Part shown: positions 1-31,368 of the stretch, piece by piece
How the letters are laid out: every line of letters starts with the position of its first letter
Numbering within the stretch: position 1 is the first letter of the stretch
DNA from: a virus
Virus record (IMG/VR): IMGVR_UViG_3300042091_001222
Coordinates: 1-31,368 of that record
Length of the DNA stretch: 31,368 nucleotides
Strand: one strand, 5' to 3'
Made by a program: the position numbers and the translations under genes
Notes under the pieces: model-generated
What the model saw: the letters and a program-made list of their open reading frames with translations, nothing else
Database searches by the model: none
Told to the model about the DNA's origin: nothing

Positions 1-620
1 ATGCCAGTAGTTGAACCCGCGATACCCTGTTCCTCGCTGGTCGTCGGTGTGCCCCCTGGTGGTGTCGCTCCCGCTGTGTTGCTGCTGTTCGGGAATGCAT
101 TGTTCAATGGGCCCGGACCAACAAAGAGTCCTTCAGTATTGGAAAGAGTGCTGATGAAATCTGACCACGAACTTGGTGTTGCGGTGGTCGTCGTATCGAG
201 ATTGGCAGCTTGTCCAGCTGTCGCCAGACCCGCCGCGTTCAGGCCGATGTTGGGAGCGCCTGCGATAAATGATCCAGCGACATTCGGGCCGATATTGGCG
301 ATATTTCCCGCGTTGGACTGATTTTGCGTGCCGAGAATGGCTTGGGCAAAGGATGTGCCGCTAAGGCCCGCCCGCGCGAGGTTCTGCCGCGTGGTCTCCA
401 TTCCTTGGCTTGAGGCTTCTCTTGCGGCGTCGGTCTGGCGGTTGATGAGGGGTTCGCCCGAGTTTACGCCGCCCGTTTGCAGGGCGTTTTGCGTTTCGGC
501 TGACAACTCGTTCAGGACCGGCATCGTCGCCCGATTGCGTTGGCTAGCCATAGCCCAAAGAGCGGGAGCATACGGCGAGGTAGTGGTAGTCGAGCTAGAT
601 TTTCCCGATCCTCCGCCCAT
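1..620 (-). CDS. Partial virion protein, possibly internal core (T7 gp14-like position)
   Basis: The reading frame starts at an ATG overlapping the stop of the upstream HNH gene (TGATG) and stays open to the window edge, so the C-terminus is missing; 206 codons are visible. The N-terminus is a Gly/Ser/Thr run, followed by an Ala/Gln/Asn-rich helical stretch (about residues 35-110), then Gly/Ala/Asn-rich and Pro/Thr-rich sequence. No catalytic motif is seen. It follows a tail-tube-like gene and a GNAT-like gene, the order in which T7-type phages place small internal core proteins, which is the only basis for the suggested role. Low-complexity composition is common in such proteins. The coding call is firm because of the long open frame and coupled start; the role is inference. 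Confidence 0.7.
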   Translation of the reverse strand, partial: MGGGSGKSSSTTTTSPYAPALWAMASQRNRATMPVLNELSAETQNALQTGGVNSGEPLINRQTDAAREASSQGMETTRQNLARAGLSGTSFAQAILGTQNQSNAGNIANIGPNVAGSFIAGAPNIGLNAAGLATAGQAANLDTTTTATPSSWSDFISTLSNTEGLFVGPGPLNNAFPNSSNTAGATPPGGTPTTSEEQGIAGSTTG

Positions 621-1132
621 CACTGCACCTCGAAATTACAGCGCGCAAATTCACCGAATGCTGTTCGCGCTCCTCGATCATAGGCTAATGCTGCACTTAT
701 TGGATTGTCGAAAAATCCTAAATCGCAATGTTTATCGCCGATTTTGATGCGTGCTCGATACTTTTGCCGCTTTTTACAAAAATAAATGCCTTTATAAGGC
801 AGGCGACCGGATCGATGTCGCCGGGAGTTTCTGCCGTTTTCCTGATGTGTCGCGTACCTTAGGTTGCTTCGGCGATTGTCCAGACTGTTTCCGCTTTTGT
901 GATCGATGGCTCGATTCGTCGCCATTATCGTGCTGTGCATCCGCTCTAACGCCGTCTGTCCTTTTCGACGAGAGACTGCGTAGGGATTTCCTGCTGGATT
1001 TCGTGACACGCACCATGGACGTCCCGCTACCAGATGCCAATCTGCCGTGTCGATCAGTGCCATCATCCCCTGCGATAAGGGGATTTTCAGCACGTTCGAT
1101 TCTCTCATCAAATCTTCGGTTTCTACGCTCAT
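620..1132 (-). CDS. HNH homing-type endonuclease with AP2 DNA-binding domain
   Basis: A 170-residue protein of the HNH-AP2 class, free-standing endonucleases that cut DNA and spread themselves between phage genomes. Seen directly: an N-terminal strand-rich part (IPLSQG...ALIDTADW), the HNH core with RMH (His66), IDH (His78) and LDNRRSNLR (86-92), then an AP2-like domain from about 113 to 168 (YKGIYF, YRARIKIG, LGFFDNPISAALAYD, FGEFARCNF). The start lies inside the 3' part of the GNAT-like gene in another frame, and the stop overlaps the next start as TGATG. A second in-frame ATG eight codons later is also possible. The position suggests insertion of a selfish gene into the tail operon near the end of the GNAT gene. 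Confidence 0.93.
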   Translation of the reverse strand: MSVETEDLMRESNVLKIPLSQGMMALIDTADWHLVAGRPWCVSRNPAGNPYAVSRRKGQTALERMHSTIMATNRAIDHKSGNSLDNRRSNLRYATHQENGRNSRRHRSGRLPYKGIYFCKKRQKYRARIKIGDKHCDLGFFDNPISAALAYDRGARTAFGEFARCNFEVQ

Positions 1133-1586
1133 TGATCGTCTCTTGGCTTAGCTTATAAACCCAAGCGTCGTCTCCATCAAACACCTTTTCCAGCTTTCCT
1201 ACAAGTTCATAGCCCAAGGCGAGGTGGACCTTGTGTAAGGCTGGTTGCTTGGTCACTCCGATCAGGATGGGGAAGACTTTGAGTGCGTCCCGCTGGGCGT
1301 GGCGGACCAAGGCATAGGCGCCGATGGTCCCGCGCCGGTCCTTGCGCATCCACGTCCCGAAATAGGCCCCCGAGAGAAACGGGTCCACCCATGCCGCGCC
1401 CCAGATGCCGCGCTCGTCTACTGACAGCATGAGATGGACGGTATGCGCCGCCCAATTCAGCAGTGCGGTTAGCGAGCGAAGCGGCTTCATGAAGAGCTTG
1501 GCGAACTCTTCCGGCTCGGCACGAAGCTGGGCGTAGTACCACGCGATCAGCAGGTCTTCGTGCTTCTCTTTGTCGTAGTCGATCAA
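792..1586 (-). CDS. GNAT-like phage protein (T7 gp13-like), C-terminus overrun by HNH gene
   Basis: Residues 1 to about 150 look like the GNAT-fold phage proteins found next to tail-tube genes in T7-like phages (T7 gp13 is a small internal virion protein of this type). The closing segment ILIGVTKQPALHKVHLALGY...FDGDDAWVYKL resembles the end of a GNAT fold. A TTG start overlaps the upstream TGA (cTTGA); no ATG occurs before codon 33 and the N-terminal residues look genuine, so TTG is preferred. From about residue 152 onward the frame overlaps the HNH gene and becomes a Ser/Arg/Lys-rich sequence typical of a shadow. The original protein probably ended near 1100. Enzyme activity is unproven; in T7 the protein is structural. 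Confidence 0.7.
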   Translation of the reverse strand: MIDYDKEKHEDLLIAWYYAQLRAEPEEFAKLFMKPLRSLTALLNWAAHTVHLMLSVDERGIWGAAWVDPFLSGAYFGTWMRKDRRGTIGAYALVRHAQRDALKVFPILIGVTKQPALHKVHLALGYELVGKLEKVFDGDDAWVYKLSQETINERRNRRFDERIERAENPLIAGDDGTDRHGRLASGSGTSMVRVTKSSRKSLRSLSSKRTDGVRADAQHDNGDESSHRSQKRKQSGQSPKQPKVRDTSGKRQKLPATSIRSPAL

Positions 1587-4279
1587 GTAGCCGTGATGTC
1601 CAAGGCGACGCGGAATACTTCGATGATCCCCGTCGACGGGTTAGCGGTCAAATTCACGCTGTACAGAAAGCCCGGCACCTGAATCGGCAACTCGATGGTC
1701 TGGCGTGTCGTGTTCTGAATTGCAGGCAGCACATACGATGAATTGTCGACCAGCAGGGTCGGTGTAACAAGCTGATTCCCGGTATTGATGTCCAGATAGA
1801 CCCGTTGGCTCTGCGGCTGCACGGCGGGATTGATTTCCACGCCCCCGGTCTGCACCTCCCAAGCGAAAGCCAAAGGCGACCCCACTAAAGTCGGATGTTC
1901 CCATAGATAGACGTTGCCCCCATAGCTGGTCAGGATTTCGTTAACGTCATCATCGTAATAAATCGCGCTGAAGCCGATATTCCAGGTTCGCCAGAACTGC
2001 CGGACGTAGCCAAGACCCATCGCCAGCGTGTTCGTGTCCGAGAAGATGATCTCGTCGCGACCCATGCCGCAAATGATCGGCGCGAAAGGCGGAATATCCT
2101 CGACCTGATAACCGCGAAAGACGGGAGCTACCGGATCAAAGGCCATCAGCCGGTCCTGCGCCCAATTGAAGGCCCGCATTCCTTCCGAACTGCGGTAGAA
2201 CACGTCCACCTCGGTCGCGCCCACCGTGAAAGGGTAATTCGTACCGCACTCGGTATAGACTTGCGTAACGGTGAACCCCGATCCTGCCGTACCATCGGGA
2301 TAGGTGCCGTTGATTTGGAGAATCCGCGTTTGCGTCAGAATCCAGAGTTGCTGTTGAAAGACGATGGCCTTCTGGCAGGCGTCGTCGTCAGTCGAAGCGA
2401 ATACAACCGTGCCAATGGCCTCGTTGCGGCCGGGCGGCGAGATGTAAACCGCTCCCTTGAAGCCGGGATTGGTGTCGCGCGTGCTTACCAACGAGCCTTG
2501 AAACGGACCAGCACAATCGTTGATCGTAGCGGGCACCACACCGTTATCGAGCAGTACCGATTGCGTGCCGAGCACCGGCGTCGAGTTGACCCCATAGAAG
2601 GTCCAGACGGCCGTATCGTCAGTCGTGGTTTTTGTTCCAAGATTGGTCCAGACCACTGAGCCATCGGTCACTGTGTCGCCCGGCGTCGCGTTGGCTGCCC
2701 AATTCGGCTGAGTCGTGCCTGTCGTGCCGGCCGTCGTTACTTCCCAGAATTGCCCGGCAGCCTTGAGCGGCGCAACCGTCTCACCCACCAGAAAAGTCGA
2801 GAGCGCGGACCATATCGCCGTGGGAATGTTCCACTGCGGCACGCCCGCGCCTGTCGTGCCTGACGTCGTCAGCTTGAAGATGTAGCCGTTGCCGCCGTCC
2901 ACATAATACGCGATGGCGCCGGAATTGGGCGGAACGGCTTGACTGGCCTTCCACGGCGTCAGGGTCAATGGGACCGAAGTGTCAGCCGTCGAATCAGTGT
3001 ACGTGGTTGTCGTGTTGTCGTAGATCGTATCAAGGTAAAAAGCGGTTTGGCCTGGACCTGTGTTCTCAGCAGACGTTCGATAGAGGTCTCTAGCTCCAAC
3101 CTGAGTGTCGGTCGAGACTGGGACGTTAGTGAGGGAAACTCGATTAACAGCGACCCCTTGGACATTGCTAGCCGTATCTTGGGGGTTGGACTGGGTGCCG
3201 GTGGTTTCGTTTCGATAGACGGCATAATAGCTGTACTCGCTCCCTCCGCTCATGACGGCCGGTCCTTGGCCCAGCGCAGCGCCGCCCAGCACTTGCAGAT
3301 TGTCGAAATAAGCGTGATCGAAGGAGCTATCGCCGCTGATGCGCACCGCCACCACATTCGTCCAGTCTTGCCAAAGCGCCGAGCCAACGCGGGTGAACTG
3401 CTGCTTGGCCAGATAGAATTGCTGCCATTGATTGGGCTGGACACTAAAAGTGACGGCCGGATTGACGCGGGTAACCGGCGTCGTCGAGCCGGGAGGAGTT
3501 AGCTGCATGACGATGGTGTAATACTGCTTCTTGAATGTTCCGTCGTCCACATCAAAATCGATTTGCAGCCAGTTCGAGAACGTCAACCCTCCGCTCGAAG
3601 GAGCATAAAAGAACCAGAAACTAATCACGTCAGTAGGCAGGGAGAGATCGCCGCTTGCGAAGTTGCCGAGGTCGATCGGAGCGCTGCCCACCGTGAAGGT
3701 TGTCGAGTTAATGATGTGCCAAGGGCCGCCGACGGCGGAAACCTTCAAAGAGCCAGTGCCGGTGATGTATTCCGTTGACTCATTCGCCACCGTGCAATTG
3801 GTGGTCGCCCAATTACTGCTGCTGGCGTTGAAGTTGTCGATGACGATGCTTTCCTGCGCGAGGTTGCTGGCCTGCAAGGAGTTGACGGGCGGCTCGATGC
3901 CCCAATTCGTGACGTTGTTGAGCGGGTCCATCTTGATGTTCTGGCCACCGCCGCACATGAACAGGTAGTCCTGCACTCCGGTCGTTGGTGAAATCGCCGT
4001 GAAAGTTCCGCGCTGGCCGTTGAAGCCGGTCGAATAGACCGCAGAGCCGTTGACGTAGAGTTTGCTGCCGTCGTAAGCGATTCGATTGTTGTTGTAACGG
4101 ATAAGATTGAGAGCGGCGATGTTCGGATAGAGAAGCTGAGGCGGCCACATCGACTTGATGGAGCCGGTGAGTTCGAGCGCTACGCCACGCGCGAGGCGGC
4201 AGTAGCCGGGCGGTACTTGGTCGCGGCCCCCAGCAAGCCAGATTCTTTTGTCAAAGTTGCGAACATCAAGTGCTGGCAT
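1583..4279 (-). CDS. Large tail protein, tail tube/nozzle type (T7 gp12-like position)
   Basis: 898 residues, the largest gene in the window. The N-terminus (DKRIWLAGGRDQVPPGYCRLARGV) resembles the opening of podoviral tail-tube/nozzle proteins, which begin with a motif about gaining the tail rim. Residues about 140-335 look like an inserted jelly-roll, carbohydrate-binding-like domain (IDNFNASSSNWA...SFDHAYFDNLQVLGG). The middle and C-terminal parts are beta-rich with short repeated WxVTTAGTTGTTQPNW-type motifs, consistent with a beta-propeller. It follows two adaptor-like genes and a 50-residue coiled coil and precedes the GNAT-like gene, matching tail tubular B of T7-like phages. The start overlaps the preceding mini gene by 14 nt. 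Structural role likely; exact fold inferred. Confidence 0.8.
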   Translation of the reverse strand: MPALDVRNFDKRIWLAGGRDQVPPGYCRLARGVALELTGSIKSMWPPQLLYPNIAALNLIRYNNNRIAYDGSKLYVNGSAVYSTGFNGQRGTFTAISPTTGVQDYLFMCGGGQNIKMDPLNNVTNWGIEPPVNSLQASNLAQESIVIDNFNASSSNWATTNCTVANESTEYITGTGSLKVSAVGGPWHIINSTTFTVGSAPIDLGNFASGDLSLPTDVISFWFFYAPSSGGLTFSNWLQIDFDVDDGTFKKQYYTIVMQLTPPGSTTPVTRVNPAVTFSVQPNQWQQFYLAKQQFTRVGSALWQDWTNVVAVRISGDSSFDHAYFDNLQVLGGAALGQGPAVMSGGSEYSYYAVYRNETTGTQSNPQDTASNVQGVAVNRVSLTNVPVSTDTQVGARDLYRTSAENTGPGQTAFYLDTIYDNTTTTYTDSTADTSVPLTLTPWKASQAVPPNSGAIAYYVDGGNGYIFKLTTSGTTGAGVPQWNIPTAIWSALSTFLVGETVAPLKAAGQFWEVTTAGTTGTTQPNWAANATPGDTVTDGSVVWTNLGTKTTTDDTAVWTFYGVNSTPVLGTQSVLLDNGVVPATINDCAGPFQGSLVSTRDTNPGFKGAVYISPPGRNEAIGTVVFASTDDDACQKAIVFQQQLWILTQTRILQINGTYPDGTAGSGFTVTQVYTECGTNYPFTVGATEVDVFYRSSEGMRAFNWAQDRLMAFDPVAPVFRGYQVEDIPPFAPIICGMGRDEIIFSDTNTLAMGLGYVRQFWRTWNIGFSAIYYDDDVNEILTSYGGNVYLWEHPTLVGSPLAFAWEVQTGGVEINPAVQPQSQRVYLDINTGNQLVTPTLLVDNSSYVLPAIQNTTRQTIELPIQVPGFLYSVNLTANPSTGIIEVFRVALDITAT

Positions 4280-4418
4280 TTTTAGCTTCGAGCGCCGCGA
4301 TGCGCTCTTGGAGATTCTGCGCGATTTTGTTCATCTGCTCAACGACCAATTCGAGGTTGCGCTCGTGGCTGAGAGCCTTGTCGGGCAGGGCGATCCGTTG
4401 CTGGGTGGTGCTCGGCAT
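4266..4418 (-). CDS. 50-residue coiled-coil protein
   Basis: A mini gene between the 212-residue adaptor-like gene and the large tail gene. It starts at an ATG overlapping the upstream stop (TGATG) and ends 14 nt inside the tail gene. The sequence is hydrophilic and helical with heptad-like spacing (LVVEQMNKIAQNLQERIAAL at residues 25-43), so a short coiled coil is likely. No family recognised. The double overlap in a tightly coupled operon is the main evidence that it is expressed; a small tail-assembly or scaffold peptide would fit the position. Confidence 0.7.
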   Translation of the reverse strand: MPSTTQQRIALPDKALSHERNLELVVEQMNKIAQNLQERIAALEAKNAST

Positions 4419-5056
4419 CAGCCTTCTTCCTCCACGGGCGGTTGGCCCTTCGCTGTACCGTCCCTGAGCAGCGCCTTCAGCAGCAGGTCAGCCAATGTCT
4501 CGGCAAAGGTCGCATAGTTCAGATCGGTATGATTCGATTCGCGGCTGTACTCGCGTGCCAGAATCTTGAGCGCCACTGGCAGCACCAGAATTGGCAGGAT
4601 GTCAGGCGGCGACTGAACGAAGATGGCGATGGCGTTACCAGGCTGATAGTCCTCCCCCAACGGCAAGCCGTGAACCGGAATGATCGGCTTGGGGGCCTGA
4701 TTCGGGACGGGGAAGAGTTCGCCAGACTTAGCGGTTTCGGTTTCCAGCGTGTAGGCGATAGGCCGTCCGTAGGAGTTGCGCCACGCTGGAGTCAGCGCCT
4801 CCAGCTCCCGCAGCATCAGGTTCGAGAGCACGTCGTTGTCGTAGATGAACATGAGGAGTTCGAGTAGGTTGCCCGGAAAGTTTACCGTGGAATTTTTCGA
4901 CGTGACGGTGATCGGCGTGGCGGTGGTGTGCCACTGCTGGAGTGCGAGCCGGGTCACGACATCAGTATAGAAGGTCATGGCGAGCGTGGGGTCGGCCTGT
5001 CCGTTCGAGAGCGTGGCGACAAGGGCGAGCGCGGCGGTCTGGTTAGGTCCAGCCAC
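4418..5056 (-). CDS. Tail adaptor-like protein (second of two similar genes)
   Basis: 212 residues, GTG start two nucleotides after the preceding stop. The helical N-terminal half contains LELLMFIYDNDVLSNLMLRELEALTPAWRN, followed by a hydrophobic helix (DILPILVLPVALKILAREYSRE) and a conserved-looking DLNYATFAETLADLLLKALL end. The layout (Trp-containing turn, beta middle, helical end with LLLKA) echoes the other adaptor-like protein at 5437-6057, and both resemble podoviral head-tail adaptor/tail tubular A proteins. It lies just upstream of the large tail gene, where such adaptors occur. The family assignment rests on pattern and position only. Confidence 0.7.
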   Translation of the reverse strand: MAGPNQTAALALVATLSNGQADPTLAMTFYTDVVTRLALQQWHTTATPITVTSKNSTVNFPGNLLELLMFIYDNDVLSNLMLRELEALTPAWRNSYGRPIAYTLETETAKSGELFPVPNQAPKPIIPVHGLPLGEDYQPGNAIAIFVQSPPDILPILVLPVALKILAREYSRESNHTDLNYATFAETLADLLLKALLRDGTAKGQPPVEEEG

Positions 5057-5057
5057 T

Positions 5058-5252
5058 TCAGTAGCTCACTACCTTGATTTTGCGGCGCTCCTCTTCTTGT
5101 GCGGCGAGGTCGGCCTCAATCTTCACGATCCGCAGAAACTTCTCGCGATGCTGGCGCCCGTCACCGATGCCGTGCTGACGCCGGAAGCCCTGAAAGAGCG
5201 CTTCGAGAATCAGACACTCCTCGAATTGGGTGATGATGCCGATCTGAATCAT
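5058..5252 (-). CDS. Small charged helical protein, 64 residues
   Basis: The start ATG overlaps the preceding stop as ATGA and the stop lies just before the next gene's GTG, so it fits the operon tightly. The first 22 residues are mildly hydrophobic (IQIGIITQFEECLILEALFQGF), the rest is a highly charged helix (KIEADLAAQEEERRKIK). No family recognised. A role in tail assembly is only a guess from the neighbours. Confidence 0.6.
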   Translation of the reverse strand: MIQIGIITQFEECLILEALFQGFRRQHGIGDGRQHREKFLRIVKIEADLAAQEEERRKIKVVSY

Positions 5253-5440
5253 TTGATTCTCGTTGGCGGATACAAACGGTCCAGCGCCGCAGCTTCCTGC
5301 TTACCAAAACGGATGGCGGCTACCGCTTTGCACATTTCGCAGTCGCGTAGATTGAAGTCGTTGTCGGGAATCCAGACCGCACCACACCGAGCACAGCGCT
5401 CAAATGTGATAATGAACCCCAATTTATATGGCTCGCTCAT
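5249..5440 (-). CDS. Zinc-ribbon mini protein, 63 residues
   Basis: Two Cys pairs (CARC at 16-19 and CEMC at 34-37) with short beta-like segments between them make a typical zinc ribbon. The ATG overlaps the upstream adaptor stop (ATGA) and the stop overlaps the next start (ATGA), so it is translated with its neighbours. Function unknown; zinc ribbons of this size in phages often bind nucleic acid or host proteins. One of many such mini proteins in this window. Confidence 0.75.
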   Translation of the reverse strand: MSEPYKLGFIITFERCARCGAVWIPDNDFNLRDCEMCKAVAAIRFGKQEAAALDRLYPPTRIK

Positions 5441-6057
5441 CGTTGCTCCATTTGTTCCTCGGCCAGCCGGGCCTGAAAGCGTTCCAGCGTCGTCTTGAGC
5501 GGCGCATAGTCGCGAGCCTTGAGCAGCAGCAGCAGTTCCGCGAGGTCAAGCACCAGGTTATCCGTCTCGGGCTGTACGACGCTCACGTCATTCGGATTCT
5601 GGAGGGCCGCAGTAAGAGTCGAACAAACCATATACACGGTCTGCGCGGTGTTCACGCCGGGGTAGAGAATCAGGAGGTCGCGACCGCACTGCATCCAGCA
5701 GCGAGGCGCCGCGTCCGTCTTCGTCACCCACCGCGTATCCAGCCACGCCAATTCGTTGATGTCCTCGCCCATGTAGTCGAGGTCGCGCCCCGAGGCATCG
5801 CGTACTGTCTCGATCTTTACCGATGCCGGGACGGAAGCTGAGACCTGATAGATGAGCGTCCGCGGCTGGACAGTTAGGGCAAAGGACTGAATCACGTCCC
5901 CCACGATGCCATTGATGACCTGCTGGGAAGTCGAGACCAATCCGCAAGCCGTGGAGAGCAGGGGAATCGCGCTGGTCGGAAAAGCGGGTGTAGCCATGCC
6001 CTGCGGATCGCGCGCGCGCGCCAGAGCGGTGTTCACGAGGATGCTGGCGGGAGTCAT
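5437..6057 (-). CDS. Tail adaptor-like protein (first of two)
   Basis: 206 residues from the ATG that overlaps the upstream stop (ATGA); another in-frame ATG three codons earlier (6066) would also work. The middle (EDINELAWLDTRWVTKTDAA...CWMQCGRDLLILYPG) and the helical end (TDNLVLDLAELLLLLKARDY) have the pattern of podoviral head-tail adaptor/tail tubular A proteins: a turn with a Trp, a GRDxLxLYPG strand, then helices beginning with an acidic Asn/Asp-Leu motif. The neighbours are terminase and tail genes. Together with the 212-residue gene it forms a probable adaptor pair. Family call from pattern and context. Confidence 0.75.
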   Translation of the reverse strand: MTPASILVNTALARARDPQGMATPAFPTSAIPLLSTACGLVSTSQQVINGIVGDVIQSFALTVQPRTLIYQVSASVPASVKIETVRDASGRDLDYMGEDINELAWLDTRWVTKTDAAPRCWMQCGRDLLILYPGVNTAQTVYMVCSTLTAALQNPNDVSVVQPETDNLVLDLAELLLLLKARDYAPLKTTLERFQARLAEEQMEQR

Positions 6058-6242
6058 GGTTTGCATCCCGCATGATAACGTCGAATATCGGCCGGGATGA
6101 CGAGAGGGTCGCCCTTGATCACCGCATAAAACTCATCGTCCTCGAGCAGCAATTCGCCGCATTTATCACAGGGTGTGCGCGTTTGCAGTCCCCGGCAGCG
6201 AATGCCCGTGCGGAGCTTGGCTAAGTGCTGCTCAGTAATCAT
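6054..6242 (-). CDS. Zinc-binding mini protein, 62 residues
   Basis: CDKC at 25-28 plus a late HAGC (57-60) give a C-x2-C...H-x2-C set suited to one zinc ion. ATGA overlaps join it to the terminase nuclease gene upstream and the adaptor gene downstream. The pattern (CxxCGELL, DEFYAVIKGD, then RRYHAGCKP) resembles small proteins that display a zinc-knuckle pair. Function unknown. Confidence 0.75.
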   Translation of the reverse strand: MITEQHLAKLRTGIRCRGLQTRTPCDKCGELLLEDDEFYAVIKGDPLVIPADIRRYHAGCKP

Positions 6243-6877
6243 ACTCCCACACTTTGCGTCAAATGGTCGTGCTGCTCAAGCCGCTGCTCGATCATCTCGG
6301 CGCTCATCCCGGTCTTCCTGAGATAGCTGGCAAGCTGTTGGCGGCTCATCAGGCGCATATGCTCGGGCAGACTCGCCGGCAGCAGCCGGATCGCGTTGCT
6401 CAGAGCGTCCATGCCGTCATTGAAGTGTTTGTCGGGAAAGCGATGCCACTCGTCCTTGAGCGCCCGGCAATACTTCTCGTCGGGACGAAAGAGCCTGCCC
6501 CCTCTTGCAACAGGCTCAATCGCCGATTCGATCGCGAACATCTTGTTGGACAACAGCGCCTCGGGATGCCAGCGGATATTGACTCCTTCCTCGCGCGCGC
6601 GTCGCCGCATCGTATCGTAAAACATGCCCTGCGGACCGCTCACATCGATGCCGAACTTCAACGGCTGCCAGCGATTCTGGGTGGCGAGAATCCGCTGCTC
6701 CAGGATTGTCGTCGCCACCCGCTCCACCCACGCCTCCAGGATGAAAACGCGCTCCAGATTGTCTTGCCCTACCGTCACGATAGCGGAGCGTGAGGTGCCG
6801 TGCGTGGCCTGATTCGGGTTTCCTGCGGGGTCCGCCCAACTCACCCGGTAAAGGCTATTGACCGCGATTTCCTGCAT
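6239..6877 (-). CDS. Terminase large subunit, nuclease part (separate gene)
   Basis: 212 residues with the RNase H-like terminase nuclease: SWADPAG (Asp16), FGIDVSGPQG (Asp78) and FNDGMDALSNAIRLL (Asp154, Asp157), the three acidic sites that hold two metal ions and cut the packaged DNA. The motor ATPase is a separate gene upstream (7414-8730) and three mini genes lie between them. Terminases normally carry both domains in one chain of about 450-650 residues; here 438 plus 212 residues make up that length. The ATG lies two nucleotides after the preceding TAG. The first seven codons form one copy of a 21-nt repeat whose other copy is in the mini gene upstream. Confidence 0.88.
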   Translation of the reverse strand: MQEIAVNSLYRVSWADPAGNPNQATHGTSRSAIVTVGQDNLERVFILEAWVERVATTILEQRILATQNRWQPLKFGIDVSGPQGMFYDTMRRRAREEGVNIRWHPEALLSNKMFAIESAIEPVARGGRLFRPDEKYCRALKDEWHRFPDKHFNDGMDALSNAIRLLPASLPEHMRLMSRQQLASYLRKTGMSAEMIEQRLEQHDHLTQSVGV

Positions 6878-7132
6878 CGCTACTCAATATACTCCGATCC
6901 GTGCCGTAGGACTCCCCAAGCCGTTGAAATGCGGTAACGCCACTCGTCTAACAGTCGACGCCAACGCGGCTTGGGTTTGGACTTCGGGAAAATGATATCG
7001 GCCAATGATTCGCCAGCATCCAGGCGCGCCTGATCTTCTTCGGATAATTCCCATTTAATTGCCTGATTATAAGGAGTGTGTTCGTAATTCATCAGTTCCT
7101 CCCTCCAGACGATTGACCGCGATTTTCTGCAT
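6857..7132 (-). repeat. 21-nt direct repeat flanking a mini gene inside the split terminase locus
   Basis: Copies at 6857-6877 and 7112-7132 are identical at 20 of 21 positions. The left copy is the first seven codons of the terminase nuclease gene; the right copy lies near the 3' end of the zinc-finger mini gene and is read there in another frame. The copies are 255 nt apart. The repeat brackets the 70-residue mini gene and marks a likely insertion or duplication junction. Confidence 0.85.
6880..7092 (-). CDS. Small protein in the terminase gap, 70 residues
   Basis: Starts at an ATG overlapping the stop of the preceding mini gene (TGATG) with a strong GGGAGGAA ribosome binding site. The sequence is hydrophilic: an acidic first half (ELSEEDQARLDAGESLADII) and a basic second half (KSKPKPRWRRLLDEWRYR). 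No family recognised. It sits between the two halves of the terminase, so it could be a linker partner of the motor or an unrelated insertion. Confidence 0.65.
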   Translation of the reverse strand: MNYEHTPYNQAIKWELSEEDQARLDAGESLADIIFPKSKPKPRWRRLLDEWRYRISTAWGVLRHGSEYIE

Positions 7133-7292
7133 TGAATAGCTTTTGTTTCCGTTCGCGCCAGCACTCCTCGACATGCGCTTTCAGAACGCCGCTGCCTTCG
7201 TTCTTGAACTGTCGTCCGCAAAAGACACAATAGATTGGCATCTGAAGATAATGAAACACGCACCAATTTCCGAAATCTTTCTCTTCGTCCAT
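7092..7292 (-). CDS. Zinc-finger mini protein in the terminase gap, 66 residues
   Basis: The start (TGATG overlap, GGGGGAGGAA binding site) was chosen over a longer upstream start. CVFC (residues 22-25) and a later H-x4-C (HVEEC) give a C2HC-type zinc finger. The C-terminus ends GGRN-stop, the same four last codons as in the 41-residue mini gene before it, so the two stop/start junctions are near-duplicates. The 3' end also contains one copy of the 21-nt repeat shared with the terminase nuclease start. Function unknown. Confidence 0.7.
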   Translation of the reverse strand: MDEEKDFGNWCVFHYLQMPIYCVFCGRQFKNEGSGVLKAHVEECWRERKQKLFNAENRGQSSGGRN

Positions 7293-7417
7293 CAGTTCCT
7301 CCCCCAGACGCGCCGCTCGATGCCGTCTGTAACGGAGCGTTTTAGCCAGCCCGAAGATAGCCATCGAGCGTTTTCCATAAATCGGCGCAGGCGCTCATTA
7401 TCATCTATCTGTCTCAT
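7292..7417 (-). CDS. Mini protein immediately after the terminase ATPase, 41 residues
   Basis: Too short for most gene finders. The ATG overlaps the terminase ATPase stop (ATGA), and its own stop overlaps the next ATG (TGATG). It encodes a polar N-terminus (MRQIDDNERLRRFMENARWL) and a basic tail ending VWGRN. The evidence is the perfect coupling at both ends; no family recognised and it might be only a translational spacer. Confidence 0.5.
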   Translation of the reverse strand: MRQIDDNERLRRFMENARWLSSGWLKRSVTDGIERRVWGRN

Positions 7418-8730
7418 TTGTGTCCTAAGACCTGTCTAATGATACCATCTGGATATTTGGCTCGATAATGATCAAACGCTTCCTGCTCCATCCCGCGCGG
7501 CGGCTTCTTGCGCAGTGGCGCATTCGCCGGGTCATATTTGCTCATCCCGAGCGTGAAGCCCAGATTCGACGCGATCCGTTCCTTCCGCAAGGCAATCACG
7601 CGGTCCGCCGATGCCTCCAGAAAACTGATCGTCAACCCATCCTCGCTGATCTCGAATTGCCGCAGCAGATGCCAGTCCAGCGCCGTCACGCCCCTTCCGA
7701 CGCGTCGGTTCATGTACCACGCCGCCCACTCGATGGCGTCGTTCTGCTCCCGCATCTTGTCGATCAGTTCGACCGGATACTTCTCCGGCCAGAGCGGACC
7801 TGGAATTATTTTGCGCGTCAACGGGTCTTCGTTATCGACAATACTCTTGATCATCACCTCGACGGTCGGGTCTTTCTCCCACTCGGCGTAGAGATCACAA
7901 GCTGGCCATTCGGTTCCGACACCAACGATAATCCCCTGCTCCTTATTATAGAGGCGAGTACGGAGTGCGCGGCGAAACTTCTTAGCTCTTTCAAGGAGAG
8001 GCGGGCTTTGACTGGCTTCAAGTGCTGCCAAATCGTCTGCAACCATAATATCGAAGTAACGTCCAACGAAACCGCTTTTAACACCAATTGCGGTGACGCT
8101 TGGTTCTGCCCAGACTTCGCTTCGCTTGACCTCGATGAAGCGATCACTCCAGCGGGGCGCCTGCGCCTTGCAGTTTTCCCAGATGACATCTGGCCACAGC
8201 CAGTAGAGCCAGTCGTTACTTTCGAGATGCGTCTTGACATAGCTTAAGTTTTCCTTGGATTTTTCTTCTGATTCGTTGGCAAGCAAGATACGCGCGTTCT
8301 TGCCAGGTCTTCCTTTGAAGTATCGGTTGTTCTCGATGGGTTGGATAAGTACGTGAATGGGCAACGAACGTGAGGCTATAGTGGTCTTCAGATGGCCCAT
8401 AGGTAACATCAGTAACTTTGAACGCGTGCGTGTAAAGTCCGTGAGAAAAGGACACGCAATCGCCCGGTGCAATGAACCTAAGCCCAGCCAATCGTTCTCT
8501 AACAACCAGCGTGAAAGGAACCACAACTCTTGCTCGCACTTCCTCTTTAGCCATCCCTTGAACTCCCCGCTCACATCCGTGTGCGTCCCTGTATGATGCA
8601 GCTCTGGCGGCCTCTCCCCCGCCCGTGCCATATCGTCCCGCAGCCGCTCAATCTGCTCCACCCGTGGCGCCTGCCGCTCCCCACTCGTGTTGATCGCCCC
8701 CCGCCGCGGCCGCCCTACTGGATTCTTCAC
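7414..8730 (-). CDS. Terminase large subunit, ATPase part
   Basis: 438 residues of the terminase motor that drives DNA packaging into the prohead. Seen: a degenerate Walker A (LPMGHLKTT, 109-117), Walker B (FDIMVADD, 226-233), the coupling motif GVGTEW (270-275), and the end of an ATPase domain (AAWYMNRRVGRG). The nuclease domain is absent and occurs as a separate gene downstream. The chosen GTG start (MKNPVGRPRRG...) overlaps the stop of a mini membrane gene as GTGA; a GTG 15 codons earlier would read back through that gene. No small terminase subunit is recognisable nearby. Confidence 0.88.
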   Translation of the reverse strand: MKNPVGRPRRGAINTSGERQAPRVEQIERLRDDMARAGERPPELHHTGTHTDVSGEFKGWLKRKCEQELWFLSRWLLENDWLGLGSLHRAIACPFLTDFTRTRSKLLMLPMGHLKTTIASRSLPIHVLIQPIENNRYFKGRPGKNARILLANESEEKSKENLSYVKTHLESNDWLYWLWPDVIWENCKAQAPRWSDRFIEVKRSEVWAEPSVTAIGVKSGFVGRYFDIMVADDLAALEASQSPPLLERAKKFRRALRTRLYNKEQGIIVGVGTEWPACDLYAEWEKDPTVEVMIKSIVDNEDPLTRKIIPGPLWPEKYPVELIDKMREQNDAIEWAAWYMNRRVGRGVTALDWHLLRQFEISEDGLTISFLEASADRVIALRKERIASNLGFTLGMSKYDPANAPLRKKPPRGMEQEAFDHYRAKYPDGIIRQVLGHK

Positions 8731-8867
8731 CCCAGCCACGCTAGATGCGCCCCACTCAACCAAAGCAACAAACACTCAAAACCCACTGTCGTCACCACCA
8801 CCCCCGCAATAAATCCTATAAGCAAGCCCTCACCCCCACTCAACATCCCCCTCCCTGGATTCTTCAT
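8727..8867 (-). CDS. Mini membrane protein B upstream of terminase, 46 residues
   Basis: Single transmembrane segment (GLLIGFIAGVVVTTVGF, 14-30) followed by ECLLLWLSGAHLAWLG. It ends in a GTGA overlap with the terminase start. GGGAG lies nine nucleotides before the ATG. It shares the pattern IxFIAGxV...LLLWxSGxH with the 32-residue mini protein just upstream, so the pair looks like a tandem duplication. Its first codons (TGAAGAATCCAG) are also repeated at the terminase start. A holin- or signal-anchor-like role is possible but unproven. Confidence 0.6.
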   Translation of the reverse strand: MKNPGRGMLSGGEGLLIGFIAGVVVTTVGFECLLLWLSGAHLAWLG

Positions 8868-8890
8868 CCTTCATAACTCCCGGACATCCA

Positions 8891-8989
8891 TCAGCCGCGA
8901 TGCCCCCCGCTGAACCAGAGCAGCAAAAAGAACCACCCAACGTGAGCCAATGCAATCCCGCAAACCATCCCGGCAATAAAGGCTATCAT
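8891..8989 (-). CDS. Mini membrane protein A, 32 residues
   Basis: One hydrophobic segment (MIAFIAGMVCGIALAHVGWF) then FLLLWFSGGHRG and stop. It shows the same IxFIAGxV...LLLWxSGxH pattern as the mini protein following it at the expected spacing, which supports both as real paralogues. A GTGAGGG motif touches the start codon. Function unknown; 32 residues is the minimum for a single-pass peptide. Confidence 0.5.
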   Translation of the reverse strand: MIAFIAGMVCGIALAHVGWFFLLLWFSGGHRG

Positions 8990-9020
8990 CCCTCACAACT
9001 CCAACACCCCTTCTGCGGTA

Positions 9021-9254
9021 TCAGCACAACGGCAACTCATCCGTGGCATCGCTCACAGTAATAGAGCCCATGCCGGCAGCGTTCTCCAGACGGCTCAGCC
9101 GCTCGTCGTCCTCGCTTAGTGTCGTGCATAGACTCGCTAACCACCCCGCTAGATATTCCTCCAAGTGCGCCAGATTCATCCCGACTAGCTCCGCTTTCAA
9201 TTTTGCGAGCTGCTGGTCTCTTATCGCTCGCCATTCCTGAATGCTTTTCCTCAT
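9021..9254 (-). CDS. Small helical protein, 77 residues
   Basis: An AGGGGAGG ribosome binding site about six nucleotides before the ATG decides this start over an upstream TTG. The protein is helical and charged (SIQEWRAIRDQQLAKLKAEL, then EDDERLSRLEN), probably coiled coil, ending in TDELPLC. It lies between the tRNA gene and the mini membrane genes. No family recognised; a small terminase subunit would fit the position but the sequence lacks an evident helix-turn-helix. Confidence 0.6.
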   Translation of the reverse strand: MRKSIQEWRAIRDQQLAKLKAELVGMNLAHLEEYLAGWLASLCTTLSEDDERLSRLENAAGMGSITVSDATDELPLC

Positions 9255-9516
9255 CTCCAACCTCCCCTACTGTCGAAATTATGCTGGCTCCCGGCGCAGG
9301 ACTCGAACCTGCATCGACGGGTCCAAGGCCCGTTGTCCTACCATTAGACGAACCGGGACCTCGAACTTCAGCTTTCAAGTATCCGCTGAATTCCAAATTC
9401 TGCCGGACGATCCGCCGCACCACAAAATGCCGACTCCGCTCATCATCCGCAGCCAACCGATCCAGCGCCCCCAACTCCTCCGCTGAAAACTTAATGTGTA
9501 CAACAGTGGTATCCAT
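9037..9516 (-). CDS. Ribbon-helix-helix regulator whose frame runs on through the tRNA
   Basis: Residues 1-45 (TTVVHIKFSAEELGALDRLA...SRHFVVRRIVRQNL) fit an Arc/CopG-type ribbon-helix-helix DNA-binding protein: a short beta strand, then two helices. From about residue 52 the frame is translated tRNA-Gln, and beyond that it is a shadow of the 77-residue gene at 9021-9254, so the natural C-terminus was probably near residue 52 and its stop has been lost. A candidate promoter (TTGACT, 17 nt, CATCAT) ends eight nucleotides before the ATG. Likely an autoregulating repressor. Confidence 0.55.
   Translation of the reverse strand: MDTTVVHIKFSAEELGALDRLAADDERSRHFVVRRIVRQNLEFSGYLKAEVRGPGSSNGRTTGLGPVDAGSSPAPGASIISTVGEVGDEEKHSGMASDKRPAARKIESGASRDESGALGGISSGVVSESMHDTKRGRRAAEPSGERCRHGLYYCERCHG
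9285..9358 (-). tRNA. tRNA-Gln (UUG anticodon), CCA encoded, C33
   Basis: Folds as a full cloverleaf on the minus strand: seven-pair acceptor stem (TCCCGGT with GCCGGGA, one U-G pair), discriminator G and genomic CCA; D arm GTC...GAC with AATGGTAG loop; anticodon stem ACGGG/CCCGT with loop CCTTGGA; T arm GCAGG-TTCGAGT-CCTGC; four-nucleotide variable loop. The anticodon is TTG, reading Gln CAA. Position 33, nearly always U, is C. It lies inside the open reading frame of an RHH protein, on the same strand. Phage tRNAs can offset host codon bias or mark integration sites; no integrase is seen here. Confidence 0.9.
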
Positions 9517-9524
9517 CAGTGTCC

Positions 9525-9553
9525 ATGATGACTACCTTCGGATACCCAGTCAA
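9525..9553 (-). promoter_or_regulatory. Candidate leaderless promoter for the RHH gene at 9516
   Basis: On the minus strand: -35 TTGACT (9548-9553), 17-nt spacer, -10 CATCAT (9525-9530), then eight nucleotides to the ATG. The expected transcription start falls on or next to the start codon, so the mRNA would have essentially no 5' leader and no Shine-Dalgarno site. Confidence 0.5.
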
Positions 9554-9610
9554 GGCCCCTCTTCCAACACAGGAATTATTTTTTATTTTGGCCGCTCGGG
9601 GATCACGACC

Positions 9611-9656
9611 ACCCCATACCCCCGTGGGGGTGCGCCCCCCTCCCGGCAGGGGTCCA
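9611..9656. other. GC-rich stretch with competing hairpins between two minus-strand genes
   Basis: Within the 204-nt gap between the RHH promoter and the gene ending at 9721. GGGGG (9626-9630) can pair with CCCCC after a TGCG loop, or with the C-run before it; the following CCCCT can instead pair with AGGGG. Nearby on the plus strand is a T-rich tract (about 9578-9593). Possibly a transcription stop separating two minus-strand units. No gene is seen in the gap. Confidence 0.35.
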
Positions 9657-9720
9657 TCGAGATGGTGCGGACAAAAGGCGGACGATTCGGGCTGGAGGGT
9701 AGGACAGAGCCTGGTAGATG

Positions 9721-10107
9721 CTAGGGTTTTCGCGGCGGAACGTCTGATTCGTTATCATCAGTCGCTCGCTTCATTGCCTTCTCGTGCTGCTCCAAGGCCC
9801 AGGTTCGCTTCAACTCCCGAATGTCCTCGTCCAGCTGCTTCTTCAGCCGTGCCATCTCAGCCCGAATAAGGTCCGGATTCATTGAGAAATCCAGCGCTGT
9901 GTGAAGAGCGCACGAGCATCGATGCTGCTGTCCTGAGAGTAGTGTGAGGGCTTTGTTAAAGCGTTTTATTGCTCTCCCATACGCTCCAACTCTCAAATGT
10001 TGGTCGTACAGGAATTTAGCTCCGAATCTAGCCAATCTTGTACGATAAGCCTTAAGCCCTCGTTTGCGTTTAATAGCCCTACGACCTGATTCGGAGTCAA
10101 AGAGCAA
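9721..10107 (-). CDS. Small protein with basic N-terminal and helical charged C-terminal part
   Basis: The frame opens at a TTG five nucleotides after the stop of the lipoprotein gene; an ATG at 9882 would give only the C-terminal 53 residues (MNPDLIRAEMARLKKQLDED...). The long form adds a strongly basic region (RRAIKRKRGLKAYRTRLARF) whose DNA is more AT-rich than its surroundings. The C-terminal part is clearly helical and coiled-coil-like. No good ribosome binding site is visible for either start. No family recognised. Confidence 0.45.
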   Translation of the reverse strand: MLFDSESGRRAIKRKRGLKAYRTRLARFGAKFLYDQHLRVGAYGRAIKRFNKALTLLSGQQHRCSCALHTALDFSMNPDLIRAEMARLKKQLDEDIRELKRTWALEQHEKAMKRATDDNESDVPPRKP

Positions 10108-10112
10108 GGGGT

Positions 10113-10310
10113 TTACTCATTAGGGTTAAGGGCTTGGAGGGCGGAGGTTTGGGCGCGGGATTGTTGGAGTTGTTGTTGTTGGAGGTAGAGCTGACGGGCG
10201 GCGTTGAGTTGGGCGTAGGGGTCGGGTTGATAGGCATAGGGACGAGGGACGAAGCCGATGGCACAGGCTGAGAGGGCGAGGGCGATAAGAGCGAGGAGCA
10301 GCTTAGTCAT
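10113..10310 (-). CDS. Small lipoprotein, possible outer spanin
   Basis: 65 residues with an N-terminal KLLLALIALALSAC lipoprotein signal: positive start, hydrophobic core and LSAC lipobox (Cys16). The mature part is about 50 residues, Tyr/Pro-containing then Gln-rich (LYLQQQQLQQSRAQ). Phage lipoproteins of this size are often outer-membrane spanins (Rz1) acting at lysis of Gram-negative hosts, but the matching Rz-type protein is not adjacent; the TM/coiled-coil protein at 27187-27465 could be a partner. A host-exclusion lipoprotein is the alternative. Signal peptide call firm, function open. Confidence 0.7.
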   Translation of the reverse strand: MTKLLLALIALALSACAIGFVPRPYAYQPDPYAQLNAARQLYLQQQQLQQSRAQTSALQALNPNE

Positions 10311-10336
10311 GGGTTCTAGTTTTGCAGCAATCAGGG

Positions 10337-10810
10337 TTAACGCGCAAGCTTACTTTCATCAGTAGGGGGCAGCAACGATACGCGGGCGGCGTCGTCATCG
10401 GCTCTGAGCGCGTCTGCCGCATCTTGCCATCCAGGTGCGAATTTAGCTAGTTGCGTTCGCAGCGCCGCGATGCGGGCTTCGGCGGCTTTGAGTCTGTCAT
10501 CGCTGTCATTGTTTAGGGCAACGATTTTTGAGGAGTTCGCGAGCGCTTCCCCAGCAAGCTTTTGAAGCCGACGGCCAAGTCTAACTTCTGCTGGGCTCGG
10601 TTCGCGGTCGCCGATAAGGACCGCTTCCATCCCAAGATTCTCAGCGTCGTCTTTAAGCCATCGGATACGGTCGGATGGCGTATACATCGGGAACGTCTCG
10701 CCCGTATCCGAATCAATAATTCTAACGACTAGGGTCTCGCCAGTCGTGCGGCGCGCTAAGGCACCTATCGCCTCATAAAGCCCGATGATCATATCCCGAT
10801 CCGAAATCAT
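10337..10810 (-). CDS. Hypothetical protein with coiled-coil C-terminal half, 157 residues
   Basis: Strong ribosome binding site AGGAGAG six nucleotides before the ATG. The first half holds a compact beta-like domain (LVVRIIDSDTGETFPMYTP...IRWLKDDAENLGMEAVLIGD); the second half is helical with Ala/Lys/Asp heptads (DDRLKAAEARIAALRTQLAKF). No family recognised. A perfect hairpin lies in the upstream region. It seems to lead a short minus-strand unit containing the lipoprotein and the gene at 9721. Confidence 0.7.
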   Translation of the reverse strand: MISDRDMIIGLYEAIGALARRTTGETLVVRIIDSDTGETFPMYTPSDRIRWLKDDAENLGMEAVLIGDREPSPAEVRLGRRLQKLAGEALANSSKIVALNNDSDDRLKAAEARIAALRTQLAKFAPGWQDAADALRADDDAARVSLLPPTDESKLAR

Positions 10811-10825
10811 AAAGCTCTCCTGTCG

Positions 10826-10860
10826 CGGTCCCGTCTTGGGACCGAGTTGGGGCTTGTCAA
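10826..10860 (-). promoter_or_regulatory. Hairpin downstream of a TTGACA hexamer, before the gene at 10810
   Basis: CGGTCCC and GGGACCG form a perfect seven-pair hairpin with a five-nucleotide loop (10826-10844), 15 nt upstream of the ATG. A TTGACA hexamer lies at 10855-10860 on the minus strand; the place for a -10 (17 nt on) falls inside the hairpin but has a poor sequence (AAGACG). It could be an operator or a translation-control stem. Confidence 0.4.
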
Positions 10861-10951
10861 ATGTCAGGGAGTTTGTTAGGCTTGGTTCTTAGCGAGAGAA
10901 CCGTTCAACCACATAACCCCGGCGACACTCAACACAGCCGGTTGAAACTGC

Positions 10952-10987
10952 AAAGCTCTTCGATCTACGAAATCGCAAGAGCTTTTT
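10952..10987 (+). terminator. Long hairpin followed by T-run (terminator-like)
   Basis: AAAGCTCTT pairs with AAGAGCTTT and CGAT pairs with ATCG around a seven-nucleotide loop, with one bulged C: 13 base pairs in all. On the plus strand five Ts follow, as in an intrinsic terminator; on the minus strand only three Ts follow. No plus-strand gene lies just upstream, so it may instead stop the minus-strand RHH transcript from 11196, which has its stop at 11032. Confidence 0.55.
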
Positions 10988-11031
10988 CAGTATTACCAGA
11001 TTCCACGCTTCCACCACTAACGGATTGCTCA

Positions 11032-11196
11032 TCATGCCACCTTGCGCGTCGTGCGCTTCGTCCGGTCGTACTCGATGATGATTGAGGTTAGCAGATTCGC
11101 ACGTGTGCGATGCTCCGCCTCAGCGTCTTTGTCAATTCGCAACGCTACTGACATCGGTAGCCGTATTGATACCTGGAGCGCGGCTTCTTTTTCCAT
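11032..11196 (-). CDS. Ribbon-helix-helix regulator, 54 residues
   Basis: LQVSIRLPMSVALRIDKDAEAEHRTRANLLTSIIIEYDR has the CopG/Arc layout: a strand that contacts DNA (LQVSIRL), a first helix, a turn, and a second helix. The ATG at 11196 was chosen because a candidate promoter ends eight nucleotides upstream and the 20 preceding in-frame codons look non-coding. It is divergent from the plus-strand mini-gene cassette, with a direct repeat between them, so it probably represses itself and that cassette. Confidence 0.8.
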   Translation of the reverse strand: MEKEAALQVSIRLPMSVALRIDKDAEAEHRTRANLLTSIIIEYDRTKRTTRKVA

Positions 11197-11204
11197 GCCG
11201 CCAC

Positions 11205-11233
11205 ATTTTAGCAGATTCTCGATGAATTGCAAA
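11205..11233 (-). promoter_or_regulatory. Candidate leaderless promoter for the RHH gene at 11196
   Basis: Minus strand: -35 TTTGCA (11228-11233), 17-nt spacer, -10 TAAAAT (11205-11210), then eight nucleotides to the ATG. The predicted transcript starts at or near the start codon. Confidence 0.55.
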
Positions 11234-11240
11234 CGACCCC

Positions 11241-11269
11241 TTGCATTGCGTTGCATTGCAATCTATAGT
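11241..11269 (+). promoter_or_regulatory. Promoter of the plus-strand mini-gene cassette with direct-repeat operator
   Basis: -35 TTGCAT (11241-11246), 17-nt spacer and -10 TATAGT (11264-11269). The -35 and spacer are covered by two tandem TTGCATTGC units (11241-11249 and 11251-11259); a related ATTGCAA lies at 11226-11232. Ribbon-helix-helix repressors commonly bind such tandem sites, and an RHH gene is divergently encoded. Unlike the other promoters noted here, this one leaves a leader of about 20 nt and a GGGAG ribosome binding site. Confidence 0.65.
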
Positions 11270-11294
11270 GGATGGACGACGAGGGAGCAATGCT

Positions 11295-11459
11295 ATGGAG
11301 ATAAAATTCTTTATGAGGGCAGCTATCCCATTTGTTGTTCTCGGCATCACTCTGGCGGCTGTCGGCCTCCCATTTACAAGCTTGGGCTTTTGGATTGTCT
11401 TGATCCCGACCGCCGTTGCCAATGGTGTCGTCACCTGTTACCTGGAGCCCAAACCATGA
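11295..11459 (+). CDS. Small two-helix membrane protein, 54 residues
   Basis: Two hydrophobic segments (IPFVVLGITLAAVGLPF and GFWIVLIPTAVANGVVTCYL) fill most of the protein. GGGAG lies seven nucleotides before the ATG, and the start follows a well-formed promoter, so this is the first gene of the plus-strand cassette. The stop overlaps the next start (ATGA). Size and topology fit a phage inner-membrane modulator, for example a superinfection-exclusion or holin-like peptide, without further proof. Confidence 0.65.
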   Translation: MEIKFFMRAAIPFVVLGITLAAVGLPFTSLGFWIVLIPTAVANGVVTCYLEPKP

Positions 11460-11590
11460 ACATCAGCGAACGTATCGCCGATCCGACTGCCTTGCGCCGC
11501 GAAGAGCGGTGGGTGTCCGCTTACATCCGCCGCGAGGCTGCCCGCCGCAATGTCTGGTGGCGCCGCGCCCTGCGCTGGTTGAGGGGGTAA
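11456..11590 (+). CDS. Arg/Trp-rich mini protein, 44 residues
   Basis: ATGA overlap with the membrane protein gene before it. Strongly basic with many Trp (EERWVSAYIRREAARRNVWW...RRALRWLRG). Its last codons and stop, GCGCTGGTTGAGGGGGTAA, recur exactly at the end of the zinc protein at 11778-11963; the G-run doubles as ribosome binding site for the following gene. No family recognised. Confidence 0.55.
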   Translation: MNISERIADPTALRREERWVSAYIRREAARRNVWWRRALRWLRG

Positions 11591-11595
11591 GGACG

Positions 11596-11775
11596 ATGGC
11601 TTTAAAATTCGATGCGCCAGACCGTTGCCAGTGGTGCGGACATCATAAACGCGCACATAGTTATCCCAGGCTCAATTTGAGCGATGCAACTCTTCAAGTC
11701 TCAACGAAGCGTATCTGTCGCTTTTGCAAATGCCCGAATTACCGAGAACGCGAAGCGGAGGAGCCGAGGGGGTAA
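11596..11775 (+). CDS. Zinc-ribbon protein of the CxxCGHxxxxH type, 59 residues
   Basis: CQWCGHHKRAH (11-21) and CRFCKC (42-47) match a small zinc-ribbon pattern widespread in phages and actinobacteria (CxxCGHxRxxH...CxxCxC). GAGGGGG overlapping the previous stop serves as ribosome binding site. A second member lies at 27012-27185. Probably binds one or two zinc ions; partner unknown. Confidence 0.75.
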   Translation: MALKFDAPDRCQWCGHHKRAHSYPRLNLSDATLQVSTKRICRFCKCPNYREREAEEPRG

Positions 11776-11777
11776 AA

Positions 11778-11963
11778 ATGCCACAGCCGGGACTCGGATG
11801 GGTTTATCTATGTCCATTTTGTCGCAAGCGGGTCCGCTGGTGGCACTGGTGGATAAAGGGACCTCAAGATTTGATCGATATTCCATATGGCCAACGCGCA
11901 CATTACCAGTGCTGGCTTAAGGTCGTCACTGATGACGCTACGCGGCGCTGGTTGAGGGGGTAA
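11778..11963 (+). CDS. Zinc-binding mini protein, 61 residues
   Basis: YLCPFCRKRVRWWHWW gives one Cys pair with many Trp; a later HYQC supplies further ligands. It starts two nucleotides after the preceding stop, with GAGGGGG as ribosome binding site. The terminal codons RRWLRG-stop repeat the end of the gene at 11456-11590 at DNA level. Function unknown. Confidence 0.65.
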   Translation: MPQPGLGWVYLCPFCRKRVRWWHWWIKGPQDLIDIPYGQRAHYQCWLKVVTDDATRRWLRG

Positions 11964-11968
11964 TTGCG

Positions 11969-12265
11969 ATGGAGAAGCCGAAATGGCAACGGGCGCGGAT
12001 TGTGAAAATGTCGCTTTATTCGCGGGATAATCTCGTCGGTAAACTAGTCTGGGCACGCGAGCGACCTTATCTGACTCCGGCGCGAGCACGCATCACTAAC
12101 GAACGTTTAGGCCCTCGGCAGTTCATCGATGTGGCAATCAATGACGGGTCCAATCACTTCATGGTGATTCCAATCGAAGACCTTGAACTCCTCCCGGAGT
12201 TTCACGATGATCCGCTCTTCATTTCATGGGAAGACTTTCTCGCTTGCGGGATGATCCAGTCATGA
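11969..12265 (+). CDS. Hypothetical protein, paralogue of the gene at 12378, 98 residues
   Basis: Starts with KPKWQRARIVK and ends with HFMVIPIEDLELLPEFHDDP. The neighbouring 93-residue protein has WQKARFLPP and HFFLWAPHEGVELISEF at matching places, so the two are probably diverged duplicates, with a beta-rich middle. The G-run of the preceding stop region acts as ribosome binding site, and the end overlaps the next ATG (ATGA). Family not recognised. Confidence 0.65.
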   Translation: MEKPKWQRARIVKMSLYSRDNLVGKLVWARERPYLTPARARITNERLGPRQFIDVAINDGSNHFMVIPIEDLELLPEFHDDPLFISWEDFLACGMIQS

Positions 12266-12378
12266 TCCCGCATGACGCGATGGCCCGGCACGAACGCCGG
12301 GCGTGGTGGTGCGATCGCCTCGGGGAAGCAATCTTCGTGGTCATTGTCGTCGCGCTGATCGTCTGGAGGCTACTCTAA
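12262..12378 (+). CDS. Single-pass membrane peptide, 38 residues
   Basis: ATGA overlap upstream and TAATG overlap downstream. A charged N-terminus with His/Arg/Trp (HDAMARHERRAWWCDRLG) leads into one hydrophobic helix (EAIFVVIVVALIVWRLL). Too short for a domain call; likely a membrane-anchored peptide. Confidence 0.6.
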   Translation: MIPHDAMARHERRAWWCDRLGEAIFVVIVVALIVWRLL

Positions 12379-12659
12379 TGGCTTGGCAAAAAGCTCGCTT
12401 TCTTCCGCCTACCCGTTATCCTGAGCCGTTTTGGGTCGAAGTCGGCGCACCGACGTTTCATCGTCATCCCCCGCTTAAGGACGACTTGAGCGGATTCGAT
12501 TTTGACGATTTGCGCGAAGGATTTTGGTATCGGACTAATGTGCTCTCACCAACCGGGCATTTTTTTCTCTGGGCACCACATGAGGGCGTTGAACTGATTT
12601 CCGAGTTCGCGGAGTCCGTTGAACCTGATCAGCGGTGCTTGGAAAAGGAGCAACGCTGA
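12378..12659 (+). CDS. Hypothetical protein, paralogue of the gene at 11969, 93 residues
   Basis: A GGAGG ribosome binding site lies inside the preceding gene and the ATG overlaps its stop (TAATG). WQKARFLPPTRYPEPFWVEVG at the start and GHFFLWAPHEGVELISEF near the end parallel the 98-residue protein two genes upstream. Probably a small beta-rich fold; function unknown. Confidence 0.65.
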   Translation: MAWQKARFLPPTRYPEPFWVEVGAPTFHRHPPLKDDLSGFDFDDLREGFWYRTNVLSPTGHFFLWAPHEGVELISEFAESVEPDQRCLEKEQR

Positions 12660-12862
12660 TGATCGATAAGGCAAAACTACGAACACTGGCGGAGGCCGTG
12701 ATAGCCAAAAAATGTGATTGTCTACGGACAGGCGGAACACATCTGACATCCTGCGCTCGGGATGCCGCACTCGATGCCTACATGGAACTGATGGGCTCTG
12801 ATGTTTGGGATACCGCGCCGACCGTGCTGGCGCTGCTGGATGAACTCGCTGGCCGCTCATAG
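12659..12862 (+). CDS. Small helical protein, 67 residues (Ea22-like pattern)
   Basis: TGATG coupled start. KAKLRTLAEAVIAKK at the N-terminus resembles the opening of small early phage proteins of the Ead/Ea22 type; CDC and a later C may bind metal. It ends TVLALLDELAGRS. It is the last gene of the plus-strand cassette; the convergent pyrE-like gene ends 36 nt away. Assignment tentative. Confidence 0.55.
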   Translation: MIDKAKLRTLAEAVIAKKCDCLRTGGTHLTSCARDAALDAYMELMGSDVWDTAPTVLALLDELAGRS

Positions 12863-12898
12863 AACAGACGCCGCGCTATATCGATCAGTTGGTCGAGA

Positions 12899-13519
12899 TT
12901 ATCCTGAGACAGCCCCTGCCTGATTAGGACGCGCATCTGATCTTTCGGTGTCATTTGTCGGTTTGCTCAACAAGTCGGACAGTTTATACAAAGCGTCGAA
13001 CTTTACGTTGTGTGCTTCGATATTTTCTTTGCCTGCTGACTCTTCCCGATCTATCAGCAAAATAGCGCGCGACACTTGAAGTCTAGCGGAACGGGCACCT
13101 TCAATCGCCTTTATGACAGAGCCGCCCGAAGTGGTTACATCGTCAACTATGAGCGCTCGATCACCTTCGTGAACTTCGCCTTCGATCAATTTCATAAGGC
13201 CATGCGACTTGGGTTGTTTTCGAACTACAAACACGCGGACCGTTCGACCTGTCATCTCATAAATTGCATCGGACACGGCGGCTGCAAGCGGATAAGCCCC
13301 AAGTTCCAGACCGCCCACCGCATCGATCGAATCATCCTGAAGAAGCTGCGCGATCAACTTGCCCATGAGTGTACGCGCACGCGGATATGAAAGTGCCATC
13401 TTGCAGTCGATGTAATATGGACTGCTTTTTCCTGAGGACAAATGAAAATCGCCCTTCGAACGAAAGGACGTCGTTCGAAGGATTTCAAGCAATTCCGCCT
13501 TGTCTCCCCGATAATCCAC
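12899..13519 (-). CDS. pyrE: Orotate phosphoribosyltransferase
   Basis: Catalyses orotate plus PRPP to orotidine 5'-phosphate in UMP synthesis, a cytosolic host pathway. The PRPP-binding motif IVDDVTTSGGS is at 124-134, the catalytic loop RKQPKSHG at 100-107 (Lys and His present), and the substrate region SSGKSSPYYIDCK at 28-40. The 206-residue length is normal for the family. The GTG start is preferred because AGGGAGG sits eight nucleotides before it; the frame extends to a TTG at 13576. Last gene of the minus-strand DNA-metabolism operon. Apparently intact, so it probably serves as an auxiliary metabolic gene supplying pyrimidines for phage DNA. Confidence 0.92.
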   Translation of the reverse strand: MDYRGDKAELLEILRTTSFRSKGDFHLSSGKSSPYYIDCKMALSYPRARTLMGKLIAQLLQDDSIDAVGGLELGAYPLAAAVSDAIYEMTGRTVRVFVVRKQPKSHGLMKLIEGEVHEGDRALIVDDVTTSGGSVIKAIEGARSARLQVSRAILLIDREESAGKENIEAHNVKFDALYKLSDLLSKPTNDTERSDARPNQAGAVSG

Positions 13520-13585
13520 CGCATCATCCTCCCTTGCGCCTCGAATAATCCCGCACTTTGCCCGCGAAGCACTCAAGAAGCTCGG

Positions 13586-13690
13586 CTAGGGCCGGGCGCC
13601 TTTGCGGGTTCGACGTGGCCGATTACACGCTGGACACACGGTGAGCCACCAGGCGTTGCGGCGGCCACACAAGCAGGTCCAAGGACTCAC
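13586..13690 (-). CDS. 34-residue zinc-ribbon peptide
   Basis: GTG start overlapping the preceding stop (GTGA). CLC at 6-8 and CPAC at 19-22 can bind one zinc; the tail is basic (NRPRRTRKGARP). Trp-rich between the Cys pairs (NAWWLTV). It is among the smallest plausible zinc proteins; the coupling and the intact Cys pairs are the evidence. Confidence 0.55.
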   Translation of the reverse strand: MSPWTCLCGRRNAWWLTVCPACNRPRRTRKGARP

Positions 13691-13992
13691 GATCCACGCT
13701 CGCCCGGCTCGTAACCAACCAGTAGATAATTTCGTCCGCCCATTGGTTTTAGCATCTCTTTCGGTGGACGATCCCAGATACACAGCCCGGTTTCATCGAG
13801 CCTTCCGCCTTGCTGCGCCCAAAGACTAACGGCCTCCCAGACTTTTTGCGGTGTCTTCTGCCCATCTATTACTTGATCGCGTCTATTCAGGAATCCAGGC
13901 CCCGCGGCCGGATTCATCTCGAACCGGTAAAGTTTGCCATCCACGCTGATTGTTCGATTCGGGCCGCCCTTCAATACGCAAGCAATGTTCAT
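13687..13992 (-). CDS. Hypothetical protein, 101 residues
   Basis: ATGA overlap with the gene before and GTGA with the one after. It opens MNIACVLKGGPNRTISVDGKLYRFEMN, a short beta-like domain, and continues with QKTPQKVWEAVSLWAQQGGRLDETGLCIWDRPPKEM. No family recognised. A much longer upstream frame exists but is a shadow of the next gene. Confidence 0.7.
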   Translation of the reverse strand: MNIACVLKGGPNRTISVDGKLYRFEMNPAAGPGFLNRRDQVIDGQKTPQKVWEAVSLWAQQGGRLDETGLCIWDRPPKEMLKPMGGRNYLLVGYEPGERGS

Positions 13993-14477
13993 GCTCGGTT
14001 CCTCACCTCCAGCTTCAGGATGCGCTCGCGCCGTGCTAACCGCTCTGCGCGCGTCTCCGGTGCCCGCCGCTGGCGCACGTAAATCTCGGAGGGGTGCTGC
14101 TGGCGCGCCGGGGGCGAATGACGCGGCAGGATGCCCAGCAGGCCCGCGTAGATGCGTTCCCGTGAGAGCTGCGGATCGCAATTGAAGGTCTCGCACAGGT
14201 TATCGAAGCAAAACGGCCCCAAGTCGCCCTGCGCCTCAATCCAGCGCTGCGCCTCCCAAAATATCCGCCGGCCATGATTGGTGCTGGCGTTGTGATAGCG
14301 CTGAAAATCGCGAATCCCGTCTTCCAATACTGTCAACATGAGCCGTCGAATCCCCGCATCGGCCGGCGTCCGCCGCTGGTCGAAGTATTGGCTCGGGGTG
14401 ATGAGGTCCGGCGTAAACAGCGCCTCCGTGCCCGCCTCGATTGGCCCACTACTCCACGATTCTCCCCCTGCTTTCAT
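13989..14477 (-). CDS. Conserved helical phage/bacterial protein of unknown function, 162 residues
   Basis: AAAGGAGGGA precedes the ATG at good spacing. The central part (RRLMLTVLEDGIRDFQRYHN...GRRIFWEAQRWIE...FCFDNLCETFNCDPQLSRERI) follows a pattern I know from many uncharacterised proteins in environmental bacteria and phages: a helix, then a basic helix, then a Cys-containing helix with a DPxxLR motif, similar to a helix-turn-helix. DNA binding is therefore plausible. The C-terminus is basic. Confidence 0.75.
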   Translation of the reverse strand: MKAGGESWSSGPIEAGTEALFTPDLITPSQYFDQRRTPADAGIRRLMLTVLEDGIRDFQRYHNASTNHGRRIFWEAQRWIEAQGDLGPFCFDNLCETFNCDPQLSRERIYAGLLGILPRHSPPARQQHPSEIYVRQRRAPETRAERLARRERILKLEVRNRA

Positions 14478-14492
14478 GGTCTTGTCCCTCCT

Positions 14493-14846
14493 TTAGGCAA
14501 GCGTTCCCACCCATCCATCTTCCTTGAAGCATGTCTCATCCGTCAGCTCATGACGCAAGTAGCGGATGGTCTCCGCGAACTCAGGTTCCCGCGCGATCCT
14601 GTTGATAATCAGGTTGCAGCCGTGGATAACTGTCGAATGATCGCGTCCGAAATAAGCTCCGATTTGCGGGTAGCTCCGATGCGTCATATCGCGAATTAGG
14701 AAAAACGCGATCTGCCTGCATAGCGCCGTATGTTGACCCCTACGTGGTCCCTTTAGCTCCTCGATTGGCACTCGCAGGCGCTTGGCGACGTGCGTGATAA
14801 TCGGCTCGATGTCGAGCAGATAGCCTGGTGTATGACGATGGATCAT
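14493..14846 (-). CDS. Stand-alone DnaA domain IV-like DNA-binding protein
   Basis: 117 residues consisting almost only of the DnaA C-terminal DNA-binding domain. RQIAFFLIRDMTHRSYPQIG (44-63) and FGRDHSTVIHGCNLI (66-80) match the DnaA signature that reads DnaA boxes; no AAA+ ATPase domain is present. It overlaps the preceding nuclease gene as ATGA. Possible roles: phage origin recognition, competition with host DnaA at oriC, or transcription control. It sits among other DNA-metabolism genes. Domain call firm, role inferred. Confidence 0.88.
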   Translation of the reverse strand: MIHRHTPGYLLDIEPIITHVAKRLRVPIEELKGPRRGQHTALCRQIAFFLIRDMTHRSYPQIGAYFGRDHSTVIHGCNLIINRIAREPEFAETIRYLRHELTDETCFKEDGWVGTLA

Positions 14847-15235
14847 TGTCCTAATCTCCCCTGCACTGCGGTTTGAATTTCCTCTAGAATCTTGGGCAAT
14901 TCGCCCTTCTTTCTGATGCGCTGGTTGGTAAAGCGAAGCGTGAGAATGCCATTATGGGCCGCAGCGCGATCTCGCCTGCCATCCGGCCCGGCCTTATGCT
15001 GCCGACCGTCCAGCTCTACCGCTACTTTCGCCGGTAGATGTAGAAAGTCGAAGATTACGCCGTGAACTTTCCCGCGCACGCCGAGCAAAATCATCGGATA
15101 TTGGAAACTCCAGCCTGTCGGATAAACCAGTAAGTGCTTGCGTAGCAACGCCTCGTCGTCAGTGGGGTTCGCCCGCATCCGATCGGCTTGCGCATGAAGG
15201 AAGGCTTCGATCTCACTGAGTGAGCGTCTAGGCAT
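14843..15235 (-). CDS. DUF559/Vsr-like PD-(D/E)XK endonuclease
   Basis: 130 residues. FDFLHLPAKVAVELDGRQH (63-81) contains the D...ExDG metal-binding motif, followed by RRDRAAAHNGILTLRFTNQRI, the strand-helix that closes this fold (DUF559, related to very-short-patch repair nucleases). The start overlaps the preceding gene by eight nucleotides. In phages such proteins are thought to nick DNA during recombination or host takeover. Second PD-(D/E)XK-type gene in this operon. Confidence 0.85.
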   Translation of the reverse strand: MPRRSLSEIEAFLHAQADRMRANPTDDEALLRKHLLVYPTGWSFQYPMILLGVRGKVHGVIFDFLHLPAKVAVELDGRQHKAGPDGRRDRAAAHNGILTLRFTNQRIRKKGELPKILEEIQTAVQGRLGQ

Positions 15236-15863
15236 CGGCTTTTACATACCCCAGATGGTCCGCTATCGCGTCGTAAAGCCGCGTCAGCTCGTAGTTCACG
15301 TCCTTGGGCGCAGCACCATCTTTCCGCGCCTGCTGAAAATCTCTGATGTGATGGTCTATGGCTTGATACGCTGCTGCGGCTTCGGTATCTTGGGATTGTT
15401 CTTCCTGGGTTTGCGGACCGTCGCCCGAGGGCTTGGTGCTCCCCCCCACCGAGCCCTCCTTCATTTTTTCCCGTAATTCCCTAACCGTCCATTCGCCTTC
15501 GACGGCTTCATCGAGCAGTTTGTCGGCTAGCTTAGGTTCGATATATGCCAGCGCCGCCTGGAGACTGTAATCAATCCGCGCGCGGCGGCGTTCTGGTGGG
15601 ATTTTGCGGGCCACACTTGCCCAATTCAGCACCGTCTGCTTGACGAAACCAAGATTATGCAGCTCTTGCCAAACCCGTTCACGGTCCAGCTTGTCGCCTG
15701 CGTTGATCCAGTCCCCCACCCAAAACTGGATGGCCGATTCCACCACCTTGAGCTGAGCGCCATATGCGACCCATTGATCCCAGGTCAGATCGGACGGAAG
15801 GTTAAGCCCAACCGCCGTCGTACATGGCAACAATTCCGGCAGGCTGCCGTTAGTGGTTTGCAT
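15228..15863 (-). CDS. Helical, probably DNA-binding protein, 211 residues
   Basis: LPSDLTWDQWVAYGAQLKVVESAIQFWVGDWINAGDK, followed by a helix-turn-helix-like core (GFVKQTVLNWASVARKI), gives a pattern I recognise from proteins of phages and plasmids annotated as hypothetical or ParB-like. Residues about 125-150 are linker (GGSTKPSGDGPQTQEEQSQD), then a C-terminal helical domain (AYQAIDHHIRDFQQARK). It overlaps its two nuclease neighbours. Replication or partition role possible; not certain. Confidence 0.7.
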   Translation of the reverse strand: MQTTNGSLPELLPCTTAVGLNLPSDLTWDQWVAYGAQLKVVESAIQFWVGDWINAGDKLDRERVWQELHNLGFVKQTVLNWASVARKIPPERRRARIDYSLQAALAYIEPKLADKLLDEAVEGEWTVRELREKMKEGSVGGSTKPSGDGPQTQEEQSQDTEAAAAYQAIDHHIRDFQQARKDGAAPKDVNYELTRLYDAIADHLGYVKADA

Positions 15864-16272
15864 CTGTTCCCCCTAGCGCTTGCTCAATGATGGTCAGCGC
15901 TTCTCCCGATTTGATCATTTCGTCCGTGAATCGCAGCAAGATCAGGCCGTGGACGGCGCACATATTGGCCTTGCGGATGTCGCGCGTGATGCCCTTGCCG
16001 CTCGAATGCGCCCCGATTTTCCAGATTTGGCCCTCGCATTCAACCAGCACCCGCCGCTTGTCCGGTTTATCCTCTCCCACCAGAAAGTCAAATCGCCAGC
16101 GCTTCGCCGGGAAAAACGGCTCAACTTCCCGCACATAGGGAATCTTGGCCGCATCGAGCTGCATCGCCAGCCGTTGCTCCAGCGGCGACCGCCCTAGCCG
16201 CGCCAGCTCCGCATTCGTCTTCACGACGGCAGTGGAGCCGTTCTGGGGCGGTTGGCTAGTTATCTTCGCCAT
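15850..16272 (-). CDS. PD-(D/E)XK-type phage endonuclease
   Basis: 140 residues. SPLEQRLAMQLDAAKIP, then RWRFDFLVGE and RRVLVECEGQIWKIGAHSSG give the E...D...ExEG metal site and the GxxHxxGxG loop seen in a widespread family of small phage nucleases; NMCAVHGLILLRFTDEMI closes the fold. It overlaps the HNH gene by 13 nt and the downstream gene by 14 nt. Likely acts in recombination or replication-intermediate processing. Confidence 0.85.
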   Translation of the reverse strand: MAKITSQPPQNGSTAVVKTNAELARLGRSPLEQRLAMQLDAAKIPYVREVEPFFPAKRWRFDFLVGEDKPDKRRVLVECEGQIWKIGAHSSGKGITRDIRKANMCAVHGLILLRFTDEMIKSGEALTIIEQALGGTDANH

Positions 16273-16694
16273 CTAAGCCGCTCCTCGATCTCGTTCTTGA
16301 GCCGGATGCGATTGCGGACGAACTTTTGCAGGCCATAGCCCAGCTCGGATAATTCTTCTTCGTCCCAAGCTGGCATCTCTAACAGCCTCGCGTATTTGCG
16401 TTTGAGATAGCTCTTGACGGCGACACGGCGGTCGCTGAGGGTACGGAAAAAGCGGTTGCCAAGGACAGAATTGCACTGATGACATGAATAGACCTTGATA
16501 AGCGGTGGAAGCTGACCCAGGATTTCGGCGCGGACTTCTTGGGTCAATCCGTCGATCATCGCCAGAATCGAAACCGGCACGATATGATCTTCGCTGCTCG
16601 CGGGCATTCCGCAGTACGTGCATGGAATCGCTACCCCCTCATCCGGCCGTGGTTTCCTTTTCTTGTAAGGCCCTCGCAATCCTTGGATGCCCAT
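16260..16694 (-). CDS. HNH endonuclease-like zinc protein
   Basis: 144 residues. CTYCGMPASSEDHIVPVS and YSCHQCNSVLGNRFF form an HNH core with two zinc-binding Cys pairs and DHIVP as the catalytic His strand. The C-terminus is helical and charged. The ATG at 16694 is preferred though its ribosome binding site is weak; the frame extends upstream to a GTG inside the zinc-ribbon gene. HNH proteins next to packaging or recombination genes assist packaging, but here it leads nucleases and a DnaA-like gene, so a replication/recombination role is as likely. Confidence 0.8.
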   Translation of the reverse strand: MGIQGLRGPYKKRKPRPDEGVAIPCTYCGMPASSEDHIVPVSILAMIDGLTQEVRAEILGQLPPLIKVYSCHQCNSVLGNRFFRTLSDRRVAVKSYLKRKYARLLEMPAWDEEELSELGYGLQKFVRNRIRLKNEIEERLRWRR

Positions 16695-16818
16695 CAATCC
16701 ATGCCCTGTTGCGACATCGCGGCCCACAGTAAACCGCCCACTGTCGGCGCTTGTCGAAGGATTTGCCGCATCGTCGGCACTTCGTGATCTGCGGTTCTCT
16801 TTTTTTACGTCGCGGCAT
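16639..16818 (-). CDS. Zinc-ribbon mini protein with leaderless-type start, 59 residues
   Basis: Basic N-terminus (PRRKKREPQ), then CRRC (14-17) and YCGPRCRN (30-37): two Cys pairs. The ATG lies only five nucleotides after a candidate -10 element, so the transcript probably begins at the start codon. The gene overlaps the start of the HNH gene by 56 nt in another frame. It ends in TGAGGGGG, the same stop/ribosome-binding combination as in the 11.5-12 kb cassette. Confidence 0.7.
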   Translation of the reverse strand: MPRRKKREPQITKCRRCGKSFDKRRQWAVYCGPRCRNRAWIDGHPRIARALQEKETTAG

Positions 16819-16823
16819 ATTCC

Positions 16824-16851
16824 ATTATCCGCCGTTCCCTTGCGTTGTCAA
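16824..16851 (-). promoter_or_regulatory. Strong candidate promoter of the DNA-metabolism operon
   Basis: Minus strand: consensus -35 TTGACA (16846-16851), 16-nt spacer, -10 GATAAT (16824-16829), five nucleotides to the ATG. The expected start site lies at the ATG, so the mRNA would be leaderless. Confidence 0.7.
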
Positions 16852-16958
16852 CTCGTATAGGTACAGCTCATCGTTTTTCGGATTCGGGGCTCGCCCGTGT
16901 CTGCGCCAAGCCATTCGCGGGCCAATTTGGCGGCTAGGGTTTCCTCAAGGTCGCTCAT
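16848..16958 (-). CDS. Possible 36-residue peptide
   Basis: MSDLEETLAAKLAREWLGADTG and a Lys/Thr/Ser-rich end. AGGGCAG lies four nucleotides before the ATG. The stop codon overlaps the -35 element of the downstream promoter. Alpha-helical and acidic. No family; only moderately supported. Confidence 0.35.
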   Translation of the reverse strand: MSDLEETLAAKLAREWLGADTGEPRIRKTMSCTYTS

Positions 16959-17375
16959 TTTCTGCCCTAATTTCGTCAGTAGCCGCGTCCATCACTCATC
17001 TCCTTGGCTGGGGGGTTGACTAACCGGCTAGGGGGTTGGTATCTTGGCGTTGTCCGGTTCTCCCCATTTTCATAAAGCGACACCGACGCCTCGATTCAGT
17101 ATTGACTCGGGGCGTTTGTGTTTGTAAAACTGGTTGCGCCAAGCAGACTACGCTTTGTCGAGCTTGGTGGGTGAGGAATCGCGACGTACCTAGGACCGTC
17201 CATTCCGTTTCCCCGATTAGATTTTGAGCCACGAGACCTTCCTGAGTCTTGACGACGAAGTTTGGTCTGCGGTGTTTTGTGCCTTTTGCACTCGCTCTTA
17301 ATCTTTTTCTGGGGTTCGGAATCACTTTCTGTTTTCTTCTCTTTCTCTGCTTCTTTGATGGCGATTATCCGGCTG
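16959..17375. other. Stretch without a convincing gene
   Basis: Several frames are open on both strands but none has a ribosome binding site, a coupled start or a recognisable domain. A good AAGGAG on the minus strand (about 17000) precedes a 15-codon frame only. Two GGGGGTTG motifs lie at 17013-17040. The stretch precedes the transposase promoter and probably includes the left boundary of the inserted island; I could not identify terminal inverted repeats. Confidence 0.5.
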
Positions 17376-17404
17376 TTGACTCTTTCGTCTGGTTGCGCTA
17401 GATT
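17376..17404 (+). promoter_or_regulatory. Candidate promoter of the transposase gene
   Basis: -35 TTGACT (17376-17381), 17-nt spacer, -10 TAGATT (17399-17404), then seven nucleotides to the first ATG of ATGATG at 17412. Leaderless-type spacing again. Confidence 0.55.
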
Positions 17405-17411
17405 ACGATGC

Positions 17412-18284
17412 ATGATGACGCTCCGAGAATTGATGGCGACCTTTCCGACCGACGACTCCTGCAAGCAGTTCCTCATGGAGCGGCGCTGGCAAGATGGCGT
17501 CGTAAAGTGCCCGCGTTGCGGGAATCCGGCTGTCTATAAGCTCATCACGCGGCCTTTTCACTGGCTTTGTAAGCCGTGCGCAAACTACCGCTTCAGCGTG
17601 ATCAGCGGGACGATCTTCGAGAACACGAAATACCCGCTCAAGGTGTGGTTCGAGGTTCTCTGGCAGATACTCAATTCCAAGAAAGGCGTTAGCGCCAAGC
17701 AGATTCAACGTCAGATCGGTTGCGCGTCGTATCAGACCGCTTGGTATATGTGCATGCGGCTGCGCGCGTCCATGCACGACCCTGACTTCCGCCAGCTCAT
17801 GGGCGTCGTGGAAATCGACGAAACCGGTATCGACGGAAAAGACAAAAACCGCCACTGGGACAAGAAAAAGCACATCACCGGCCTGAGCGGTAAGACTACG
17901 GTCATCGGGGCGATCAGTCGAAAGGGTAACGTGGTCTGTCAGATTATCGACGATACGAGCGCAGCCACCCTCAATAAGTTTGTCCGCAAGGCTGTGAGTG
18001 ACAAGGTTGATCTGGTCGCGACGGATGAGTTTGCCGGTTATCACTATCTGCGAGCGCTGGGATACGAGCACGGTGCGGTCAGTCACTCGCAAGGCGAGTA
18101 CGTGCGCGGCGAAGTCCATACGAACAACATCGAAAGCTTCTGGAGCCTGCTTAAGCGCGGCATCATGGGTAGCTTCCACCATGTCAGCGCAAAGTATCTG
18201 CCACTGTACCTCGCGGAGTTTCAATTCCGTCACAACAACCGCCGTGAGTCCGATATTTTCGGCAAGGCGATAGAGGGGGCCTGA
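17412..18284 (+). CDS. IS1595-family (ISXO2-like) transposase
   Basis: 290 residues. An N-terminal zinc ribbon (CPRCGNPAVY...CKPC) is followed by the DDE-type domain: EIDETGIDG, VATDEFAGYHYL, and HTNNIESFWSLLKRGIMGSFHHV with the conserved H-N-IE-W. RHNNRRESDIF is near the end, as is usual for the family. Length is full and no frameshift is seen in the core. It opens the plus-strand island inside minus-strand genes. No inverted repeats or target duplication were found by eye, so it may be a domesticated or decayed insertion rather than a mobile copy. Confidence 0.9.
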   Translation: MMTLRELMATFPTDDSCKQFLMERRWQDGVVKCPRCGNPAVYKLITRPFHWLCKPCANYRFSVISGTIFENTKYPLKVWFEVLWQILNSKKGVSAKQIQRQIGCASYQTAWYMCMRLRASMHDPDFRQLMGVVEIDETGIDGKDKNRHWDKKKHITGLSGKTTVIGAISRKGNVVCQIIDDTSAATLNKFVRKAVSDKVDLVATDEFAGYHYLRALGYEHGAVSHSQGEYVRGEVHTNNIESFWSLLKRGIMGSFHHVSAKYLPLYLAEFQFRHNNRRESDIFGKAIEGA

Positions 18285-18286
18285 AG

Positions 18287-18316
18287 CTGAAGCGCAACGA
18301 CTGGCGGGCGCTTCAG
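18287..18316 (+). terminator. Hairpin just after the transposase stop
   Basis: CTGAAGCGC pairs perfectly with GCGCTTCAG over a 12-nt loop, starting three nucleotides after the transposase stop. No T-run follows, so intrinsic termination is uncertain; it may be a remnant of an element end. Confidence 0.4.
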
Positions 18317-18357
18317 AGCAAGTCCAAGCGCGCCAGCAAGATGGAGTCGAGAATGCC

Positions 18358-18435
18358 TTATTCATTGAAGAACCACAAATAGATTAGCGCTGCAATGACT
18401 AAGAGCGTGAGAAATGCGAGCGTGCCAAAATCCAT
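18358..18435 (-). CDS. Possible 25-residue membrane peptide
   Basis: MDFGTLAFLTLLVIAALIYL followed by WFFNE: a single hydrophobic helix with a short polar end, composition like small phage or bacterial membrane peptides. It lies between the transposase hairpin and the start of the divergent 244-residue membrane protein. No clear ribosome binding site. Reported with caution; it forms the end of a long minus-strand frame that is otherwise a shadow. Confidence 0.3.
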   Translation of the reverse strand: MDFGTLAFLTLLVIAALIYLWFFNE

Positions 18436-18484
18436 TATCCATCGAGTCGGGTCTCTATAGAGATCGCTCTTCCAAGAGTACGGC

Positions 18485-19219
18485 ATGCTGCTGTTATTAG
18501 AGCCAGCACTTAAATTTGCACGACATTGGCGCGATTGGGGTAATAATATCTTAATCGCGTTCTTGGTTATTGAATTATTGGTCGAGGTATGGCCAGAGTT
18601 GCCTTCCGATTGGTCCCCTTGGAATCCGCCAACGCGATACACACTTTGGTGCGATCTCCATGATTCTTGGAAGAAATTCATCACGGTAATAGCGGCATTC
18701 GGTGTATTAATTGGCGTTTCGGTCGAAACATATTGGTCGATTCGCATAGACAATATTGTTGATGACATGCGGATAGCCCAAGCACCTCGCCCTGAAGTGC
18801 TATATGGCGACCGAGGGCAACAGCTAATCACCTCGCTAAAGCCGTGGGCGGGCCAACATATCGAAGTGCGAATCTGTGATATATATTTCTCAGATAACGA
18901 TTCTATGCAGACCGCGATGCGACTCGGATCGATTCTTTCAAATGCTGGTTGGGTGGGCAAATCTGGATACCAGATTGGTGCGATTGGAAGCGGCTGGATT
19001 CCACCGAGAAGAACACAGTGTGGCCCCGGCGAGGGCTTATGGGTAGAGAGAAGTGTCAGGGCACCCAAAGATACGGGCCTCGCCGCAGCGGGGCTTATTG
19101 AGGCGCTGAAGGGGGCGAACCTTGGCGTGAATAAAACGGTAGCCGATCTCAGTGCAGGTGAATTAGAGCCGCTCGATTCATCGAGCGTCGTGCTGACTGT
19201 GTTTGCGCATCCGTTATAA
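18485..19219 (+). CDS. Two-helix membrane protein with soluble C-terminal domain, host-like
   Basis: 244 residues. Transmembrane helices at about 24-40 (LIAFLVIELLVEVW) and 66-83 (FITVIAAFGVLIGVSVETYW), then a short helix and an alpha/beta domain (QLITSLKPWAGQHIEVRICDI...AMRLGSILSNAGW...TGLAAAGLIEALKGANLG). This layout is common in uncharacterised proteins of environmental bacteria and unlike phage virion or replication genes, so host origin is likely. It lies in the island with the transposase and on the opposite strand to the flanking phage genes. Function unknown. Confidence 0.75.
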   Translation: MLLLLEPALKFARHWRDWGNNILIAFLVIELLVEVWPELPSDWSPWNPPTRYTLWCDLHDSWKKFITVIAAFGVLIGVSVETYWSIRIDNIVDDMRIAQAPRPEVLYGDRGQQLITSLKPWAGQHIEVRICDIYFSDNDSMQTAMRLGSILSNAGWVGKSGYQIGAIGSGWIPPRRTQCGPGEGLWVERSVRAPKDTGLAAAGLIEALKGANLGVNKTVADLSAGELEPLDSSSVVLTVFAHPL

Positions 19220-19230
19220 GGGATTGCTAT

Positions 19231-19398
19231 ATGGCCAAATACGCTCAACCGATCTTGCACTTCTTCTGCCGCCCGTGCGGCGAATACCATCTCAAGACCG
19301 ATCCCCACTATCGGGCGATGAAGCGCAGAAAGGCTAAACGACGGAAGCTGGCGGCTGCCAAAGCCGCAGCCAGCGCCGTCGCTAGCCCAAACCCTTGA
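19231..19398 (+). CDS. Mini protein with zinc-binding start and Lys/Ala-rich tail, 55 residues
   Basis: AAGGGATT precedes the ATG by about nine nucleotides. HFFCRPCGEYH gives one Cys pair with flanking His; the tail is RAMKRRKAKRRKLAAAKAAA, similar to histone-like basic tails. It follows the 244-residue gene by 11 nt and is probably co-transcribed. DNA or RNA binding is plausible. Confidence 0.6.
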   Translation: MAKYAQPILHFFCRPCGEYHLKTDPHYRAMKRRKAKRRKLAAAKAAASAVASPNP

Positions 19399-19533
19399 AC
19401 TCCGGCCTGTCCATGCCAGAATGGCGAAGACAAGGCATAGAGTCAACATTCGGATAATCGCCTCTTTGATCTCTCTGATGATTGATCTTAGATGTTGTAC
19501 ATTGAGTCGCTCGTCGTATTCGTCTGCTTTCAT
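19399..19533 (-). pseudogene. N-terminal part of a small membrane protein, 3' end apparently lost
   Basis: ATGA coupling with the replication-like gene upstream marks a real start. The first 45 residues are polar (KADEYDERLNVQHLRSIIRE) then hydrophobic (IIRMLTLCLVFAILAW). Beyond about 19399 the frame continues to 18358, but only as a shadow of the plus-strand island genes; its natural end is not recognisable. Best read as truncation by insertion of the island. Confidence 0.5.
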
Positions 19534-19883
19534 CCGATTCTTCTTCCTAGATTCTGACTCAGATTCCGAAGAATCTGTAAATTGGCCTTTCGTTGCTCCG
19601 GCGTCTGATTCAGCACTTCAGGATCAACCGGCGCGACCCCCGTTAACTTCGGCGCTATCGGCCTAACGGTGGCCTTCTGCCGTCCATAAAGAGCCGCGAA
19701 CCGGATACGCGTGCGCCAGGCGGCGGACCAGTCCTTGTACTGGTAGTTGTTCGCAAGGCAGCTATCACGCCAGGCCTCGAACTCCTCCAGCGGCTCGATG
19801 TTCCTGTTGTACGCATAGAGCTTCATTTCGTCGGTAAGCGTTAAATCCTCTGGCCATGCGCGGAGTCCGTTTGATTTCTTCAT
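19530..19883 (-). CDS. Replication-protein-like C-terminal domain, 117 residues
   Basis: WPEDLTLTDEMKLYAYNR, EEFEAWRDSCLANNYQYKDWSAAWRTRIR is the pattern found at the C-terminus of phage replication/helicase-loader proteins (a helix, then KDWxAAWRxW). Here it forms a whole small protein. It couples to both neighbours through ATGA. It might load helicase or bind single-stranded DNA; the usual N-terminal winged-helix part is missing. Confidence 0.65.
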   Translation of the reverse strand: MKKSNGLRAWPEDLTLTDEMKLYAYNRNIEPLEEFEAWRDSCLANNYQYKDWSAAWRTRIRFAALYGRQKATVRPIAPKLTGVAPVDPEVLNQTPEQRKANLQILRNLSQNLGRRIG

Positions 19884-20074
19884 ACGTTTGCCAACTCCTC
19901 ATCAGTCTTCCAGTAACAAGGATGCTCGCGTTTCAACTTGCGAAGTTCTCCAATCGTCATGTGGCGAACTCCGGCCGTCTTGTAATTGTCGCAATAAAAG
20001 ATTCCCTGCCAACAGCACGCCATCAGACACGAATCGCAGACCGTAATTTCAGTGAATCGGTTCTTTCTCGGCAT
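19880..20074 (-). CDS. Cys-rich mini protein leading a minus-strand operon, 64 residues
   Basis: CDSCLMACCWQGIFYC carries four Cys in a short stretch, with later H-P-C, suggesting zinc binding. The ATG (MPRKNRFTEI) was chosen because it lies seven nucleotides after a candidate -10; an upstream TTG start would lie inside the promoter. It couples to the replication-like gene by ATGA. Divergent from the early plus-strand operon. Confidence 0.65.
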   Translation of the reverse strand: MPRKNRFTEITVCDSCLMACCWQGIFYCDNYKTAGVRHMTIGELRKLKREHPCYWKTDEELANV

Positions 20075-20081
20075 CAACGTC

Positions 20082-20110
20082 AGCGTAATGCAAAAGAAAA
20101 TCTCTGTCAA
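20082..20110 (-). promoter_or_regulatory. Candidate leaderless promoter for the gene at 20074
   Basis: Minus strand: consensus -35 TTGACA (20105-20110), 17-nt spacer, -10 TACGCT (20082-20087), seven nucleotides to the ATG. Back to back with the early plus-strand promoter. Confidence 0.6.
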
Positions 20111-20124
20111 GTACGAAAGAACGC

Positions 20125-20153
20125 TTGACGAACATTTGTTCGTGTGTCATGGT
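20125..20153 (+). promoter_or_regulatory. Candidate early promoter for the RHH gene at 20159
   Basis: -35 TTGACG (20125-20130), 17-nt spacer, weak -10 CATGGT (20148-20153), five nucleotides to the ATG. A perfect inverted repeat occupies the -35/spacer region, so binding there would block this promoter. Confidence 0.5.
20128..20143. promoter_or_regulatory. Palindromic operator, SOS-box-like
   Basis: ACGAACA-TT-TGTTCGT, seven-base perfect arms. The core GAAC-N4-GTTC, flanked by C and G, equals the LexA site known from Bacillus and actinobacteria except at one variable position. It lies across the -35/spacer of the early promoter. Candidate binders are host LexA or the RHH protein encoded directly downstream. 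Confidence 0.6.
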
Positions 20154-20158
20154 GGGGC

Positions 20159-20335
20159 ATGGCGAAAGACAAATACGACCTTCATCTGACGCTCGACCGG
20201 GGATTGTGGCGGCGTCTGCGGCTGGAAGCGGCGCGACGAGAGAAGCCCGCCAACTATCTCATCGAACGAGCACTTATCGCTTATTTGCCCCGCGAGCAAC
20301 CCAAGCTCGAAGCCAAGGATCAGGTAACGACATGA
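20159..20335 (+). CDS. Ribbon-helix-helix regulator of the early operon, 58 residues
   Basis: YDLHLTLDRGLWRRLRLEAARREKPANYLIERALIAYL has the CopG-like strand-helix-helix layout. The ATG follows the early promoter by five nucleotides; no Shine-Dalgarno is seen. It overlaps the methyltransferase gene as ATGA. As first gene of the long early operon, next to a palindromic operator, it is a likely autorepressor. Confidence 0.8.
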   Translation: MAKDKYDLHLTLDRGLWRRLRLEAARREKPANYLIERALIAYLPREQPKLEAKDQVTT

Positions 20336-20859
20336 GAGCCGACCCAATCCAGACCTTACTTGAGCAAGTTTACGAAATGCGCGAAGGGTGCGAAGACCTT
20401 CAAGGCTATATCGCACGACATGGCATTCAGTCCGCAGGCGTGCTCACCGTCTATACAGACGAAGTAGCAGGGCTGATTGCCGAGCGATTGGCACCGCGCA
20501 TTGAAGGCAGGACCGTCGTTGAGATTGGCGGGGGAATCGGGCTGCTGGCGTGCTATCTTGGCCGGTATGCAAAGCGGGTGTACTGCATCGAGGCAAACCC
20601 CGACTGGGCAGGAATCTTCGCCAATATCCTTCTGAAAATAAAACCCAAGAATGTCTCGTATTTATTCGGTGCAGCGGATGAGTTTTCAGGGATGTTCGGA
20701 GCGGACATCGCTGTGATTTGCACTCACTCTGGACTCGAAAGCATGAAGCGTGCGGCTCTGATGTTTGCGCCCGAAGTGGTCGATGTGTACGGCGAACTGA
20801 TCAGGGAAAGCCCTGAATCCTATGACGCAACCGCTCGCGAACTGCGCAAAATCGTTTAG
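20332..20859 (+). CDS. SAM-dependent methyltransferase-like protein
   Basis: 175 residues with a class I methyltransferase core: motif I VVEIGGGIG (62-70) and the acidic motif CIEANP (85-90) for the SAM ribose. No DPPY or target-recognition motif for DNA methylation is visible, so the substrate is unknown. The N-terminus is helical. It starts in ATGA overlap; the local sequence TAACGACATGAGAGC recurs exactly at the start of the next gene. Confidence 0.8.
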   Translation: MRADPIQTLLEQVYEMREGCEDLQGYIARHGIQSAGVLTVYTDEVAGLIAERLAPRIEGRTVVEIGGGIGLLACYLGRYAKRVYCIEANPDWAGIFANILLKIKPKNVSYLFGAADEFSGMFGADIAVICTHSGLESMKRAALMFAPEVVDVYGELIRESPESYDATARELRKIV

Positions 20860-20871
20860 GAGACTAACGAC

Positions 20872-21063
20872 ATGAGAGCGCGGCACTTCCGCTATCACGA
20901 CGACTGGGAAGCCAACCGTGTCTGGCTCTGTACCCACGTCTGCGCTTGCGGCCCGTGGACGCACGATAGCATCCCCGAGGATTGTGAGTTGTGGCTGGAA
21001 ACGGAAGCCCGCTGTCCGACCTGCATTGAAGATGACGAGAAGGAGCAAGAAGCGCATGTCTAA
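20872..21063 (+). CDS. Zinc-binding mini protein, 63 residues
   Basis: AGGAGACTAACGAC precedes the ATG. THVCACGPWTHD and CPTC near the end provide Cys/His pairs. Acidic in the second half (PEDCELWLETEARCPTCIEDDEKEQE). Its first codons share TAACGACATGAGAGC with the methyltransferase gene start. It overlaps the next gene by eight nucleotides. Confidence 0.65.
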   Translation: MRARHFRYHDDWEANRVWLCTHVCACGPWTHDSIPEDCELWLETEARCPTCIEDDEKEQEAHV

Positions 21064-21730
21064 AATTTTGGCTTATCACTTTCTCCGCGACGACATGACC
21101 GCACGCTCAGGTAAGGAAAAAGCTTGGGAGATTGGCGAAGAACGCTCATTCCCTGAGAACATGGCTATCGAGCTTTGCACTTTTGGCTATCACTCCGCGC
21201 CGACGCTTTGGGACGCGCTGCAATATGCGCCGGGACCGATGGCGTGTCTCGTTGAAATTTCGGAGCCAATCGAGAAAGACGATACTAAGCAGGTCAGTCG
21301 CACGCGCAAATTAATCAAGGCCGTCAACATCGACCGTGAGTTACGGCTGTTCGCAGCGGATTGCGCAGAGCGCGTGCTTTATATTTTCGAGAAGCATTAT
21401 CCAAAAGATGACCGCCCTCGAAAGGCCATTCAGGCTGCGCGCGATTTTGCCGACGGTAAGATTGACGCCGCCGCATGGGCCGCCGCACGGGCCGCCGCAT
21501 GGGACGCCGCACGGGCCGCCGCATGGGACGCCGCACGGGCCGCCGCACGGGACGCCGCAGGGGCCGCCGCAGGGGCCGCCGCAGGGGACGCCGCACGGGC
21601 CGCCGCATGGGACGCCGCACGGGCCGCCGCACGGGCCGCAGAGATCGAATGGCAAAAGCAGCACTTCGAGCAAATATTTAGCGGGATATTTGGTGAAGAC
21701 GAGAAGACGACGAGCCTACTGGCGAAATGA
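21056..21730 (+). CDS. Early protein with Ala-rich tetrapeptide repeats, 224 residues
   Basis: Residues 1-135 form a domain seen in various phage and bacterial hypotheticals (KILAYHFL...TFGYHSAPTLWDALQYAPGPMACLVEI...RLFAADCAERVLYIFEKHYP). It is followed by 14 copies of a four-residue repeat (A/D-A-A-W/R/G) that would form a long Ala helix, then EIEWQKQHFEQIFSGIF. Related repeat proteins occur widely in phages, and copy number is expected to vary. The second codon set overlaps the previous stop. Function unknown. Confidence 0.75.
   Translation: MSKILAYHFLRDDMTARSGKEKAWEIGEERSFPENMAIELCTFGYHSAPTLWDALQYAPGPMACLVEISEPIEKDDTKQVSRTRKLIKAVNIDRELRLFAADCAERVLYIFEKHYPKDDRPRKAIQAARDFADGKIDAAAWAAARAAAWDAARAAAWDAARAAARDAAGAAAGAAAGDAARAAAWDAARAAARAAEIEWQKQHFEQIFSGIFGEDEKTTSLLAK
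21467..21634 (+). repeat. 14 tandem 12-bp units in the Ala-repeat gene
   Basis: Unit G(C/A)C-GCC-GCA-(T/C/G)GG, in frame, 168 bp without interruption. Because of the composition all six frames stay open here, which creates several spurious Gly/Pro- or Arg-rich frames. Slippage could change the copy number without a frameshift. Confidence 0.95.
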
Positions 21731-21742
21731 GGGAGCAAGAGA

Positions 21743-21907
21743 ATGGCTGAGGAAGTGGACGTTCATTGCTGGGAAGATGGTCCTCGGACACATGATGGCT
21801 GCGGAAGCACCTGCATGAAAGAGCACGGCCATGACGGCCCGCATCAATTCGTGCGAGACGACGAGATTATGGTGCAATTTACTCCCGCGAAAGAAGCCAA
21901 GGAGTAA
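21743..21907 (+). CDS. Acidic His/Cys-rich mini protein, 54 residues
   Basis: GGGAG eight nucleotides upstream. HCWEDGPRTHDGCGSTCMKEHGHDG carries three Cys and four His, fit for metal binding. Acidic overall. Its start region AAGAGAATGGCTGAGGAA is repeated with one change at the ERF gene start directly downstream. Confidence 0.65.
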   Translation: MAEEVDVHCWEDGPRTHDGCGSTCMKEHGHDGPHQFVRDDEIMVQFTPAKEAKE

Positions 21908-21911
21908 GAAA

Positions 21912-22742
21912 ATGGCTGAGGAAACCAAGCCGCTCAATCTGCAACATAAGTTACTCAATGCGATGGCTGATATTGGAAACGTTCCAAAAGAAGGCAAAAA
22001 TCAGCAAGGTCCGGGGTACGCCTATCAGAAAATCGCCGATATGCTCCCGAAGGTACAAGCCGCATTTATCAAGCACGGCATCATTTTCATCGCCGACCAT
22101 GTAAAGACGGAATGGCACGAGCCTCACGAGAGCAAGGGTGGTGCCCGTGTGTCTGTCTGCTCAGTTACGATGAAATACATCATCGGCGACATACATGACG
22201 ACAAGACCATCGTTTCGCAGGCCAGCGGGTTTGCCTTTGATACCAGTGACAAGGCGGAAAATAAAGCCAAGACCGCCGCACTCAAGTATTTTCTGAAACA
22301 AACTTTCCTCATCGGCGAGGAAGAAGACGATTCCGAGCGGGAGAACGTTGAGACCCGCTATCGGAAACCAACGCAGCAGGGGGCGACCCGTGGAAGGGTC
22401 ATCGTCAAGCCGGATGGGCAGGGAGCGCAGGGAAGCGCTCGCAGCGCACCACGGGAACCGAAGCCGGACAGCCCGAACAAGGCCGACAAGGCAGCCGTGT
22501 ATAAGTTCTGGGCGGACCTGACGAAGGCCCTCGGAGTGAACGAAGCGCAGGAGTGGATCAAGGGGAAATTCATCGAGAACGACATCGACCCCGCCGACCC
22601 GAAGAAGTGGGACAAGGTGCTGGAGTTCATGCTGATCAACTGGCGTCGGGAGCTGGACAAGTTCGAGGCACCGCCGCCTACTGACGAAAGTATGCCACCT
22701 GCCGACACGGTAGATGATGGAGGAGCCAATGTCGATTTCTAA
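21912..22742 (+). CDS. ERF-family single-strand annealing recombinase
   Basis: 276 residues. The N-terminal domain (residues about 8-145) has the ERF features: GPGYAYQKIADMLPKVQAAF, a beta-sheet with VTMKYII, and GFAFDTSDKAENKAKTAALKYFL. Such proteins anneal complementary single strands and drive phage recombination and genome circularisation, as Erf of phage P22. A basic linker (RGRVIVKPDGQGAQG) leads to a C-terminal helical domain with an acidic end (TVDDGGANVDF), a tip known to contact SSB in similar proteins. The nucleases at 14.8-16.3 kb could supply single strands. Confidence 0.9.
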   Translation: MAEETKPLNLQHKLLNAMADIGNVPKEGKNQQGPGYAYQKIADMLPKVQAAFIKHGIIFIADHVKTEWHEPHESKGGARVSVCSVTMKYIIGDIHDDKTIVSQASGFAFDTSDKAENKAKTAALKYFLKQTFLIGEEEDDSERENVETRYRKPTQQGATRGRVIVKPDGQGAQGSARSAPREPKPDSPNKADKAAVYKFWADLTKALGVNEAQEWIKGKFIENDIDPADPKKWDKVLEFMLINWRRELDKFEAPPPTDESMPPADTVDDGGANVDF

Positions 22743-22754
22743 AAGGGGAAGATT

Positions 22755-22952
22755 ATGAGCCGCTATAGCGCATCCTTTGGCGACGCAGCCCTTGGCCCCG
22801 AGAGCGGCCTATGCGGCCTCGGGCCTGATTCCTACTTCGACCAGGAAGACGAGCCCGAGGGGCGGGACGTGAGCGATGCGTGCCGCAAGGGCCGCCACCA
22901 CCAGTGTGAAGACCCGTACTGCCTGTGCGGCTGTTTGCACCCGGAGCGCTAA
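22755..22952 (+). CDS. Cys-rich mini protein, 65 residues
   Basis: AAAAGGGGAAG precedes the ATG. CRKGRHHQCEDPYCLCGC near the C-terminus (residues 43-60) resembles the CxxGxHxxC...CxC set of a phage zinc-ribbon family. The N-terminal half is acidic and Gly/Pro-rich. Function unknown. Confidence 0.65.
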   Translation: MSRYSASFGDAALGPESGLCGLGPDSYFDQEDEPEGRDVSDACRKGRHHQCEDPYCLCGCLHPER

Positions 22953-22957
22953 AAGCA

Positions 22958-23134
22958 ATGAAGAAGACAATGTTTCTATCGGAGTTCGGTGAAGAATCTT
23001 TCGCAAAGGCGCTTAGCCAATTTGCTGACGCAGGGTGGGAAGTTACGCACTATCAAGTAGTTCCGTGGCTTCATCATGGTGGTCAAACGGAAGGTATTCA
23101 ACACTGCGCGATTCTGGTTCGCGACAATGACTGA
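22958..23134 (+). CDS. DUF4177-like small protein, 58 residues
   Basis: EESFAKALSQFADAGWEVTHYQVVPWLHHGG...HCAILVRD follows the short helix-GWEV-strand pattern of DUF4177 and similar phage proteins, though the usual first strand is short. Starts five nucleotides after the preceding stop. It overlaps the next gene by eight nucleotides. Confidence 0.6.
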   Translation: MKKTMFLSEFGEESFAKALSQFADAGWEVTHYQVVPWLHHGGQTEGIQHCAILVRDND

Positions 23135-23267
23135 CCTCAAGACCAGCATCCGGTGTGCTGGAGCGAACCATGATATTTATTGCTATGGCGATGGCAGCTA
23201 TAAGTTTGGGCATAGGGATTATTGCCGGGATTTTGCTCTGGCGTGCTTGGACGAACAGACGCGCTGA
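23127..23267 (+). CDS. Cys/His mini protein, 46 residues, overlapping another frame
   Basis: KTSIRCAGANHDIYCYGDGSYKFGHRDYCRDFALACL: four Cys and two His. The start MTDLKT corresponds at DNA level to the start of the 130-residue gene downstream (GACCTCAAGACC in both). No strong ribosome binding site. Most of the gene overlaps a membrane-protein frame at 23170-23301, and both look natural. Confidence 0.5.
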   Translation: MTDLKTSIRCAGANHDIYCYGDGSYKFGHRDYCRDFALACLDEQTR

Positions 23268-23301
23268 ACAAGATTCTCGACGATTACGACGATTGCATTA
23301 G
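23170..23301 (+). CDS. Single-pass membrane peptide, 43 residues, nested frame
   Basis: CTGGAGCGAACC gives a good GGAG six nucleotides before the ATG. The product is a clear hydrophobic helix (FIAMAMAAISLGIGIIAGILLW) followed by a basic tail (TNRRAEQDSRRLRRLH), the positive-inside pattern of a membrane anchor. It overlaps the Cys/His gene for most of its length in another frame. Confidence 0.5.
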   Translation: MIFIAMAMAAISLGIGIIAGILLWRAWTNRRAEQDSRRLRRLH

Positions 23302-23311
23302 CGAGGATTGA

Positions 23312-23704
23312 ATGGACCTCAAGACCATCCGCGCCCAGATTCGCCAGCTCCAGCGGCAGGAAGAGGAGCTGGTCGCCTCGGGTTTTCGGGAACGCTTGCC
23401 GGCACTTCGGGAACTCGTCGGCAAGACTTTCGTGAGCCATATGCCGCCGTGGGACACCTACTTCAAGGTACTTGAACTGGTGGAAGTGCCGTCGAAGCCC
23501 TATGCGTTCTTGATCCTTGAGGAAGTCGTGATCGATCTAATCGGCAAAGTCGAAGTCAAGCTGGAATCGCGGCGCATCTACGGCCCCGAGAGCTGGCGAT
23601 TCGAGTCCTGCGACCTCGATGAATACGACCTGATGCGGAGCGCCGCACTGGAAACAATGGCTGATCCCGTCGTGCTGCGAGCTCACTTAGCGGAGGACAA
23701 ATGA
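23312..23704 (+). CDS. Hypothetical protein with coiled-coil start, 130 residues
   Basis: GCGAGGATTGA precedes the ATG. Residues 3-25 form a charged helix (KTIRAQIRQLQRQEEELVAS), followed by a beta-rich domain (KTFVSHMPPWDTYFKVLELVEVP...LILEEVVIDLIGKVEVKLES) and an acidic end. No family recognised. It ends in an ATGA overlap with the next gene. Confidence 0.7.
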   Translation: MDLKTIRAQIRQLQRQEEELVASGFRERLPALRELVGKTFVSHMPPWDTYFKVLELVEVPSKPYAFLILEEVVIDLIGKVEVKLESRRIYGPESWRFESCDLDEYDLMRSAALETMADPVVLRAHLAEDK

Positions 23705-23880
23705 TGGATTACCGAGAATTCCAGCGAGAACTATCCCGACAGCGCGAGCGATTAGATGCCGCTGAATATTTGTATAGTTTAGCCGAAGCTGCTCAACGCC
23801 GAGGCGATATCCCAACCTACCAACGGCGACTACAAGAAGCACTAGCCGCTCTGCGCGACGGTGCAGCTGAGGAGAAGTGA
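23701..23880 (+). CDS. Helical mini protein, 59 residues
   Basis: Starts in ATGA overlap; a second ATG follows at once. Entirely helical and charged (YREFQRELSRQRERLDAAEYL, then QRRLQEALAALRDGAAEEK), a probable coiled-coil hairpin. GAGGAGAAG near its end supplies the ribosome binding site for the HicB-like gene. Confidence 0.6.
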   Translation: MMDYREFQRELSRQRERLDAAEYLYSLAEAAQRRGDIPTYQRRLQEALAALRDGAAEEK

Positions 23881-23881
23881 A

Positions 23882-24163
23882 ATGATCCCGAAGTTATTCA
23901 ACTGTGGATACAAACAGCTCATTTTCAATGGAGTGTTGTACCGGGAAGACAACTATATCGTGGCACACTGTCTACAACTTGATATCGTGGGCACAAGTCC
24001 GAATTCAGAAATCGAAGCTATTGATAAGTTGTTGGAGTTGATAGAAGTATCCGTGATTCACGCTTTGGAAACTAATGATTTGGTACACTTATTCAAGGCT
24101 GCACCACGTCAGTATTGGGATATGGCTCTTACGGCACAAAAGGAGAAGCCCGATGCTAACTGA
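23882..24163 (+). CDS. HicB-like antitoxin-fold protein without HicA
   Basis: 93 residues. YREDNYIVAHCLQLDIVGTSPNSEIEAIDKLLELIEVSV fits the HicB/UPF0150 fold (a degenerate RNase H-like domain with YxAxCxxLdixgxG). The usual partner, a HicA toxin of about 60 residues, is not next to it. It may be an orphan antitoxin able to neutralise a host HicA, or a regulator. The stop lies in the repeated ATGCTAACTGAC boundary, with the next start. Confidence 0.7.
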   Translation: MIPKLFNCGYKQLIFNGVLYREDNYIVAHCLQLDIVGTSPNSEIEAIDKLLELIEVSVIHALETNDLVHLFKAAPRQYWDMALTAQKEKPDAN

Positions 24164-24515
24164 CCAAGAAAATATATTCGTCAAAGCTCTGGCTCTAACT
24201 GAGAGCGACGACAATCCCTACGTGCTGTTGGGAGACAATGGACGCGGAGCAGGAAGGTTTCAATGGCACCCCGACGCCTATTTCTCTTGGGCACCCACGC
24301 TATCAGAGTTCAAAGAGTTAGGACCAAACCCGACCTGGGATCAATGCTTTGAATTTGCGGTGCGCGCCTTCTTCCGTAAAGCATCCGAAGGCAAGCCGCT
24401 CGCCGATATCGCAATGGCCTATCACCTCCACGGCCAGCATATTTACGAGGGGGACGACCCGCCTTATCGGACACGATTTCTGACGAAACTGGCCGAGGTG
24501 CAAAATGCTAACTGA
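24153..24515 (+). CDS. Lysozyme/transglycosylase-like protein
   Basis: 120 residues. ALALTESDDNPYVLLGDNGRGAGRFQWHPDAY resembles the lysozyme-superfamily start (ExxxNP, GDNGxAxGxFQ) with Glu17 in the place of the catalytic acid; DIAMAYHLHGQHIYEG near the end fits the later helix. AAGGAGAAG lies before the ATG. No signal peptide, so if it is the lysis enzyme it needs a holin. It lies in the early operon far from the likely holin genes, so a non-lytic use of the fold is also possible. Confidence 0.6.
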   Translation: MLTDQENIFVKALALTESDDNPYVLLGDNGRGAGRFQWHPDAYFSWAPTLSEFKELGPNPTWDQCFEFAVRAFFRKASEGKPLADIAMAYHLHGQHIYEGDDPPYRTRFLTKLAEVQNAN

Positions 24516-24542
24516 CCGCGCCCCGCAAAAGGAGAAACAGAA

Positions 24543-24911
24543 ATGAGCTATTTAACTTTCAACGATTTAGCAGAAGCTAACAAAACGCGCGTGAAGCGGT
24601 GGCATCCGAACGGTATTGAAGATTGGTCGCCAATGGAATGGGCCTGCGCTGCTGCTGGCGAAATGGGCGAGGTGTGTAACGCGGTCAAAAAGCTTAAACG
24701 TATCGAGGACAAAATAGCGAATCTCAGCGCATCCCCAGATCGCCAACTCAGCAATAAGCCCGAAGCGATCCTCGCGATCGGCGATGAAATCGCGGACACG
24801 GTGATCTCCCTTGATTTACTCGCTCAACGCCTCGGAATCGACATCGCGAGTTTCGTGCGCGCAAAATTCAACCAGACCTCTGTCCGTTATGGTTTTCCGG
24901 AGAAACTGTGA
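24543..24911 (+). CDS. MazG-like nucleotide pyrophosphohydrolase
   Basis: 122 residues of the all-alpha NTP pyrophosphatase fold: MEWACAAAGEMGEVCNAVKKLKR (31-53) with the ExxE metal site and GDEIADTVISLDLLAQRLG (79-97) with the second ExxD site. The family hydrolyses (d)NTPs or ppGpp to monophosphates; phage copies are thought to tune nucleotide pools or blunt the stringent response. AAAAGGAGAAACAG precedes the ATG. It couples to the next gene by TGATG. Confidence 0.85.
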   Translation: MSYLTFNDLAEANKTRVKRWHPNGIEDWSPMEWACAAAGEMGEVCNAVKKLKRIEDKIANLSASPDRQLSNKPEAILAIGDEIADTVISLDLLAQRLGIDIASFVRAKFNQTSVRYGFPEKL

Positions 24912-25330
24912 TGCTAACTGAACAACAAAAGGCGCTCATCGCGGACCTACAAGAATCTTTAGAAGCTATTCGTGACGACTATATTGGCAACGGCCATTTG
25001 TCAGTTCACGGTTTGGCTGTATTGAAGAAACTCGTCGCCGCCCTCGAAGCCTCCGACCAACCGCCGCAGCTAAGCGAGAGCGATGAGGAGTTGCTCCAAG
25101 AAGCACGCGAAGGTGGGAAGGAATTTCGAGTGACTCAATCGGATTGGGAACTGTGGATCGTAGACTTGAAAAACCGCCTCGCCCTCCGCGTCGAACAACT
25201 CGCGGCGGAACGGGACCATCTTTGGGAACTAAACGAACTCGGCAAGCGCTGTGTGTCGGAGGGTGCCCTTGCTGTGGAGTTGTTGCTCAAGCTGCTAGAG
25301 GAGGCCCCCAGCTCCGAGCCGCCCTCGTAA
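24911..25330 (+). CDS. Coiled-coil protein, last gene of the early operon, 139 residues
   Basis: TGATG start; the first bases ATGCTAACTGA repeat the boundary seen at 24153 and 24505. Helical throughout with acidic clusters (LSESDEELLQEAREGGKEF) and a C-terminal Leu-rich coiled coil (ALRVEQLAAERDHLWELNEL). No domain recognised. Ends 56 nt before the convergent minus-strand gene. Confidence 0.7.
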   Translation: MLTEQQKALIADLQESLEAIRDDYIGNGHLSVHGLAVLKKLVAALEASDQPPQLSESDEELLQEAREGGKEFRVTQSDWELWIVDLKNRLALRVEQLAAERDHLWELNELGKRCVSEGALAVELLLKLLEEAPSSEPPS

Positions 25331-25386
25331 GGTGAATGCCAAGGGAGTACTCAAGGCACTCGACGGCTCGAAGCCAGGGAAGGGGC

Positions 25387-25746
25387 TTACGATGCCGCCG
25401 GTGGCGTGACTACCGGAGTCACCGTCCCAAACTGAATCACGGCACTCCCGATAGCCGCGGCTGCCGCAATGATATCGTAGAGCGCCGTTGCCACGATCGC
25501 GGCCGGCTGTCCCGGCACCGTGATCGTCGCGGTCAGTGTATCGCCGACCTCGGGCGTGGTGGCGCTGACGAGTACGCAGCTCAGGGTATCGGCGCTCGGG
25601 GTCAGGGTTGTGGTAGTTGAAGTCGTCGACCACACCACCGTAGTACCGGAGGGCGGGGTTGCGACCACGTTGGGCGGCGTCGAGGAATCGTAAAAGACAA
25701 GACTCGCCGTCACCTGCGAACCGACTGGAAGTGGAAAATCAGCCAC
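25387..25746 (-). CDS. Ig-like surface-type protein, 119 residues
   Basis: GTGAGG nine nucleotides before a GTG start gives ADFPLPVGSQVTASLVFYD...; a longer form to 25833 adds 29 basic residues and begins just after the preceding stop, and cannot be excluded. The product is beta-rich and Thr/Val-rich (TTVVWSTTSTTTTLTPSADT, GDTLTATITVPG), like bacterial Ig-like (Big-type) domains used on virions and tails. Last gene of the right-hand minus operon. Confidence 0.65.
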   Translation of the reverse strand: MADFPLPVGSQVTASLVFYDSSTPPNVVATPPSGTTVVWSTTSTTTTLTPSADTLSCVLVSATTPEVGDTLTATITVPGQPAAIVATALYDIIAAAAAIGSAVIQFGTVTPVVTPPAAS

Positions 25747-25835
25747 GATTCTATGCCTCACTTTGATTCTAGCGTATCTGATGTGTTTTGGGTGGCGACG
25801 ATGCCAGTCGTCCACCCGCTCATAATCGCTCACCG

Positions 25836-26174
25836 TCAGCTCGCGAGGCCGGCCATGACTTTCGCGAGCAGCCCCTGGTCGATCGGCACGCCGAGCAGTT
25901 GCAAGGTCTGCACGATCTGTGTCGCCACCGCTTGCGTCTTGGGTGCCACGACTACGCCCATGCCCTCAAGGACGGTCAGTGCCGTGATGAGTTGCGCGTC
26001 CGTAAGCGTCACCGAGCCGGTCTGCACCGTGCCAGTCGCCGAGCTGCTGCCGAACAGGTTGCTGAAAAATCCTCCGATGTTCAGACTCATAGTTGGAACT
26101 CCTTTGTCGATTACCTGCGTTGCGATTGCCCCCGCCGCTGCTGATGCTGCGGCAGTGCCGATTGCTGCTGCCAT
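25836..26174 (-). CDS. Small Ala/Gly-rich protein, 112 residues
   Basis: AAGGAG lies 11 nt before the first ATG; an internal ATG at 26090 (MSLNIGGFFSNLFGSS) has an even better AAGGAG at nine nucleotides, so two start forms are possible. The first 25 residues are a small-residue hydrophobic helix; the rest (DAQLITALTVLEGMGVVVAP...ATQIVQTLQLLGVPI) is amphipathic helical. Could be a membrane-active or minor virion peptide. No family recognised. Confidence 0.6.
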   Translation of the reverse strand: MAAAIGTAAASAAAGAIATQVIDKGVPTMSLNIGGFFSNLFGSSSATGTVQTGSVTLTDAQLITALTVLEGMGVVVAPKTQAVATQIVQTLQLLGVPIDQGLLAKVMAGLAS

Positions 26175-26189
26175 CTCGTCCGATTCTCC

Positions 26190-26594
26190 TTATCCCGCGA
26201 TCACGCGCCCAGCACGCTCAAGATCGCGGGCGTAAATCTTTGCTTCTTCGGTGTTGCAAGCGGCGAGCGCGTAAGTCTGTCGCAGTTTTACAGCCCACTC
26301 CATGATTGAGCTGTGGGGACTATGGATGTGCCTTGATAGCAGCTCATCACAGACATAGAGCACGCCGCGGGCGAACTCCACGCTCTGTTCGGGTTCGTGC
26401 CTGTGACGCATCTCCTCGATCATGCGGTCAAGATGTTTACGGTACTCGTCCAAGTCCACATCCGCGCCACCCCCGAAGAGGCTCGCATGATGCGCGATAA
26501 AACTTAGACGCTGCTCATCCGTGAATTTGTGGTGATGACCGAGTTGCGGTTCGCCGCTATAAGGTTGCTGCGGTTCGTGACGGTGAGTGCTCAT
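26190..26594 (-). CDS. His-rich helical protein, 134 residues
   Basis: Starts in ATGA overlap with the upstream membrane gene. His-rich N-terminus (STHRHEPQQPYSGEPQLGHHH) and further His pairs (RHRHEPEQ, SRHIHSPHSS) suggest metal binding. Helical throughout (VEFARGVLYVCDELL, AVKLRQTYALAACN). No family recognised. Confidence 0.65.
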   Translation of the reverse strand: MSTHRHEPQQPYSGEPQLGHHHKFTDEQRLSFIAHHASLFGGGADVDLDEYRKHLDRMIEEMRHRHEPEQSVEFARGVLYVCDELLSRHIHSPHSSIMEWAVKLRQTYALAACNTEEAKIYARDLERAGRVIAG

Positions 26595-26785
26595 GGTTTC
26601 TCTCCATTTGGGGGTGTTTGCCACAACCCTCCATGATAAATACCCGACGCCGCTAGTGCCTTGAGCACTATCTCCCAATCAATAATCACTGTTGGTTCGT
26701 GGTTGGTGACCATTAGACTGGCATAAGCACTCAGGAAGATAACGACCGTGATTAGTAGTTGGTTGGTTAGTTGGTTGTTTTTCAT
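26591..26785 (-). CDS. Small membrane protein, holin candidate
   Basis: 64 residues. A hydrophobic helix at 9-27 (LLITVVIFLSAYASLMVTNH), then a second weaker one (IVLKALAASGIYHGGLW), then a polar tail. The W-x-x-x-L-x-A-L-x-A-x-G pattern of the second helix resembles small phage holin-like proteins. ATGA coupling on both sides. It lies near a TM/coiled-coil protein that could be a spanin. Lysis role is inference. Confidence 0.6.
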   Translation of the reverse strand: MKNNQLTNQLLITVVIFLSAYASLMVTNHEPTVIIDWEIVLKALAASGIYHGGLWQTPPNGEKP

Positions 26786-26967
26786 GGCTCTAGGTATGTT
26801 TTGGTGAACCAGCGGTCTTCTGTCTCGAGGATGAGATACATGGTATTACGATTCATCCCGAGTAATTTAGCCGCATGTTGTCGGTCTCCGTCACAAAATA
26901 AGAGCGCGCGCCTGATCCTGAGAGCCTGAGAACGGATGGTCCATATGCGAAACGCCCTTGGTTCCAT
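26782..26967 (-). CDS. Fis-type helix-turn-helix protein, 61 residues
   Basis: RRALLFCDGDRQHAAKLLGMNRNTMYLIL is a Fis/NtrC-like helix-turn-helix: helix, DxxxAAxxLG turn, then MNRNTMYL as recognition helix. The ATG follows GGAGCTTA. The C-terminal extension is short (FTKTYLEP). It probably binds DNA, perhaps as late-operon regulator; it lies upstream of the holin candidate in the same operon and couples to it by ATGA. Confidence 0.8.
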   Translation of the reverse strand: MEPRAFRIWTIRSQALRIRRALLFCDGDRQHAAKLLGMNRNTMYLILETEDRWFTKTYLEP

Positions 26968-27011
26968 TAAGCTCCGTCTGTATTGTGTGCTTCCTTTGCG
27001 AGCTGGGCAAC

Positions 27012-27185
27012 TCAAGCTGGAACCGCTCTAAACTCCGTACATGGACATCCAGCAAAAAGACAGAGCGTGGGCCATCGGCTTCGTTCCGCGTCCGCATGAT
27101 CGCGCTTCGGATGCGAGCAAAGGCACTTTTCGTTGTGCGGGCTGCTCTCCGGCTCCTTGTACGTCGGCGGCAACCATTCGTCCAT
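27012..27185 (-). CDS. Zinc-ribbon protein related to the one at 11596, 57 residues
   Basis: KCLCSHPKRDHAD (20-32) and CLFAGCPCTEF (42-52) repeat the CxC-H-xxR-x-H...C-C-x-C set of the 59-residue protein in the plus-strand cassette. CAGGGAATAAC precedes the ATG. Function unknown; two distant copies in one genome suggest a useful recurrent module. Confidence 0.65.
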   Translation of the reverse strand: MDEWLPPTYKEPESSPHNEKCLCSHPKRDHADAERSRWPTLCLFAGCPCTEFRAVPA

Positions 27186-27186
27186 G

Positions 27187-27465
27187 TTATTCCCTGAGTC
27201 CTAGCGCTTTCTCAACCAGAATGCGATAAATCTCATCCAGTTTAGCAGCCATCGCGGCCACCGACTGCCGGTATTTCTGGCAGTCGTCGAGATGTCCTTC
27301 GATCTGGCGCCCCTGTTCCTCAACCCGGTCGCTCAGCGCCTTGCGCGCCTTGTGTGCCCGCCGCATCCACTCCACCAGCGACAGCCAAGCCGCCGCCGCC
27401 AGCCATGCGGCCCAGTCCCAGAGCTTATCGTCGCTAGGCGGTTGCACTTTCGTCGTTTGAAACAC
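27187..27465 (-). CDS. TM plus coiled-coil protein, possible inner spanin
   Basis: 92 residues, GTG start overlapping the preceding stop (TAGTG). A hydrophobic, Trp-rich helix (WDWAAWLAAAAWLSLVEW, 16-33), basic after it, then a long coiled coil (LSDRVEEQGRQIEGHLDDCQ...AAMAAKLDEIYRILVEKALG). N-terminal anchor plus coiled coil is the topology of Rz-type inner spanins and also of some tail-associated proteins. A lipoprotein that could be its partner is at 10113-10310, far away. Confidence 0.6.
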   Translation of the reverse strand: MFQTTKVQPPSDDKLWDWAAWLAAAAWLSLVEWMRRAHKARKALSDRVEEQGRQIEGHLDDCQKYRQSVAAMAAKLDEIYRILVEKALGLRE

Positions 27466-27575
27466 TACGCCATGCTCTCGCTAACAACAAGTCTCTTTTT
27501 GGCCCTATTTGACTCGCCGTCCGGGTGGTCAAGGAGGCTCTCGAGAAAGGCACAGCGCTCGCAACCTCGGCTCAC
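27465..27575 (-). CDS. 36-residue linker peptide with a Cys pair
   Basis: GTGA overlap with the 547-residue gene before it and TAGTG overlap with the gene after. MSRGCERCAFLESLLDHPDG holds one CxxC. Its double coupling argues that it is translated. No function suggested. Confidence 0.5.
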   Translation of the reverse strand: MSRGCERCAFLESLLDHPDGESNRAKKRLVVSESMA

Positions 27576-29215
27576 TGCACTACTCGATACCCCTCAGCGT
27601 CGCCAGGCATCCCAAACTTGATCTTGGTCGGCACGGTAATCAGTTTGGAAAAGTCCGGCATCGTGCGACGGCGGATGATTAAAGGTCGCACCGCAGCATC
27701 GGTCGCGTCATCAATGGCGTTCTGTACCTCATCGTCCGAAGGACATGCTTTCTCGACGGTACAGTCATAAGTCACCGAAATGCCCTGTTGCGATGGCGTC
27801 TGTCCGGCGCGCAGCGGCTTTGGGTTCACCATGCGCACGCCCACCGAAGTGATTGCGGGATGAGCGTTCATAAGTATGTTCACGAGCGAGCCGGGGTCTT
27901 TAGTGCTGCCCAAGGCATCCCACAACTTGGCCGTTTGCGCGCGGGCAGCGTCGCCCGCTGGCGATTGGACATTGGGCAAATAGTTCATGACGCAATCTCC
28001 GGGAATCACGGGCACGTTGGTATCCGGGTTCGTGAACAGCGAAGTATTGTACTGAATCTCGCCCATGATGTTCGCGTTCGATTGAAAATAGCCTAGCGGG
28101 CTCGTGATAAAGCCCATCTGCGACGGCGAAATAGGAAGCAAAGTCCCCATATAAGCATTGCAGGTCTCGCCTGGCGTCCACCCCGCCCACGGCAAATAGC
28201 CGGGCCAGGGTGAGTTCCACTGACCAAACAGGGTATGGATGGCCGCGCCAGTCGTGAGGTCGGAGAAGCTCATCGGAGTCTGGCTGTTGCTCTCAACCTC
28301 CAGAACAGCGTAGTTCGCTCCATAGCCATTCGGCCAATTCTGGCCTCCGTCGTTGTTGAAATGAGTTGTTAGCTGCACCGGATTCGCGCTGGCCTTTTGG
28401 CCGGCGAGAAACGTATCCTCGAAATAAGCAACCTGCGCCTTGATTACCTCGGTGATGTCGCCGTACTGAACCCAACCACTCGACCTATAGGTATTGCTGT
28501 ATCCCCACGGATCGCTGAACCCGACTTCCTGCCCGAGCGTGTACCCGGCAATCATCGGGTCTGCGCCAAAAGCCGCGACGGAGGGGTTCGCTGGATAGGG
28601 ATAGCCGAAGATGCTCGTATGATACATCTGCGAGTCGGGATCGCCCATGCACCCGGCGTTGTATTCGTTTGGTGCGGGCCAAGCATTGTCCCAACCGTAC
28701 TCGGTGACCGAGATCGCGTCGAGCGCCTGACAGGGCGTGTAGGAATTAATGATGTCGGGGCTCAACAACGCCACGTCGGCGTTTGCAACATTAGGTGAAT
28801 TTGCAGGCGCGCCAGGATAGAAGCGATCATAGCCCGCGATACTGCCGACGATCTGGAGTGCGGTGGGCGCAATCGGATAGTCCATCGTGAAGCCAAGGTA
28901 CGGATCGCTGCTGTCGGCGTAGGTTTCAAGAAGGTTGGTCCCCATCGCGCTCGACGCGGTGACTAAATCCCACGGCCATTCGTTACCACCGCATTCAGTG
29001 CCGGGGTCCAACGGCATCACGCAATCCTCGACCGGATAGCCGAGCGTCGCCGTGCTGAACCATGTAATTTGCGTGCCGTTAATGTACTGATAATGAATGA
29101 CACTGGAACCGAGTTCCGAGCCGACCGTGCCATAAGGTATGCCGACGTTATCGCCGGCATAAACAGGCATGCCCAACAATAACGCCCCGAGAATTATGAA
29201 AAACCCGCATCTCAT
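27572..29215 (-). CDS. Exported or virion-surface protein, 547 residues
   Basis: Perfect AAAGGAGG before the ATG. N-terminal signal peptide (RCGFFIILGALLLGMPVYAGD, cleavage near residue 21). The mature part is rich in Tyr, Trp, Pro and Asn, with segments such as TTHFNNDGGQNWPNGYGANY, and seven or more Cys. The look is of an extracellular enzyme or binding protein; no catalytic motif could be fixed. It lies in an operon with a second signal-peptide protein and a possible hydrolase. Export of phage-coded proteins from the infected cell is unusual; the genes might act on host polymers or come from the host. Confidence 0.75.
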   Translation of the reverse strand: MRCGFFIILGALLLGMPVYAGDNVGIPYGTVGSELGSSVIHYQYINGTQITWFSTATLGYPVEDCVMPLDPGTECGGNEWPWDLVTASSAMGTNLLETYADSSDPYLGFTMDYPIAPTALQIVGSIAGYDRFYPGAPANSPNVANADVALLSPDIINSYTPCQALDAISVTEYGWDNAWPAPNEYNAGCMGDPDSQMYHTSIFGYPYPANPSVAAFGADPMIAGYTLGQEVGFSDPWGYSNTYRSSGWVQYGDITEVIKAQVAYFEDTFLAGQKASANPVQLTTHFNNDGGQNWPNGYGANYAVLEVESNSQTPMSFSDLTTGAAIHTLFGQWNSPWPGYLPWAGWTPGETCNAYMGTLLPISPSQMGFITSPLGYFQSNANIMGEIQYNTSLFTNPDTNVPVIPGDCVMNYLPNVQSPAGDAARAQTAKLWDALGSTKDPGSLVNILMNAHPAITSVGVRMVNPKPLRAGQTPSQQGISVTYDCTVEKACPSDDEVQNAIDDATDAAVRPLIIRRRTMPDFSKLITVPTKIKFGMPGDAEGYRVVQ

Positions 29216-29236
29216 ATTTTCTTTCCTCCTTTAATT

Positions 29237-29986
29237 TCACGGGCAGTTACAACTCGCCGCTGCGTTCGGTTCTGATGTGCCGTTAAACGTCATCGCTGTG
29301 ACCGTTCCAGCGGTTTTACTCGGACAGCCCTCGACCACCGCAGCTTGCGTCGCTCCCGAGCCCGTCGCGAGCTGCTCCTGGTCGACGAACGTGCCATCGG
29401 TATAGGTAAAGTTGAGCGACTGGTTTGTGCCCATGATTCCGATGGTCACCTGGTCCGAGCTGAAATTGCACGTCACGTAATAGCTATTCGTCGGCGTTGG
29501 GCTCGGCGAAGGTGTCGGTGTGCTCGTGGGAGTCAGGCTCGGCGTGGGCGTCGCGGTTAGAGTAGGCGTGGCGGTCATGGTTGGAGTTGCCGTGAGCGTC
29601 GGTGTGGGCGTGGGTGTGGCAGTGCCGATGCCGGTTAACGAATCCGAGTCGCCATTTGACCCGGCATTTTCGACCGTCAACGTGCCGGTATAGGTGCCGG
29701 CACTCGTCGGGGCAAATTGAATCACATCGTTGCAAGTTGTCCCGGACGATTCAGGATTGGTGGTGCAAGTGGTCGAGGCTAGGGAAAATCCCGTTCCACT
29801 GACTGAATTAGTCGAGATACGCTCGGTTGTCCCATAGGTGACGACCACCGTGATCTGCGACGTACCGCCATCCGCCACGTTGCCGAACGCGACCGGGTTC
29901 GGGTTGAAGGTGAAATAGGTCGTCGCCCAAGCTGGCGACCCCAGCAGTAGCGCTGCGAAAATTGCTGCCAGAACCTCTCGTTTCAT
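29237..29986 (-). CDS. Secreted Ig-like (ASH/choice-of-anchor D type) protein with Thr/Pro linker
   Basis: 249 residues. GAGGGGAAGAT precedes the ATG. Signal peptide (KREVLAAIFAALLLGSPAWA), then an ASH-type beta domain (FTFNPNPVAFGNVADGG...FAPTSAGTYTGTLTV), a linker of TP/AT repeats (about 122-165), and a small C-terminal domain with Cys. ASH-like domains and such linkers are typical of extracellular proteins of soil bacteria. The linker DNA is a degenerate tandem repeat. Probably binds partner proteins or surfaces. Confidence 0.8.
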   Translation of the reverse strand: MKREVLAAIFAALLLGSPAWATTYFTFNPNPVAFGNVADGGTSQITVVVTYGTTERISTNSVSGTGFSLASTTCTTNPESSGTTCNDVIQFAPTSAGTYTGTLTVENAGSNGDSDSLTGIGTATPTPTPTLTATPTMTATPTLTATPTPSLTPTSTPTPSPSPTPTNSYYVTCNFSSDQVTIGIMGTNQSLNFTYTDGTFVDQEQLATGSGATQAAVVEGCPSKTAGTVTAMTFNGTSEPNAAASCNCP

Positions 29987-29995
29987 ATCTTCCCC

Positions 29996-31368
29996 TCAAC
30001 AATTTCCCTCTATATCGGCTACTTCCGCTGCCGGAGCACCAGTAATCTCCACCGAGAAATTCTCGGTATTATTGCAGTTGACTGGCGCTCCTTTCGCACC
30101 GTTCGCCGGTGCGACATCGAACGTAACGAAGTTCGCCAATGGCAATAAGTTCATCAGCGACACGCCAGACGGGGCTTCGTAGTTCACCGGACACTGGAAG
30201 AATGAAAATGTGGTCGTCGGCGTCAAACTGGTGACTCCTGCCTGATAAATAGTCTCCGCATCCCAAGTCTGCAAGTCCGTCAGCGTGTTCCCTGGATTCA
30301 CGTTGCTGTAGTTATAAGGCGAAGTGTTACACGCAATCGTATTACTGTAATTATTCATGAAATTCGATCCTGAAGGCGCGCAGGCGTTTCCCGTTATCGT
30401 GGTCGGGCAGTTGAACCCTAGGCCAAGTGGATCGACTGTCGTTAAGCCGCTCGGACAGGTGTTGACGACGTTCGACCCTGCGCCACAAGTACAAACAGCA
30501 GCGGGATTGACCTGTACCCATGTCGTCTCGCCAATGAAATGCGAGACTTCCTGGTACAGATAGGTATTCGAGCCCGATCCGGCATAGTCAAGAATCGCTG
30601 CCGCTTCTTGCGCGCCTCCTGAACTTTTGCCGAACGCACAGACTTCGTTACCGCCTGTCACGTAGTGATTGTAGAAGTAGTCCAGCGCGGTCGCGGCTCG
30701 GCAATCCGCATAGAGCATATTCCCCGCTACGTCGGGCGTCCCTGAATTGGTCCACGATTGCTGCATTTTCGTGGAACTATACAGACATCCATAGTCAAGC
30801 CCCGCCGCATTTAAAACCGCAGCATAAGTCGAAGCTCCATCAGACGGGTTGTAACATGAGGATTGGGGGTCCCCCGCCAACGCTAGGACCGCCTTGCCGT
30901 TGGGACTGGCGGCGGTTGAAACCACTAACGTTCCCGACCAGGAATCGATGTTCGCACAGCCTGAAATCGTTACTGGGTAGCAAGTGCCACTGGGGAGCGT
31001 GCTGCAACTCGTTCCCGTTCCGACCGAGATCGTTCCCAGCGCCATCGGTACGGGCGAAGGCGTGGCGGTCGGTGTGGGTGTCGTCGAGGGGGTGGCGGTC
31101 GGTCCAATGCTTCCAGCTCCCTTGATACACCCTTGCGCAAAGCCTCCAGATGCCTGTCCCGCTCCGAATTGTCCGCCGAAACCCTCAGCACCGCCAAAAG
31201 GAGCTGGTGCGCAGTTTCCCGGAGATCCGGTCGGAGTGGCCGTTGCAGTTGCGGTCGCGGTTGCGGTCGCGGTTGCTGTGGGTGTTCCAGTCGCCGTAGC
31301 TGACGCTTCCAGCGCGATAGTTACGTTGTCTTGTGTGTGAGCCGTACCCTGCGTGATTAGGGTCTGAG
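29996..31368 (-). CDS. Partial extracellular protein with possible alpha/beta-hydrolase domain
   Basis: The frame is open at the window edge, so the N-terminus is missing; 456 residues are visible. It begins with polar sequence and an (AT)n linker, a Gly/Phe-rich patch, a second TP linker, then a compact domain. GKSSGGAQEAAAILDYAG provides a G-x-S-x-G nucleophile elbow after a strand (VCAF), and KAVLALAGDP and SHFIGETTWV fit other parts of such a fold, so an esterase/lipase-like enzyme is possible; the acid and His cannot be assigned. Several Cys suggest disulphides, hence secretion. The stop lies ten nucleotides before the next ATG. Confidence 0.7.
   Translation of the reverse strand, partial: QTLITQGTAHTQDNVTIALEASATATGTPTATATATATATATATPTGSPGNCAPAPFGGAEGFGGQFGAGQASGGFAQGCIKGAGSIGPTATPSTTPTPTATPSPVPMALGTISVGTGTSCSTLPSGTCYPVTISGCANIDSWSGTLVVSTAASPNGKAVLALAGDPQSSCYNPSDGASTYAAVLNAAGLDYGCLYSSTKMQQSWTNSGTPDVAGNMLYADCRAATALDYFYNHYVTGGNEVCAFGKSSGGAQEAAAILDYAGSGSNTYLYQEVSHFIGETTWVQVNPAAVCTCGAGSNVVNTCPSGLTTVDPLGLGFNCPTTITGNACAPSGSNFMNNYSNTIACNTSPYNYSNVNPGNTLTDLQTWDAETIYQAGVTSLTPTTTFSFFQCPVNYEAPSGVSLMNLLPLANFVTFDVAPANGAKGAPVNCNNTENFSVEITGAPAAEVADIEGNC
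31240..31277. repeat. Six-base-period repeat encoding the Ala-Thr linker
   Basis: GCGGTC and GCGGTT units alternate (12-bp period) on the plus strand; read on the minus strand they encode (Ala-Thr)n in the partial hydrolase gene. A slippage-prone linker. Confidence 0.8.

Follow-up and report, generated by a model that had tools for sequence, protein, structure and literature searches.

The ATPase and the nuclease of the terminase TerL are normally parts of one protein. The locus studied here raises the question whether a TerL that is spread over two genes, with small open reading frames (ORFs) between them, is a working packaging enzyme, and in which order the split and the small genes arose. 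It lies in the window, i.e. the whole stretch of 31,368 nucleotides that was analysed, which is a 31-kb fragment and not a whole genome. An earlier sequence-only reading had described a terminase divided between motor and nuclease, with three mini genes in between. Based on profile, structure and phylogenetic comparisons we consider it very probable that the window encodes a two-chain TerL, with an old break in the linker, coupled adjacent genes, small genes that arrived later, and non-covalent cooperation of the two chains.

The TerL of the window consists of two genes on the minus strand, with three small ORFs between them (Table 1). The TerL profile phrog_38 (760 positions) matched the ATPase over positions 266-519 (E 1e-27) and the nuclease over positions 548-718 (E 2e-17). 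The two halves are consecutive parts of this one profile, indicating that the break sits in the inter-domain linker, and with all five ORFs present the proposed split of motor and nuclease proved to be real. A Pfam scan of both halves reached no terminase model, whereas phrog_38 does match. The ATPase has Walker A and Walker B/catalytic acid motifs: its P-loop is of the GHLKTT type, and K130 and DD247-248 are invariant among 14 homologues. The nuclease is RNase H/RuvC-like with three acidic motifs, in which D16, D78 and D154/D157 are conserved, D78 being an E in a more distant group of relatives (clade B). What departs from the usual TerL is the single polypeptide for both domains, as the halves are separate ORFs, in different frames and with their own starts, both in the window and in 10 of the 10 close relatives found (clade A). 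Codon usage in the window gave clear support for both genes. For the ATPase, an alternative start at GTG 8730 (codon 16 of the longest ORF), which gives 438 aa, fits the starts of the relatives (MGRP...) better than the first GTG. The nuclease gene starts independently, with a short leader ahead of motif I.

An AlphaFold2 model of the nuclease had a mean pLDDT of 80, and its best match among solved structures was the terminase nuclease of phage G20c (Z 14.4, rmsd 2.8 over 144 aa), followed by PhiV-1 (Z 14.3) and by Sf6, RB49, D6E and HK97 (Z approximately 13). The predicted structure of the ATPase was poor (pLDDT 55) and was set aside; its top fold matches, the PhiV-1 and T4 terminases, were weak. 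The ATPase sequence likewise gave only weak matches to solved structures, i.e. to the PhiV-1 and T7 terminases (E 0.12-0.23). Evasion of TerL-binding Avs defence proteins, an idea prompted by the top fold match PDB 8dgc, was dropped as no supporting evidence was found. The clade A ATPases continue for approximately 60-90 aa past the motor domain in a C-terminal tail that is conserved within the clade (49% identity in the tail columns compared to 60% in the motor), with invariant residues such as D391, R397, G406, F407 and R422. A docking role for this tail is a guess.

Table 1. Features of the split terminase locus in the window.
Feature	Coordinates	Strand	Remarks
Terminase ATPase (motor) gene	7414..8775	-	453 aa from first GTG
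41-aa ORF	7292..7417	-	Start overlaps ATPase stop (ATGA)
14-nt repeat copy 1, start of 66-aa ORF	7290..7303	-	GGGAGGAACTGATG
66-aa ORF	7092..7292	-	TGATG overlap with 41-aa ORF; strong GGAGG ribosome site
26-nt repeat, copy beyond 70-aa ORF	7107..7132	-	ATGCAGAAAATCGCGGTCAATCGTCT, reads MQKIAVNRL
14-nt repeat copy 2, start of 70-aa ORF	7090..7103	-	
70-aa ORF	6880..7092	-	TGATG overlap with 66-aa ORF; strong GGAGG ribosome site
Stand-alone terminase nuclease gene (RNase H-like)	6239..6877	-	212 aa
26-nt repeat, copy at present nuclease start	6852..6877	-	

All junctions between the five ORFs had been described as overlapping, which applies to three of the four (ATGA, TGATG and TGATG), while the stop of the 70-aa ORF and the ATG of the nuclease are separated by a 2-nt gap. 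The codon-usage signal was weak in the 66- and 70-aa ORFs and absent in the 41-aa ORF, so that confidence in the small ORFs as genes is lower than for the two large ORFs, and it is doubtful whether the 41-aa ORF is a functional gene. The 66-aa ORF contains a zinc-finger-like motif (CxxC...HxxxxC), for which Pfam returned only sub-threshold matches to zinc-finger families. None of the small proteins could be assigned to a family in Pfam or PHROGs, and the 70-aa ORF had no significant match.

A search of viral contigs and genome contigs yielded ten clade A relatives, with approximately 45-53% amino acid identity in the ATPase (L002, L007, L008, L009, L011, L012, L013, L014, L015 and L016; L006 and L010 are further reads of L002, and the terminase proteins of L009 and L011 are identical). 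TerL is split in all ten, and the phages of this kind are known chiefly from environmental DNA. The halves adjoin directly in L007 and in L009/L011 (23-nt overlap in each case), in L008 (7-nt gap) and in L016 (1-nt overlap); one small ORF lies between them in L002 (59 aa), L012 (58 aa), L013 (77 aa) and L015 (74 aa), and two in L014 (74 and 67 aa). The number of intervening small genes hence ranges from 0 to 3, the window having 3, and the small proteins of clade A show no detectable similarity among themselves. Repeat scans with the ATPase and with the nuclease, the latter giving the same contigs, found no fused member of clade A. The single clade A locus from the genome-contig scan (L016) sits in an Acidiferrales bin, and 396 genomes from the phylum of this bin contained fused phrog_38 terminases and no additional clade A member. 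The survey of fused versus split relatives that the sequence-only reading had suggested found fused forms only outside clade A (such as L079, L081 and L085).

These relatives also bear on the order of events. The terminase genes of L011 and L012 are 93-94% identical and differ by one 58-codon small gene at the junction, present in L012; in L011, which lacks it, the ATPase extends into the start of the nuclease. This pair is direct evidence that small genes are gained or lost at a pre-existing break and, together with the split relatives that have nothing between the halves, that the break preceded the small genes. The proposal that inserted genes had separated the domains finds no support in the same loci. 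For the ATPase, dN/dS was 0.06 between L011 and L012 and 0.077 between L013 and L015; for the nuclease it was 0.036 and 0.092, respectively. These values indicate that both halves are functional genes under strong purifying selection. With the split kept in the relatives and both halves under selection, the suggestion of two chains that must cooperate gains support. A second TerL was not found by phrog_38 in the contigs of the relatives (mostly 46-60 kb) or in the complete circular genome MW202554 of clade B, which gave only the two halves; in L012 the halves were reported as a single match spanning the stops.

In the window itself, two repeats mark the small ORFs (Table 1). The copies of the 26-nt repeat match at 23 of 26 positions (88% identity), compared to 21 for the best of 400 simulated sequences. 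Residue 8 (window numbering) is R in the copy beyond the 70-aa ORF and K or R in the relatives, whereas it is S at the start of the present nuclease. The simplest reading is that the copy beyond the 70-aa ORF would be a relic of the nuclease 5' end from before the insertion of that ORF. The 14-nt repeat is exact and comprises ribosome site, stop and start. One of 400 simulated sequences also reached it, so that it is less striking than the 26-nt repeat; in part it is expected for any strong ribosome site. As the small ORFs of the window have no close homologues, their insertion history is drawn from the repeats and the relatives.

A TerL that is split at the linker was also found in clade B, the ctLwi270-like group, which comprises Podoviridae sp. 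ctLwi270 (MW202554), L052-L058, L067-L069, L076 and L077. In MW202554, a 62-aa ORF separates an ATPase gene of 551 aa, which contains an intein, from a nuclease gene of 229 aa; the public record labels each half terminase large subunit. Nothing lies between the halves in L052, L057, L067-L069 and L076; the junction is ATGA in L052, L067-L069 and L077 and a 1-nt overlap in L057 and L076. In L053, L055 and L058 the halves flank a single small gene, related among the three, of approximately 84-94 codons, with a dN/dS of 0.14 (purifying selection), and L077, also split, has an ATPase insertion at the position of the L003 intein. The nearest fused relatives of clade B are L079 (518 aa) and L080, followed by L081 and L085. 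L079 shares 39-46% identity with clade B in both halves, and 25-29% with clade A; in the alignment the clade B break maps to the L079 linker, between '...WLRYY...' and '...VDPA'. Acidobacteriota genomes commonly contain fused phrog_38 terminases, many of them in prophages, and fused relatives surround the split clades.

Two independent fissions, one in each clade, are probably the better account of these data, the split of clade B being probably separate from that of the window. In the tree with the fused rows, clades A and B each had full support, clade B grouped with L079, L081 and L085 with a support of 94/90, and a single origin of the split occurred in 0 of 200 bootstrap trees. The alternative is one ancestral fission for both clades, in which case the L079 group would have re-fused later or be misplaced in the tree. 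It draws on the AU test, which did not reject the split rows as one group (p 0.144, and 0.203 without two long branches), and on an early FastTree with few fused relatives, in which clades A and B were joined weakly (0.535), a result that changed after L079-L085 were added. However, fused L079 shares 40-45% identity with clade B versus 25-29% with clade A, and with the grouping and the bootstrap result this makes a single fission rather unlikely. Trees of the ATPase only and of the nuclease only did not discriminate between one and two fissions.

Several explanations would make the split only apparent. Errors in sequencing or assembly, or gene decay, could be suspected in single-contig metagenome data, and the nuclease-like gp2 of SIO1, a historic phage record (NC_002519), may represent a fragment of this kind. 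However, the same break is present in 10 independent contigs and in the window, the halves are complete with their catalytic residues, and dN/dS is well below 1; error or decay can practically be dismissed, and the statement in the sequence-only reading that this is no assembly frameshift holds, since every near relative is split and both genes are under strong purifying selection. The small genes could also represent an intron or its remnant, with a spliced mRNA that yields a fused TerL. There are precedents in the Twort-like phage fRuSau02, whose terL is interrupted by group I introns (PMC5618024), and in the Jug phages, whose terL introns have spliced reads (PMC12363816). A spliced intron in a relative had been named as one observation that would overturn the split, but Rfam gave only a tRNA at gathering level in the window, and with relaxed thresholds the junction gave two sub-threshold chance matches and no intron. 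The nuclease moreover begins at a start of its own, followed by a short leader up to motif I, and in the four zero-insert relatives the genes overlap or touch in different frames, which makes the intron highly improbable.

Joining of the halves by split-intein protein splicing or by programmed frameshifting is more improbable still. The conserved tail of the clade A ATPases and the inteins in the ATPase half of the clade B members L003 and L077 would fit protein splicing, but no intein motifs were found in the tail on reading, nor in the Pfam scan of both halves, and the approximately 15 residues before nuclease motif I are too few for a C-intein. Frameshifting is opposed by the relative frame, which varies (+1 in L007 and L011; -1 in L016, L052 and L057), and by the three ORFs that intervene in the window. 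As the frame is not constant and zero-insert halves overlap or touch in different frames, the halves cannot be fused through an intron or through a conserved frameshift. Finally, a mini protein might serve as essential linker or adaptor between motor and nuclease, as had been suggested; the conserved position of the small genes, the conserved clade B gene of L053, L055 and L058 and the zinc-finger-like motif of the 66-aa ORF are in its favour. However, there are no small genes at all in L007, L008, L011 and L016 of clade A and in L052, L057, L067 and L076 of clade B, the clade A small proteins are mutually dissimilar, and the 41-aa ORF has no coding signal. An essential linker is therefore very unlikely, and the small proteins may have a lineage-specific accessory role in some members.

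The two-chain reading would imply the following course. A once-fused TerL gene would have broken in the short linker between the packaging ATPase and the RNase H-like nuclease, and the halves would have stayed neighbours in one operon, with stop and start codons that overlap or nearly touch. Ribosomes that finish the ATPase, or a small gene after it, would re-start on the nuclease, so that translational coupling could ensure co-production. Both chains, enzymatically intact, would meet on the portal or on the DNA and would translocate and cut without a covalent tether; we infer this association of the two chains. After the split, the junction would be open to gain and loss of small genes provided that the start-stop coupling persists, and the three small ORFs of the window would be lineage-specific late arrivals. 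They may have been inserted by short-repeat recombination, the marks of which would be the 26-nt duplication and the 14-nt unit of ribosome site and start. An insertion may have caused the original break and then have been lost. More tentatively, and with somewhat less than even confidence, we suggest that the linker has been broken at least twice independently and kept so, that the covalent link is dispensable, that the nuclease works in trans and possibly differs from the ATPase ring in copy number or is recruited only for the initial and final cuts, and that the junction is free for accessory genes.

How cutting is restrained during packaging and triggered at its end is a central question on terminases. 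Models of this control rest on domains that are tied together, and in phage D6E the tether matters. With domains that are naturally separate, copy number of motor and nuclease, timing and communication become testable independently, and L011/L012 as well as the fused L079 beside the split clade B offer ready natural comparisons. In annotation, two terminases will be tallied for such phages, or their nuclease will be overlooked. Half-length terminase pieces are already in databases, and a functional account of them was not found: among the short terminase families of PHROGs, phrog_4758 matches the ATPase half only and phrog_5573 spans the ATPase end into the nuclease. In the open-access literature searched, we found no description of an intron-free split of TerL into ATPase and nuclease, and a survey of jumbo phages describes the TerL-associated nuclease domain as universal in tailed phages and regards it as a C-terminal domain (PMC7824862).

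In comparison to known systems, the window shares the domains, their order and the catalytic positions with single-chain TerL (phrog_38; T4 gp17, Sf6 gp2, D6E, G20c/P74-26 and PhiV-1), and its nuclease matches their fold with Z 13-14. It differs in having two genes and two chains with no covalent linker, and in the conserved C-terminal tail that the clade A ATPase adds. In D6E, removal of the nuclease domain raises the kcat of the ATPase from 7.8 to 457.7 per min, and the nuclease domain together with the C-terminal arm restrains the ATPase (PMC5727402), which suggests that contact of the two halves is probably still important in trans. The ATPase of the phi29 gp16 type has a vestigial nuclease fold, and translocation needs no active nuclease in the chain (PMC11476376); phi29 packages unit-length DNA and has lost cutting, whereas the window keeps an intact nuclease as a separate protein. 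The interrupted terL of fRuSau02 and the Jug phages resembles the window in that separate ORFs, interrupted by other sequence, together make up TerL, but it is rejoined by RNA splicing, while no intron was found in the window and nothing intervenes between the halves in close relatives. Clade B is a parallel case, in which the linker is split in the same way and the halves are adjacent with 0 or 1 small gene between them. Its members are only approximately 25% identical to the window, their ATPase lacks the clade A tail and extends only approximately 25 aa past the motor, and, unlike in the window, a portal gene follows and some of the ATPases carry an intein.

Small genes lie directly downstream of the nuclease gene of the split terminase not only in the window but also in several relatives, and paired cysteines were seen in some of them. 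The turnover of small genes therefore extends beyond the split junction, the gap between the ATPase and nuclease genes.

Coordinates of the features discussed (blank cells, no value reported)
Feature	Location	Strand	Pfam E
Small gene directly downstream of nuclease gene	window 6054-6242	-	
Same, clade A relative	L016:3197-3421		
Same, clade A relative	L015:7205-7438		
HNH endonuclease-domain gene	window 620-1132	-	8.7e-8
tRNA-Gln (TTG) gene, upstream of terminase genes	window 9285-9358	-	
Phosphoribosyltransferase-domain gene	window 12899-13576	-	1.2e-11
117-aa protein, DnaA C-terminal DNA-binding domain only	window 14493-14846	-	5.9e-23
IS1595/ISXO2-like transposase with zinc ribbon	window 17262-18284	+	6.5e-35
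Match to Imm5-like immunity protein models	window 20918-21730	+	7e-13
ATPase half with intein-like insert, clade B	L003:4102-5757		
Same, clade B	L077:626-2386		
Roseobacter phage SIO1 gp2	L065 (NC_002519):778-1521		

In clade B, the second group with a split terminase (ctLwi270-like), an intein-like insert was observed immediately N-terminal to the QQMNNP motif in the ATPase halves of L003 and L077. The L003 insert is similar to inteins of Mycobacterium phage portal proteins, and the relatives L052-L058 and L076 lack such an insert.

The transposase in the window is located inside the phage contig at the switch of coding direction, and the HNH endonuclease-domain gene overlaps another ORF and is distant from the terminase split. 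The phosphoribosyltransferase-domain gene, also carried in this phage contig, appears by eye to resemble orotate phosphoribosyltransferase, and the Imm5-like gene contains repetitive AARAAAWDAARAAA stretches.

The stand-alone nuclease gave a strong fold match to SIO1 gp2 (247 aa), which follows the 136-aa gp1 in the gene order of that phage. SIO1 gp2 may represent another split terminase, or else a frameshift introduced by sequencing, as the record is an old one.

Follow-up and report, generated by a model that had tools for sequence, protein, structure and literature searches.

Lambdoid phages carry short conserved sequences at the borders of their genes, and these are thought to aid exchange. 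A paper from 1982 reportedly deals with interlinked genes in the nin region of lambda. Lambdoid boundary sequences are also mentioned in a report on mycobacteriophage Island3 and Brujita (PMC3029335). There, the 3′ end of a small extra gene in Island3 (gp67/gp68) repeats the 3′ end of the preceding gene, and Brujita, which is without this extra gene, has a single copy of the repeat (PMC3029335). Cluster K mycobacteriophages have start-associated sequences that are repeated at the start codon and overlap the ribosome site, with one 13-bp consensus occurring in 11-19 copies per genome (PMC3203893). In T4, as annotated, the topoisomerase large-subunit gene is cut into genes 39 and 60, with other genes between them.

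Here we analyse a window of 31,368 nucleotides from an uncultivated phage (IMG/VR record IMGVR_UViG_3300042091_001222), in which copies of 11-28 bp recur at the junctions of neighbouring genes. Like lambdoid boundary sequences, these are short common sequences at gene borders, but each is private to neighbours. The single published case of Island3 involves ~50-60 bp (PMC3029335); the window differs from it in having several cases per genome, which are shorter and span both stop and start. Its repeats resemble those of cluster K in their position at the start and ribosome site, but they are specific to each pair, and no single consensus recurs at many starts genome-wide. A full-text literature search, covering few subscription journals, found no description of junction duplication as a recurrent feature.

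Repeated sequences at gene junctions

All seven repeats named in an initial annotation are present in the window, and their placement at gene junctions is borne out by the boundary enrichment and the neighbour start-similarity excess reported below. The junction copies outside the terminase region, and the genes that they bracket, are as follows.

11572-11599, plus strand: junction copy comprising the tail RWLRG*, a ribosome site and ATGG (family D4, 25/28 identical)
11596-11963, plus strand: two mini genes (ORFs of 59 and 61 aa) flanked by RWLRG* junction copies
11766-11775, plus strand: third, shorter copy, GAGGGGGTAA
11945-11972, plus strand: junction copy comprising the tail RWLRG*, a ribosome site and ATGG (family D4)
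20325-20339, plus strand: junction copy TAACGACATGAGAGC (exact repeat, 15 nt)
20332-20859, plus strand: bracketed gene, 175 aa, methyltransferase-like (weak Pfam matches, under curated cut-offs)
20865-20879, plus strand: junction copy TAACGACATGAGAGC (exact repeat, 15 nt)
21732-21754, plus strand: junction copy, ribosome site plus ATGGCTGAGGAA (family D7)
21743-21907, plus strand: bracketed mini gene (ORF), 54 aa
21901-21923, plus strand: junction copy upstream of the Erf-like gene (family D7, 91% identical)
21912-22742, plus strand: Erf-like annealase gene, 3′ of the bracketed 54-aa gene (PF04404, E 2.1e-11; phrog_155)
23127-23153, plus strand: junction copy MTDLKTSIR, start of the 46-aa ORF 23127-23267
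23312-23332, plus strand: junction copy MDLKTIR, start of a 130-aa gene
24137-24147, plus strand: CAAAAGGAGAA upstream of gene 24153 (exact repeat, 11 nt)
24153-24165, plus strand: junction copy ATGCTAACTGACC, tail of 23882-24163 and start of 24153-24515 (family D5)
24505-24517, plus strand: junction copy ATGCTAACTGACC, tail of 24153-24515 (family D5), which opens a 13-codon remnant as read by eye
24526-24536, plus strand: CAAAAGGAGAA upstream of gene 24543 (exact repeat, 11 nt)
24543-24911, plus strand: MazG-like gene flanked by the second and third ATGCTAACTGA copies (PF12643, E 1.9e-6)
24911-24921, plus strand: junction copy ATGCTAACTGA, start of the operon's last gene

Some details of the initial annotation require revision. 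The ATGCTAACTGA copy at 24505, which had been assigned to a start, lies on the stop of gene 24153-24515. Moreover, a single ATGCTAACTGAM copy out of three, rather than two, is preceded by CAAAAGGAGAA, whose copies at 24137-24147 and 24526-24536 are upstream of the genes at 24153 and 24543. GACCTCAAGACC (23133 and 23315) is part of a longer repeated stretch whose copies differ by 3 bp at two places, reading MTDLKTSIR in ORF 23127-23267 and MDLKTIR in the gene at 23312. Two features had been overlooked, namely the third GAGGGGGTAA, at the stop at 11775, and the recurrence of the terminase nuclease-half start (~6855-6877) at ~7110-7132 (family D6).

The repeats differ between pairs, share no common consensus, and are each confined to one neighbourhood. 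Both a stop codon and a start codon are present in 8/8 repeats (one copy of each was tested). The copies are ~86-100% identical and have sharp edges, such that the mean identity of the flanks in nine pairs is 0.27, the level expected by chance.

The gene calls used throughout are our own and are not curated. With three tandem or low-complexity stretches masked, the window holds 14 exact repeats of at least 12 nt within 1 kb, and in eight of these both copies lie within 12 nt of a gene boundary. The claim that repeats do not occur inside genes holds for the listed pairs, but in the other six exact repeats at least one copy is away from a boundary. The eight boundary repeats compare with a mean of 0.22 (maximum 2) in 1000 shifts of the annotation and with a mean of 0.76 (maximum 3) in 100 synonymous-codon shuffles.

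Start regions yield a similar picture. When neighbours are defined as genes 60-1000 bp apart and alike regions as those scoring 9 or more, 13/112 neighbour pairs are alike compared to 21/1904 other pairs (permutation p 0.0002), a roughly tenfold difference, and similarity between distant window genes is not raised. Interior controls at +48, +75 and +90 from the start each give 0/112. ORF 23127 was put into the gene set on account of its repeat; without it, the counts are 12/107 neighbour and 21/1846 other pairs. Fully automatic gene calls give 9/120 versus 31/2226 (p 0.0005).

A split terminase gene

The large terminase subunit is cut at the border of its ATPase and nuclease portions, and mini genes are located between the two halves.

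6239-6877, minus strand: terminase large subunit, nuclease half (phrog_38 positions 548-718, E 2.4e-17)
6855-6877, minus strand: nuclease start, where an overlapping frame reads a gene tail with TAG (family D6)
6880-7092, minus strand: mini gene, 70 aa, flanked by two nuclease-start copies
7090-7103, minus strand: junction copy GGGAGGAACTGATG (exact repeat, 14 nt)
7092-7292, minus strand: mini gene, 66 aa, flanked by GGGAGGAACTGATG copies, its tail copying the nuclease start
7110-7132, minus strand: nuclease-start copy, stop changed to TCG (family D6)
7290-7303, minus strand: junction copy GGGAGGAACTGATG (exact repeat, 14 nt)
7292-7417, minus strand: mini gene (ORF), 41 aa, first of three separating the terminase halves
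7414-8730, minus strand: terminase large subunit, ATPase half, GTG start (phrog_38 positions 266-519, E 1.1e-27)
8718-8729, minus strand: junction copy TGAAGAATCCAG, terminase start (exact repeat, 12 nt)
8727-8867, minus strand: mini gene, 46 aa, body paralogous to 8891-8989 (50% over 32 aa, E 1e-5), start common with the terminase ATPase half
8855-8866, minus strand: junction copy TGAAGAATCCAG, start of the 46-aa gene (exact repeat, 12 nt)

As with T4 genes 39 and 60, a large-subunit gene is cut and other genes lie between its parts, but here the enzyme is terminase, the cut is at the ATPase/nuclease border, and the junction carries 0 to 3 mini genes across the phages compared. The halves overlap or abut directly in L003, L004 and L006, and mini genes separate them in the window, L002, L007, L040, L041 and probably L039. 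The extra gene of L007 ends in NADGSGE*, the same tail as that of the L006 ATPase half, where it lies inside the overlap; the nuclease start is common to these two close phages. The terminase site is the one place where bracketed genes of the window are comparable with relatives, whose ATPase halves are 49-52% identical to that of the window at the protein level.

No near relative of the window was found by megablast of 19 kb against a phage collection, by scans with the Erf-like protein and an 898-aa protein, or by a genome-contig scan, and a scan with the nuclease half returned only contigs that were already known. Because the window is without a close relative, the evidence for seven of its bracketed cases comes from the window itself. 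In relatives, the shortfall of bracketed genes against other genes (1/10 versus 15/54) is not significant (p 0.43).

Gene gain and loss in related phages

The neighbour excess in start similarity also occurs in five relatives, one of which, G3, has a positive interior control as well (p 0.0065). The same test reveals no excess in nine other phages; lambda, HK97 and HK022 show none. Island3 is not picked out by this test, which examines starts rather than stops.

Two close relatives, A and B, differ by the gain or loss of single mini genes at stop/start junctions, which lends some support to the proposal in the initial annotation that such genes enter by recombination at junctions. In 10 of 13 clean gene-sized indels, both breakpoints fall 12 bp or less from a gene boundary, and in all 13 the distance is at most 18 bp, whereas the background is 4.8-5.6% of positions within 10 bp of a boundary. 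This count includes event 15, a 401-bp insert in A that obeys the same boundary rule; event 13 (66 bp) has no called gene inside. Event 10, a tRNA-like insert between TAA and ATG that ARAGORN reports as a tRNA of undetermined type, was left out.

The second branch of the proposal, that each junction was copied with its translation signal, finds one case in event 4, where the genome carrying the extra gene has a 24-bp copy of the junction that the other genome lacks. Among ten insertions compared between A and B, one has a long duplicate, two have a short duplicate, and seven have none above chance. Each branch receives some support. Event 4 also fits a flanking repeat of the Island3/Brujita type, which the terminase site fits in part; the seven insertions show no such repeat above chance.

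At event 14 of the close pair, the same junction holds different genes in A and B, and a junction family with a TGAGGAGACGAC core precedes several different genes, at two places in A and three in B. The Erf gene of relative B has a start, ATGGCTGA, that shares bases with the preceding gene's stop, which is consistent with the AATGGCTGA of the window being an old overlap. We do not claim ATGA as a preferred port, because the observation that several target sites in the close pair look like 4-bp overlaps depends on visual inspection and on our own gene caller; overall, such overlaps occur at 11/82 and 15/82 junctions.

Origin of the junction repeats

We propose that the repeats are probably duplicated stop/start junctions that arose when small accessory genes were inserted. 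The boundary enrichment, the neighbour excess, the sharp edges, the presence of both stop and start codons, the terminase site, the close-pair indels and event 4 speak for this proposal, and the Erf overlap in relative B fits it. The best reading is that mini genes enter at stop/start junctions and in some cases duplicate the junction. In a packed operon, a few bases are shared by, or adjoin, the end of gene W, a ribosome site and the beginning of gene Y, and a newcomer X would be harmless to both W and Y only if those bases came to flank it on both sides. In the window, the shared 11-28 bp stretch occurs twice, giving an arrangement of junction, X, junction, in which X starts like Y, ends like W, or both. 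We infer that X was the later arrival in every case within the window. The joining step may involve short-homology annealing or template switching, perhaps assisted by the Erf-like annealase of the phage itself. The copy at 7110-7132 counts against this explanation in having lost its stop, and the seven close-pair insertions with no duplicate above chance oppose a strong form of it. The lack of a significant shortfall of bracketed genes in relatives and the positive interior control in G3 also count against it.

A transposon target-site duplication would be of fixed length and would surround an element with its own transposase; the copies vary from 11 to 28 bp, and a Pfam scan of five bracketed genes gave no transposase match.

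It is possible, though doubtful, that the order of events was the reverse, such that matching junctions existed first and homologous or annealase-mediated exchange stacked genes with a common start signal, making the repeats a cause. Both the reuse of TGAGGAGACGAC-core junctions before different genes and the exchange of genes at event 14 favor this alternative, as do the lambdoid analogy drawn in the initial annotation and the published discussion of Island3 (PMC3029335). The analogy stands insofar as short common sequences occur at the borders of exchangeable genes, which relatives gain, lose or replace there. The TGAGGAGACGAC junction is common to two close phages. The analogy fits only in part, in that the window repeats are specific to pairs and private to their neighbourhoods, distant starts are not more alike, lambda, HK97 and HK022 lack the excess, and a long common sequence is missing from most close-pair insertions.

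Decay of tandem whole-gene duplications, leaving only the starts alike, is very unlikely: the genes at 8989 and 8867 are indeed adjacent paralogues, but no further adjacent bracketed pair is related, and repeats with such sharp edges give way to flanks of chance identity. We consider it equally improbable that the repeats bind a factor controlling translation, a role that has been suggested for the sequences of cluster K. They do overlie the ribosome site and start, and the TGAGGAGACGAC family has several copies in A and B, but each window pair has its own sequence, and the dissimilarity of distant starts disfavors a genome-wide signal. Finally, convergence of neighbouring starts through ribosome sites, start codons and favored early codons is scarcely credible even though some repeat bases, such as CAAAAGGAGAA, are ribosome-site-like, because distant starts with the same needs are alike ten times less often and nine control phages lack the neighbour excess.

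Implications for gene addition in phages

Packed phage operons hold many tiny genes whose functions are unknown, and their addition has been argued to reflect either random joins followed by selection or guided joins at gene borders. Both views can be tested by counting where a lineage has several local copies of its junctions and a close pair differs by single mini genes. The tiny genes flanked by junction copies in this uncultivated phage, together with the gain or loss of tiny genes at such sites in its relatives, hint at how genes can be added while packed operons are spared. They also suggest that recent acquisitions could be screened for simply, by seeking neighbours with a common junction.

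A more speculative and rather unlikely extension of the duplicated-junction reading is that the junction serves as a general insertion port, where recombination repeatedly copies the tail, ribosome site and start, and where incoming DNA borrows the start of the next gene and the tail of the previous one. If true, then a single step would suffice for foreign or non-coding DNA to become translated mini genes, and the junction would be a gene-birth device rather than a passive scar.

Junction repeats in the window

The window, an IMG/VR virus record that is linear, 31368 bp long and without a megablast hit in a phage collection, carries 64 genes in the curated list from which gene starts were taken; an automatic gene caller recovers all but three of their stops. 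Four individual features of this record are as follows:

9285-9358, tRNA-Gln (anticodon ttg), enclosed by the same-strand open frame 9037-9516
12899-13519, phosphoribosyltransferase gene (PF00156), which from its motifs we take to be an orotate phosphoribosyltransferase
17412-18284, IS1595-type transposase (PF12762)
21469-21648, 12-bp repeat array in gene 21056-21730, encoding a four-residue repeat rich in alanine

The initial annotation had proposed that neighbouring mini genes share duplicated boundary sequences, and all of its repeats are present, some needing correction. For each of eight repeats, one copy holds a stop and a start codon that lie close together or overlap; in the nuclease-start repeat, the other copy (7110-7132) has lost its stop. 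The copies are sharp-edged, with 40-bp flanks on each side averaging 27% identity over nine pairs, which is the chance value. Neighbouring proteins bracketed by the copies are unrelated, with the single exception of the genes at 8867 (46 aa) and 8989 (32 aa), which are paralogues (50% over 32 aa). The former and the terminase gene behind it also open with identical KNP codons. At 23127 and 23312, MTDLKTSIR and MDLKTIR differ by two 3-bp gaps. The sequence ATGCTAACTGA, found at 24153, 24505 and 24911, comprises one gene's tail and the next gene's start, and its middle copy (24505) starts what reads by eye as a 13-codon remnant.

Three tests agree that these junction repeats exceed chance. The first counts exact repeats 12 nt or longer whose copies are at most 1 kb apart, with three tandem or low-complexity stretches masked: 8 of 14 have both copies at gene boundaries, whereas shifted annotation predicts 0.22 (maximum 2 in 1000). 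Synonymous-codon shuffles yield 3.60 repeats in total, of which 0.76 lie at boundaries (maximum 3 in 100). The second compares, for same-strand genes separated by 60-1000 bp, their start regions (-28 to +22) at a score of at least 9. With curated genes, 13 of 112 neighbour pairs score, versus 21 of 1904 other pairs (permutation p 0.0002), and interior controls give 0/112 at each shift of 48, 75 and 90 bp into the gene. The third test uses automatic calls, which give 9/120 versus 31/2226 (p 0.0005).

The split terminase site

The large terminase subunit is encoded in the window by two genes, separated by three mini genes:

8730-7414, ATPase half
6877-6239, nuclease half

Relatives' terminase loci (L002-L007, L039-L041) were collected from three scans. 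The halves overlap or abut with nothing between them in L003, L004 and L006 (L005 and L006 are identical across 15361 bp), whereas one small gene separates them in L002 and L007. By-eye reading of translations gives one gene between the halves in L041, two in L040 and probably one in L039. In the annotation of a distant phage record, ctLwi270, two terminase genes have a 62-aa gene between them; by eye, its ATPase part seems to carry an intein. The ATPase/nuclease split itself occurs in every relative compared (window 8730-6239, L002-L007, L039-L041, L029:9804-12341).

The extra gene of L007 ends in NADGSGE*, a tail that in L006 belongs to the ATPase half, within its overlap with the nuclease start. 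In the window, mini gene 7292 has a copy of the nuclease start as its tail, and the nuclease start itself, read in the overlapping frame, still gives DAGNRGQ*. The site thus looks like a former overlap that small genes have opened more than once.

Gene-sized differences between two close relatives

Relatives A (record G005, locus L006) and B (record G006, locus L007) align in blocks mostly 84-94% identical, with extremes of 74 and 97%. Counting indels with at most 15 unmatched bases in one genome and at least 60 in the other, setting aside a tRNA-like insert (event 10) and excluding breaks with larger differences in both genomes, leaves thirteen. In 10 of these, both breakpoints in the shorter genome are 12 bp or less from a gene boundary, and in all 13 they are 18 bp or less from one; as background, 4.8-5.6% of positions lie at most 10 bp from a boundary. 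A single small gene makes up eleven inserts, 8 of them recognised by the automatic caller and three (events 5, 8 and 9) by eye; there are two genes in event 11 and none in event 13.

For ten insertions, the start of the insertion was compared with the neighbour's start against a null. Event 4 carries a 24-bp start copy matched in 0/150 of the null, and events 7 and 12 each carry an 8-bp copy (null 0.025 and 0.007). In the other seven of the ten, start similarity is not above chance; event 2, for example, has seven bases in common with its neighbour (null 0.147). These seven insertions count against a strong form of the claim that mini genes enter at stop/start junctions with copying of the junction.

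Some inserts have features of their own. Event 15 (G005 ~53608-54010; L011:13608-14010) is 401 bp long, holds a single gene of 108 aa and is edged by a ~15-bp inverted repeat, TTCCCTTCGACGGGA and TCCCGTCGAAGGGAA, a feature that sets it apart from the other inserts. The event 10 gene, tRNA-like and of unassigned type, is inserted after a stop codon and before a start codon in G006 (L012:4505-4602) and is absent from G005. A 1121-bp insert at G005 ~24644-25766 (L010) holds two genes, one of which, judged by translation, presumably resembles a 7-deazaguanine synthesis enzyme. Both ends of each record match one part of the other at differing identities (L009, L011, L012, L014), so each contig seems to continue past the point where it began, in a variant copy.

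Origin of the junction copies

The most direct case of junction copying is event 4, whose junction precedes gene P in both A and B and, only in B, stands a second time in front of the extra gene. A gain in B would be the simpler reading, rather than a loss in A, because deletion between the copies in A would take P and not the extra gene. We consider it probable that small genes enter at stop/start junctions with the shared bases retained on both sides. Junction bases would then flank the inserted gene, such that it begins like the gene after the junction, ends like the gene before it, or both. The joining step could be short-homology annealing, which is plausible given that the window encodes an Erf-like annealase gene. 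The main alternative, that similar junctions existed first and served as exchange sites, we regard as rather unlikely; it and entry with junction copying may both be true in part.

Distribution and precedents

With automatic gene calls (A, first 49000 bp; B, 3601-52900), five relatives, among which A and B are close kin, give a positive start test: A 8/157 (p 0.002), B 9/136 (p 0.001), G1 7/117 (p 0.0005), G2 5/127 (p 0.0265) and G3 3/76 (p 0.0125), the interior control of G3 being likewise positive (p 0.0065). It is negative (p 0.17 to 1.0) in a small sample of nine other phages: Island3, T7, lambda, HK97, T4 1-50 kb, HK022, Giles, N4 1-50 kb and ctLwi270. Isolated high-scoring neighbour pairs do occur among these nine, as in ctLwi270 (score 15) and T7 (score 19), the latter presumably a phage promoter sequence.

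The kind of event is already known, as three precedents indicate. In Island3, ~50-60 bp at the 3' end of gene 68 are the same as in gene 67, whereas Brujita has one copy, an event described by the authors as the first such in mycobacteriophages (PMC3029335). Island3 is negative in our start test, which examines starts and not stops. The start-associated sequences of cluster K phages are copies of one sequence genome-wide (PMC3203893), whereas the window repeats are pair-specific. Overlapping ATGA/TGATG gene pairs are common among prokaryotes (PMC6728339). In the literature searched, we found no description of the present variant, in which one genome has several pair-specific junction copies and a split terminase recurs as a site.
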